Positions 1 to 64,000 of a DNA stretch of 64,000 nucleotides are shown here, one piece after another. Source of the DNA: Pocillopora verrucosa (Eukaryota; Cnidaria; Anthozoa; Scleractinia; Pocilloporidae). The stretch is from NCBI RefSeq assembly GCF_036669915.1, contig NC_089325.1, positions 3,418,683 through 3,482,682 on the forward strand, in the 5' to 3' direction. A program made the position numbers and the translations under genes. The stretch's first letter is position 1; each line of letters opens with the position of its first letter. Under the pieces are notes generated by a model, which saw only the letters and a list, made by a program, of their open reading frames with translations, did not search any database and was not told where the DNA came from.

Positions 1-1314
1 ATAAAACCAAATTTTCAGTTTAATTCTACTTTAAGTCGTTTCATAGAATTAAAATCGTTCGTAACCTGTTGTTTGTTATTTACAACTTTTTTTATGTTTA
101 ATTCGCTGTTTAAATTTTTTCACCGGTCTAAAAATACTTTATTTTGGAGAACCTTTTACAGGCTGGTCTAACACGTAGGCACACATTTAGGCTTGTTACC
201 CACCCTTCCCTCACAGTTGTTTGCGTGAGAGGAATGCTATATTTAGGCCGGAAGGAAACGCAACGTCATCAGGAAAAAGAGAATATCACAGATTTCCCTT
301 GACCCTATTTTTTCGGTCATTTACTCTCACCTAACTCGAGCCCCCGCTAACTCAATAGGGATTTTATTTCGCAACTTCTATCGCTCGATTCTAGGTTGGG
401 CACGTCAAGTCGTCTCGCACGTCGGATAACATCTTTTTTCCAAGTCTTGCTTCTTGAGGTGCAAGGCAAACATGAGGGGAGGAGGCCGAGTGATTTTTCT
501 CTACGTCTAGTACACATGTTTCTTTTCGTTTGGGAAGCTAAGATGTTTTCGGACAGAACTAAGGAAAGGGATGTTTAGGCCCAAAGCGAAAAGAAAAAAC
601 GTTTCCATAGACCTCTTACCCAGACCGCCGCCGTTCATGTAAGCACGGGCTCAAACTTTGTATCCACGGTGTTCAATAGAGTTGATGCATCATATCAATA
701 TGTCTGACTAAAACATACAGTTGTTTGAATGTACAGCCGAGTTTTAGGCAAAAATGCAACTCTCGTCACAGAAAACTTGTATACGATTAAATTACCAAGG
801 ACTTTTTGAGCTCGGTGTTTCTTGCTCCTCTGGTGGGGCAAAATGTTACAAGTAATTTTTAAGTTCCCGCACTACGTTTCGAGACAGCATCGCGTGACAT
901 ACCGATCCTTTTGTATCTATTTCCATAATTGTAAGGCCACGAACGGGTGCTTTTCTCGTTCTAAAATACGATCATTGTGTTGGCAATACCTTTTCAAAAG
1001 AATATAAAGCAATAAATGACACAGCTACGGATAAGTAAATTTTCTTTCATTTTGAGGCGGCGCTTTGTAATTGTTTGCAAGTTTACAGCTCTCTTACCAT
1101 TTTTATGCAACTGTATTTGCATTTTCCGGTTTTACTAGTAAGCCATTGTAATATTTGACACGTGAGTCTGGCGTGCGTAACAGAGTGAGTTAATGTCTGG
1201 TTTTGCCCGCCCTGAAGAACTGCTCGTCACTTTTTTGTATTCATTAAACGCAAAAAGGCGAGATCCTCAATTCCTCTAAAAACTCTAACGCATTCTTAGC
1301 GTCTCCTCTAAAAA

Positions 1315-1788
1315 TATGAGTCTCTCTGCGAGCTATATTTTTATCTCATCTTAAGAGACATCACTGAAAAAATTGATTCATAAACAACGTCGAACTTGAT
1401 GGATTGCCGAAGCATGAAAATCAGTCTTGCATAGCGTTCTCTAGGATCACGAAGAAATAACTCTGGCACGTTTTGCGTAGTAACATATACCAGCCGGGAG
1501 GGCTCTTGTATGTACGCAATACTGTAGATGAAACCGTTAGCTACAGGTCTTTTCTACAACTATGAGTCTCTCTGCGAGCTATATTTTTATCTCATCTTAA
1601 GAGACATCACTTAAAAATTAATTTATAAACAACGTCGAACGTGATGAAACGCTGAAGCATGAAAATCAGTCTTGCATACCGTTCTCTAGGATCACGAGGA
1701 AATAACTCACGTTTCGTAGTAACCTATACCAGCCGGGAGGGCTCCTCCATGTATGCAATACTGTAAATGAAATCGTCAGCTACAGGTT
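1315..1788 (+). repeat. Local tandem duplication, ~246 bp period
   Basis: A block beginning tatgagtctctctgcgag at 1315 recurs at 1561, each copy running through the same landmarks to a shared end (gctacaggt). The copies differ by scattered substitutions and small indels. Sister units carry only one full copy here, so the doubling is specific to unit 0. Confidence 0.8.
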
Positions 1789-2050
1789 CCTACTTAGTCA
1801 GCTTCCTACTTTACAGGGACTATTCGTGACTGATACCGTTCGTTGTATCAGTTGTCGTGAGAAATGGGACGCACAAATTCAAGAGAGAAACTGTTCACGT
1901 ACCAAATCAACAGGGAAAACCCCTTCATACCTAATCATAATACCACCTCAGACGCAATACTCAACATAAATATGCATGAAGAAAAGAGCGACATAGATGG
2001 TAAACTGATTTACTATATAAACCACTTGATAATTCTTTTTTGTCGCAACT

Positions 2051-2113
2051 GATTTGAGCGAGGCTGTAGACGAAGCCCTGACAATTCAAGCCTCTGCGAA
2101 GAAAGACAGAAAG
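2051..2113 (+). other. Candidate 5' untranslated exon, unit 0
   Basis: About 63 nt equivalent to the exon-like segments at 23169-23231 and 37693-37755. The donor side (aag|gtacga) is usable, but the acceptor region reads caactg instead of cag, so splicing at this copy may be lost or shifted. If used, it would lie upstream of receptor A, with the LINE insertion sitting in the following intron. Confidence 0.35.
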
Positions 2114-2145
2114 GTACGATAATGCAACAAGATAAAGCAACATTA

Positions 2146-3267
2146 TAATAATAATAATAATAATGTTTATTTCTTATATTGCGCAGTCCAGCATGCGATA
2201 AATGATCGAGTGCGCATTACAACACTAAAATCTTAAAGTAATAAATGGCTAGTCCAAATAATGATAATAATAATAATAATTTACAATTTTCGGAAAACAA
2301 TAAAAGTAAAATATGAGTTAATAAAAGAACTAATAAAAAGCTAATTTAAAAAGATGTGTCTTTAGTAAAACTTTAAAAATGTTCAATGATTGACATTGTC
2401 TAATTTCTAGAGGGAGTCGATTCCATACTTTGGGCGCAGCATTTTCAAACGCCCTATCCCCGAGTGTCTTTTTTGTTCTATAGGTATTGTCCATTAGGAG
2501 CATGTCCCGGTATGATCTCAACTGATACCGCGAGCTCTCTTTGATTTTTATCAAGTCTGAAAGATATTGTGGTGCGACGCCGTAGATACATTTGTGAACT
2601 AGCATTGCTATCTTGAATTCTATTCTGTGGGTAACCGGAAGCCAGTGCAGGTTGATCAGGGATGGTGTGATAGGATCATACCTAGATATAGTACATACCA
2701 GCCGAGCACCCGCGTTCTGCAGGCGTTGCAGCTTACCAAGATGACCAGCGGGCGTACCATATAATAGACCGTTACAATAGTCTAATCGTGACATTATAAT
2801 AGCCTGTACAATGGACTTCCTATTATCATATGATAAATACTTTCTAATACGCCGGATGTTATGTAGATGGTAATAAATATTCTGACATATGCTGTTAATA
2901 TGTGTGGTCATATTCATGTTTGCATCAAACCAAGCACCCAGGTTTCTAACAGAGTAAACCGCAGAAACCTTTACCTTACCTACTTGCAAGTCACTTATCA
3001 TAACCTTATTTAACTGTGCGCGTGTACCTATAATAAGAAACTCGGTCTTAGCATCGTTCAGCCGAAGTTTGTCTTGGACCATCCAGGTTCTTATGTCCCT
3101 GATGCAAGCTTGTAGAGCGTCAACAGCATCCGTCTCAGTAGCAGAACCATCCGGCTTAAATGAGATATAGAGCTGCGTATCATCAGCTTATGCGTGAACG
3201 TTAGGGAGATGGGATTCAACAACATCAAAGAGCTTACTTGCGTACAACGTGAAGAGCAGGGACCAAG
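2146..3267 (-). mobile_element. 5'-truncated non-LTR retrotransposon (LINE) insertion
   Basis: The insertion is defined exactly by comparison with sister units. Units 1 and 3 read caacattacagtgatcattg at 13135-13160 and 31765-31790. Unit 0 reads caacatta, then about 1.12 kb of extra DNA, then tgatcattgg. The insert runs on the minus strand: a truncated reverse transcriptase reading frame, a short AT-rich 3' untranslated region, and a TAA/TTA microsatellite tail at 2146-2165 as in CR1/L2-type elements. No clear target-site duplication is visible; three bases of the empty site (cag) appear to be replaced. Because only this unit has it, the insertion postdates duplication of the unit. Confidence 0.9.
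2330..3265 (-). pseudogene. Reverse transcriptase C-terminal fragment (LINE), interrupted
   Basis: The open part (2330-3082 from an internal Met) encodes 250 residues typical of the thumb and C-terminal region of jockey/CR1-like reverse transcriptases, with the conserved blocks L-L-Y-G-T-P, L-Q-R-L-Q-N and L-H-W-L-P-V. The same frame continues upstream through ADDTQLYISFKPDG. The tyrosine codon of the catalytic Y-A-D-D box is replaced by a stop (TAA on the minus strand, 3188-3190). Upstream of it the frame continues as LLFTLYASKLFDVVE, with a probable one-base loss at the G-P-L-L block near 3255-3262. Fingers, endonuclease and ORF1 are absent. It cannot encode an active enzyme. Confidence 0.88.
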
Positions 3268-4207
3268 TGATCATTGGAATCTCGTAAAGTATTTGTCGAT
3301 TAGCTAAGGAAAAAAAGCTTCAAGTAATGCGGCTCATACTATCGTGGTCATATTCCAAGGATCAACCTTTTAATTTCGCGGCTGCGCTTTTGGGCCCGCT
3401 GAAAATTCACTCTATTACCGACAAACTTCGACAGAAAAGATCAGTATTACAAGTGTCCGACTTTTCTTTTTTATTGTTGTCACCAGAACGCTGTCAGTCA
3501 TTTTTCAGTGGGTCCTGGCTATTGTCGGCGTTCAGTACGGCAGTAGCATAGCATGGCACGAACCCTCAGTCTTAGAAACTATTTATGCGTACGGCGGCCA
3601 ATTTATATTGTCAACTCATTTCATAATAACAAATTTTCCGTTTAATTCTACTTTAAATCGTTACATAGACTTAAAATAGTTCGTAATCTGCTGTTTGTTA
3701 GTTACAACTTTTTTTCCATTTAATTCGCTGTTTAAATTTTTCCATCGATCTAAAAATACAGGCTGGTCTATCAGGTAGGCGCACATTTAGGCTTGTTACC
3801 CACTCCTCCCCCACGATTGTTTGCGTGGGAGGAATGCTATATTTAGGCCGAAAGAAACACAATGTTATCAGGAAAAAGAAAAATATTACAGATTTCCTGG
3901 ACCCCATTTTTTCAGTCATTTACTATCAGCTAACTCGGACCCCCGCTAACTCAATAGGGCTTTTCTTTCGCAATTTCTGTCATTCGACTTAAGGTCGGGC
4001 ACGGTCAGTAAATTGTGCGCGGTGACAATTCCTGAGGGGAAATATGTTAAGCGTGAAGCAAACTACCGCGAGGTACTCATAATCAGTAAATACAACCTAA
4101 ATTTTATGAAAAAAAGATATAATTCCATTGGAAACTTATAGGATGTCTTTTAATGTTTCAGAATTTATCATAATAGTGGGGCTGGCGATCAGACTGAAAA
4201 CGTGACG

Positions 4208-6336
4208 ATGGAAGAAGGATTTCAATTGTTCCTGTTTTCCCTTTTGTCGTTGCTTTTGCGTAAGTATCGTATGACACCTTTATTCGTTCGCCCCTGAGTT
4301 TTACCTATCTATTTAATTTCATGGTCTATGCCTTACAGCTGACAATAAGCTACAATGCTAATCAAAAGGCAACCTTCAGGTCATATATTGCGAAGTCATC
4401 GAGGATGAACATAAGAGCACATAAAAATATCACAGCGCTGCAAAAATCGCTCATAGCCTACTGACTGAAGATCCGCAGTGGAAGGAAGAAGATTACTGGT
4501 TTAAAGTCAGTAAGGGTTTCAAGAAAAATGCTAAAGAGACAGAAGTTCGTGCTTAGAAAATCACATTCATAGAAAATAGTTTATTGTTACTTTGAAGAAG
4601 CGGCTCTATCTAAAACAGGTGTCGTCTTGATCACATTAGTCAAAGATAATTCACATTGTTAGAATACACTAGTTTTTGTATCACTAGCTCTTTATCTCAC
4701 ATCATTAAAATACTATGTAGGTATTTTTTTTAACTCGCAGACATAAGTGTTCAGGCTAATTCTTCATGCCAACCGGATCAGATTACAATCAAAGACCCAA
4801 AAGCTGGTTCGATTCAGTGCCAGAACTGTTTAAAATGTCCACCTACCGAGGGTCTCTCAGTTAATTGCGGAGACGTAATACCTCCTTCAACACCTGTGCA
4901 GTGCAAGCCATGTGTGCTGGGAGAGACATATTCTGCTTCCCTCAAGGCCGGAGCTTGTGAGGACTGTGGAAATTGCGGTGAGTACCGCGAAACTACGAAA
5001 GCCTGTACGTTAACTTCCAAGGCCGTGTGTGGAAGGTGTAAGCCTGGCGCGTATGCCGAAGGCATGCTGGGGCTGTGTAAGCCCTGCTCCCCGTGCTGTA
5101 ATGATGGTAAAGATATCATTATACCTGAGTGTCAAGTTCCAGGTGTACTAACAGGCATGCAGTGCAGCTACTTACGATCTAACAAGTGCAGTGCATTGAT
5201 GACATCAAGTATTAGCACGGCGCCGTCAACCCTTCAACCAGATCAGTCCACGACCCAATGGCGGCCATCCTCTTCTACAACGAGCTCCAAAGTAATCTCT
5301 TCTTCAAGTGAGCCGACCGTAAACCTTATTGGAGAGGCTTCATCAAATATGCGCATCATAACTGGTTCTATTGTGGGCGGCTTCTTAGTTGTCCTCACGA
5401 TTCTTTTCATTGCGTGCTGCAAAGTTATGCGTAAACGCCGGAAGGCCTTGTCGATGAGGGTTGGTTTAGCTACAGTGGAAGACGGAGCTGGTCAGACGCA
5501 AAATCAAGAACAAAGAAATGACCAAGAAGATGAGCGCGTCAATTGGGAACAAACAGATGATAGAGTCTTTCTGCCAAACGAAGATCTGTATGAAGAGAGT
5601 CCACTTCCACATCCTACTCAAGAGGAAGGTGGTTATAGGAGTCCGGAAAAAAAAGGAGTGCAGGAGACCACCTCTCCTCTATCAGGCCAGAACAGTTTAG
5701 GTAAAAGTATGACTGGTCATGACTAAATCTTTGTTTGATTTCCTTTGTTAAGAACAAATTGCAAACCACCCTTATGTTGATTACTAGTCATACACCTAAT
5801 TACTCTCACACAGTGGTACGGACCGCTGGAAAGGGGGAGGTGGGGGGGAGGTTTTCGATATGTATCAAACAAAATCCAGCAGAAACCTTCTAAAAACTTC
5901 TTAAGCAAAAGTTTGCCTAATAAGGATGTCGCAAGGGAGATCCGAGAAACAGTAAAATCTAAGAGTATGAGGATTATAAACCCCAGAATTGACTATTAAA
6001 GTTACTGTTTCTTCTTAAGTTAAATCACAAATACCACACAATTTACTAATCAAAGACTTTCAAAATTCATTCTTTGAAATCATTTCAAAAACATATAAAA
6101 CCGTTTTGAAGGGGTTTTTGAAGGTTAATTCAAACTTTTTAAACATAATTTCAATTTCATAATCTTATGCATCTTTTGATATTACTTTAGTTTCAGATTC
6201 TAAACTTGACGGGTCTGTGGTGAAGCAGTGTACAAAATCGTCTAAAAAGCAAGTACACGGTGCCCCCAATGTTGTCACCAAGACGACCACTGTTACTATG
6301 ATCAAGGTCACTGATGAGAAGGTCACTACGGTTTGA
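4208..6336 (+). CDS. TNF-receptor-like membrane protein, copy A (3 exons)
   Basis: Exons 4208-4259, 4741-5700 and 6197-6336 give 383 residues; both introns are phase 1 with GTAAGT or GTAAAA donors and CAG acceptors. Exon 1 is a signal peptide (start ATG at 4208, hydrophobic LFLFSLLSLLL). Residues ~27-167 are cysteine-rich TNFR repeats (spaced C-x2-C pairs, C-G-E-Y-R-E-T, C-C-N-D). A Ser/Thr-rich stalk (~173-219) precedes one transmembrane helix (~223-246) and a basic stop-transfer K-R-R-K. The tail has PTQE (309-312), a match to the TRAF-binding consensus PxQE, and no recognisable death domain. The last exon, invisible in the frame of exon 2, ends in V-T-T-V, a class I PDZ-type C-terminus. 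If the second donor is not used, the protein instead ends at 5726 (345 residues). The function as a receptor for TNF-type ligands is inferred from the family. Confidence 0.85.
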
Positions 6337-6744
6337 CGACAGCCATCAGACCTTATAAATTATCTAATAACCTGATAATTTTTGCCTTGTAATTATTTTT
6401 TGTTACAGTGACAGAGAAATCGAGACATTTTCGCTACTTAATTTGTTTCTAATCGTCTTAAAACGTCTGCAAGCCCCGATTCATTCTTGTTCTAAGATTC
6501 GCTGTTCTCTTGATTAAGATTGACCACACTTCCGTAAGATCATCAGCTTTTAGCATTTTCTCACGGCAACAAGAGACTGATGAGTAATTTTGGTGGTGCT
6601 GTAAAGGCAAGAGAATGAATGTAAGCAAATCTTTATAAGAGAGAACTTGAAGGACCTATCATTTTTGATCGCTTAGAGGGTGTATCGGAGTATTTCAGTT
6701 GTGTCGCGATAAAATTTACCTGATCTCCTCATAAGGCTTTGTTT
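6337..6744. other. Spacer downstream of receptor A
   Basis: AT-rich sequence shared in part with 16276-16540 and 25595-25810. No open frame or RNA gene is recognised. A copy of the landmark ttacctgatctcctcataag lies just before the unit-specific insertion. Confidence 0.5.
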
Positions 6745-6933
6745 AACAAATAGAGAAGCCTTGACTGTGCTCTGTTCTGTTATAAAGCACCTAGGAAGCG
6801 GCTAGAACACTCAAGAAGTGGGGAGAAATACTCGACTACGTCTCGTGTTTCTCTCTACACTTCTTTCGTGTTCTAGCCGCTTCCTAAGTGCTTTATAACA
6901 GAACAGAGCACAGTCAAGGCTTCTCTATTTGTT
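6745..6933. mobile_element. 189-bp near-perfect palindrome (foldback/MITE-like)
   Basis: The left arm begins aacaaatagagaagccttga at 6745 and its reverse complement ends at 6933. Pairing continues through both arms almost to the centre (about 6839), with only scattered mismatches. It would fold into one long hairpin. Unit 2 at about 16536 has the flanking sequence without it, so it was inserted into unit 1 only. Foldback elements and MITEs have this form; the family is not identified. Confidence 0.75.
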
Positions 6934-7752
6934 TTATAATAAAGAATCCATTAAATTCTCCAAGCATTACTTTCAATTTTCAAAACAAACTCTATTTCCA
7001 AAGCGAACAACAGTGTCGTCAGCATGCTTTATACTCTCATATACTCTCTCATTTTTTTGAATGAACGACAGCCGAATTCACCGGAACATGAAGATCGCTC
7101 TGGATGACAGCTCCGCAAAACTCGGCTGCAGTGAAAGGACATCAAAGCAAGCTCTTATTTTTGCACTCGAAGGGCGGCCGATGTAGTTTCTGAGGCTTGC
7201 TTTACTGTGATAACCGGAGATCGTCATGATGAGCGAACCGCGATGGACTTTGGCATGATCATATTCGCTCAGACACCGTCATGATTAGTATGAATTTTAA
7301 CAGTTATGCCAGTTTGGTTATATTTTTCATCATTTCTGTTTTGTTCTGTTTTGTTTTTGAACACTGAACTTTATATACTATACGTGTTAGCTGTGTTTGA
7401 TTTTTATTACCGTACGTAAGCTTGCAATCTAACTGAGCGTGAAAATCTTTAAAACTCGGAATGTCTATTTTGTTTTTCCTTTGAGGATTTTCGTATCTGC
7501 TCACGTTTTAATAACGTAAATTACAGCTTCTGGTATGTTTACAAACCTTTGTAAACTTACCGGCTCGCTTGTTCCGAAATTTCACTTTCAATTATCGGAA
7601 AAAAGCCAAAAAGAAGTCCCGGAAAAGGTCGAGCATAGTACAATTTGGCAGATGGCGTAACAGCTTGAGCTCAGCTCTATGCTCTATACTCTCATAGAGC
7701 ACGCTCTTTCAACCAATGACAGCGCATGTTATATCCGAACTTTATTATAAAA
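6932..7752. mobile_element. Non-autonomous TIR element with 13-bp inverted termini
   Basis: TTTTATAATAAAG at 6932-6944 is matched by its exact reverse complement at 7740-7752. The 821-bp body has no coding capacity I recognise and shows degenerate internal symmetry (tatactctcata near both ends). Together with the adjoining palindrome it accounts for the ~1 kb by which unit 1 exceeds unit 2 at this point: unit 2 reads ggctttgtaatatagttatg across the junction (16528-16547). Confidence 0.65.
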
Positions 7753-10700
7753 TATAGTTATGATCCCCTTTGAATGCAATTTTCGTTAAGTTATTCTTGG
7801 GAATGTGGTTCGAGTTTTAATCCTCATATATCAGTTTGCCATTTGAAAAACATGAAGAAGCTAGCCGGTGAATATAACCACGTTCGAAACAATTTCCCTC
7901 ACTCCTTAAGTATAATGATTGATGTATATCAGTACCATGCTGTGATGAAGTGAATTAGTACCCCTTTAGATTCCCGTGGAGCTGAAACAGGAACTTCTCT
8001 TTCTCTTACTAATAAACAACTATTTAACAGTAGGAAAAATAAAAACTTGCTTCTGTGAGAAACTTAAGTACAATAGAACCTGTTCGTGGTCACCCACAGG
8101 GAATGGGGGGGTGGCCGCTCAATGCACGTTGACTGCTATGACAGGAGTCAAACGCTTTAAAAGACGCGTTTCGTCCTAACAGTTCTTGAAAGAAGATAAT
8201 CTGCAAAACCACAGGTCATTTGATCTCAAAGAACTAACATTGTTTTCAGGAGATAAACAAGGAATAAATTTGACTTGGCTTAGATTTGACTTTTTTTTTT
8301 TTGTATTAGGATTTTAGTTCAACATTTCGAACAGAAGAGAAAATGCCTCCAAAACCTAAAAAATCGTCAAACAATGGATTATTGTGTCCAGAGTACTCTA
8401 GGAAACCGCTTAATCGACAACCGGGAACTGCTCAATCCCGAAAATACCTGAGATGGTCACGTGACCGTCCAATTCTTTGCTTATCGTTTGACGTAAGCTG
8501 CGGGCATTGTGTTCCCACCGCGTGGCCAGATCAGTCAGATAAATTGTCGAGAAGACTTCTGTAACTTCAAACACCCGGCAATCAATCCTGAGCTTGCAAT
8601 AGGAGGCTGTTTATAAGGTATTCGTGAATACAATTGTTTTTGTTTGTTGTTTTTTCCTTTATGTTTCGGGGTATTTGGTACAATGACGGTTTAAGGTTAT
8701 CAATAATTCCTGCCTGAATTTTACCGCCTATATCTAGACGACAACGTCGCATTTACATTCACTGAGCATGGAAATTTATGGTTTGCGAGCGTTATCAATC
8801 AGATCGAAAACGTAAACGGAACCTAGAAGCTGCCGGGCTGGACCGCATTTAAAACTAACATAACAATGACGAAGCTAAAAACAAACACAGCTATCGGGCT
8901 GATATGGAAATTATCTTGATCTTTAGAGTGACTTCCCGCCAGGCGAGATCTACCGTTCTATTTCCCCGATAGTTTTATTCTTCATCTTCTTAAATTTAGC
9001 GAAATGATTCGTGATTATTTTTTTTATTTATATATTAAATTCTTATTCTCTGAAAGAAGCCAAGGTCACAACCGCTTGACAAAAGCTTACTTCGTAATAT
9101 TTTCACTTGTTTTCAGTCGTGTAATTTCTTGACCGCTCAGGTTTTATCATGAGTTCCTTTTACACGCGATGAGGTCTAATCTTAAGAATACTTCAGTTAT
9201 TTTATTCTGGATGTTAACACACGAAAGAGAGATATTGTTTCGACATCTAAGACGTCATGTGACTGAACACAAAAAAACCAGGAAAATGAGACATAATTAG
9301 TTTCTTTGATATATATTTACCGAACGTTCGGTTAAACTGTCAATTTTTGGTTCCAATATGTAATCGAAACATCCCTAAAAGTTTGTACGTTAAATGCTCT
9401 ACAACAATCGTAACGTTTATTCTTTGCTCTACGCACGATGAGTAACAGTCTTTAGAATAATCAGAAGTTTAATTGTTCCGTTATTTTAATAGGTTTCAAA
9501 ACAAATTTTCGAACGATCACGTGACGGTCAAAGTAGGATCACGTCTCACAAATAAGGGACTTCGACTTTTCGACCGTATCAGTTATGATGTATCAAAAAC
9601 TTAAAGAGACCGCCACGAAATATGTCATAATTCTTCATTTCATAGAAAAAGAAAAAAAAGAAGAAAAACAAAAACATGTGCGGGTGTGTAGAGACCACAT
9701 CTCGACAATACCTGTGCAGACACGGGGTCATATTTCATTATTCCATCCCTAATGGTATAATTTACATGATAAACCTGCGCTGCTTTCACTGTTGATTAAT
9801 TTATTGATGTTACCATCAATATTTCCATTAAAAGTTCGATTGCGCCCAAGATCCTGCATAGATAATGTGTCTATCTAATCTTACGTCAACTCTCTAATAG
9901 GAAGGAAATATTAAATGTAAAACGTTTTTTTGTTCCGGCTACACTTCCCTCTGTCGAAAACGTGAAAAAGCTGTATTACGCTTCCTAATCAAGTTACGGT
10001 TTATTCAATTGATTTTATGATTCTATTACAATGTTTCGGTTAACTCCCACTCACAGCTCTTAGCTTATTTGAAAAAAAAAACACTAAAAACGTAAGGCAG
10101 TAAGCAGGTCGGAACAAGGCCATATATGGGCGTTAAGAAAAATAAAATGTGACAGATAAATGCTATGTAGTAGACAAATCACTTACAAATGTCAATCAAA
10201 TTAAGACGAATTAACGTATCGTAAAAGCTCCAACAACTCTTATAGTGATTATTTCTTCACTTATACTACGCTGATGCTCCCTTGGGTCGTCAATCCTGAC
10301 ACAGACAGGCTTTAATTAGGCCCTTGAATTTGCGTATGACAAAACGAGAATCACTAAATTAAACATTATAGCTCTTTTTTTAAGTATTTGTTTTTCTGTG
10401 TGTGTGTGTGTGGAGGTTTATTTGCATGTTATAACATGCAAATTAGCAAATTAGGCTAGCTGAAATAACTCTTTGAAAATTAAAAAAATGTGAAGTAATT
10501 ACGCCTTGAATGGAGAGGAAAAAACCAAGCCTGCGATCATTTTAAAAGTTTTCTCTGCGTCTCGTATCAGACTCAGAAAATAAGTTTTATTTTTATCTCT
10601 TCCGCTAACTTCCTTTTTCCTTATTAAATACACGGCCGATAACCTTAGGGCTTGATGCTTTATAGGATTAGCGTATTTGATTAACGATTACGATGTTTAT

Positions 10701-12600
10701 GATGATTGATGATGATATTTGTTTGGGTCGAAATTCTTTCTTTCGTTCATAAGCGGAACAAGAGAAGCGAGCTGGCAAGGGCGAAATTGAGTCATACATG
10801 ATTTTCTGTTACATATATGCTGTACCTTTTAATGGCTTAGCTCTCCTCCAGGTTCTTTGTAAATCAGTGGTTGAGCATCCAAGCGGGAAATCGGAAGGTT
10901 GAATGATCGATTCTCTAAATTGAAAATCCAGAAGCTTTCTTTGTCTCTCGCTCGGATAACATCTTTTTCCAAGACTTGCTTCTTGAGGTGCAAGGCCAAC
11001 GTGAGGGGAGGAGGGTGAGGGTGACTTTTATTCTACGTCTAATACACGTGTGCAAATATCGTTACCACTCCGTCAGAGTATGATCATGCATGGACCATAG
11101 GAGAACGGAATGAGTTCAAAAGAGTTACAACTGCTCAAAAATATAAAAATCTGGCACCTTTCCTAGCATTTTTATTGATGAATAACTTAACGAATATTAC
11201 ACACACACGCACACACACAAATATGTTTTCGTTTGAGAGGCTTAGATGTTTTCGGACAGAACTAAGGAAAGCGATGTTTAGGCCCAAAGCGAAAAGAAAA
11301 AAACGTTTCCATAGTTATTTCCATCAACAGATCTAGGAATTTATATATGCTGGTTAGCGGTGAAGCGCGTTCCATTGACCTCTTACCCAGACCGTCGCCG
11401 TTCATGTAAGCACGGGCTCAAACTTTGTATCCATAAAGTTCAGAAGAGTTGATGCACCATATCAGTATGTCTGACCAAAACAGAGAGTTGTTTGAATGTA
11501 CAGCCGAGTATAAGGCAAAAATGCAACTCTCGTCAAAGAAAACTTGTATACGATTAAATTATCAAGGGCTTTTTCAGCTCAGTGTTTCTTTCTCTTCTGG
11601 TGTGGCAAAATATCACAGGAAATTTTAAGAAGTTCCCGCACTACATGTCGAGACTGCATCGCGTGACATAACAATCCTTTTGTATCTATTTCTGTAGTTG
11701 TAAGGCCACGAACAGGTGCTTTTCTCGTCCTAAAATACGATCATTGTGTTGTCAATACCTTTTAAAAGAATAAGCTATAAATGACACAGCTATGGATAGG
11801 TAAATTTTCTTTCATTTTGAAGCGGCGCTTTGTAATTATTTGCAAGTTTACAGCTCGCTTACTATTTTTATGCAACTGTATTTGCATTTTCCGGTTTTAC
11901 TAGTAAGCCATTGTAATATTTGACCCGTGAGTCTGGCGCGCGTAACAGAGTGAGTTAATGTCTGGTTTTGCCTGCCCAGAAGAACTGCTCGTCACGTTTT
12001 CGCATACATGAAATGCAAAATGGCGAAATCCTTAGTTCCTCTAAAAACGCATTCTTAGCGTCTCCTCTAAAAACTATGAGTCTCTCTGCGAGCTTTATTT
12101 TTATCTCATCTTAAGAGACATCACTGAAAAATTAATTTATAAACAACCTTCGAACGTGATGGAACGCCGAAGTATGAAAATCAATCTTGCATAGCGTTCT
12201 ATATTTTTGAGATGTATTTTTATCTCATCTTAAGAGACATCACTGAAAAATTAAGTTATAAACAACCTTCGAACGTGATGGAACGCCGAAGTATGAAAAT
12301 CAATCTTGCATAGCGTTCTCTAGGATCACGAGGAAATAACTCTTGCACGTTTCGTAGTAACATATACCAGTTGAGAGGGCTCTTGCATATATACAATACT
12401 GTAAATGAAATCGTTAGCTACAGATTTCAGTTCTCTCACTGTATTTGTATCACATATTTCTTCACTCCATTTCCTTTTAAGTATTTTTATCCCTCATTTT
12501 TTTATTGAAACTCTCGTCAGGATCTTTCGAGGTTAATTTTGGCTGTCGCTGCTCATGTATGCCTGAAACATGTACGTGCTAAAATGACGTGTTGGCAACA
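7753..12600. other. Unit 1 noncoding spacer
   Basis: About 4.8 kb with no convincing gene. It aligns along its length with 18030-22600 and 26750-31230. Short open frames such as 7976-8179 and 8343-8564 are broken by frameshifts or stops in the sister copies, so I do not call them. CA/TG microsatellites lie near 10398-10412 and 11200-11220. From about 8570 rightward it is almost identical to unit 3. Confidence 0.6.
12075..12440 (+). repeat. Local tandem duplication, ~109 bp period
   Basis: The segment ttatctcatcttaagagaca with its flank to atagcgttct appears at 12111 and again at 12220, giving two nearly identical copies. The same doubling is present at 30741-30850, as expected from the near-identical block. 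It overlaps the element independently doubled with a 246-bp period in unit 0. Confidence 0.75.
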
Positions 12601-12659
12601 TCACGAAATATTTGGTTAGTACCATGATTACGTAACAAGGAAGTAAGTGTGTCCATGAA

Positions 12660-12773
12660 AAGCGGGTGGACCGTGAAGACGACCTAAATATAGAAAGAGC
12701 ACTTTTAAAAAGTTCCAGCGGTCTTGACTTGGTTGGGTTCTCGCGCAACTTTCTTCACCCGTTAGCTGGAAAA
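12660..12773 (+). other. Candidate first noncoding exon, unit 1 (upstream of receptor B)
   Basis: The segment ends at ctggaaaa|gtaagctt, a good donor conserved in units 1, 2, 3 (ends 22928, 31403) and 4 (37469). The sequence before the donor (gttgggtt-tcgcgcaactttct) is well kept in all four. It lies ~1.4 kb before the receptor start codon. The 5' limit is arbitrary. An untranslated leader exon is the simplest reading. Confidence 0.35.
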
Positions 12774-13050
12774 GTAAGCTTCTTTTTAACCTACAATAGT
12801 CAGCTTCCTACTCCACAAAGGCTGTTCGTGACTTATACCGTTCGTTGTATCAGTTGCCGTGAGAAATGGTACGCGCCAATTCAAGAGAGAAACTGATCAC
12901 GTACCAATTCAACAGGGAAAACCCCTTCAGACCTAATCATAATACCGCCTCAGACGCAATACCCAACATGAATATGCATGAAGAAAAGAGCGGCATATAT
13001 GGTAAACTGATTTACTATATAAATCACTTGATAATTTTTTTGTCACAACT

Positions 13051-13111
13051 GATTTGAGCGAGGCTGCAGACGAAGTCCTGACAACTCAAGACTGCGAAGA
13101 AAGACAGAAAG
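13051..13111 (+). other. Candidate second noncoding exon, unit 1
   Basis: Equivalent of the 63-nt exon-like segment best seen at 37693-37755. The donor gtacga is present. The acceptor cag seen in units 2 and 4 is changed to caactg, as in units 0 and 3, so this copy may be skipped or use another site. Confidence 0.3.
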
Positions 13112-14124
13112 GTACGATGATGCAACAAGATAAAGCAACATTACAGTGATCATTGGAATCTCGTAAAGTTTTTGTCGATTAGCTAATGAAAAAAAGCTTC
13201 AAGTAAAGCGGCTCTTACTATTGTGGTCATATTCCAAGGGTCAACCTTTCGATTTCGCGGCTGCGCTTTTGGGCTTGCTGTATATTCATGATATCCCAGA
13301 TTGAATTCACTCTATTACCGACAAACTTTGACAGAAAAGTTCAGTATTGCAAGTGTCTGACTTTTCTTTTTTATTGTTGTCACCAGAACGCTGTCGGTCA
13401 TTTTTCAGTGGGTCCTGGCTATTGTTGGCGTTCGGTACGACAGTAGCATAGCATGGCACAACCATTTAAATTGACGAAGGTCTAACGCTCGAAACTTCAG
13501 CCTTAGAAACTCTTTACGCGTACGGCGGCCAATTTACCTTGTCAACTCATTTCATAATAACAAATTTTCCGTTTAATTCTACTTTAAATCGTTACATAAA
13601 CTTAAAATCGTTCGTAACCTGCTGTTTATTAGTTACAACTTTTTTTTCCATTCCATTCGCTGTTTAAATTTCTCCATCGATCTAAAAATACAGGCTGGTC
13701 TATCAGATAGGCGCACATTTAGGCTTGTCACCTACTCCTCCCCCACGATTGTTTGCGTGGGAGGAATGCTATATTTAGGCCGAAAGAAACACAACGTCAT
13801 CAGGAAAAAGGAAAATATTACAGATTTCCTTGACCCCATTTTTCAGTCATTTACTATCAGCTAACTCGGACCCCCGCTAATTCAATAGGGCTTTTGTTTC
13901 GCAATTTCTCAAGGTCGGGCACGGTCAGTAAATTGTGGGCGGTGACAATTCCTGTGGGGAAATATGTTAAGTGTGAAGCAAACTATCGCGAGGTACTTAT
14001 AATCAGTGAATACAACTTAAATTTTATGAAAAAAAAGATACAATTCCACTAGAAACTAATAGGATATTTTTTAATGTTTCCGAATTTGTTATAATAGTGA
14101 GGCTGTCAGACTAAAAGCGTGACA

Positions 14125-16275
14125 ATGGGAGAAGGATTTCCACTGTTCCTGTTTTCTTTTTTCACGTCGCTTTTGTGTAAGTATTGTATGTCACCTTTCT
14201 TCGTTTATCATATGTTTGTCAGGCCCCTGAGTTGTACCTATCTGTATAATTTCATTGTCTATGCCTTACAGCTGACAATAAGCTACAATGCTAATCAAAA
14301 GGCAACCTTCAGGTCATATATTGCGAAGTCATCGAGGATGAACATAAGAGCGCATAAAAATATCACGGCGCTGCAAAAATCGTTCATAGCCTACTGACTG
14401 AAGATCCGCAGTGGAAGGAAGAGGATTGCTGGTTCAAAGTCAGTAAGGGTTTCAAGAAAAATGCTAAAGAGAAAGAAGTCCGTGCTTATAAATCCCATTC
14501 ATAAAAAATAGTTTATTGTTACTTTGAAGAAGCGCCTCTACTAAAACAGGTGTCGTCTTGATCACATTAGTCAAAGATAATTCACATTGTTAGAACACAT
14601 TAGTTTTTGCATCACTAGCTCTTTATCTCACATCATTAAAATACTGAAAGGTATTTTTTGTAACTCGCAGACGTAAGCGTTCATGCTAATTCTTCATGCC
14701 AACCGGATCAGATTACAATCAAAGATCCAAAAACTGGTTCGATTCAGTGCCAGAACTGTTTAAAATGTCCACCTACCGAGGGTCTCTCAGTTAATTGCGG
14801 AGACGTAATACCTCCTTCAACACCTGTGCAGTGCAAGCCATGTGTGCTGGGAGAGACATATTCTGCTTCCCTCAAGGCCGGAGCTTGTGAGGACTGTGGA
14901 AATTGCGGTGAGTACCGCGAAACTACGAAAGCCTGTACGTTAACTTCCAAGGCCGTGTGTGGAAGGTGCAAGCCTGGCGCGTATGCCGAAGGCATGCTGG
15001 GGCTGTGTAAGCCCTGCTCCCCGTGCTGTAATGATGGTAAAGATATCATTATACCTGAGTGTCAAGTTCCAGGTGTACTAACAGGCATGCAGTGCAGCTA
15101 CTTACGATCTATCAAGTGCAGTGCATTGATAACATCAAGTATTAGCACAGCGCCGTCAACCCTTCAACCAGATCAGTCCACGACCCAATGGCGGCCATCC
15201 TCTTCTACGACGAGCTCCAAAGTAATCTCTTCTTCAAGTGAGCCGACCGTAAACCTTATTGGAGAGGCTTCATCAAATATGCGCATCATAACTGGTTCTA
15301 TTGTGGGCGGCTTCTTAGTTGTCCTCACGATTCTTTTCATTGCGAGCTGCAAAGTTATGCATAAACGCCGGAAGACCTTGTCTATGAGGGTTGGTTTAGC
15401 TAAAGTGGAAGACGGAGCTGGTCAGACGCAAAATCAAGAACAAAGAAATGACCAGGAAGATGAGCGCGTCAATCGGGAACAAACAGATGATAGAGTCTTT
15501 CTGCCAAACGAAGATCTCTATGAAGAGAGCCCACTTCCACATCCATCTCAAGAGGAAGCTGGTTATAGAAGTCCGGAAAAAAAAGGAGTGCAGGAGACCA
15601 CGTCTCCTCTATCAGGCCAGAACAGTTTAGGTAAAATTATGACTGGTCATGAATAAATCTTTGTTTGATTTCCTTTGTTAAGAACAAATTGCAAACCACC
15701 CTTATATTGATTACTAGTCATACACCTAATTACTCTCACACAATGGTACGGACCGCTGGAAAGGGGGAGGGGGGGGAGGGGGCTAGGTTTATCGATATGT
15801 ATGAAACAAAATCCAGCAGAAACCTTCTCAAAATCTTCTAAAGCAAAAGTTTGCCTAATAAGGATGTCGCAAGGGAGATCCGAGAAACAGTAAAATCTAA
15901 GAGTATGAGGATTCTTAACCCCAGGATTGACTATTAAAGTAACTGTTCCTTCTCAAGTTTATATCGCAAATACCACAAAATTTACTAATCAAAGGCTTAC
16001 AAAATCCATTCTTTGAAATCATTTCAAAAATATATAAAACCGTTTTGAAGGGGTTTTTGAAGGTTAATTTAAACTTTTTAAACATAATTTCAATTTCATT
16101 AACTGATGCATCTTTTGATATTACTTTAGTTTTAGATTCTAAACTTGACAGGTCTGTGGTGAAGCAGTATACAAAATCGTCTAAAAAGCAAGTATACAGT
16201 CTCCCCAATGTTGTCACCAAGACGACCACTGTCACGATGGTCAAGGTCACTGATGAGAAGGTCACTACGGTTTGA
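14125..16275 (+). CDS. TNF-receptor-like membrane protein, copy B (3 exons)
   Basis: Exons 14125-14176, 14671-15630 and 16136-16275 have the same lengths as in copy A and give 383 residues. The cysteine-rich region from exon-2 residue ~70 to the stalk is identical to A; the few changes lie in the stalk, membrane-proximal segment and tail (for example C-C to S-C at the membrane exit). The TRAF-type motif is PSQE. The last exon begins after tttag and encodes ...V-T-T-V; its frame is open for the full 46 codons. Without the second splice, translation would end at 15656. Upstream, the presumed leader-intron acceptor reads tttccg in place of tttcag (14069-14074). Exon 1 and its flank match D, while the rest matches A, so the gene is a mosaic. 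Confidence 0.85.
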
Positions 16276-16710
16276 CGACAGCCAGAGAAATTGGGACATT
16301 TTCGCTACTTAAGGTGTTTCTAATCGTCTTAAAACGTCTGCAAGCCCCGATTCATTCTTATTCTAAGATTCTCTGTTCTCTCTCTCCGTGAGATCATCAG
16401 CTTTCAGCATTTTCAGCAAATCATTAAAAGAGAAAAATTAAAAGGACCGGTCATTTTCGATCGCTTGGAGGGTGTATCGAAGGATTTTACTTGTGTCGCG
16501 ATAAAATTTACCTGATCTCCTCATAAGGCTTTGTAATATAGTTATGATCCCCTTCATTCGCAATTGCCAATAAATTGTCTATACCCCCCCCTTTATACTC
16601 TGTTAGCACGACTGATCCTCTCCATGTTCCATCTGTACCCACTCAAATGAATCCACCATAAGGGGGTGGGGGTGGGTGGGCTTGGGTGAAGGGAGTGAGA
16701 ACGCCTTCAG
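16276..16710. other. Spacer with degenerate repeat, unit 2
   Basis: No gene seen. Around 16535-16680 a C-run, G-rich stretch and landmarks (gatccccttcattcgcaatt) weakly resemble the dispersed repeat at 39680-39965 and 55145-55425. It carries the empty site for the unit 1 insertion at 16528-16547. Confidence 0.45.
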
Positions 16711-16793
16711 CACACAGTTCTTCCAATGTTGTAACCAGGAAGACCGCTGTCACGATGTTCAAAGACACCGATGAGGAGGTCACTACGGTTTGA
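16711..16793 (+). pseudogene. Partial duplicate of the last receptor exon, unit 2
   Basis: The second half of the 140-nt exon recurs about 520 bp downstream of B's last exon. It encodes N-V-V-T-R-K-T...K-D-T-D-E-E-V-T-T-V and a stop, in one open frame. The first half and the acceptor are missing, replaced by G-rich sequence. A related copy lies at 25848-25931. Confidence 0.65.
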
Positions 16794-19700
16794 CGACAGT
16801 CGTCAGCTCCTTTGAATGCAATTTTCCGTTAAGTTATGCTCAGTAGTTTTTTGAGTTAGTGACAGAGAAATTTATTGTTTGACAAATTCCCCTTTAAAAT
16901 ACCATATGAAATGTGTTGAAAACAGTATGGAGGACTTGCATGCAAATCTTCGGGTGTAAAGGTTAAGCACCTTATAATTATATTTCACCTCAACTCGGCG
17001 CTTAGTTTTTATGCAGATCAGTATTTATTTGTGATATGATAGGATGAAGCCTTTCACTTTGAATTTTTTATTTAGAATTTATGTTATTAACCTTTCCTAT
17101 TTTGACCATTCCGTCATTGTTCTTTGATTTAAACTAACTAGCGTGGTCTGCGATAGGAAATGGCTATTTAGGAGGTTATTTACTTTATTTGCATAATAAG
17201 AGCAGCCATTAATTGCTTTTATTGGCTAGCCTCCCTTACGTAATCAGCTTCCCTTACCGTCGACGCCGTTCTCTCAGAAGCCATCCGCGTTTTGGGCTAC
17301 TGAAGAGTGTGTAAAGTTTTCACAACATGTCGCAAAGCGCATATCTCTTAAATTCATTCAACGTTGTGCGTGTTCAAGGAAGTTGTCAATCATGTTATCA
17401 TTATTTTTGGAACGGAGGTTGTTTTTGTCTTTCTGTCGTTATCAAACCAAATAAAAGCTTTCGGTAGAGTTACTTTGTGTCCGTTTTTACTAGACCAATT
17501 ATTCAACTCAGGCTTGTCGAATATGAAATTATACGAGAGATTGGAAACTGAAAGTACTTACCCTTATACACACCCCTATTCCAATGATAGTTTTTGCCCT
17601 CGCAGGGTTCTGGCTCAGAGGTCGCAACCCGAGGAGGCAATATAGACTACCTGCGTTTAGGGAGAAATAAGAAATGACGTATGGTCGATAGAGTAAGTGG
17701 GAAAACTCGATTTGTCCTGAATGCGGCGCGCAAAGGATCTACAAAATTGGTTAACAAGTTCAAGTTACAGGATGTGTCATTCGCACGTCCTACACTATTT
17801 GTGTTTGTAGTCGATTGATATTCCCCTTTTAGGCACAGCGGAAGGATCGCGTTATTTTTTTATGCAATTATCTTTGCTGACTCAGCATTAATGATGATAA
17901 AAGGAAACTCAAGGTTTCGAAAGAAAGTATCATTCTTGATATATTGGCGTTTCTTGGGGGGTTAAAGCTTTAATAATTTCTCTTGACGCGTTCTCTCGTC
18001 TAGTGCCCAGAAGTGATCTCAACAATCGAATATGGTTCCAGTTTTAGTCCTCATATATCAGTTTGCCATTTGAAAAACATGAAGAAGCTAGCCGATGAAT
18101 ATAACCTAGTTAGAAATAACTTCCTTCACTCCTTAAGTATAGATGATTAATGGATAAATAAATCATGCTGTGATGAAGTGAATTAGTGTCTCTCTAGAGT
18201 TCCTCTGGATCTGAAACAGGACCTACCCTTTCTCTTACTAATGAACAACTATTTAAAAATGGGAAAAATAGAAACTTGCTTCTTTGCGGAACCTGAGCAC
18301 ACTCGAACCTGTTCGTGGTCACCCACGGGGAATGGCGGGGTGACCGCTTAATGCACGTTGACCGCTATGACAGGAGTCAAACGCTTTAAAATACGCGTTT
18401 CGTCCTAACAGTCTTAGGAAAGAAGATAATCTGCAATACCACGGGTCATTTGAACTCAAAGAACTAACATTGTTTTCAGGAGATAAACATGGAATAAATT
18501 TGACTCGGGGAATTATTCGTAGTGTTAAACTGACTTTAACTGACCGATCAATACAGGTGGGACGGCAATGGAGACAACCCGTTGGAACTCAGCCAATGGT
18601 GACCGCTGAACAGAGGTCGAAATTAAACTTTAACGAAAGAAAAAATCTCGGGACTTTGACAACTGACCACTTAATACAGGTTAGACTGTAACTGATGGTT
18701 CGGTCCTAGATGGACGATGCCAGTGATATCGACCGTCTCAATCAACCACATTTTGACACTAACGCTTACTTTAAAATTTTTTTTGTATTAGGATTTTAGT
18801 CTAACATTTCGAACAGAAGTCAAGAGAAAATGCCTCCAAAATCTAAAAAAATTGTCAAACAATGGATTATTGTGTCCACAGTACACAAGGAAACCGCTTA
18901 ATTGATAACCGGGAACTGCTCAATCCCGAAAATACCTGAGATGGTCACATGACCGTCGAATTCTCTGCTTATCAGTTGACGTAAGCTGCGGGCATTGTGT
19001 TCCCACCGCGTGGCCAAATCATTTAGATCAATCGTTGAGAAGACTTCTGTAACTTCAAATATCCGGTGATAAATCCTGAGCTTGCAATAGGAGGCTGTTT
19101 ATAAGGTATTCGTGTATACAATTATTTTTGTTTGTTGTTTTTTCCTGCATGTTTCGGGGTATTTGGTACAATGACGGTTTAAGGTTATCGATAATTCCAG
19201 CCTGAATTTTACCGCTTACATCTAGACGACAACGTCGCATTTACATTCACTGAACATGGAAATTTATGGTTTTTGGGCGTTATCAATCAGACTGAAAACG
19301 TAAACGAAACCTAGAGGCTGCTGGGCTGGACCGCATTTAAAACTAACATAACAATGACGAAGCTACAAACAAACACAGCCATCGGGCTGATATGGAAATT
19401 ATCTTGATCTTTAGAGTGACTTCCCGCGAGGCGAGATCCACTGTTCTATTTCCCCAATAGTTTTATTCTTCATCTTCTCAAATTTAGCAAAATGATTCGA
19501 GATTATTTTTTATTTACATATTATATTCTTATGCTCTGAAGGAAGCAAAGGTCACAACCGCTCGTCAAAAGCTTACTTAGCAATATTTTCAGTTTGTTTT
19601 CAGTCGTGTAATTTCTTGACCGCTCAGGTTTTATCATGAGTTCCTTTTACACGCGATGAGGTCTAATCTTAAGAATACTTCAGTTATTTCATTCAGGATG

Positions 19701-22600
19701 TTAACACACGAAAATAGATATATAGTTTCGACATCTAAGACATCATGTGACTGAACAAAAAAACCAGGAAAATGAGACATATTCAGTTTCTTCGATATTT
19801 ACCGAACGCTCGGTTAAACTGTCAATTTTTGGTTCCACTATTTAAATGAAACATCCCTAAAAGTTCGTAAGTTTAATGCTCTACAACAATCGTGATGTTT
19901 ATTCTTTGCTTTACGCACGATGAGGAACAGTCTTTAGAATAATCAGAGGTTTAATTGTTCTTTTTTTTAATAGGTTTCAAAACTCAGCATCAATCAACCT
20001 AGCACAACAAATTTCCGAACGATCACGTGACGGTCAAAGTAGGATCACGTCTAGCAAATAAAGGACCTCGACTTTTCCGACCGTATCAGTTACGATTTAT
20101 CAAAAACTTAGAGACCGCCACGAAATATGTCATAATTCTTTATTTTTAATAAGAAAAAAGAAAAAAACAAGAAAAGAAAAAAACAAAAACAAAAAAAAAA
20201 CAAGAACGTGCGAGTGTGTAGAGAGCACATATCGACAATACCTCTGCACGGCAGACACGGGGTCATACTTCATTATTCCATCTCTAATGGTATAATTTAC
20301 ATGATAAACCTGCATTGCGTTCACTGTTGATTAATTTATTGATGTTACCATCAATATTTCCATGAAAAGTTCGATTGCGCTCAAGATCCTGCATAGATAA
20401 TGTGTCTATCTAATCTTACGTCAACTCTCTAATAAGAAGGAAATATTAAATGTAAAACGTTTTAGAAATTAGTCGTCTGAAGTGTAACTCCGGTTACACT
20501 TCCCTCTGTCGAAAACGTGAAAAAGCTGTACCACGCTTCCAAATCAAGTTACGGTTTATTCAATTAATGTTATGATTTTATTACAACGCTTCGGTTAACT
20601 CCACTCACAGCTCTTAGCTTATTTGAAAAAAGACACTAAAATCGTGAGGCAGCAGGCACATGAAACAAGGCCATATATTGACGTTAAAAAAAATAAAACG
20701 TGACAGATAAATGCTATGTAGTAGACAAACTAAATAACTCACAAATGTCAATCAAATTAAGACGAATTAACGTATCGTAAAATCTCCAACAACTCTTATA
20801 GTGATTATTTCTTCACTTCCTCATAATGCCCTGATGCTCCCTTGGGTCGTCAATCCTGACACAGACAGGCTTAAATCGGGCCCTTGACTTTGCGTATGAC
20901 AAAGACGAGAATCACTAAACACTATGGCTCTTTTTTTAAGTATTTGTTTTTCTGTGTGTGTGGACGATTCATTAGCATGATATAACTTGCAAATTAGCAA
21001 ATTAGGCTAGCTGAAATAAATCTTTGAAAATTAAAAAAATGTGAAGTCATCACGTCTTGAATGGAGAGGAAAAAAACCAAGCCTGTGATCAATTTACAAA
21101 TATTCTCTGCGTCTCGTATCAGACTCAGAAAATTAGTTTTATTTTTGTATCTTTCACTAACTTAGTTTTTACTAATAAAATACACGGCTGGTAACCTTCA
21201 AGCTTGATGCTTTATAGGGTTAGCGTATTTGATTAACAATTACAGTGGTTATGATGATTAATGATGATATTTGTTTGGGTCGAAATTCTTTCTTTTCGTT
21301 CATAAGCTGAACAAAAGAAGCGAGCCGGCAAGGGCGAAACTGAGTCATACATGTTTTTCTGCTATACATACGTTGTACCTATTAATGGCTTAGCTCCCTT
21401 CCGGGTTCTTTGTAGATCAATGGTTGAGCATCCAAACGGGAAATCGGAATGTTGAATGATCGATTCACTAAATTGGAAATACAGAAGCTTTCTTTGTCTT
21501 GCGCTCGGATGACATCATTTTTCAAGACTTGCTTCTTGAGGAGCAAGGCAAACATGAGGGGGGGGGGGGGGGGAGAGAGAGGAGGAGGAAGAGGGTGATT
21601 TTTTTTTACTCCACGTCTGGTACACGTGAGCAAATATCGTTACCACTCCGTCACAGTATGGTCATGTATGGACGATAGGAGAACGGAATCAGCTCAAAAG
21701 AGCTGCAACTGCTCAAAAATATAAAATCTGACACCGTTTTAATCATTTTTATCGATGAATAACTTAACAGATATTACACACACAGAAATATGTTTTCGTT
21801 TGAGAAGCTCAGATTTTTTCGGACAGAACTAAGGAAAGCGATACTTAGGCCCAAAGCGAAAAGAAAAAACGTTTCCATAGTTATTTTCATTAACAGATCT
21901 GGGAATTTTATATGCTGGTCAGCGGTGAAACGCGTTACATTGACCTCTTACCCAGACCATCGCCGTTCATGTAAGCACGGACTCAAATTTTAAACCTCGT
22001 ATTTCCGTCGTTATAAGGCCACGAACGGGTGCTTTTCTTGTCCTAAAATACGATCATTGTGTTGTCGATACCTTTTAAAAGAATAAGCTGTAATGACATA
22101 GCGACGGATAAGTATATATTTTTTCATTTGAGGCGGCGCTTTCTTATTATTTGCAAGTTAACAGCTCGTTTATCATTTGTATGCAACTGTATTTGCATTT
22201 TCCGGTTTTATACGTCAGCAACCCGTGCGTCTGGCGGGCGTAACAGAATGAGTTAATGTCTGGTTTTACCTGCCCTGGAGAACGACTAATCACGTTTTTG
22301 TTACATAAACGCAAAAGACGAGATCCTTCATTCCTCTAGAAATTCTAACGCATTCTTAGCGTCTCGTCTTAAGCTATGAGTCTCTGCCAGCTATATTTTT
22401 TATCTCATCTTAAGGGACATCACTGAAAAAAATAATTCGTTAACCACGTCGAACGTGATGGATTGCCGAAGCATGAAAATCAGTCTTGCATAGCCCACGC
22501 TAGGATCACGAGAAAATAACTCTTGCACGCTGCCTAGTAATGATATACCAGCCGGGAGGGCTCCTGCATGTATTCAATACTGGAAATAAAATCGTTAGTT
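16794..22600. other. Unit 2 noncoding spacer
   Basis: No convincing gene. It aligns with the spacers of units 1 and 3. The stretch 17640-18640 is missing from unit 3. Small open frames (17364-17645, 18470-18691) are not maintained in the other units. Confidence 0.55.
21558..21573 (+). repeat. G16 homopolymer and GA-rich tract
   Basis: Sixteen consecutive G followed by agagagaggaggagg. Sister units have only short G runs at this place (aggggaggag near 10998), so the run expanded in unit 2. Confidence 0.9.
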
Positions 22601-22819
22601 ACAGGTTCCAGTCGTCTCACTGTATATGTATTATATATTTCTTGACTCTATTTCCTTTTAAGCGCTTTTATCTTTCATTTGTTGAGATTCTTTACTGAAA
22701 CTCTCGTCAGGATCTCTCGAGGTTAATTTTGGCTTTCGCTGCTTATGTATCCTGGCAACATGTACGTGCTGGCATCAAGATTATTGAACAAGGAAACAAA
22801 TAGGTCCATGAAAAGCGTG

Positions 22820-22928
22820 GGAATCGTATATGTAAGACCTAAATATAGAAAGAGAACCTTTTAAAAGTTCCAGCGATCTTGACCTGGTTGGGTTTTCGCG
22901 CAACTTTCTACATCCATTAGCTGGAAAA
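22820..22928 (+). other. Candidate first noncoding exon, unit 2 (upstream of receptor C)
   Basis: Ends at ctggaaaa|gtaagctt like units 1 and 3. The 5' boundary is not defined by the sequence. Confidence 0.35.
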
Positions 22929-23168
22929 GTAAGCTTTTTCTCAACCTACAAGAAAATTAGCTTCCTACTTTACAAGGACCGTGTTCAAGACTGGTGCCGT
23001 TCGTTGTATTAGTTGCCGTAAGAAATGTACCTGTACATCAGAAAATTGTTGATCACGTACCAATTCAATACAGAAACCCCTTCAGACGTAATACCAAACA
23101 TAAACATGCATGAAAAATTGAGCGGCATGAAAGGTAACCTAATTCTCTCTATATATTGCTTGTTGCAG

Positions 23169-23231
23169 AGTTTGAGCGAGGCTGTGGACGAAGCCCTGAC
23201 AACTTGAGTCTCTGCAAAGAAAGACAGAAAG
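23169..23231 (+). other. Candidate second noncoding exon, unit 2
   Basis: A 63-nt segment bounded by a good acceptor (ttgcttgttgcag) and a donor gtagga. It aligns with 37693-37755. A stop codon interrupts the frame that is open in unit 4, so a coding role is unlikely. It lies 1.04 kb before the start codon of receptor C. Confidence 0.45.
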
Positions 23232-24270
23232 GTAGGACAGTACAATAAAATAAAGCAACATTTCAATTATCATTGGAATCTCGTAAAGTTTTAGTCGAGT
23301 AGCTACGGAAAACGATTAGCTAAGGAAAAAAACCTTCAAGTAATATGGCTCTTGATGTTGTGGTAATATTCCAATCTTTTAATACTAATATCCAATCTTT
23401 TAATCTTGCGGCTGCGTGTTTAGGCTTGCTGTATACTCATGAAATCCAAGATTAAATTTATTGTCGTCAGAACGCTGTCGGCCATTTTTCAATGGGTCCT
23501 GGCTATTTCCGGCGTTTATCACCAGCGTAAGTAGTATGGCACAACCATTGAAATTGGCGAAGGTCTAACGCTCGAAACGTCAGCCGTAGAAAATCTTAAT
23601 GCGTACGGCGGCAAATTTACATTGTCAACCCATTTCATAAAACCAAATTTTCTGTTTAATTCTACTTTAAGTCGTTTCATAGAATTAAAATCGTTCGTAA
23701 CCTGTTGTTTGTTATTTACAACTTTTTTTATGTTTAATTCTCTGTTTAAATTTTTTTCGCCGGTCTAAAAATACTTTATTTTGGAGAGCCTTTTACAGGC
23801 TGGTTTAACGCGTAGGCACACATTTAGGCTTGTTACCCACTCCTCCCTCACAGTTGTTTGCTTGAGAGGAATGCTATATTTAGGCCGGAAAAAAACGCAA
23901 CGTCATCAGATAAAAGAGAAACATTACAGGTTTCCCTTGACCCTATTTTTTCAGTCATTTACTCTCACCTAACTCGAATCCCCGCTAACTCAAAAGGGAT
24001 TTTATTTCGCAATTTCTAACGTTCGATTCTAGGTCGGGCACCATCAATAAATTGTCGGTGCTGACAATTCCTTACCTGGCGGGGCTTTGAGGTGCAATTT
24101 GTTTAGCGCGAAGCAAACTATAGCGAGATACTCATAATCTGAATACAACTTAAATTTTATGAAAAAAAAGATTTCATTAAAAATTCAATTAGAAACTAAT
24201 AGGATATTTTTTAATGTTTCAGAATTTGTTATAATAGTGGGGCTGTCAGACTAAAACCTATTACGTGACG

Positions 24271-25594
24271 ATGGAAGAAGGATTTCCACTGTTCCTTTTT
24301 TCCCTTTTGTCGTTGCTTTTGCGTAAGTATTGTATTACAACTTTCTTCGTTTATCATGTGTTTGTGAGGTCCCTGGGTTGTACCTATCTATTTAATTTCA
24401 TGGTCTATGCTTTACAGCGGACAATAAGTTACAATGCTAATCAAAAGGCAACCTTCAGGTCATATATTGCGGAGTCATCGAGGATGAACATATGAGCACA
24501 TAAAAATATCACAGCACTGCAAAAATCGCTGATAAACTTTAGGGTGAAGATTCCCAAAGGGAGGAAGAGGGTTTACCGGTTTAAAAGCAGCAAGAGTTTC
24601 AAGGAATGTGCTAAAGAGACAGAAATCCGTGCTTATAAATCCCATTCATATAGAAAATAGTTTATTGTTACTTTGAAGAGGCGCCTCTATCTAAAACAGG
24701 TGTCGGCTTGAACACATCAGTCAAGAATAATTCCCATTGTTAGAACACAATAGTCCTTTTGCCATTAGCTCTTTTTCTGGCGTCAAAAAGATACTGAAAG
24801 GTATTTTTTAACTCGCAGACGTAAGCCTTCAGGCCAATTCTTCATGCCAACCGGATCAGATAACAATCAAAGATCCAAAAACTGGTTCGATTCAGTGCCA
24901 GGACTGTTTAAAATGTCCACCTGGCGAGGGTCTCTCAGTCAATTGCGGAGACGTAATACCCCCTTCGACACCTGTGCAATGCAAGCCATGTGTGCTAGGA
25001 GAGACATATTCTGCTTTCCTCGAGGCCGGAGGTTGTGAGGACTGTAGAAATTGCGGTGAGTACCGCGAAACTACGAAAGCCTGTACAGTGACTTCCAAGG
25101 CCGAATGTGGAAGGTGTAAGCCTGGGGCGTATGCCGAAGGCATGCTGGGACTGTGCAAGCCCTGCTCTCCGTGCTGTTATGATGGTAAAGATATAATTAT
25201 ACCTGAGTGTCAAGTTCCAGGTGTACCAACAGGCCTGCAGTGCAGCTACTTACGATCTAACAAGTGCAGTACATTGATGACATCAAGTATTAGCACGGCG
25301 CCGTCAACCCTTCAACCAGATCAGTCCACGACCCAATGGCGGCCATTCTCTTCTACAACGGGCACCGAAGTAATCTCTCTTTCAAGTGGGCCAACCACCA
25401 ACATGGTTGAAGAGAACTCACCAAATGTGGGCAGCATAGTTGGTCCTGTTGTGAGCAGCTTCACAGCTTTCGTCACGATCCTCGTCATCGTGTGCTGCAA
25501 AAATATGCGCAAGCGCCGGTCTCACCAATGTTGTCACCAAGACAACCACTGTCATGATGATCAAGGTCAACAGTGCAAGGTCACTACGGTTTGA
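24271..25594 (+). CDS. TNF-receptor-like protein, copy C, cytoplasmic tail lost
   Basis: Exons 24271-24322 and 24819-25594 give 275 residues. Signal peptide, cysteine-rich repeats and transmembrane helix are intact; the ectodomain differs from A at several positions (for example E-C-G-R for V-C-G-R, C-C-Y-D for C-C-N-D). After the basic M-R-K-R-R the frame joins directly to the second half of the last exon (junction ~25521), equivalent to a deletion of ~830 bp in A. The fused part is read mostly in a shifted frame, giving a Cys/His/Asp-rich tail, but a one-base loss returns it to the family ending K-V-T-T-V and stop. The PxQE motif is absent. The product looks like a membrane-anchored receptor with minimal tail, possibly a decoy. 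The leader-intron acceptor tttcag is intact. Confidence 0.8.
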
Positions 25595-25847
25595 CGACAG
25601 CCATCAGCTCCTATAAATTATCTAATAACCTGATAAGTTTTGCCCTGTAATTTTTTTTTGTACAGTGACAGAGAAATCGGGACATTTTCGCTACTTAAGT
25701 GGTTTCTAATCGTCTTAAAACGTCTGCAAGCCCCGATTCATTCTCGTTCTAAGATTTTCTGTTCTCTCGATTAAGATTGACCACACTTCCGTAAGATCGT
25801 CAGCTTTTAGCATTTTGGGTGGGTGAAGGGAGGGAGGACGCCTTCAG
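25595..25847. other. Spacer after receptor C
   Basis: Matches the region after the last exon in copies A and B (gacgacagccatcagctcct onward). No gene seen. Confidence 0.5.
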
Positions 25848-25931
25848 CACACAGTCCCCCCAATGTTGTAACCAGGAAGACCACTGTCACGATGTTCAAA
25901 GACACCGATGAGGAGGTCATTACGGTTTTGA
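25848..25931 (+). pseudogene. Partial duplicate of the last receptor exon, unit 3
   Basis: Close relative of 16711-16793. An extra T before the stop (gttttgacg instead of gtttgacg) removes the family stop, so this copy would not end in V-T-T-V. Confidence 0.6.
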
Positions 25932-28900
25932 CGACAGTCATCAGCTCCTTTGAATGCAATTTTCCGTTAAGTTATGCTCAGTAGTTTTTTGAGTTAGTGA
26001 CAGAGAAATTTATTGGTTGACAAATTCTCCTTTAAAGTAGCATATGAAATGTGTAGGAAACAGTATGGAGAACTTGCATGCAAATCTTCGGGTATAAAGG
26101 TTAAGCACCTTATAATTATATTTCATCCCAACTCGGCGCTTAGTTTTTATGCGGATCAGCATCTATTTGCGATATGATAGGATGAAGCCTTACATTGTGA
26201 ATTTGTTATTAAGAATTTATGTTATTAACCTTTCCCTATTTTGGCCATTCCGTCATTGTTCTTTGTTTTAAACTGACTAGCGTGGTCTGCGATAGGAAAT
26301 GGCTATTTAAGAGGTTCTTTACTTTATTTGCATAATAAGAGCAGCCATTGATTGCTTTTATTCGCTAACCTCCCTTACATAAACAACCCCCAGCCGTTCG
26401 CTCAGAAGCCATCCATGTTTTGGGCTACTGAAGAGTGTGTAAAGCTTTCACAACATGTTGCAGAGCCCAGATCTCTTAGATTCACTCACCGTCGTGCGTG
26501 TTCAATGAAGTTGTCAATCATGTTATCGTTATTTTTGGAGCGGATGTTGTTTTTGTCTTTCTGTCGTTATCAAACCAAATAAAAGCTTGTCGGTAGAGTT
26601 ATTTTGTGTCTGTTTTTACTAGACCAATTATTCAACTCAGGCTTGTAGAATATGAGATTATACGAGAGATTGTAAACTGAAAGTACTTACCCTTTTACAC
26701 ACCCCATACCAATGATAGTTTTTTGCCCTCGCAGGGTTCTGGCTTAGAGGTCGGAACGAAAGGAAGAAATCTCGGGACTTTGACAACTGACCGCTTAATA
26801 CAGGTTAGACTGTAATTGATGGTTCGGTCCTAGATGACGATGCCAGTGATACATATCGTCCCTATCAACCAAAATTTGGACACAAGCGCTTACTTTAAGA
26901 CTTTTTTTCTGTATTAGGATTTTAGTCCAACATTTCGAACAGAAGAGAAAATGCCTCCAAAATTTAAAAAATTGTCAAACAATGGATTATTGTGTCCACA
27001 GTACTTTAGGAAACTGCTTAATCGACAACCGAGAACTACTCAATCCCGAAAATACCTGAGACGGTCACGTGACCGTCCAAGTCTCTGCTTATAGTTTGAC
27101 GTAAGCCGCGGGCATTGTGTTCCCACCGCGTGGCCAGATCAGTCAGATAAATTGTCGAGAAGACTTTTGTAACTTCAAACACCCGGCAATCAATCCTGAG
27201 CTTGCAATAGGAGGCTGTTTATAAGGTATTCGTGAATACAATTGTTTTTGTTTGTTGTTTTTTCCTGCATGTTTCGGGGTATTTGGTACAATGACGATTT
27301 AAGGTTATCAATAATTCCTGCCTGAATTTTACCGCCTATATCTAGACGACAACGTCGCATTTACATTCACTGAGCATGGAAATTTATGGTTTGCGAGCGT
27401 TATCAATCAGATCGAAAACGTAAACGAAACCTAGAAGCTGCCGGGCTGGACCGCATTTAAAACTAACATAACCATGACGAAGCTAAAAACAAACACAGCC
27501 ATCGGGCTGATATGGAAATCATCTTGATCTTTAGAGTGACTTCCCGCCAGGTGAGATCCACCGTTCTATTTCGCCGATAGTTTTATTCTTCATCTTCTCA
27601 AATTTAGCGAAATGATTCGTGATTATTTTTTTTATTTACATATTAAATTCTTATTCTCTGAGGAAGCCAAGGTCACAACCGCTTGACAAAAGCTTACTCC
27701 ACAATATTTTCACTTGTTTTCAGTTGTATAATTTCTTGACCGCTCAGGTTTTATCATGAGTTCCTTTCTACACGCGATGAGGTCTAATCTTAAGAATACT
27801 TCAGTTATTTTATTCTGGATGTTAACACACGAAAAGAGAGATATTGTTTCGACATCTAAGACGTCATGTGACTGAACACAAAAAACCAGGAAAATGAGAC
27901 ATAATTAGTTTCTTTGATATATATTTACCGAACGTTCGGTTAAACTGTCAATTTTTGGTTCCAATATGTAATCGAAACACCCCTAAAAGTTTGTACGTTA
28001 AATGCTCTACAATAATCGTAATGTTTATTCTTTGCTTTATGCACGATGAGTAACAGTCTTTAGAATAATCAGAAGTTTAATTGTTCCGTTATTTTAATAG
28101 GTTTCAAAACAAATTTTCGAACGATCACGTGACGGTCAAAGTAGGATCACGCCTCACAAATAAGGGACTTCGACTTTTCCGACCGTATCAGTTACGATTT
28201 ATCAAAAACTTAAAGAGACCGCCACGAAATATGTCATACTTCTTCATTTCATAGAAAAAGAAAAAAAGAAGAAAAACAAAAACATGTGCGAGTGTGTAGA
28301 GAGCACATCTCGACAATACCTGTGCAGACACGGGGTCATATTTCGTTATTCCATCCCTAATGGTATAATTTACATGATAAACCTGCGCTGCTTTCACTGT
28401 TGATTAATTTATTGATGTTACCATCAATATTTCCATGAAAAGTTCGATTGCGCCCAAGATCCTGCATAGATAATGTGTCTATCTAATCTTACGTCAACTC
28501 TCTAATAAGAAGGAAGTATTAAATGTAAAACGTTTTAGAAATTAGTCGTCTGAGGTGTAACTCCGGCTACACTTCCCTCTGTCGAAAACGTGAAAAAGCC
28601 GTACCACGCTTCCTAATCAAGTTACAGTTTATTCAATTGATTTTATGATTCTATTTCAATGTTTCGGTTAACTCCCACTCACAGCTCTTAGCTTATTTGA
28701 AAAAAAAAAACACTAAAAACGTAAGGCAGTAAGCAGGTCGGAACAAGGCCATATATGGGCGTTAAGAAAAAATAAAATGTGACAGATAAATGCTATGTAG
28801 TAGACAAATCACTTACAAATGTCATTCAAATTAAGACGAATTAACGTATCGTAAAAGCTCCATCAACTCTTATAGTGATTATTTCTTCACTTATACTGCG

Positions 28901-31160
28901 CTGATGCTCCCTTGGGTCGTCAATCCTGACACAGACAGGCTTTAATTAGGCCCTTGAATTTGCGTATGACAAAACGAGAATCACTAAATTAAACATTATA
29001 GCTCTTTTTTTAAGTATTTGTTTTTCTGTGTATGTGTGTGTGGAGGTTTATTTGCATGTTATAACATGCAAATTAGCAAATTAGGCTAGCTGAAATAACT
29101 CTTTGAAAATTAAAAAAATGTGAAGTCATTACGCCTTGAATGGAGAGGAAAAAACCAAGCCTGCGATCATTTTAAAAGTTTTCTCTGCGTCTCGTATCAG
29201 ACTCAAAAAATAAGTTTTATTTTTATCTCTTCCGCTAACTTCCTTTTTCCTTATTAAATACACGGCCGATAACCTTAGGGCTTGATGCTTTATAGGATTA
29301 GCGTATTTGATTAACGATTACGATGTTTATGATGATTGATGATGATATTTGTTTGGGTCGAAATTCTTTCTTTCGTTCATAAGCGGAACAAGAGAAGCGA
29401 GCTGGCAAGGGCGAAATTGAGTCATACATGATTTTCTGTTACATATATGCTGTACCTTTTAATGGCTTAGCTCTCCTCCAGGTTCTTTGTAAATCAGTGG
29501 TTGAGCATCCAAGCGGGAAATCGGAAGGTTGAATGATCGATTCTCTAAATTGAAAATCCAGAAGCTTTCTTTGTCTCTCGCTCGGATAACATCTTTTTCC
29601 AAGACTTGCTTCTTGAGGTGCAAGGCCAACGTGAGGGGAGGAGGGTGAGGGTGACTTTTATTCTACGTCTAATACACGTGTGCAAATATCGTTACCACTC
29701 CGTCAGAGTATGATCATGCATGGACCATAGGAGAACGGAATGAGTTCAAAAGAGTTACAACTGCTCAAAAATATAAAAATCTGGCACCTTTCCTAGCATT
29801 TTTATTGATGAATAACTTAACGAATATTACACACACACGCACACACACAAATATGTTTTCGTTTGAGAGGCTTAGATGTTTTCGGACAGAACTAAGGAAA
29901 GCGATGTTTAGGCCCAAAGCGAAAAGAAAAAAACGTTTCCATAGTTATTTCCATCAACAGATCTAGGAATTTATATATGCTGGTTAGCGGTGAAGCGCGT
30001 TCCATTGACCTCTTACCCAGACCGTCGCCGTTCATGTAAGCACGGGCTCAAACTTTGTATCCATAAAGTTCAGAAGAGTTGATGCACCATATCAGTATGT
30101 CTGACCAAAACAGAGAGTTGTTTGAATGTACAGCCGAGTATAAGGCAAAAATGCAACTCTCGTCAAAGAAAACTTGTATACGATTAAATTATCAAGGGCT
30201 TTTTCAGCTCAGTGTTTCTTTCTCTTCTGGTGTGGCAAAATATCACAGGAAATTTTAAGAAGTTCCCGCACTACATGTCGAGACTGCATCGCGTGACATA
30301 ACAATCCTTTTGTATCTATTTCTGTAGTTGTAAGGCCACGAACAGGTGCTTTTCTCGTCCTAAAATACGATCATTGTGTTGTCAATACCTTTTAAAAGAA
30401 TAAGCTATAAATGACACAGCTATGGATAGGTAAATTTTCTTTCATTTTGAAGCGGCGCTTTGTAATTATTTGCAAGTTTACAGCTCGCTTACTATTTTTA
30501 TGCAACTGTATTTGCATTTTCCGGTTTTACTAGTAAGCCATTGTAATATTTGACCCGTGAGTCTGGCGCGCGTAACAGAGTGAGTTAATGTCTGGTTTTG
30601 CCTGCCCAGAAGAACTGCTCGTCACGTTTTCGCATACATGAAATGCAAAATGGCGAAATCCTTAGTTCCTCTAAAAACGCATTCTTAGCGTCTCCTCTAA
30701 AAACTATGAGTCTCTCTGCGAGCTTTATTTTTATCTCATCTTAAGAGACATCACTGAAAAATTAATTTATAAACAACCTTCGAACGTGATGGAACGCCGA
30801 AGTATGAAAATCAATCTTGCATAGCGTTCTATATTTTTGAGATGTATTTTTATCTCATCTTAAGAGACATCACTGAAAAATTAAGTTATAAACAACCTTC
30901 GAACGTGATGGAACGCCGAAGTATGAAAATCAATCTTGCATAGCGTTCTCTAGGATCACGAGGAAATAACTCTTGCACGTTTCGTAGTAACATATACCAG
31001 TTGGGAGGGCTCTTGCATATATACAATACTGTAAATGAAATCGTTAGCTACAGATTTCAGTTCTCTCACTGTATTTGTATCACATATTTCTTCACTCCAT
31101 TTCCTTTTAAGTATTTTTATCCCTCATTTTTTTATTGAAACTCTCGTCAGGATCTTTCGA
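25932..31160. other. Unit 3 noncoding spacer
   Basis: No convincing gene. From ~27180 rightward it is nearly identical to 8570 onward in unit 1, apart from the 29-bp segment at about 28537-28565 that unit 1 lacks. Confidence 0.55.
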
Positions 31161-31289
31161 GGTTAATTTTGGCTGTCGCTGCTCATGTATGCCTGAAACA
31201 TGTACGTGCTAAAATGACGTGTTGGCAACATCACGAAATATCTGGTTAGTACCATGATTACGTAACAAGGAAGTAAGTGTGTCCATGAA

Positions 31290-31403
31290 AAGCGGGTGGA
31301 CCGTGAAGACGACCTAAATATAGAAAGAGCACTTTTAAAAAGTTCCAGCGGTCTTGACTTGGTTGGGTTCTCGCGCAACTTTCTTCACCCGTTAGCTGGA
31401 AAA
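31290..31403 (+). other. Candidate first noncoding exon, unit 3 (upstream of receptor D)
   Basis: Identical to 12660-12773, with donor gtaagctt. Confidence 0.35.
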
Positions 31404-31680
31404 GTAAGCTTCTTTTTAACCTACAATAGTCAGCTTCCTACTCCACAAAGGCTGTTCGTGACTTATACCGTTCGTTGTATCAGTTGCCGTGAGAAATGGT
31501 ACGCGCCAATTCAAGAGAGAAACTGATCACGTACCAATTCAACAGGGAAAACCCCTTCAGACCTAATCATAATACCGCCTCAGACGCAATACCCAACATG
31601 AATATGCATGAAGAAAAGAGCGGCATATATGGTAAACTGATTTACTATATAAATCACTTGATAATTTTTTTGTCACAACT

Positions 31681-31741
31681 GATTTGAGCGAGGCTGCAGA
31701 CGAAGTCCTGACAACTCAAGACTGCGAAGAAAGACAGAAAG
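31681..31741 (+). other. Candidate second noncoding exon, unit 3
   Basis: Same as 13051-13111, with the acceptor cag altered to caactg. Confidence 0.3.
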
Positions 31742-32754
31742 GTACGATGATGCAACAAGATAAAGCAACATTACAGTGATCATTGGAATCTCGTAAAGTT
31801 TTTGTCGATTAGCTAATGAAAAAAAGCTTCAAGTAAAGCGGCTCTTACTATTGTGGTCATATTCCAAGGGTCAACCTTTCGATTTCGCGGCTGCGCTTTT
31901 GGGCTTGCTGTATATTCATGATATCCCAGATTGAATTCACTCTATTACCGACAAACTTTGACAGAAAAGTTCAGTATTGCAAGTGTCTGACTTTTCTTTT
32001 TTATTGTTGTCACCAGAACGCTGTCGGTCATTTTTCAGTGGGTCCTGGCTATTGTTGGCGTTCGGTACGACAGTAGCATAGCATGGCACAACCATTTAAA
32101 TTGACGAAGGTCTAACGCTCGAAACTTCAGCCTTAGAAACTCTTTACGCGTACGGCGGCCAATTTACCTTGTCAACTCATTTCATAATAACAAATTTTCC
32201 GTTTAATTCTACTTTAAATCGTTACATAAACTTAAAATCGTTCGTAACCTGCTGTTTATTAGTTACAACTTTTTTTTCCATTCCATTCGCTGTTTAAATT
32301 TCTCCATCGATCTAAAAATACAGGCTGGTCTATCAGATAGGCGCACATTTAGGCTTGTCACCTACTCCTCCCCCACGATTGTTTGCGTGGGAGGAATGCT
32401 ATATTTAGGCCGAAAGAAACACAACGTCATCAGGAAAAAGGAAAATATTACAGATTTCCTTGACCCCATTTTTCAGTCATTTACTATCAGCTAACTCGGA
32501 CCCCCGCTAATTCAATAGGGCTTTTGTTTCGCAATTTCTCAAGGTCGGGCACGGTCAGTAAATTGTGGGCGGTGACAATTCCTGTGGGGAAATATGTTAA
32601 GTGTGAAGCAAACTATCGCGAGATACTTATAATCAGTGAATACAACTTAAATTTTATGAAAAAAAAGATACAATTCCACTAGAAACTAATAGGATATTTT
32701 TTAATGTTTCCGAATTTGTTATAATAGTGAGGCTGTCAGACTTAAAGCGTGACA

Positions 32755-34775
32755 ATGGGAGAAAGGTTTCCACTGTTCCTGTTTTCTTTTTTCACGTCGC
32801 TTTTGTGTAAGTATTGTGTGTCACCTTTCTTCGTTTATCATATGTTTGTCAGGCCCCTGAGTTGTACCTATCTGTATAATTTCATTGTCTATGCCTTACA
32901 GCTGACAATAAGCTACAATGCTAATCAAAAGGCAACCTTCAGGTCATATATTGCGAAGTCATCGAGGAAGAACATGAAAGCACATACAAATATCACACCA
33001 CTGCAAAAATCGTCCCACTGAAGATCCGCGATGGGAGGAAGAGGGTTTAATAGTTTAAAGTCAGTAAGGGTTTCAAGAAAAATGCTAAAGAGACAGAAGT
33101 CCGTGCTTATAAATCACATTCATAGAAAATAGTTTGTTGTTACTTTGGAGAAGCGCCTCTATCTAAAACAGCGCCGTCTTGACCCCATCAGTCAAAGATA
33201 ATTCCCATTGTTAGAATACACTAGTCCTTGAATCACTAGCTCTTTATCTCACATCAGTAAAATACTGAAAGGTATTTTTTAACTCGCAGACGTAAGCGTT
33301 CAGGCCAATTCCTCATGCCAACCGGATCAGATTACAATCAAAGATCCAAAAACTGGTTCAATTCAGTGTCAGGACTGTTTAAAATGTCCACCTGGCAAGG
33401 GTCTCTCAGTTAATTGCGGAGACGTAATAACCCCTTCAACACCTGTGCAGTGCAAGCCATGTGTGCTGGGAGAGACATATTCTGCTTCCTTCAAGGCCGG
33501 AGGTTGTGAGGACTGTGGAAATTGCGGTGAGTACCGCGAAACGACGAAAGCCTGTACGGTAACTTCGGCCGTGTGTGGAAGGTGTAAGCCTGGCGCTTAT
33601 GTTGAAGGCATGTTAGGACTGTGCAAGCCCTGCTCTCCGTGCTGTAATGATGGTAAAGATATCATTATACCTGAGTGTCAGGTTCCAGGTGTACCAAAAG
33701 GCATGCAGTGCAGCTACTTACGATCTAACAAGTGCAGCGCAGTCGTGACATCAAGTATTAGCACGGCGCCGTCAACGCTTCAACTAGATCAGTCCACGAC
33801 CCAATGGCGGCCATCCTCTTTCATAAGGAGGACCGAAGTAAATTCTCCTTTAAGTGAGCAAGCCGTCAACCTGACTAGAGAGGCTTCACCAAATGTGGGC
33901 ATCATAGCTGGTTGTTTTGTGGGTGGCCTTCTCATCGCGATCATCGCCATCGCGTGCCGCATAGTTATGCCTAAACGCCGGAAGGCCTTATCGATGAGGA
34001 TTGGTGTGGTTACAGTGGAAGACGGAGCTGGTCGGGCGCAAAATTGCGAACAACGAAATGATCAAGAAGACAATCGGGAACAAACAGAGGGAAGAAGTTT
34101 TCTGCCAAACGGAGATCTGTATGAAGAGAGCCCACTTCCACATCCCTTTCAAGAGGAAGCTGGTGATAAAAGTCCGGAGAAAATAGGAGTGCAGGAGACC
34201 ACGTCTCCTCTATCAGGCCAGAGCAGTTTAGGTGAATATATGAATTGTTATAATGATATTTTTTGTTTGTTTCTCTTTTTAAGAACAAATCACAAATCAC
34301 CCTTATGCCTTAAAACCAGTCATACACCTAATCTCTATACCTAATCACACAATGGTACGGATCGCCAGAAAGGCAAAATCCGGCAGAAGCAAGAGCCTTC
34401 CAACTTTTTCGAAAGTAAATAGAAATTTCGCTTAACTATAATTTCGTTGGGGAAATTTTAGTGAAAGGGAAAACCATGGAGTGTGAGGATTCCAACCGAC
34501 AAACTTGTCTTACTGTTCCATCTTAAGTTTAAGTTGAAATCATTTCAAAAACATTTGAAACCTCAAATTTTTAGAACAATTTCAAACCGAGCTGTAAACT
34601 AATGCATCTTGTCATATTTTTTTCTGTACCTTTAGATTCTAAATTTGACGGGTTTGTGAGGAAGCAGTGTACTGAATCGTTTAAAGTGAGAGCACACAGT
34701 CCCCCCAATTTTGTAACCAGCAAGACCACTATCACGATGTACAAAGACACCTATGAGAAGGTCACCACGGTTTGA
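32755..34775 (+). CDS. TNF-receptor-like membrane protein, copy D (3 exons)
   Basis: Exons 32755-32806, 33290-34231 and 34636-34775 give 377 residues. Signal peptide, cysteine-rich repeats, stalk, transmembrane helix and tail follow copy A. D is the most diverged of the array: one Lys is deleted (T-S-A-V-C-G), the stalk and membrane segment are changed, and the tail is shorter. The TRAF-type motif is PFQE. The last exon has many substitutions yet keeps exactly 140 nt, an open frame and the V-T-T-V ending, which argues for selection on it as coding sequence. The second donor is weaker (gtgaat). If unspliced, the frame runs on to 34344 with about 30 unrelated residues. The leader-intron acceptor carries tttccg as in B. 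Confidence 0.83.
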
Positions 34776-37380
34776 GGACAGTCATCAGCCCCTTTAAATG
34801 CAATTTTCCGTTAGTTTCTGCTCAGTAGTTTGCTGAGTTAGTGAAAGAGAAATCGGGACATTTTAACAACTTTGGTTCCTTCTTATCGTTTTAAGACGTG
34901 TGCAAGCCCCGATTCACCAACGTCACAAGCTATTACATGTAAAAAGGTTTAGAAATTAGTCGTTTGAGGCGTAACTCCGGCTACACTTCACTCTGTTGAA
35001 AACGTGAAAAAGCTGTACCACGCTTCCTAATCAAGTTACGGTTTATTCAATTGATTTTATGATTCTATTACAACGCTTCGGTTAACTCCCACTCACAGCT
35101 CTTAGCTTATTTGAAAAAGACATTAAAAACGTGTGGTAGTAAGCACGTGACACATACATGTTATGTAATAGACGAATGAAGTCACTCAAAATGTCAATCA
35201 AATTAAGACGAATTAACGTATCGTACGTCAATCTCCAACAACTCTCATAATGATGACTATTTTACTAATACTGCGCTCGTGCTCCCTTGGGTCGTCAATC
35301 AACACGGACAGGGTTTAATTGGGTCCTCGACATTACGTAGAACAAAAATTACATATCAAAACAGAATCGCTGAGCATAATAGCTCTTTTTTTAAGTATTT
35401 GTTTTTCTACGTGTGTGGAAGATTCATTTGCATAATTAGGCTAGCTGAAATAAATCTTTGAGAATTAAAAAATTGTGAAGTAATTACGCCTTGAATGGAG
35501 AAGAAAAAACCAAGCCTGCGATCATTTTACAAGTTTGCTTTGCGTCTCGTATCAGACTCAAAAAATTAGTTCCATTTTTATATCTTCCGCTAACTTAGTT
35601 TTTTCTTATTAAATACACGGCCGGTAACCTTCAAGCCCGATGCTTTATAGGATTAGCGTATTTGATTAACGATTACGGTGTTTATGATGATCGATGATAA
35701 TATTTGTTTAGGTCGAAATTCTTTCTTTACGTTCATAAGCGGAACAAAAGAAGCGAGCCGGCAAGGGCGAAATTGAGTCATACATGTTTTTGTGTTATAC
35801 ATATGCTGTACCTTTTAATGGCTTAGCTCTCCTCCGGGTTCTTGGTAGATCAGTGGTTGAGCATCCAAGCGGGAAATCGGAAGGTTGAATGATCGATTCT
35901 CTAAATTAGAAATTCAGTCTCGCGCTTGGATAACATCTTTTTCCAAGACTTGGTTCTTGAGGTGCAGGTGCAAGGCCACAGTATGATCATGCATGGACTA
36001 TAGGAGAACAGAATCAGCTCAAAAGAGCTACAACTGCTGAAAAATATATAAAGTCTGGCACTGCTGTTTAAATAATTTCTATCGATGAATAGCATGATGG
36101 ATATTACACACACATCAATATGTCTTCGTTTGAGAAGGTAGGATGTCTTCGGACAGAACTAAGGAAAGCGCTAAAGTGGAAAGAGATAACGTTTCCATAG
36201 TTATTTTCATCAACAGATCTAGGAATTGTCATATGCTGGTCAGCGGTGAAGCGCGTTACATTGACCTCTTACCCAGACCGTCGCCGTTCATGTAAGCACA
36301 GGCTCAAACTTTGTATCCATGGTGTTCAATAGAGTTGATGCACTATATGTGTGTCTGGCTAAAACATAAGTTGTTGAATGTACAGCCGAGTATAAGGCAA
36401 AAATGCAACTCTCGTCATAGAAAACTTGCATACGATTAAATTACCAAGGGCTTTTTCAGCTCGGTGTTTCTTGCTCTTTTGGTGTGGCAAAATATTATAG
36501 GTAATTTTTAGAAGTTCCCGCACTACGTGTCGAGACAGTAGTTGTAGTTGTAGCCGTAGTTGTAAGGCCACGAACGGGTGCTTTTCTTGTCCTAAGATAC
36601 GATCATTATGTTGTCAATACCTTTCAATAGGAATAAGCTATAAATGACACAGCTACGGATAAGTATATTTTCTTTCATTTTGAGGAACTGTATTTCATTT
36701 TTATGGAACTGTATTTGCATTTTCCGGTTTTACTAGTAAGCCATTGTAATATTTGACCCGTGAGAGTCTGGCGCGCGTAACAGAGTGAGTTAATGTCTGG
36801 TTTTGCCTGTCCTGAAGAGAGGCTCGTCACGTTTTTGTATACATTAAACGCAAAAAGACGAGGTCGTTGGTTCCTCTAAAAGTTCTATCGCATTCTTAAC
36901 GTCTCCTCTAAGACTATGAGTCTCTCTGCCAGCTATTTTTTTTAATCTCACCTTAAGAGACAACACTGAAAAAATAGTTTATAAACAAAGTGATGGAACG
37001 TGATGGAACGCCGAAGGAAATAATTCTTGCATATTGCGTAGTAACATATACCAGCCGGGAGGGCTCCGGCACTCTGATGTATGCAATGCTGTAAATGAAA
37101 TCGTTAGCTACAGATTCCAGTTTTCTCACTGTATTTGTATCATATATTTCTTCACTCTATTTCCTTTTAAGCAATTTTATCCCTCATTTGTTGAGATTTT
37201 TTATTGAAACTCTCGTCACGATATTTCGAGGTTAATTTTGGCTGTCGCTGCTCATGTATGCCGGAAACATGTACGTGCTAAAATGATGTGTTGGCGTCAT
37301 CATAAAATATTTGGTTAGTACCAAGATTATGTAACAAGGAAGCAAATAGGTGCACGAAAAGCGGGTGGACCGTGAAGACC
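34776..37380. other. Unit 4 spacer
   Basis: Noncoding, aligned with the distal spacer of the other units with many small indels. No gene, RNA or intact element seen. Confidence 0.5.
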
Positions 37381-37469
37381 TAACTATAGAAAGAGCACTT
37401 TTGAAAAGTTACAGTGGTCTTGACTTGGTTGGGTTCTCGCGCAACTTTCTACATCCGTTAGCTAAAAAG
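37381..37469 (+). other. Candidate first noncoding exon, unit 4
   Basis: Ends ctaaaaag|gtaagctt. It is conserved with the other units although no receptor gene of the array follows it; the next gene downstream is the fibrinogen-related gene at 40070. Confidence 0.35.
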
Positions 37470-37692
37470 GTAAGCTTTTTCTATTAGTTAGCATCCACCT
37501 TTACAAAGGCTGTTCGTGACTTATACCGTTCGTGTCGTTCGCGAATTATGCTGTTCGTGACTTATACGTAAGTCATTGAACATACACAACATTGTTCATT
37601 GTTGATCACGTATAAATCAGTTCAATAGGGGAGACTGCATATATGGTAAACTGATTTACTGTATAAATCACCTGATAATTTTCCTGTCGCAG

Positions 37693-37755
37693 AATTTGAG
37701 CGAGGCTGTAGACGTGGCCCTGGCAATTCAAGACTCTGCAAAGAAAGACAGAAAG
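37693..37755 (+). other. Candidate second noncoding exon, unit 4 (best-preserved copy)
   Basis: Exactly 63 nt between an ideal acceptor (ttttcctgtcgcag) and donor gtaaga. Its 21 codons are open in the first frame (core A-I-Q-D-S), but unit 2 has a stop there. The core caattcaagactct is shared with 51176-51237 upstream of receptor E, whose flanks are otherwise unlike, so it behaves as a conserved exon of the family. Confidence 0.5.
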
Positions 37756-37900
37756 GTAAGATAACACAATAAGATAAAGCGACATTAGAATGATCATTGG
37801 AATCTCGTAAAGCTTTTGTTAAGTTTTTTTTTAAATCGTTCGTAACCTGCCGTTTGTTCGTTACAACTTAGTTTCGTTTAATTCGCTGTTTAAACTACTG

Positions 37901-39660
37901 CTTATGGCTTCACACTGATAAGAAAAATAATATTTGGGAAAGCCGATCAGAAACGCCTTTGTGACGTTTTCAGACTTTAAATACAAGTGATGAATAAGCA
38001 AATACCTATCTAACCCGCCAACGCATTTTTCCAAAAGGGTTTTAACTGGCTCTGTGAGTATATAACTACGTATAACCAAAGCGGTTTGTATTCCCAATGC
38101 AAGCAGACGGCCGGGGGAGATGAAATTCTACGAGTAAACACTGAAGTTATAGGTAATATTTTCAAGATCTATGACTTTTTCGGCTCATTGTTTTTATATC
38201 CATAGTGCAACACTAACAAGAGATTAGATTAGATCCTTTGCTATAGGATTTGGCTATATGTCTGACAACGAAGAATGTAGTAACATTTACGAATCCAGAA
38301 AAATCTTTTCAGACGGAGCAAATCAAGTTTATGTAGACTACAGCATTTTCTTCGAGTTCTGAATTCATGCAACACTAAAGATTTCATAACAGCAGCCGCT
38401 TCATGTCTCAGCTATGAATTTGTCACAGAAGCGTAGGAAGGGCAGTAGCAATGTTTATCGCGTGCAAAATTGCACAATATTTGAGATTCACGTCAATGAA
38501 TAATCTTATTGGTGATCGTATCCCAACTACTACTTAATCGGTTCTCATCTCAGAATTATTTTATTTTTTCTCTTGCAGTCTTTGTGAAAAACTCTGCATA
38601 CAACAAACGAAAGATTACAATGAGGGGCAATCGACAAGGAATAGGTGAGGGACATCTGCCTGTTTGCCACAATTTTCAGAACACATATAGAAACTTACGT
38701 AAATACAACGCTAAAGCTTTTCAATTTGAAGTGGGCGAGAGTCGAACCAACTATTAGCCCATGCATGGGATTGGTATGTGAATTCTTGGGTTTTTTTAAA
38801 AACAGCACAAAATTTTTAATTTTATCAATCACAAGGAACAACAGCCGAACTTCAAACGTTTCGGAATGTCTTTCGATGTTGAATTGGGACAGAGAACAGC
38901 AAGATTGTCTGAAACAGTTCACCTTTCACTAGACAGCCTATGATTTTCTTCAAGTTTACTGAGTTCTGTCCAATTCCATTTCCAAACTTGAAAGGCTTGT
39001 TCAATCATTCAAGATTGAAAAAATTGTCTTGGAATGAGCAGATTTAGTTGTTATAATTCGCTTCTGCTTTGGGAATGGCAGGTTCGAATATCATATCAGA
39101 GTATTTGACTCATTTATAGTCCTTTGTACAGAAATTATTCATCGTCATCGATGGCGTCGATCAGTGAAAGCCTAGAACAAAGAAGAATTGCAGTAGCTCA
39201 GGGCCTCAATCGACTCGTCCATTTAATCGGCATGCTACTGAAGGAGAACTTCAAACGTTTACTACTTTGTTTGCCAGAAAATCGATTTATTTTTTATGCT
39301 ACTGAAGGAGAACTTCAGACGTTATTTTTAGAAAATCGATAAACCCAGAATCTAGCAAAATTTAGGGCAAAGCATAAAGGACGACATAAAAGCAGTGTTT
39401 TAAGCTGCTTGAACAGCTTTCATGCGTTCGTTTAGTGGGTACTAAAGCATAAAATCCGCTAATAATAAAACAATTACGATGCCGACAAATAATTCTTTTA
39501 AACTGTAAATATATGTCTTTTCTACGAAGATATTATGTGCGCGATAGTCAATTATGGATTTTATCTGGGAAAAAAGATTCCCTTACTTAAATCGAAAATG
39601 ATATTTTGGCGTCTGACCGGTAACAAATCAATTTAATCGTGATTGGCTGATTAAGTTTTA
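37901..39660. other. Unique intergenic DNA before the fibrinogen-related gene
   Basis: No convincing gene. A segment starting after ctcttgcag at 38579 and reaching ggaata|ggtgag near 38645 has exon-like borders and might be a leader exon. A ~70-bp tandem duplication (atgctactgaaggagaactt) lies at 39229-39330. Short frames here are unsupported. Confidence 0.4.
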
Positions 39661-39679
39661 AGACTCCCTCGGGATCTCG

Positions 39680-39965
39680 GAATAGACTTCCCTTAGGAAC
39701 TGGTCCTTACTTTTCGCTTAGAGGAAGGAGGGGGCGCGTTGTGGAAGCGGAGTTTTCATTTTTGTCGCAATCAAACTCACCTGATCCCCCCATAAGGCTC
39801 TTAAGTATACTAACGATCGCCCTTATTGGCAGTCAATTTTCCATAGTCCACTTTTGACTCTATCACAGAAGACTGATTCCCCCCTCAGCTCTCCTGAGAA
39901 CCATGCGAAATCCTCCAAAACCCCCAGACGATAAAAAGACTGGTCCCTTAGCAAAAGTAACCCTA
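39680..39965 (-). repeat. Dispersed MITE-like repeat (inverted relative to 55145-55425)
   Basis: Its reverse complement follows the repeat at 55145 along ~280 bp: agggaccagt at one end, a G-rich tract, then gaaaattgactgc, then gatcaggtga. Both ends carry versions of gggactggtcctt in opposite orientation, as in a MITE. No coding capacity. Confidence 0.6.
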
Positions 39966-40069
39966 CGAAGTTGTTATAATTATTTTAAATTTTATTGTTC
40001 TTGATCTTTTATTTTCAGGCGCTCGTTTATTTCATTCTGTATAATAACTTCTTTCCTTCAGGTTCTGTT

Positions 40070-42631
40070 ATGTTATTTCTGGCACTTTCCATTCAAATTA
40101 TACTATTAACGCACGCAGCCCCAATGGATTGCCAAAAGAACACTGCTGTCTGCTTGGAAGAAATAATGAAGGAAATGACCCAAGTTCGATTTGAGTTAAA
40201 CATTCTCACTGAGAACAGAACATTAATAAGACGTAAGTAAGATTGTCTTCGCTTTACCTGTATAGATCATTTCCATCTTCCTTTTCTCTTTATTAAATTA
40301 ATCATTGCTTGGTGCAGAGTGAAAAACCTACGGAAGTCCTATAACGGCGGAATGCGATTTCAATTTTTTTTACGTAATCAATATGCGGTTCTAGAGGGCA
40401 AAATTTTCTACGCAGAGTTCCATGTTTCAGTTTAGTGGCGATTCTTTACTCACGCGGCGATGTAGTGAAACATTTGCAAGGAAATGTTTTTCGGCGTTTT
40501 GTCATCATCGTCTTTAACGTTATCATAATTTTAAAACATTCATTAAAAAAATCGATATAGAAGAGAGTTGGAGACGAGAGTTAAGTATGCAGGTATCCTT
40601 GAGCCAGTCAAATCGGACTACTAAGAAAGAATTTAGCCCTTTATAGTAATAACAAGTTATCCCATGTTCCCTTACAAAATTAAGAATTAAATATCACCTA
40701 TGTTTTCTAAGTTTCAAAAATTGCCCGAGTCGCGAAATTGATTCTTGAAAACGTATGTGAGTATTATAAACCCTTAAATTTTATTGGCTCCCTGCGATTA
40801 CCGAAACAAATTTTGACATAGCAAACTGTTTCAATTGTTGTAGTCCCAGGAGAGACAAACTCACGAAAGCGTTACCTTTAGATCCGAATCCGGAAAGCGC
40901 AAGGGACCAATCTGTTAAGGACATTAGCCTATTTAATTGATTATTGATTAGTTTAATTATTTCCCTTATCCTAGGTACGAACATGGTTACAATGTTCATC
41001 TGTTTGTCTATATTTTTATTGGTTTTGGTCTGTTACATTTCATACATTTCAGTCTCGATCAGTAAAATAGCCCCCAAACACTGCGTTAACCGCGTCTTGG
41101 AGCGACATTTCTTGGAATCTTATGAATTAGATTTTTGGTCGCCGCAAGTGCCAGACAATCAGATTACAGGATTCGGTTAAAAAATATTGTATTTATGTGT
41201 TATGAAGAATACAAGGTTTGTCTTCTTCTTGTTATGAAATGTTTACAGATTCCTCATCAGGTGGTATAGGCAAATCTATATACCTACCCCTTTTTTTAGA
41301 GTATGCCTATGACATTGAATACCTTTATTTTATATCTAAAAGCCACGGACTGTGCTGAGCTCTACAAATCCGGTAGAACGGTTAACGGAGTTTATACAGT
41401 AGATCCTGATGGTTCAGGTGCCTTTAATGTATATTGTGACCAGACCACAGCCGGTGGAGGCTGGACAGTCTTCCAGAAGAGAATTGATGGTTCCGTTGAT
41501 TTTAACCGAACCTGGGATGACTACAAACATGGCTTTGGCAACTTGGTTGGTGAATTTTGGCTCGGATTAGATAAGATAAACCGCCTGACGCAAAACAAGA
41601 CAAAGAACAAGCTTCGAGTTGATCTGAGAGCAATTACCAACAAAATTGTTCACCCTGAGTATGATTGGTTTGGAATTGCGACCGAGACGAACAAATATCG
41701 GCTGTACATTGGCAAAATGACGACAAGTAAGTCATCGATCAACCAGTTTTTTAGCCATATTGTTCGAATTATATCTTTGCTACCCCTTCATCGGCAAAGG
41801 GTCCTCCTCGCCCCCTTCCCCCTCATCCTTCTCCTCGCAACCAACAAAGAGTGTTTTTTCCCTGCTCTTTACCGTTTGGCTATGTTTAGCAGTGAATCAC
41901 ATTCTTCTCATGCGCAGTTGAGTCCACACCCCTCCGTAGAAAATGGCAATTTGCTTTCGAGGTTGTTGGAGAGTGATTCCTTAGATATATTACGAAAAAG
42001 CAAACTCTGAAATTGAATTTTAAAAAAGTTACTAAAATCGTTTCTACCAAAATATTGTAGTTGTTGGATTATCTGACTTGCGCGCTCTTAACAAAATCAC
42101 GATGTTTTGCTCCACCTCGACGCATGAAAGTCAATCAGTTATCATCATCGACGATTGAAAATAAATTCATTCTTTTCATGTTAAGAAAAATCTGTTTCAT
42201 CGAAGTAGTATGTCACTTCTGCTGTCGAATTTTTTTGTTTTCTTGTCGGTCAAACATCATCCTTGAGACTCCAAAAGGCATTAATCCAAGAGATTACACA
42301 CTCTTGCGTAATGCTAAAATTATGCTACTATTTTTTTTCGTTTGGTACAGATGCAACTGTTTGCCCTGATTCCCTCAGCCAACACAATAATTTCGATTTT
42401 GGTATCTGGGAAAGAGGTCCTGCAGATCGCGTTCAAAAAAGAGGCGTAGGCTGGTGGTATGATGAAGGTAGAGAAAATGCTGTTCACTCAAATCTTAACG
42501 GTATCTATCCGCTTTGTGGAAGTGAAACCGCAGCTGATATCCACTGGGGCCATTTAGCTCCAAAGAGGGGCGCCGCGGGCAGCGCTCCTAAATCATCTGA
42601 AATGAAAATTAGGCCAGTGGATTTCTTTTAG
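40070..42631 (+). CDS. Secreted fibrinogen-related (FReD) protein, 3 exons
   Basis: Exons 40070-40232, 41343-41726 and 42351-42631 join in phase 1 at both introns and give 275 residues. Exon 1 has a signal peptide (MLFLALSIQIILLTHAA) and a short helical linker with an N-R-T glycosylation site. Exon 2 is the start of a fibrinogen C-terminal domain: D-C-A-E-L-Y-K-S-G, G-G-G-W-T-V-F-Q-K-R, G-E-F-W-L-G-L-D. Exon 3 holds the end: S-N-L-N-G, S-E-M-K-I-R-P. Soluble FReD proteins act as lectins or in innate recognition in many invertebrates. In the third exon the usual calcium-site acidic cluster is replaced by E-R-G-P-A-D, and both cysteines of the usual C-terminal disulfide are missing (A-V-H-S-N-L-N-G in place of a C-H-x-S form). 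It may be a divergent or non-lectin member. The start at 40070 is preferred because upstream in-frame codons run through an apparent intron end (cttcag). Confidence 0.82.
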
Positions 42632-43190
42632 AGTTAACCATACACCCCATAAGTGAGCTGTGATTTTTGCTCTGACCTGTTACATCCTAGGTGTTAAGTG
42701 TGTAAGATTTCTCTTTTACTAATTTTTGATTGTAGAAGTATTAAAAAAAAAACCTTCATACCGATCAACATATTCTTAAGGGTTCATTTAGAGTTATTCA
42801 TCATGTACTTTAGGGGTTTTAGGGTGTTGGGTATGCATTAGATATCTTACCTATTTTGTTTTGACCTATGATAATATCAAAATAAGGAGATCAATTGGTC
42901 TAGCTTTCTTTAAAACGACCAAACCTTACTCCACTTTTAGATCACAACTAAGAAATTAGAATGTACTAATTTAGTCTTTTGTACAAGCATTAGTTCATGG
43001 AACAATTAGTTATGCTTTCGATTGATTTGATCTGTGAAAAAGGAGGCCAAAGCCTGTATTAGTTTAGTTGGTATACGAGCATATTTGATATTCTCTTGGT
43101 TGGCCTCTGGCTGAAATCCGATTAACAAATAAAAACTCAGTTCGTTTAAGGTTTAGAAAACCTCACACTTTATTTCTCTGTGTTGTATAT
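42632..43190 (+). other. Probable 3' untranslated region of the FReD gene
   Basis: AT-rich sequence without open frames between the stop codon and the polyA signal at 43128. It ends just before the TTAA-flanked transposon. Confidence 0.5.
43128..43133 (+). terminator. AATAAA polyadenylation signal
   Basis: Canonical hexamer ~500 bp after the FReD stop codon; no canonical AATAAA was noticed closer to the stop. Confidence 0.4.
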
Positions 43191-43197
43191 TGATTAA

Positions 43198-46100
43198 GAG
43201 GCGATCTCTGTAAGAGCGGTCCAGGGCATTTCGCATCGGAAAAAAGTTTTCCCTCAAACTTTTCCCAATAAACTATCTTTGGTTACAAGTAAATAAAACC
43301 ACATTAGTTTCTGGAAATACGTTAAAATAAAATTTTTAGAGCTCTCAAAAGTCAAAGCTGCAAAAGGCCCTTTTTTGACCTCTTGCGACCGTCGAAAATT
43401 TCAAAAGTTGAATAGCTCGGTCCTCGCATCACACCGCATGCAGCAAAAAATATTTTGTATTCTTAAAGTGTGCGATATATAAGGTGTATAAAATGCATTT
43501 CAATTTTGATATTCGTTTATTCAGAGGCTCGTCAAAATCTATTTAAAAACACTCGTTGGAAAGCTTTCTGAAATTGGTTAAAAGTACTCTTTCTTTCTTG
43601 GTTGATATTGCTCAAGTCCAGACCAGACCATTAAAAAATCCGCTTGATTTCTACTAATAAGATGTTTGGCTGCAGAAAAATATAAAAACATCTTGCACTT
43701 ATTGATTTTCTTCGCCGAGGTGACTTCGAACTTTTAGGGATATTGCTAGCGTGACAGCCGATTATGCAAATTAGTTCATTGAGCAAACTCCGACCGTTTT
43801 ATGTGAGTAGCTGAATAAATCTTAGCTTTTGACCATTATAAGTAGAAAATAAAGTAAAAAATATAGTGGAAAAGCTTTAAGATCACACCGATTAATACCT
43901 TAAACATTTTAAAAGGCCAAAATTTTGACAAATTTTATTATCTCGCGACGAAAGACGTCAACAACAACGTATCGAATATCATAATTTGATTGGCGCTCTC
44001 AAACCCCTTTTAAATAATTTGGCTTCTGTTATTTCATATTCGAGTTCTGACAGCTTACGCTATTAAAACCTGTATGAACATTTAAAAACCAAACTACAGG
44101 ATTCTATTTGGTGTAACCGGCGATAACAGCACACACTGAAATACAACGTGACCACTGTCACATAATTCAATTGTGTAATTATCCTGAATTGCTTCTCCCT
44201 TCGTAATAAAGCAGCGATAACATCGCCTTTTAGATCAGAATTCTGGTCGGCAGAAATAAGAGAAATTTTGCCTGCACACTGGTCTTTATGAAAGTTTCTA
44301 TTCAGAACTCTAGAGAGTTCTTGTGGAAAAGGACCCCGCGATTTTTGAGGAAATAAATTATTACGTTACGTGTCACCTCATTTTTCCAACAATTAGCTAT
44401 ATCTATATCGTAAAGTGCGTAATTTTATTAGCTGTAATTCATATGTCTCTTTCGGTACTGGTTTGCTTGGGATTAATAACAAAAAATTCTTGAAGCGGTA
44501 TTCGCCACAAGAAGTCCTGTTTTCAGTCGCGTTCCTCAGAAACTTCGTTCGGAGACTGACGAGGAGTTTCCGGTTTGTTTAACTTGCCTCAGAGTACTGA
44601 CTCAATAAAGAGTCATCTCTGCTTAATCCATTTGTCAAAAGAGAGTTTCACAGAAGGAGAGCTTATCTTTGCAAGGGCTGGCCTGTTCGATGTAGAAGAC
44701 TCAGTTATGGCAAAATGTGGGTCTGCGCAAAGCATAGGCACACTTATGGGAAGTTCTGGCGCCAAAGCCTTCAGCGTGCCAGTATCCGACACACCCTGGT
44801 AGCGATTCCAAATGGGTAAAGAGCCGGTATTCTGTCAATTTGCAAATGTCAAAGGCCATTTCTAAGATGTATGGCGTTCTATAGAGGTTTAGACAATACT
44901 GCAGCTGAGGGAGCGGATGGTTTCAAAGATTTTTCTCCAAATTATAGACGAATTGGAAAGCGTGGGAGCAGAAAAGGACTAGGGTAAAGAAGCTGGGAAG
45001 AGGCTTTAGGAGAGCAAGTTGTATTTGAAGACTACATACCGTAATCGCTGCGAAGAGGAAGATAGAAAATGTGCCGATCACTGTACGGTCTTTGCACTGA
45101 GCCATGCTGGTGACACTGACGTTCAGAAAGTATGCAGTTACAGTCACAACGTGAGGTGTGAGGATTGTGAGAAGCTGAAGAGTATTTTTTGAAGGAGTAA
45201 AAGGCGCTATTTCTGAGTACACAATGCAGTTGGGTAGGTTTCAGACAGAGGCGAGGAACACAGTAATGGATGAGATAGGATTGAAACATCCAATCATGTT
45301 TGATATCTATGACGTGTGCTCGTGGCAAGAGAAGCAAGGATGCCTAGCATCAAAGTCAAGATGCTAAGAGACATGTGCAAACATTTTGAGCTCGCATTCA
45401 AAATGCAAGATACAAATGCAGCACCTCTTGCAAAAATGGAGGAAATGATTTCGGAGTGCAGATGTTATGCACTCTAGTTATGACGTCCACCCGTTAATTA
45501 TGCAAATGCGATATCCTTTTTCACAAGAACTCTTCAAACTTATGAGAAGGGACTGTTATGCAGACAGGCGTGACGACCAAATATCATTTTTTCCCTTTCA
45601 GCTAGAAATCCGAGCAATCGCTGCTTTATTTAGACGTGGGAAGTATTCAGGACAATTACACAATTTGTCCATTTACGTGACAGAGTCAATGATCACGGTG
45701 TATTTCTGTGTGTGCTGTTATCGCCGGTTACACTAAATAGAATCCTGTAGTTTGGTTTTGAAATATTCATACAGGTTTTAATAGCGTAAGCCATCAGAAC
45801 TCAAATGTGAAATAATAGAAGCCAAATTTTTCAAAAAGTTCGCGAGCGCTAATCAAATTATGATATTCGATACGTTGTTGTTGACGTCTTTCGTCACGAG
45901 TTATTAAAAATTGTCAAATTTTGGCCTTTTGAAAAGCTTAAAGTTTTAATTAGTGTGGTCTTAAAGCTCTGTCCTACTGTATTTTCTACTTAAAATGGTT
46001 AAAATCTAAGATTTATTTAGCTACTCATATAAAACGGTCGGAGTTTGCTCAATGAACTAATTTGCATAATCGGCTGTCACGCTAGCAATACTGCTAAAAG

Positions 46101-46632
46101 TTTGAAGTCACCTCGGCGAAGAAAATCAATAAGTGCAAGATGTTTTTATATTTTTCTGCAGCCAAACATCTTATAAGTAGAAATCAAGCGGATTTTTTAA
46201 TGGTCTGGTCTGGACTTGAGCAATATCAACCAAGAAAGAAAGAGTACTTTTAACCAATTTCAGAAAGCTTTCCAACGAGTGTTTTTAAATAAATTTTGAC
46301 GAGCCTCTGAAAAAACGAATATAAAAATTGAAATGCATTTTATACACCTTATATATCACACACTTTAAGAATACAAAATATTTTTTGCTGCATGCGGTGT
46401 GATACGAGGACCGAGCTATTCAACTTTTGAAATTTTCGATGTCGCAAGAGGTCAAAAAAGGGCCTTTTGCAGCTTTGACTTTTGAGAGCTCTAAAAATTT
46501 TATTTTAACGTATTTCCAGAAACTAATGTGGTTTTATTTACTTGTAACCAAAGATAGTTTATTGAGAAAAGTTTGAGGGAAAACTTTTCTCCGATGCGAA
46601 ATGCCCTGGACCGCTCTTACAGAGATCGCCTC
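43198..46632. mobile_element. 3.4-kb DNA transposon with ~1.15-kb terminal inverted repeats and TTAA flanks
   Basis: The left end gaggcgatctctgtaagagc is preceded by TTAA (43194-43197); the right end is its reverse complement followed by TTAA (46633-46636). The arms (about 43198-44365 and 45485-46632) remain strongly similar, over 90 percent in the outer 180 bp by eye. The central 1.1 kb holds broken coding sequence. One stretch on the plus strand (about 45025-45330) reads with a Cys/His cluster (C-A-D-H-C, C-x2-C) but is interrupted by stops. TTAA targets are used by piggyBac and Kolobok elements; the sequence does not let me choose between them. Confidence 0.8.
45025..45736 (+). pseudogene. 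Degenerate transposon-encoded protein
   Basis: Plus-strand fragments in at least two frames between and into the arms: a Cys/His-rich piece near 45030-45190, a further piece to ~45330, and an open 89-codon stretch at 45467-45736 extending into the right arm. Stops and frameshifts separate them. The family is not identified; a transposase or accessory protein is possible. Confidence 0.4.
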
Positions 46633-46636
46633 TTAA

Positions 46637-48080
46637 TTTTCTGCACTCATTAAAACTTAGTTCTTTTCCCAATTTTTGGCACTTTTTCAAATCCCTTCAT
46701 TGTTCTCCCTCTTCATCACCGGGACATAGTACTCTAGACACGAATTTAGTAAAACTGACTGCTTCTGTCCTGGTTAGAGGTCCCTAGTATATGATATTAT
46801 AAAAGAACCTTTTTTTTTCCATTTGCAAACCAGGCTTTCTTTAATCTATGCAGACCACTCAGCTAAAATCACCAACCTATACGTAATAAATATGCTCAAT
46901 GTAGCAAAGTAAACTATGACTAACTTCGGTGAACGCGTTCACAAGTCGTCAGCATATTGTTCGACGTTCAACCCCCACGTCCGAAATAAAACAAAATTTG
47001 CTTTGGAGTTTTGAATAGGAAAAAAAATGAATTGCTGTATTAACTCGATCATGCGCTGTACCATTCCTTTTGTCAGCCCATGCGCTCTGACGAAGGGCTT
47101 ACGCTCCAAACATTTAGTATAGTAATTTGCTTGCATAGCAATAACGATCCCATTTTACACACTATTCATCCCTTTGATTGATTTGCTTTGTATAAATTAT
47201 GAATCAAAAAATGAAAGTACTGCGAAACAAAAATGAGTTCGCTTATAGCTTGCTGTAGGAATTAAACCGTAGTATTTCTTAGTGGTTTTTTCTAATATTA
47301 ATACTTAGTGATTTTTACGCATGGTGTTACAAAGATGAAACTTGAATCTTCCCAATCGTTGCTGTTTGGAAACATTAGAGAGCTTTTGCACAAGAATAAA
47401 TGTTTCCTTTATTTTTTTAAATCTCTATTCCAAAAGCAAACGCGGGTCTACATAGTTTATCTAAAGGGACAGCTTTAGAAATATGAAGAAGTGCAGCCAT
47501 ACGACCAGCTTTGTGCGCATAATCATTTATTTAATCAAATGGCCACGCGGAAATTAACAAATGCAATAAAAGTAATTTTAGAAAAATTCAGCACGACCTT
47601 CTTTCTTAGCCCAGCCGCGACCACGCTCTATTTGTGTGGCAAACTGCCAATGTATCTCAGATATCATGCCATAACCATTCAAAGCATCGTACGACACACC
47701 TATTTTTATTGAAGCGGAATAATTTTCTTAAACGTAGACGCATGACAGTCTTAACCTTAAACATTGAAAGTGCTGCTATTACAACATCTATTCTACTTGT
47801 TTATCTTATCAGTCGATGCCTTCCTGAGTTATCCCATGATACATAGCTTCTTGTGATTACTTATGTGACTACAAAACAGTTCATCAGAAGACTTTTTGGG
47901 TTACCGACGTTGAATTTGTAATTTCACCTCAGCGGTTACAGGTAAGTTTTGCTAGTTTCCTGGTAGAAGTCAGGAAAACCCAGCTTAACTCAGCTCCCCT
48001 CGGCTCATACAATTACATATGCATTACTCATCTTAGCCATTTTTTCATCAATTCTCCTAAAGAGATTTCTGAAATCATTT
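46637..48080. other. Intergenic region, nothing identified
   Basis: AT-rich, with no supported gene, RNA or repeat. Short frames such as 47491-47712 and 46939-47136 lack splice context or recognisable motifs. Confidence 0.4.
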
Positions 48081-48084
48081 GCTG

Positions 48085-48815
48085 CAGGGCATGTCACGAG
48101 TTTTGAATCAGGAATTTGTTAATGTAATTCTCATTACCGGTGTTATTCGTCAAAAGAGCAAGCTTATTCCTATGACATCCTTTTCACTGAGTTCGGCGCT
48201 ATGCGTCTTTTGTGCTTCAGTAGTCGAAACTGCTCAAAAAAATTCTTCCATAAAGGGTAAAGGATTGATAAAATTTGTGTCGCATCTATAAGAAATGCTT
48301 ATTTCGCTTGATGGCAATGGACCAAAATCACATGATAAATTGACTAGTCTTGCTGCCCACGCGGCAGCAGATAGGATTTTTCCGTTTTTCCGCTTGCTGA
48401 TGACTCATCAGAATTTAACACCAGGCGCCGAGGAAAAAACAAGGTCTCGACTACCTCAACCCAACAACCAAGGTAGGATTTCTCAAGTAAGGAAAACATA
48501 ATGCCCTTTCTTTTATCTGATCACTTAAAGAGCTTCAATGTTATAATTTCCCCTTCCGACGGAGGCCAGGGTGGTAAGTAATTTCTCATGTCATGGCGGG
48601 TAAGTCGGTTTTATTGTTTCCCTTACACTTGAGAAATTCAAGACCGGAGAGCAGAAAAAACGGAGACATGATAAAATCAAAATATCAGATTTTAAGATAA
48701 ACATTTCAGTTCAAAATAAAGCAAAGACCTCCACCAGATTGTTCAATGTCCTACCGTCCCCAAATTAACACTGGCACTAAAATAAGAGTGATGCTAACTT
48801 TTGGGGGACTTGAAT
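48085..48815 (+). repeat. Duplicated noncoding block, copy R0 (internally deleted)
   Basis: Shares landmarks in order with 48976-50430: cattcttttc/ccggcgct, tcagtagt-gaaa, ggttttattgtttccctt, and taccg-ccccaaattaaca. It lacks several hundred bases of the longer copies. Confidence 0.6.
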
Positions 48816-48975
48816 TTTTTTTCTGTCCCGCGCACACCCTCGCTTTTCTTTTCAAAATATTAAAATTGTTATGGTAAACATTCTTATCAAAATAAGACAA
48901 CCAGAAATAGCCTTTGAGCTTTTAGCACTGACTATCTTTTGTGCTTTGTAAACATCGCCACTTATGGTAACATTA

Positions 48976-50430
48976 CCTTCAGGTTTTGCGCCGCTGAGAT
49001 CTGATGAAGAAGGAAAATTCTTGTACAGCCTACAGACATTAAATTATTTTCTTGCAGTTGGTTTTTGCGGACTAAGTGTATATATTACTTATGACATTCT
49101 TTTCTCTGCATCCGGCGCTACCGCGCTTCTTTAGTGTTTCAGTAGTTAAAAATTCAAGAAAATTTTTCCTTATGGGGTAAAGAACTTATACGATTTATTT
49201 CGCAGCCTGTGACCTAAAATGTGCTTCGTCGGCTAAACACAGGACCAAAAGCCACAACATCTCAATTTCCTCTCTGCGATCTGGGTGCCCACGTGGTGGC
49301 AGCTGGGACATCTCCCTAGCTTTTTACTCTTGCTAACGTCTCCATTGAACAAAATGAGCATCAGAAGAAAACAGAAAGAAACTCCACAAACATGGAAGAA
49401 ATTCTTAAGTAAGAAAATCTAGTGCCATGTAATCGGATGTTCTCAAAAATTTTAAATGATCACCTAAAGAACTTCGAGGATAAAATGTTTCCGCGTCGCT
49501 TGAAAGCCCTCGGACATTTACCGTGGTAAAGCTGTTAGCTTCTCTTAAGCTGGAGAAGCCTCCATTGTGTTTCCTGATTGTTCTGTGTTTCGGCGCAGAT
49601 ATGGTGAAGTTTTGCAGCCAGAAACCCCAAATCATTCATTGCATAAGAAAAACAAAAACAAAAAAGTAGTCAGATGCTCGTGTAAAATCAGTTTATACAG
49701 ACGATCAAATGTTAGAAAAGAATAATATAGAGCTACTCAGAACTCAGAAGCTTTTCTCTATTTGTTATGACTAGTCTTAATTTCTCAACCTTCCGGTAAT
49801 TTAAGTAATTTCCTCATGCCTTTGAATAAGCTATTGACATTGTCAACAAAGCGGAGCGGTTTTATTGTTTCCCTTGCACTTGAAAAATTCAAGACACGAG
49901 AGTAGAAGAAACGGAGACATCTTCCTTCTGAGAGCAGAAACAAATTTCGTTCGGAATTCTATCGATAGAGAGGAGTAATAGCGTGTGGAACAGTCTGTCT
50001 TAGCAATGAACTGGCAGCCAAAAATATGAAAGAATTTAATCGTGCATCAAATAAATTACACGCTAGCAACAGTCATATTAAACATGGACTTTGCTTATGA
50101 ATAATAACAAAATTTTTGTTTTAAAATTTGAAGGCGGGTAAATCAAGTCAAGGTCGTTGATCTCTAGGACCACAGTTTAAGTTTCATAGACACTGCATTC
50201 GTAATTAGATGCAAATTATTGCAAACGAACGTTATTATTTTAAATCCATGACTCCACCAGCTATGCTGACAAACCCCATCGCTAAATTAAAAAGAAATAT
50301 TCTTTTTTATTCTTATACAGTCTTGGACCCGACTGTCCAAAGTCCTACCGCCCCCAAATTAACAATGGTTCATAAATAAGAGTCATGCTAAATTTTGGTG
50401 GGACTTGTAGTCCCCTCTTAAAGCCAATTG
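48976..50430 (+). repeat. Duplicated noncoding block, copy R1
   Basis: About 1.45 kb aligned with 57285-58835, from cgctgagatctgatgaagaa to ctaccgcccccaaattaaca. It includes the near-palindrome gttgacattgtcaac (at 49836 or nearby). No intact reading frame is shared by the copies. It lies ~5.2 kb upstream of receptor E. Confidence 0.75.
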
Positions 50431-52480
50431 TCGAGAGTGAATCAATTAACAAGCATGTAAGACCGCTCATGTGGGAAAAACAGCGCAAACACATTTCGCT
50501 GCATTACATTTAATTTCACTTACTTGACCTTGATAACGCGTCGAATTTTTTCCGATTCAGTGCCTAATTCGTGACCCCATGCATTTGTAATACTTCTTAC
50601 ACGTCAATATTTTCACAGTGCAGTCCGCCCTAGGTAACAGGTCTTCATAAAAAAAAAAGAATTTTACTCATAAAGTCGGTATCAAAAACTTAACTTTATG
50701 CAGGAAAACTCTTTTATTACCTTGAATGGCGCTTTTGCCTGTGAGTTCATTATTTCTAGTGAGTTTGGCGATTACACAAAACAAGATCATAAATGGTGCC
50801 CTCAATTTTAATTAGCAATTTGGATGATTCTCGTTTTACTTGGACCATGAAGTACATCTACTGCTGAAACATTGAAGGTGCTAAACACCCTAATTCCGGC
50901 GGTTTCAATTTAATTTTGAGGTTTTAAGAAGAAGATTATTTCGCAATTTTCTCGACCTAAAATAGGTAGCTTCCTGTTTTTTGGGCGTGTTCGAATTCTG
51001 TGAACCCGGACGCCCACTCTATTACAACCCTTGAAAACTTGCTGATGCATCCTACGAATGTTTAATTTCGGTTTACGTCACCTTCCGATTCAATAAGAAA
51101 AAACTCCCTAAGATGACCTGCGTATATTACTAATCGGTACATAAAATTATTCTCCGAATCATTTTCTTGTTGCAGCGTGTGCGCAAAGTTGTAGGCCAAG
51201 CCACGACAATTCAAGACTCTACAAGGCAGGATACAAGGTAAGATAGGTAGAATAACAAAAGAGATTCAGGTGACTGTACATGAACCAGCAACTCAAAGTT
51301 TCATTGGATTAGCTAAAAATGAGAAAAGCCATTTAACCATAGTGGTCACACGAATCAATCACTTTCACTACTGCGTTCGCTGTTTTGCAGTATATTTCTG
51401 ATATCCAAGATTAATTTAAGCCTTTCTCCGAAAGACTTTGACTGAGCAAATTCAGAATTGGATGTCGCCACTAGGCTGGTTGTCATTCAGAATGATGGCT
51501 CGAACTTTTGTATTTATCGCGGGCCTGTAACCCAGCTGGTGTAATTTCGTGACTTTGCTACATGAGGAAATATGACTTATTTGTTTTTTGTTTTCTTTTG
51601 TTCAATCGAAACGCTCACTGTCTCGGTGAGATGTTCTGCTCCTGGCCTTTTCTATCGGCTTCCCTCAAAGGTCTCACATTTTATCTCGTACGAGATGTGT
51701 TCGCCGCAATTTTAATAATGTAGGTAAATTTTATGGATGTTCTCCACGGTCACTGTATATAAGATATTTCTTGCAATGGTCACAAATGCCCTCCAATTTA
51801 CAACTATTAATCTTTCTTCTCAGAATGGTTTAGGCCTCAAAAAAATTTCTCAATACAAAATCTTGTTCTTATTTGATTGCTGTATGCACAAACAGATGAA
51901 AAGATAAAAGCAGCATGAATGCCTCCTACCGAACTCACGTAAATTGCCCAACGTACGGTTTCAACTTGAGGAACTACTGAAGTTAAAAATGTCACAGTGA
52001 TAACTGACACCATTTTTCAGTTTTTAATGATTTGTTACGCAAGTACGCAGCAACCAAAACCAGAAAACTTAATTTGTTTGCGACCCTACAAAAACAATCT
52101 TCTGGATAACCCGTGTGTCGTGCCATTGCCGAATTAGGCAAACCACAAAATCATCAATTGTACACGGAAAATAAAATTGCTTTAAACTTCAGCTGACATC
52201 GAAGCTTAAAGGTCAAATGATTTTCAGACAATATCGAAATCTCACCTATTTTAAGTTCTCTTGTCTGGTCTATTTATGTTGCATGACTTAACCCAGATAG
52301 ACTTAAACATTTAGGCTCAACTGCTTCATACATTTGCCTCTAAACACATACAACCTGTTTAGTTGAAACACTGTATAGCGATTCGCTTGCGGTTATGATC
52401 ATGTACCCCGGCTTATTGCCTTCACGTTGTCCTGAAGCGTGTTAGATCTTAATTAGAAGGCCATTATCTTTGTAGATTCT
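50431..52480. other. Intergenic region upstream of receptor E
   Basis: No gene apart from the exon-like segment at 51176. The flanks of that segment (tcattggattagctaaaaat near 51302) retain faint similarity to the end of the array units. Confidence 0.4.
51176..51237 (+). other. Candidate noncoding exon upstream of receptor E
   Basis: 62 nt between ttttcttgttgcag and gtaagata. The core (acaattcaagactctaca) and donor match the array exons at 37693-37755, while the neighbouring intron sequence is mostly different. It supports a common gene architecture for receptor E and the array genes. Confidence 0.5.
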
Positions 52481-52495
52481 GAGCTTTTTATTCCC

Positions 52496-52713
52496 TTTTC
52501 TAAAGACAAAAGGAATCGCAAACTGTGCGCGATCTATCCGACGCTTATGACTCTGCTCTAACGATGAAATACCTCAAGGAGCTTCCTCTCTTTCTAGGAA
52601 AGGGGTCCATCGATACTAGAAATTTAGCAAGAAGACGGGAACGTCATTTCAGAACGAAAGAGCGCCCGTCGCAATCAAAACGCCCAGGATTTGCATCAAT
52701 TGCGCACTTGTAA
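52496..52713 (+). other. Possible coding fragment, unknown
   Basis: An open stretch ending at 52713 with balanced composition (core A-L-T-M-K-Y-L-K-E-L-P-L-F-L-G-K, then an Arg-rich segment). No start with clear context, no recognised motif and no paralogue in the window. It might be an exon remnant or chance. Confidence 0.2.
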
Positions 52714-53049
52714 ACGAGATAATGCTGTTTGAAATGATTTAAGAAATCATTTGCAGGATAACCTGTTCCCTATATTTGTTTTATTCCATGTATTTGGGAA
52801 CATTTACCGCTACATTTTCTGCTGGATTCCCGAAAGGAAATAAAACACTATCGTTAGCAAGCGCTCCAAGATTTCAGGACTCAGTTCGCTTTTATTTAAG
52901 CAAGGCTTTCAACAATTTAAGGGCCTTTCTTTGATACATTTCTTTAACCCAATATGAAAACTCTCAGAAGGGGGTGCTGTTGATTTTCATCGTGAATTCG
53001 TCTATCAATAAACTTGCTTAATGTTGAAGTTTATCAAAATAAAATATCC

Positions 53050-53385
53050 ACGAAGCTTACCTACTGTATTACTGCGATTTTAATCGCTGATCGCGGCGAA
53101 CTTGATCGTCAGTTTGAATCGCACGTGATCTGCGCTACCGATCGATGCGGACACACTTCACGATATATTTTCAATTTCGTAGTGATTTCTTGAGAGGCAG
53201 CACTTTCTTCGCGCGATTATTGTAGTCGCTTGACGTTACATCATATACTCACGTGAAATGGTGGCGAATATAATTGCCGATGACAGAGATCGGCGACAAT
53301 CGCTATCACTGCAGCGGGCACACCTGGCGATTTGGCCTGTTGCCGCGATCGGCGCATAAAACCGCTTAGTGTGTCACCAGCTTAA
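53050..53385. repeat. GC-richer repeat-like island
   Basis: About 330 bp, noticeably richer in GATCG/GCG words than its surroundings (atcgctgatcgcggcgaact; ctgttgccgcgatcggcgca). Similar words appear in opposite orientation at the two ends, suggesting a decayed inverted-repeat element. No coding capacity. Confidence 0.35.
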
Positions 53386-54202
53386 ATTAAGCTCTGATGG
53401 GTAATACTGCGTGACAGAAAGGTTTTTGTTTCTTTGTGTGGTTTGTTTCTGTTTTCCTTACTCTTAGTGGATTGCAGGAGTTTATGAGTGCAAGCTAAAA
53501 TTTCTCCGTCGGCTTCAAGTTCATCAGAACATAGATTAATTTTTCATCTTTAAACCCTCACCCTTGTTACTTCGATGCAATTATTCAAACACCAAGCGAA
53601 AACGACATCTAAATCACCAGCGTAGCGCTGAAAGAAAGCGCATTCTTCATTTGATTACGATGTACAGCGGGAATTCACAGCGCGTAACTCATTTCAAATT
53701 GGCCAATCAGCTTTTGCAACCGACAACGACTTGGACGCTTACACACCTTAGCAGACCAAATGGGAAATTAGCACCCACTCTCCATTAGGTGTCCCCTCCT
53801 CTCCTAATATCTTTTCTGGCTAAAATGGGCAAAAGGAAACCTTCTCGTCTCATTATTTGTGGGCTGCAGCCATGATCAACGCCCGCTAATCAAGCACCTT
53901 TTCTTTTAAGGAGGATACTACCTATAAGCCGAAAACCTTTATTATTTATATGATTATATTTAAGGAAATAGGGGTCTTACCAGCTGATATGCGTGCGGAC
54001 ATCCTATCAATTAATGAATTGTAATGCCGCATTGTCGCTCACTGTTTCAGATCTTACTCACGTTTGTTCTTCTGACCAACCCATTTGTTGCCAATAAAGC
54101 AGCTGCTTTTGAGCTCACTTGATTCAAAATGACTTTCTTTTTCAGCACGACCCCCAAGCTCTGAATTGAACATCTCAAGAAGGTTTAGTTTTGAGATTTA
54201 CA

Positions 54203-55135
54203 ATGTCCTCTTCTGATCGACTTTTCGGCCTACTATACCTTAGCATGATGTCTGTTTTCTGGATGTCTGTCTCCGCCTCGCCATGTCCAGGTAACAGTAT
54301 AACCATCCGGGATTCAGTAACGGGGCACGTTCAGTGCCAGGACTGCTTGGTGTGTCCGGCGGGGCAGGGTCTCTCTGTGGACTGTGGTGATGTAATATCA
54401 CCACAGACACCCATCGTTTGTAAGCCATGTGAGCTAGGGAGAACTTATTCATCTAAAAGCGAAGCCGGGGCGTGCAAGAGTTGTATGAATTGTGGGGAAT
54501 ATCGAGAGACTATCAGTTCTTGCACCCTGACCTCTGAGGCAGTGTGCGGGACGAACTGTAAGCTTGGAGCTTACCCAGAAGATATGCTTAGCATGTGTAG
54601 ACCGTGTTCCGCTTGCTGCAACGACGAGGATGATATCATTGAGCCTGAGTGTCAGGTGCCGGGGGTGCCTAAAAACAAGCAGTGCAGCGAGCTTAGATCA
54701 GAGAAGTGTAGCAAGGTGATAGCTAATGTGAGTGTCAGTACAAGGGTACTTGACGCGGAGGCCAATCTCTCCGCGTCATCATTGGCAACCTTAACAAAAG
54801 TGCAAGCGTCCACTCCAGTCACAGAGCACTCTAAAAAGGATTCAGCTTCCACGGACGATGCTTCTCCACTATATGGTAAGATGATTGGCGTTGCAATTGG
54901 AGTTCCTTTACTGATCTTGGTGCTGGTGGCGCTTATCCTTATCGTGAAAAAAAGACGTACAAGGCAAGCATGTAAAAAGACTAGCGATAATGATGTGGAA
55001 AGGCTTGATGTACAGGGGAGTATAAGGCCAGTCAAGGACGAAAAGTCTGATCAACTGCCGCATCCAGTGCAAGAAAGTGAGAATCTCACAGTAGCAAAGC
55101 CGGAAACGCAACTTCCGGCTGAAACAAAAGTATAA
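54203..55135 (+). CDS. TNF-receptor-like membrane protein, paralogue E (single coding exon)
   Basis: 310 residues in one uninterrupted exon. Signal peptide ~1-26, cysteine-rich repeats ~28-169 with the family blocks C-G-D-V-I, C-G-E-Y-R-E-T, C-C-N-D and P-E-C-Q-V-P-G-V-P, then a Ser/Thr-rich stalk, transmembrane helix ~226-248, stop-transfer K-K-R-R and a ~58-residue tail. The tail has PVQE (288-291), the same core as the TRAF site of CD40, and ends E-T-K-V, a class I PDZ-type C-terminus. No death domain. The array copies have introns after the signal peptide and before the last exon; this gene has neither. A leader exon probably ends at the acceptor ctttttcag (54145), and 51176-51237 may be part of it. 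The ATG at 54203 is chosen because codons upstream in frame lack ATG. Confidence 0.88.
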   Translation: MSSSDRLFGLLYLSMMSVFWMSVSASPCPGNSITIRDSVTGHVQCQDCLVCPAGQGLSVDCGDVISPQTPIVCKPCELGRTYSSKSEAGACKSCMNCGEYRETISSCTLTSEAVCGTNCKLGAYPEDMLSMCRPCSACCNDEDDIIEPECQVPGVPKNKQCSELRSEKCSKVIANVSVSTRVLDAEANLSASSLATLTKVQASTPVTEHSKKDSASTDDASPLYGKMIGVAIGVPLLILVLVALILIVKKRRTRQACKKTSDNDVERLDVQGSIRPVKDEKSDQLPHPVQESENLTVAKPETQLPAETKV

Positions 55136-55144
55136 TCATTCCCT

Positions 55145-55425
55145 TTTCTCAAGGGACCAGTTGTTATTTTTCGCCTGGGGTGGGGTGGAGAATTTTGGGA
55201 GGATCACGTGGTTTTCAAGGGGGAAGGGAGGGGGGGAGCTCAGTCGTCGCCAACAGAGTACAAGGAGCGGACTACAGAAAATTGACTGCTAATCAACTGC
55301 CAATGAGGATAGGGGATCACGAGAATATCACAGAGCCTCAGGGGCAGATCAGGTGAACTTATCGTGAGTCAACCAAATTCCTCCACCTCCATGGCCGCTA
55401 AATAAGGACCAGTCCCTAATGAATT
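55145..55425 (+). repeat. Dispersed MITE-like repeat downstream of receptor E
   Basis: Counterpart of 39680-39965 in the other orientation. Ends in aagggaccagt and accagtccctaat, with a G-rich interior at 55215-55240. Confidence 0.6.
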
Positions 55426-55429
55426 ATTG

Positions 55430-57080
55430 TTGTCACCTCCAGCGGTAATTTTCGATGAAAAAAGGAAATCTAATGTTTCCTTTTCATTGTTTAGTTACAA
55501 GAGCGGTTATTATGCTATGGTGAAAGCACGTTTAGGGTTATCGCAAACCTAATATAATCATCTCGAAGAGCTACTTTTACTACTTCTAATTAGATTTAAT
55601 ACAGACAAGCGGATCCGTAATCGGCTTTGGGAAAATTTCTGAAAACTTTAGAAGAGACTTATTATCTATGATTATAGTCCTATAACTTAATTTTGTCACC
55701 TTCGGCCTGATCCTATTGTTTCCTGTTCATCGTTTAGTTTTAAGACTGGTTATGCTCATATGCTGTGATGAAAGCACTTTAAGAATCTACTCATAATTCA
55801 GGCTTTTTTTCCAAGGGTTGGTTTTTCAGTAAATATCATCATAAAAGGAGAATACTTCTTAAGATAGTTAATTGCTAATTTTAAGAAGATTTCCTTTCAA
55901 TTATTTTTCCTGATTAAAAATCCTTCCATGCCACCTTTTCGAAACATCAACCTAACATATTGATTTCTTCTGCTTTTTATTATCTTAAAATATGTGTTCA
56001 GCTGTCATTTAGTTTCATTGCTTTAATGTAATTGTTTAGAATTAAGGTTGAGCTATCAAATAGATATGAAAAAGAGTTTTATCTCATTGCAAAATGCTGC
56101 CGTTCAATAAAGTATGTTGCCTATATGGACTGTCACCAATATCTTTCCAATTAATTCTCTTGCTATCGTCATGTCGGCGAGCGGCGCTGAATACTTACTT
56201 AGATGGTGGTGAAGTCGAGGACCTGCGTAGATGGCTTTGACTTCTCAACAGGTTATAATCGGTTCTTGGCATCCAACACAGTCTAATAACCCTTAAACAC
56301 CCAAGATTTGATTGTTAATTCTCCCTCTCTAGCTGTTACACATTTCCTTGTAAATTATTTAAGAGAGTTTGGAGTTAGATCAAAATGACAACTTCTAGTT
56401 AACATGTTAGAGTATTCTCGTAACCTTTTTGCTGAATAATGTATAGATATTACAGGGAGAAGTTACATGTTAATCACTTTTGCGAGTTAAAGGGTTCATA
56501 GCGAGCACCGCAACGGGAGCACAGCGGAAATAACAACATGTACACAAAACGTAAGGCGCGATTGCAGTACATGTGGCAGATAACAATACAACATTGCGAG
56601 TACATGCAACAGAGCCATAACTCATTGCGCATTGCGACTAATGAAATGACGGGCCGTAAGGGAGGAGGCAGAAATGACACTTATTCCGAAAAAAAAAGAC
56701 GTTAAAAACAACAGGTCGAATCTTGTACTGAAACCAATAATACGGACGTTTAACAAGGAAAATCCCTTGTGACAACAGTTTATTCAGTTCTTAGCTTGAT
56801 TATGATATTATTATATAACGAAATTACGAAACTCTACTCTCCATTTCATATTTAACCTATTTTACCATAGTAACCAAAACTGACTTTTTGATGTAATGGC
56901 GTAGATCGAATGAACTTCAATATTTAGATCAATCTGTCATTGACGAAAATGATACTTTTGACGTTATAATTTTTTGTTAGTCTTTCAACCAAGACCAGAA
57001 AAGTTTGTTTTTTTTAACCATAAATAAAAGCTTCCTAAGAGACTTACATTCTGCGTGTTGCGTTCCACTAAACCACTTTG
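55430..57080. other. Intergenic region, nothing identified
   Basis: AT-rich sequence with no supported gene. Around 55490-55780 two imperfect copies of a segment (gttta-ttacaagagcggttatt / gttttaagactggttatgct) suggest a small tandem duplication. Confidence 0.35.
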
Positions 57081-57089
57081 CGCAGGAAA

Positions 57090-57250
57090 AACAACTTCCT
57101 TGTTTTGACGGCGACAAGAGAGACGTTACTTGTCTGGGCATGATAGACAATTCGTTTCTACTACTGCGACACGTGTCACGAGACTCAAACTGACACAATT
57201 TGACAATGGACTAGGGAATGCTTTACAGGTGATTTGATAATAATAAAATC
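57090..57250 (+). repeat. Short duplicated block, also at 60665-60905
   Basis: Shared words in order: gcgacaag-gagaa/gacgtt, ttgtctgggc, cacgagag/act, and caggtgatttgataataata. Noncoding. Confidence 0.5.
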
Positions 57251-57284
57251 GCCTCCTGTGTTAACATCGGCGCCGGGTTTTGCA

Positions 57285-58835
57285 CGGCTGAGATCTGATG
57301 AAGAAGCAAAATTCTTGTGTAGCCCACAAACATTAAATGATTTTCTTGTGGTTGGTTTTTTTCTGACTAAGGGTATTATTACTTAGGATATACTTTACAT
57401 TGCATCCGGCGTCACGCGTCTTCAGGGTTTCAGTAGTTGAAAGTTTAAGAAAATGTTTCCATATAAGGTAATTAAAGGAATAGTGCGATTTATTTCGCTA
57501 CTCCTGACCTAAAATGTGCCTCGTAAGCACATTAATTTTGTATTGATGAGTCGCAAAATTTCAAGTTCCTGTTTACGATCTGGGTGCCCCCACAGTAGCA
57601 GATGGGACATCTCCTTGGCTTTTTACCCTTGCTAACGTCTCGATCGATTGACCAAATTGAACATCAGGAGAGGGCAACAAGAAACTCTACAAACAAGGTA
57701 GAACTTCTTAAGTAAGAAAATCTAATGCCATGTAATCGGACGCTCCCAAAACTTTTAAATGATCACCTAAAGAACTTCGTGGTAAAATGTTTCCGCATCG
57801 ATGGAAAGCCCTCTGACATTTACCGTGGTGTAGTAAATAATCATGTGTCTGGCCTGAAACGATCGGTTGATTCCATGGCATATGTCGCTACCTAAATGCA
57901 GTTACACAAACTTTAAAAAAAACGATTATCATTTTTACCCAGTGTCCTTTAGCTAAAAACTCCTTCATGTATTTTATAATCAGTATCCTAGGCCGGAGAA
58001 GCCTCTATTGTGTTACCTGATTGGAGAGATACGGTGAAGTTTTTTAGCACTACACTTCACTACATTTAAAAAAAACCTCAAAAGACAAAAAAAGCATTCA
58101 GATGTTCATGAAAAATCAGTTTATACACACGATCAAATGTTAGTAGAGAACAATATAGAGCTACCCATGCCAGAACTCAGAGGCTTTTCTCTGTTTGTTT
58201 TGACTAGTGTTAATTTCTCAACCTTGCGGTAATTTAAGTAATTTCCTCATGCCTTTAAATAAGCTGTTGACATTGTCAACAAAGCGGAGCGGTTTAATTG
58301 TTTCCCTTCCACTTGAGAAGTTCGAAACACGAGAGCAGAAGAAACAGAGACATCTTCCTTCTGAAAGCAGAAAAAAAATTTTACTCGGAATTCTATCGAT
58401 AGAGGGAAGCAATAGCGTGAAACAGTCTATCTAGTAATGATCTGGCAGCCAAAAATATGAAAGAATTCAATCGTGTATCAAATTAGCAACAGTCGGCGTC
58501 ATGTTAAACATGGACTTTGCCTATGAATATTAACAAAATTTTTGTTTTAAAATTTGAAAGCGGGTAAATCAAACAGGTAGATCGTTAGGAATGTATATAC
58601 CACAGTTTAAGTTTCATAGACACTGTATTCGTAATTAGGTGAACTGGAGTTTTGCTAACGAACGTTATTATTTTAAATACACGACCCCACCAGAAATGCT
58701 GAAAAAACTCACCCCTAAATTAAAAGAAATATTCCAGTTGAAAATAAAGCAGTCTTGGACCCGACTATTTAAAGTTCTACCGCCCCCAAATTAACATTGG
58801 TTCACAGATAAGAGTAACGCTAACTTTTAGTGGGA
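57285..58835 (+). repeat. Duplicated noncoding block, copy R2
   Basis: Aligned with 48976-50430 over its length, with an extra ~100 bp near 57835-57990. It lies ~6.1 kb upstream of receptor F, as R1 lies upstream of E, suggesting that E and F are diverged tandem units. Confidence 0.75.
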
Positions 58836-58974
58836 CAGCCATTCCGTTTCCTTTGAAAGCAAACTGCGCGAGGAGATGTGGAGAAATGGAGCAAACAAAG
58901 GGACAAGCAAAAGGAAGATCAGACGAGCCTTGTTGTCCTCTCCTGTTCATTTTATTATCAGTTTTCTAGGCAGA

Positions 58975-59175
58975 AGAGGATTGCCATTCAGTAAGGAAGA
59001 CAGTAAGCTGTGTTTCCTGATAGTGATGTGTTTCGGCGGACCATAGAACCCTCTAAAAGCTTTCCGAATTTTGTTTTCACTTTCAAATGTTTTCCCATCA
59101 TTCGTGAAGTTTAACTCATTTCCTTAATAACTTGTTGACATTGTCAACAAATAGCCGTTTTTATTTTTTCCCAGG
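58975..59175 (+). repeat. Partial copy of the duplicated block, R3
   Basis: Contains tgtgtttcctgat, tgtttcggcg, cttgttgacattgtcaacaa and a pyrimidine stretch in the same order as R1 and R2. Confidence 0.5.
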
Positions 59176-59564
59176 GCGAGCTTAGGTCGCTTGAAAATAT
59201 CAGTTTCAGTCGTACGCACTTTTTTCAGTCAGCTGTAATATTAGTCTGTACGCATTTATCATCGCCCCGCTGTAAACATGAGTTGTTCTGTTCAACGCAC
59301 CCATTCTAACGGTTGTTTTCAGTGATACTCTGTCATGTGAACAAAGAACGACTTTCGTTTGCTAAAATTATAATTAGTTTATCCATTGTGCGCACTTATT
59401 CGGTAAGTTGGCAAGTCATCAAGCAATGAATTTCAGCTAAAGGAAATTGTTTGTTAATGACCACGTGATCTTCCCTATCTGCTTTGATAATAGGGAGGTT
59501 TTTATAACTCAACCGCGTGACTAAATCTAAGAGGAAGATTCAGTGAACTTCAATTGCAAGCACT

Positions 59565-59610
59565 TGATCCTGATCTTGCAAAAGAAGGCTGTTTATAAGG
59601 TACTTGTGAA
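59565..59610 (+). repeat. Short relic of the array-unit spacer
   Basis: gatcctgatcttgcaa-aggctgtttataaggta matches the unit spacers at 8585, 19070 and 27190. It links the E-F interval to the array by descent. Confidence 0.5.
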
Positions 59611-62600
59611 GAAGCATGTCTGTCTCTTAAGTATCAGGGCAGTTAAGGGGAATTTTTAGGGTTTGATTTGGCGCTTATTCGAAAATGACTTTTGTATTAA
59701 ATCAACAAAGTCAGGCGTACTCAAGAAGATAACATGCATTCATCAAGAGTTAATGTTACGTGGTCGAGCGCGATACGTGGGTTATAACCGAGAAACAAAT
59801 ATTTTCTCACCCGGTCCACTTCAACTCAGCTAATAAGTATTTTATGATAATGATCATCGCTTTTCCATTATCTTCCTCTCCTCTATCAGCTCGGCATTTT
59901 GTGAGACCGTCTCCCTTTATTCGGCTCTGCTGACGCCATCACGTACGGCCCTTATATAAGGATTCTTGTCTATATTTCCAATGCAAACGCGTGAGGCCGT
60001 TCAAGTCACATGATGAAGACCAGGAAAAACTATTTCATTTCCCATTTCTATACATTCGTGATCATAAAGGCGTTCTCTTAGTTGCCCATTTGCCGTGTGC
60101 ACTCGACGATTTTAGACTATACAAGTAGGTAGGCCGATTCTTTCCGTTTTACCTTCTCTGGAAATTAAGAGGGTCTCAATAGGGTGATGGATTTTACGGC
60201 TAACGGCTAGGGAAAAATTTGGCTAATATACGGCTCACTATAGTTGTCAAAGAAAGTGTGTTTTTACAGTCATCTTTTTTTTTTTTTCTAAGATTGACGA
60301 TAAAAAATTGTCAGGTTTGATTTTTTGGCCGTTTTTCGGTGAACGGTTAACCCCATTGAGACATTGTTTGAGAGGAGAAAAGAAATTACGTCTAACCTCT
60401 GGCAGCGAAACTCATTGACAGAACATATCAATCGAGGTGTAAGGTCATTAAGAAAATCATTTACTTTGTAGGAAGTCTAAGCCCTACAATAAGTTTCGCT
60501 CTGCCAACAAAGATGAAAGTGAATGAAAAACATTAAAACCATCTGTGTTCAGAAATTGTGCAACGGTTTAAGTTTGGGAAACACTGAGTTTTTATAAGAG
60601 CAAAGTTGTGGAAATTTCATGATTTCCCGCGCCTCACGTGCCACCGGAGTAATGAAAATATTTCATGACAGCGACAAGGGAGAAGTTGTTTGTCTGGGCG
60701 TGAAACATAAAGTTCGTTGTTCGTGAGCGCCGGTCACGAGAGTTTTTATCCAGGTTTCAGCAATGACTATCTTTTGTCTTTGTAAAACTTAAGACATTTT
60801 CGTCAAGGACTCTTTATACATTGTTGAACTGAAGACGTCTAAGACATTGCTGAAACAATTTAGCAATGGACCAGAGATTACCTTGCAGGTGATTTGATAA
60901 TAATAACGTCGCCGCTTCCTCTTTCGCTTTGTTTGGAACGTACTATCAAGTTGCTGGCGGTGGAAAGACTGGACAAAAACATCAAGCCCTGAAAAGTTAA
61001 CAAAGCCTCGACGTATTGAAACTCTAATGAAATAAGTTGGAATACTGGAGTGAAGGGAAAAACGAGGCTGTAATCAGATCTTATCGCGATCGGATCCTCA
61101 ACAGGTATTGCTGATCACCTGAAGTGAACTTCAAGTGTGACAAAATTATTTTCGGTAAATTAATTTTTTCAGCATCGCCTGATGAACCTGAAACGATCGT
61201 AGGACTCTTTATTTTTTTAAGGGCTTGAGTTTGGTTGGAGTAACTTTACAAAGCATAACAACTTCTTTAAGTTTTTTATTTTTTATTGAACTTTATAAGC
61301 AGGAAAAGGTTACCATTGAAGCGATTTCGAAGGCCTTTTTCTTTTCCTTTTCTGATGGCTAGAGGGTGAATAAAAGTTTGAACAGGCAATGTTTTTGTAG
61401 TTAAAAAGAAGATATCTTAAACACCGTAATGTCTACCAGTAGATGACATTGCGATTGGAAGCCTTCCAACCGCAAAGACTACCACTTATCTATTGCCGAT
61501 CGTCGTGACCCAGTAGGTCATGTCCCTCCGGATGTTGATTGAAGGGAATTGAAATATCAAACCTGTGAAACCAGTCAGTCACACCGAAAGTAACCAACCA
61601 AGGAACATCTACATCTTGAAGTTTTGTAAAACCTGCCGTTAAGGACTCTTTGAATTATCATACAGTAAGTACCACTCTCTCTCCCTTTCTTCTTTCGCCT
61701 TAACTGAGAGAAGAGAAATCATTCTACATTTACATAAAATTATGTACGAGGTTTGATTGCCTGGAGATCAGACACGGCAGCGAAAGTTATTTTCGCAAAT
61801 TACTGTTTTGATGTGAGGTTGGAATCCTTGGCGTTCTTTATTTTTTTCTATTTTCTCTTAAAACTTAAACTGTCGTCCGTCACTGAAGGGAGTTGACTTG
61901 TTAAAGTGTTTCAGCAAACAAATTTAAATTCTTCACGGAAAAGGTGAATGTTTTCTATGAGCATATGCCACGTGCTCTAGGGCCGCAAAACTTCTTCGTC
62001 ATTACAATATGAAACTGTAGGCTTATCAAAATCTGCCGCTGATATAAAAAGCAACCAAAAATAGAGAATAATTTTTTTTGCTATGGAAAGAAATAGATCT
62101 GTTACCATGCACATGCGATGCACTGAAGACAAACACAGCGGCGGAAACAACAACATTTAATAAGTCACTATGCCTCAGCTCATGGTAAATTCTGGTTTTA
62201 TCTAATTCTACAGGGAATACATTTCCGAAAAAAACATTAATTTTGGCTTAATTTTCAAACGACCCAGACCTTGACAGGGTTTAAGCGCGGCCTCAAGCAA
62301 ATATTGCGAGTCAACAGTGGCACTAAGCGTTGCTTAGAAATCCTGCAACCCGCCTCTCATTGAAAACTCCTGTTTGCTTTATGGGCTTGAAGGCATTTGT
62401 AAAGTTTATATCTTAACAACAGTATAACGGGTGTTGGCCAGTTTATTCCGTCTTTTTTTTTAAAATATTTTTCACTGCTTGATTTTCGAAGCCATTGATA
62501 TCGTGCTTTAAATACACAGGCGGCAAATAAAAAGAGAGGCTTTCAGTTTTTCCGGAGTCAGTGACCACCGGAAATGCGCCATTGAGCTTAGCAACCTCGA

Positions 62601-62980
62601 TAACAGGAAGAAGACAATAAATAATGACTGTCCATAAAAAACGTTCGGAAGTGATGTTCAGCCTTTCCGATCAAGAAACGCTTCTGATTTTGTCTTTAAA
62701 TAAACGTTATGGTAAATTCGATTAATTTTGATCTCTAGAACAAAATTTGAACCAATAACACGAGCGGAACTGGAACAAGACATAACGGAGGCTGTAAAGT
62801 GTTCCACCTCATTAAAAGTCCTTAACATCACTCTATAGCACTATCACTCTAGATACTACGAGCCCCCTCATAGATCAAACACCTATCGTTTATTGCACAA
62901 GCAGACCTAGGGGAAACTGAAACATACGGTATTTTGCTTTTCAGTTTATTTCGTAAAAGAATAAACCACCATTTTATCGG
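59611..62980. other. Intergenic region upstream of receptor F
   Basis: No gene recognised apart from the duplicated block near 60665-60905. A signal-peptide exon for receptor F may lie here but I could not identify it. Confidence 0.35.
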
Positions 62981-62983
62981 TTT

Positions 62984-63040
62984 AACCCACTTGGAATGTT
63001 GGGAGAACAATAAACGTTCTCCCAACATTCTAAGTGGGTT
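62984..63040. repeat. Hairpin: 25-bp inverted repeat with 7-nt loop
   Basis: aacccacttggaatgttggg... at 62984-63008 pairs with 63016-63040, with one mismatch. Weaker symmetry extends outward (attgcaca on both sides). It could be the core of a small foldback element or a transcribed hairpin ~300 bp before receptor F. Confidence 0.7.
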
Positions 63041-63345
63041 TTTCCGCCTGTAAACTGAAATAAAGTACGGCCTATTGCACAACAAAACTAGGAGCGCCAC
63101 TGGGAGCTGTTATCGAAAGGGTGTATGCTCGAATGCAATTTTTTGGTTTACTGTTAGGTGGGAAGATACACGCTGAACGAGTGGGAGAAGGGTAGTCAAA
63201 ATTTTAAATGTTCAGTAAACTCGCTGCTATCATTTAAAATGTGTACCTTGCATTGCATGTCATTGAAAGGGTTGTCTTTTGCGCACCAATAGTTTTAGTA
63301 TTTGTTGTAAACATTCCTTGATCAATATTCATTGATCATTCCCAG

Positions 63346-64000
63346 ATGTCTTTTTCCAAGTTCGTATCCCCTTGTCACGGTGACAGTATTGCGATATACA
63401 ACTCTACCAGCGGAGCGGTCAAGTGTCAGGCCTGTGTTAAATGCCCCCAAGGACGAGGCCTCTCTGTGCAATGCAGTTCTGTTCAAAGCCCAGAGACACC
63501 CGTAGTTTGCGAGCCATGTGTGCTTGGGAAAACGTACTCCTCTGGAAAAGACGCCGGGGCATGCATGAGCTGTGAGAATTGTGAGGAGTATCGCGAAACC
63601 ATAAAAGCCTGCACTCTGACTTCCAAGGCAGTGTGTGGAAAGTGTAAGCCTGGCGCTTACCAAGATGACCGCCTAACACAATTGTGCCAGCCCTGCTCCC
63701 GCTGTTGTGATGATCAAGATGATCTAGTCGAGCCGCAGTGCCAAGAAATGCCTGAAAACAAGCGGTGCAGTTTTCACAGATCACACGTATGCAGCAAAGT
63801 TATAATTCGTACAAATTTCAGCTCAGTCAGCTCTGTGGAAACAAACCACACAGTATCACTGGTATTGGTGCCGTCTCCCACAAGCCAAGTAACCGCCTCA
63901 TTGAGCATGCGCACTGCATATCAGAAGACCCCGGTGGCTGATCGTCCTTCGAGAGCCGCAATCATTGGTGCTGCTGTTGGTGTTCCATTAGCTGTAGTCC
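63346..64000 (+). CDS. TNF-receptor-like protein, paralogue F (partial, runs off the window)
   Basis: Open from 63346 to the last base (218 codons). Cysteine-rich repeats begin at about codon 10 and follow the family (C-V-L-G-K-T-Y-S-S-G, C-E-E-Y-R-E-T, C-K-P-G-A-Y), with a shortened link where the others have Q-V-P-G-V-P. A stalk with N-x-S/T sites precedes the first residues of a transmembrane helix (A-I-I-G-A-A-V-G-V-P-L-A-V-V) at the edge. The region before the first cysteine lacks a signal peptide. The ATG at 63346 follows an acceptor-like tcattcccag, so this is more likely an internal exon, in phase 0, than a true start. The tail is not in the window. Confidence 0.8.
   Translation, partial: MSFSKFVSPCHGDSIAIYNSTSGAVKCQACVKCPQGRGLSVQCSSVQSPETPVVCEPCVLGKTYSSGKDAGACMSCENCEEYRETIKACTLTSKAVCGKCKPGAYQDDRLTQLCQPCSRCCDDQDDLVEPQCQEMPENKRCSFHRSHVCSKVIIRTNFSSVSSVETNHTVSLVLVPSPTSQVTASLSMRTAYQKTPVADRPSRAAIIGAAVGVPLAVV

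Follow-up and report, generated by a model that had tools for sequence, protein, structure and literature searches.

The receptors A, B, D and E, encoded in a 64,000 nucleotide window of the Pocillopora verrucosa genome (NC_089325.1, positions 3,418,683 to 3,482,682; coordinates below are those of the window), are most probably type I members of the tumour necrosis factor receptor (TNFR) superfamily that lack a death domain and would recruit TRAFs in the manner of CD40 and OX40. Putative TRAF docking by a PxQE peptide in the tail is well supported: the peptide is conserved among coral relatives, and the same genome encodes TRAF pockets that look intact. Anchoring to PDZ proteins by a C-terminal TxV is only suggested; in pocilloporids it may add a PDZ contact, as a minor, unproven addition. 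If TRAF docking is correct, death-domain-less coral TNFRs would be CD40-like TRAF receptors, which suggests that the contact between PxQE and TRAF would predate the cnidarian/bilaterian split, unless it is convergent. The role of death-domain-less invertebrate TNFRs is treated as an open question in the available text of PMC4979521, and the combination of a conserved docking peptide with many intact-pocket TRAF-type exons offers a concrete and easily testable answer.

The window contains four tandem TNFR copies, A to D, and an older paralogue, E. A, B and D arose by recent duplication and so count as a single witness, the independent one being E. The features are as follows.

4741 to 5700, plus strand: receptor A exon, an open frame with the cysteine-rich domains, membrane helix and bulk of the tail
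5607 to 5624, plus strand: PHPTQE of A, with the core PTQE at 5613-5624, then GVQET; column conservation
6197 to 6336, plus strand: putative last exon of A, ending VTTV and stop; in-phase splice
14671 to 15630, plus strand: receptor B exon, encoding cysteine-rich domains, a membrane helix and the tail; protein 95% identical to A
15537 to 15554, plus strand: PHPSQE of B; six-frame motif search
16136 to 16275, plus strand: putative last exon of B, ending VTTV and stop; in-phase splice
16710 to 16793, plus strand: extra partial last-exon copy (EEVTTV) downstream of B; tblastn
24824 to 25594, plus strand: receptor C, an open frame with a shortened tail that lacks PxQE and ends CKVTTV
25817 to 25930, plus strand: extra partial last-exon copy (EEVITV) downstream of C; tblastn
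33290 to 34231, plus strand: receptor D exon, encoding cysteine-rich domains, a membrane helix and the tail; protein 77% identical to A
34138 to 34155, plus strand: PHPFQE of D; six-frame motif search
34636 to 34775, plus strand: putative last exon of D, ending VTTV and stop; in-phase splice
54203 to 55135, plus strand: receptor E, a single open frame that begins with the signal peptide and ends in ETKV; TNFR_c6 match and structural model
55058 to 55075, plus strand: PHPVQE of E; motif search and column conservation
55124 to 55135, plus strand: TKV and stop of E, a candidate class I PDZ end, kept in paralogues L002 and L003 and AKV in L004

The receptor A exon is bordered by AACTCGCAG on one side and TTTAG/GTAAAAGT on the other; a signal exon for A to D was not located within the window. 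The frame of receptor C continues into a remnant of the last exon, and a C-like copy, L011, is present in the same genome.

Membership of the family is indicated by matches to TNFR_c6 at E<=0.01 in all 42 aligned coral relatives. Within the window, E narrowly reaches the Pfam cut-off (29.5 bits, with 29.4 required), while A (E 2.5e-4), B and C fall below it and the shorter open reading frame of D gives no match at E<=0.1. The structural model of E, with a mean pLDDT of 50, has helices at residues 4-19 and 233-256 and an unstructured tail of low confidence, the membrane helix being supported by hydropathy as well. The top Foldseek matches of this model are p75NTR, TNFR2 and OX40, none of them significant (E >= 0.065), and the best solved-structure match of the ectodomain is TNFR1 (E 0.011), a weak similarity. 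In agreement with the preliminary description, which proposed that a death domain is absent, Pfam finds none in spliced A, E, P0070, P0072, P0023 or P0025, nor in any of the 42 aligned relatives, many of which are frames possibly lacking later exons.

Six-frame searching of the window identified eight occurrences of PxQE, four of them outside TNFR genes, and four of PHPxQE, all on the plus strand and each within a TNFR-like frame, so that the PTQE, PSQE, PFQE and PVQE originally read in A, B, D and E were recovered; the tails of A, B and D also have a second, G-x-Q-E-T copy. Enrichment was assessed in 36 non-redundant tails, once 5 of 122 sequences had been excluded for want of an evident membrane helix and 12 for tails < 40 residues long, window copy C among the latter. 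PxQE is present in 17 of these tails, compared to a shuffled mean of 2.0 and with none of 2000 shuffles as high, although the tails share descent and such counts therefore overstate independence. In the same shuffle run, the control motifs PxEQ (three tails; 649 of 2000 shuffles as high), QExP (four; 299 of 2000), PxQD (four, against 1.5 shuffled; 111 of 2000), EQxP (one) and PxNE (none) were far scarcer. The wider motif [PSTAG]x[QE][ED][ST] was represented by 56 copies in the 36 tails, against 5.0 shuffled (maximum 14).

Alignment of the 42 relatives ranks Glu(+1) and Pro(-2) of the motif first and second among 85 columns of tails that otherwise change quickly, and Q(0) 14th, with the free x position varying between T, S, F, V and I; owing to gaps in the alignment, the residues in the conserved Pro and Glu columns come from different stretches in some rows. 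PxQE is found in the tail of 25 of the 42, and Px[QE]E in that of 30, starting at the aligned Pro in 27. Where Px[QE]E is absent (12 relatives), S, T, A or G replaces Pro in 11, and P0100 has none. The longer PHPxQE, initially described as a block, holds for the four window receptors but was rejected as a conserved six-residue unit, since the H and first P vary, LP or RLP being found instead in L003, L004, P0002, P0070 and P0071.

Candidate partners were compared at 13 TRAF2 pocket positions, including 399, 467 and 468, which we take to belong to the pocket. The TRAF-docking motif and ten of the positions are as given in PMC6125299. From 51 same-genome matches, 30 MATH exons were examined (exons, rather than whole TRAF genes): 19 keep 10-12 of the 13 residues, at 50-65% identity elsewhere, and the remaining 11 keep 3-8. 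A named coral TRAF, P0201 of Porites harrisoni, has 12 of 13. Column conservation and intact same-genome pockets together argue for the original proposal that PxQE is a TRAF-docking site.

In the mechanism we favour, the tails, predicted to be unstructured, hold one or more major-type Px(Q/E)E TRAF-docking peptides; clustering of the receptors by ligand would draw TRAF trimers to the tail, and the recruited TRAFs would trigger NF-kB or MAP-kinase signalling, as with CD40 and OX40. The coral receptors share with these a cysteine-rich ectodomain, single membrane helix and short tail with a PVQE-type peptide, and the OX40 peptide, presumably PIQEE, is close to the PTQEE of A. By contrast, coral A-type genes have an additional last exon and the ectodomain similarity is weak. 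The PVQES of E compares to PVQET in CD40 (PMC6125299).

The C-terminal ends reported for the window receptors differ in how they are reached. ETKV of E is read in a single frame, whereas the VTTV of A, B and D is on a separate downstream exon (ending at 6336, 16275 and 34775), to which we infer they are joined by an in-phase splice: a TTTAG/GT donor and a YAG/ATTCTAA acceptor give an in-phase junction in all three. The Stylophora NCBI models P0071 and P0072 use the same junction, as does P0070, an assembled 1,676-base contig spliced across it with two further residues and 83% identical to P0071; the last exon of A is present in all of these and in the NCBI P. verrucosa model P0043. An A-type last exon for E was rejected, as no copy lies downstream of E in the window, nor in L059 and L060, the regions of paralogues L002 and L003, and L054 gave a match of just 7 residues.

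Of the two motifs expected in cnidarian homologues by the preliminary description, PxQE recurs in the coral relatives at the frequency given above, but PHP is variable and TxV is limited to nine of 117 database matches. Many of the database proteins are frames read into introns and may therefore have false C-termini, 41 of the 117 having an xGK pattern close to the C-terminus. These nine are the only class I ends, where composition expects 3.2% class I and 0.6% TxV, and consist of five orthologues of E and three proteins of the A type, together with the distant P0067; the two named sources are Pocillopora and Stylophora.

It is possible, if doubtful, that the receptors dock doubly, with PxQE recruiting TRAF and TxV binding a class I PDZ scaffold, such as a protein of the Lin7 or DLG type, which would place the receptor at a membrane domain. 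The excess of TxV over compositional expectation is consistent with this, as is its origin in A, B and D on the one hand and E on the other from two unrelated C-terminal sequences. Furthermore, positions 0, -2 and -3 are invariant in A, B, D, P0070 and P0072 (n=5, P0071 left out) despite a last-exon dN/dS of ~0.8 to 1.3 (three pairs among A, B and D), the VT[TPS]V of Stylophora P0072 and of P0070 limiting change to the free -1 position. However, almost all TxV ends in the sample belong to genes of the Pocillopora and Stylophora type, the named Oculina, Orbicella, Montipora and Porites models ending otherwise, without a class I end; and although E copies L002 and L003 keep it, L004 ends AKV, the Stylophora orthologue P0071 has lost it and L015 would hit an early stop. 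The PDZ anchor originally proposed is the weaker half of that reading.

Among receptors with PDZ partners, Fas and p75NTR both have death domains, unlike coral A and E, and the Drosophila TNFR Grindelwald contacts Veli through an internal stretch, a different placement from the C-terminal TxV of the corals. PTPN13, through its PDZ domains, is a partner of both Fas and p75NTR, the contact in Fas being made by a C-terminal SLV (PMC7763032). The intracellular part of Grindelwald binds both Traf2 and the PDZ protein Lin7/Veli (PMC8024323), a functional precedent for a pairing that the preliminary description called unusual.

Within the window, all receptors whose tails are complete do have both motifs, but this does not extend to the 15 best same-genome matches to E (L001-L015), of which six have both, one has PxQE without TxV, three have TxV without PxQE (C, L011 and, via an annotated model, L010) and five have neither. 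L015 carries PTPE and L005 and L006 carry GVEE, without PxQE, while L007 and L009 have neither PxQE nor GVEE; the tail of L003 is identical to that of the NCBI P. verrucosa protein P0003. In total, 39 of 60 same-genome TNFR matches were read, and PxQE was not found in the exons of the distant receptors L016-L020 and L061-L080 (contigs C4 and C14), the tails of which may extend elsewhere. On C4, three TRAF-like sequences with intact pockets adjoin another TNFR array.

The copies lacking PxQE (C, L010 and L011) might act as decoys, binding ligand and scaffold and so damping the full copies. The frames of C and L011 do continue as a short tail containing CKVTTV, and L010, having lost its tail, nevertheless keeps the last exon in P0043; this is an unlikely reading, since all three could be decaying copies, the C relatives P0079 and P0080 have altered ends that overrun or miss VTTV, and the membrane helix of L010 is damaged. 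Quite unlikely, too, is a scheme in which pocilloporid tandem TNFRs gain and lose the TRAF-docking tail and scaffold-binding exon independently, generating receptors that would be signalling and anchored (A, B, D, E, L002 and L003), signalling and unanchored (L004) or anchored TRAF-less decoys (C, L010 and L011), tuned against ~19 co-expanded intact-pocket TRAFs. That PxQE is a partnerless by-product of acidic, PEST-like tails rich in Pro, Gln and Glu is very improbable, for while E, Q, P, S and T by eye abound in the tails, which are modelled with low confidence, composition-matched shuffles and control motifs fall short of its enrichment and no tail columns are more conserved than its Pro and Glu.

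The window receptors, which we favour as TRAF-recruiting, belong to the same expanded coral TNFR family as the 40 CRD proteins, 13 with a death domain, of Acropora digitifera and the 39 of Pocillopora damicornis (PMC4979521, PMC6208414). TRAF has no match in the available text of PMC4979521, and that of PMC6208414 names TRAF-like genes solely as coral-specific genes. For the tails of cnidarian TNFRs, neither a TRAF-docking nor a PDZ motif is visibly reported in titles and abstract openings, nor in the available parts of PMC3324498, PMC5730576, PMC6208414, PMC4979521 and PMC9897584, and the phrase 'TRAF-binding motif' is absent among the literature matches listed.

Candidate TRAF6-type PxExxY peptides are also present, as PNEDLY in A and B and as PPEGPY and PPEVPY in P0070 and P0071, which we treat as a lead because D, P0072 and others lack the aromatic form. 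The wide form of this motif, found in 9 of 36 tails against 5.5 shuffled (80 of 1000 as high), is not clearly enriched; the aromatic form, in four of 36 against 0.9 (seven of 1000), is suggestive.

A scan of the window in all six frames finds PHPxQE at four places, every one lying within the TNFR-like genes, in the tails of A, B, D and E, as the preliminary description had reported; of eight occurrences of the shorter PxQE, four fall outside these genes. A to D are arranged one per tandem unit in four units of approximately 8 to 10 kb each, followed by E, an older paralogue. A is 95% identical to B and 77% to D at the protein level, and E shares approximately 42 to 45% with A, B or D across most of its length, the best local A-E stretch reaching 62% over 155 residues. 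Between D and E lies a gene with a fibrinogen-like C-terminal domain (window 41303-42631), apparently of two or more exons, the first frame of which has a Pfam E-value of 7e-43 and the second one of 4e-4, below the cut-off. A 250-residue open frame on the minus strand (window 2330-3082) gave no match in a Pfam search.

Two protein searches returned 68 and 95 matches, 117 relatives in total, those that are named being stony corals (Pocillopora, Stylophora, Oculina, Orbicella, Montipora and Porites). Together with five window sequences these formed a set of 122, from which five without a clear membrane helix and 12 with tails under 40 residues, including C, were left out. Among 36 representatives, each under 70% tail identity, PxQE is found in 17 tails, compared with 2.0 in shuffles; none of 2000 shuffles was as high, for this pattern or for Px[QE]E (20/36) and [PSTA]x[QE]E (26/36). 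None of five control patterns was nearly as enriched, the highest being PxQD (4/36 against 1.5; 111 of 2000 shuffles as high). In an alignment of 42 relatives, 39 drawn from the 117 and three from the window, the motif Glu and Pro ranked first and second in conservation among 85 well-filled tail columns, Gln 14th and x 16th, although these Pro and Glu columns do not always come from one tetrapeptide because the alignment is gapped. Of the 42, 27 have a Px[QE]E that begins at the aligned Pro and 30 have one somewhere in the tail; 11 of the 12 lacking it have S, T, A or G replacing Pro. At x, A carries T, B has S, D has F and E has V, and the relatives P0070, P0071 and P0072 carry I or T; this residue varies freely at a site that the TRAF pocket tolerates. 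PMC6125299 describes the TRAF-docking consensus and gives PVQET as the core in CD40.

No Pfam match to a Death domain was found in spliced A or in E, in keeping with their earlier designation as death-domain-less. The best reading of the motif, its aligned conservation, the lack of a Death match and the intact TRAF pockets is of receptors that would bind TRAF and signal as CD40 and OX40 do, with ligand clustering the receptors and TRAF trimers thereby being recruited. Thirteen TRAF2 pocket positions were compared, 399, 467 and 468 among them. P0201, a Porites harrisoni TRAF found by name, keeps 12; the listing of 120 out of 1967 proteins was drawn up by similarity, and general conservation among them is therefore little proof. 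The other ten positions are named in PMC6125299. A fairer test is the window's own genome, which appears to hold TRAF-type MATH exons with intact peptide pockets: among the best 30 of 51 MATH matches, 19 exons keep 10 to 12 of the 13 residues, with 50 to 65% identity to TRAF2 outside the pocket and, in 18 of the 19, the same Leu-to-Phe change at position 432, while the other 11 keep 3 to 8. On contig C4, an array of TNFR matches (24.97-25.07 Mb) lies at most about 20 kb from three of the exons with intact pockets (L025-L027, 25.088-25.123 Mb), receptor and adaptor genes thus adjoining. The role of invertebrate TNFRs without death domains is listed as an open question in PMC4979521, which tabulates 40 CRD proteins for Acropora digitifera, 13 of which have a death domain, and nowhere mentions TRAF; the present data offer a direct, cheap test of one answer.

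E is read in a single frame from its signal peptide through to ETKV. The PxQE frame of A, B and D reaches a splice donor (TTTAG/GTAAAAGT, TTTAG/GTAAAATT and TTTAG/GTGAATAT, respectively), with an acceptor, YAG/ATTCTAA, approximately 400 to 510 bases beyond it; we infer an in-phase splice onto a terminal exon that encodes about 46 residues and ends VTTV. The same junction is found in the Stylophora models P0071 and P0072, and one two residues longer in P0070, a 385-residue protein reading as spliced, from an assembled 1,676-base contig. Extra partial copies of this exon lie 3' of B (window 16710-16793), C (window 25817-25930) and two copies without the PxQE tail, L010 (flanking stretch L051, 2065-2145) and L011 (flanking stretch L052, 1826-1936), as if the exon had been duplicated alone.

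The proposal that complete tails also end in TxV, a class I PDZ ligand, stands for E and, via the putative splice, for A, B and D. A class I C-terminal pattern is present in 9 of the 117 relatives. All nine are TxV (five E orthologues, the P. verrucosa protein P0043, P0070, P0072 and the distant P0067), the expectation from composition being 3.2% for class I and 0.6% for TxV. Several observations speak against a general role: the Oculina, Orbicella, Montipora and Porites models that carry names have other C-termini, P0071 reads on beyond the site, L004, a paralogue of E, has AKV at its end, Thr having changed to Ala, and the A-like L015 has lost TxV and has PTPE instead of PxQE. The last exon is fast-evolving (dN 0.25 and dS 0.31 for A-D, ratios above 1 for A-B and B-D), but with P0071 set aside no change is seen at positions 0, -2 and -3 among A, B, D, P0070 and P0072. 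Taken together, these results make PDZ contact possible in pocilloporids, not proven. Nor is combining TRAF and PDZ contacts as unusual as first suggested: according to PMC8024323, Drosophila Grindelwald is a precedent for a receptor contacting both TRAF and a PDZ protein, and PMC7763032 has Fas using a C-terminal SLV for PDZ proteins.

PxQE and TxV are separable motifs. The genome searched (353 Mb, 52 contigs, the window being part of C14) holds 15 best matches to E, followed by an E-value gap from 4e-57 to 8e-26: seven A-like, four E-like, and L005, L006, L007 and L009. Both motifs occur in six (A, B, D, E, L002 and L003, the last with a tail identical to that of the NCBI P. verrucosa protein P0003), PxQE without TxV in one (L004), TxV without PxQE in three (C, L011 and, through model P0043, L010) and neither in five (L005, L006, L007, L009 and L015). 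The losses in L010 (C14:3403142) comprise the PxQE tail and a portion of the membrane helix; PHPTQEE and GVQET are still present in P0073, its near relative from another source. Among the 39 of 60 TNFR matches read, the distant receptors L016 to L020 and L061 to L080 have no PxQE in the exon read, and their tails may continue in other exons.

A second motif, GxQET, follows PxQE by 13 to 14 residues, its last two positions ranking 7th and 9th of the 85 columns. PNEDLY in A (window 5574-5591) and B (window 15504-15521), and PPEGPY and PPEVPY in P0070 and P0071, fit the TRAF6-type peptide PxExx(aromatic/acidic). This match sits just ahead of PxQE, 13 residues before it in A and B, an order resembling that of CD40, in which a TRAF6-type peptide precedes the PxQE-type peptide.
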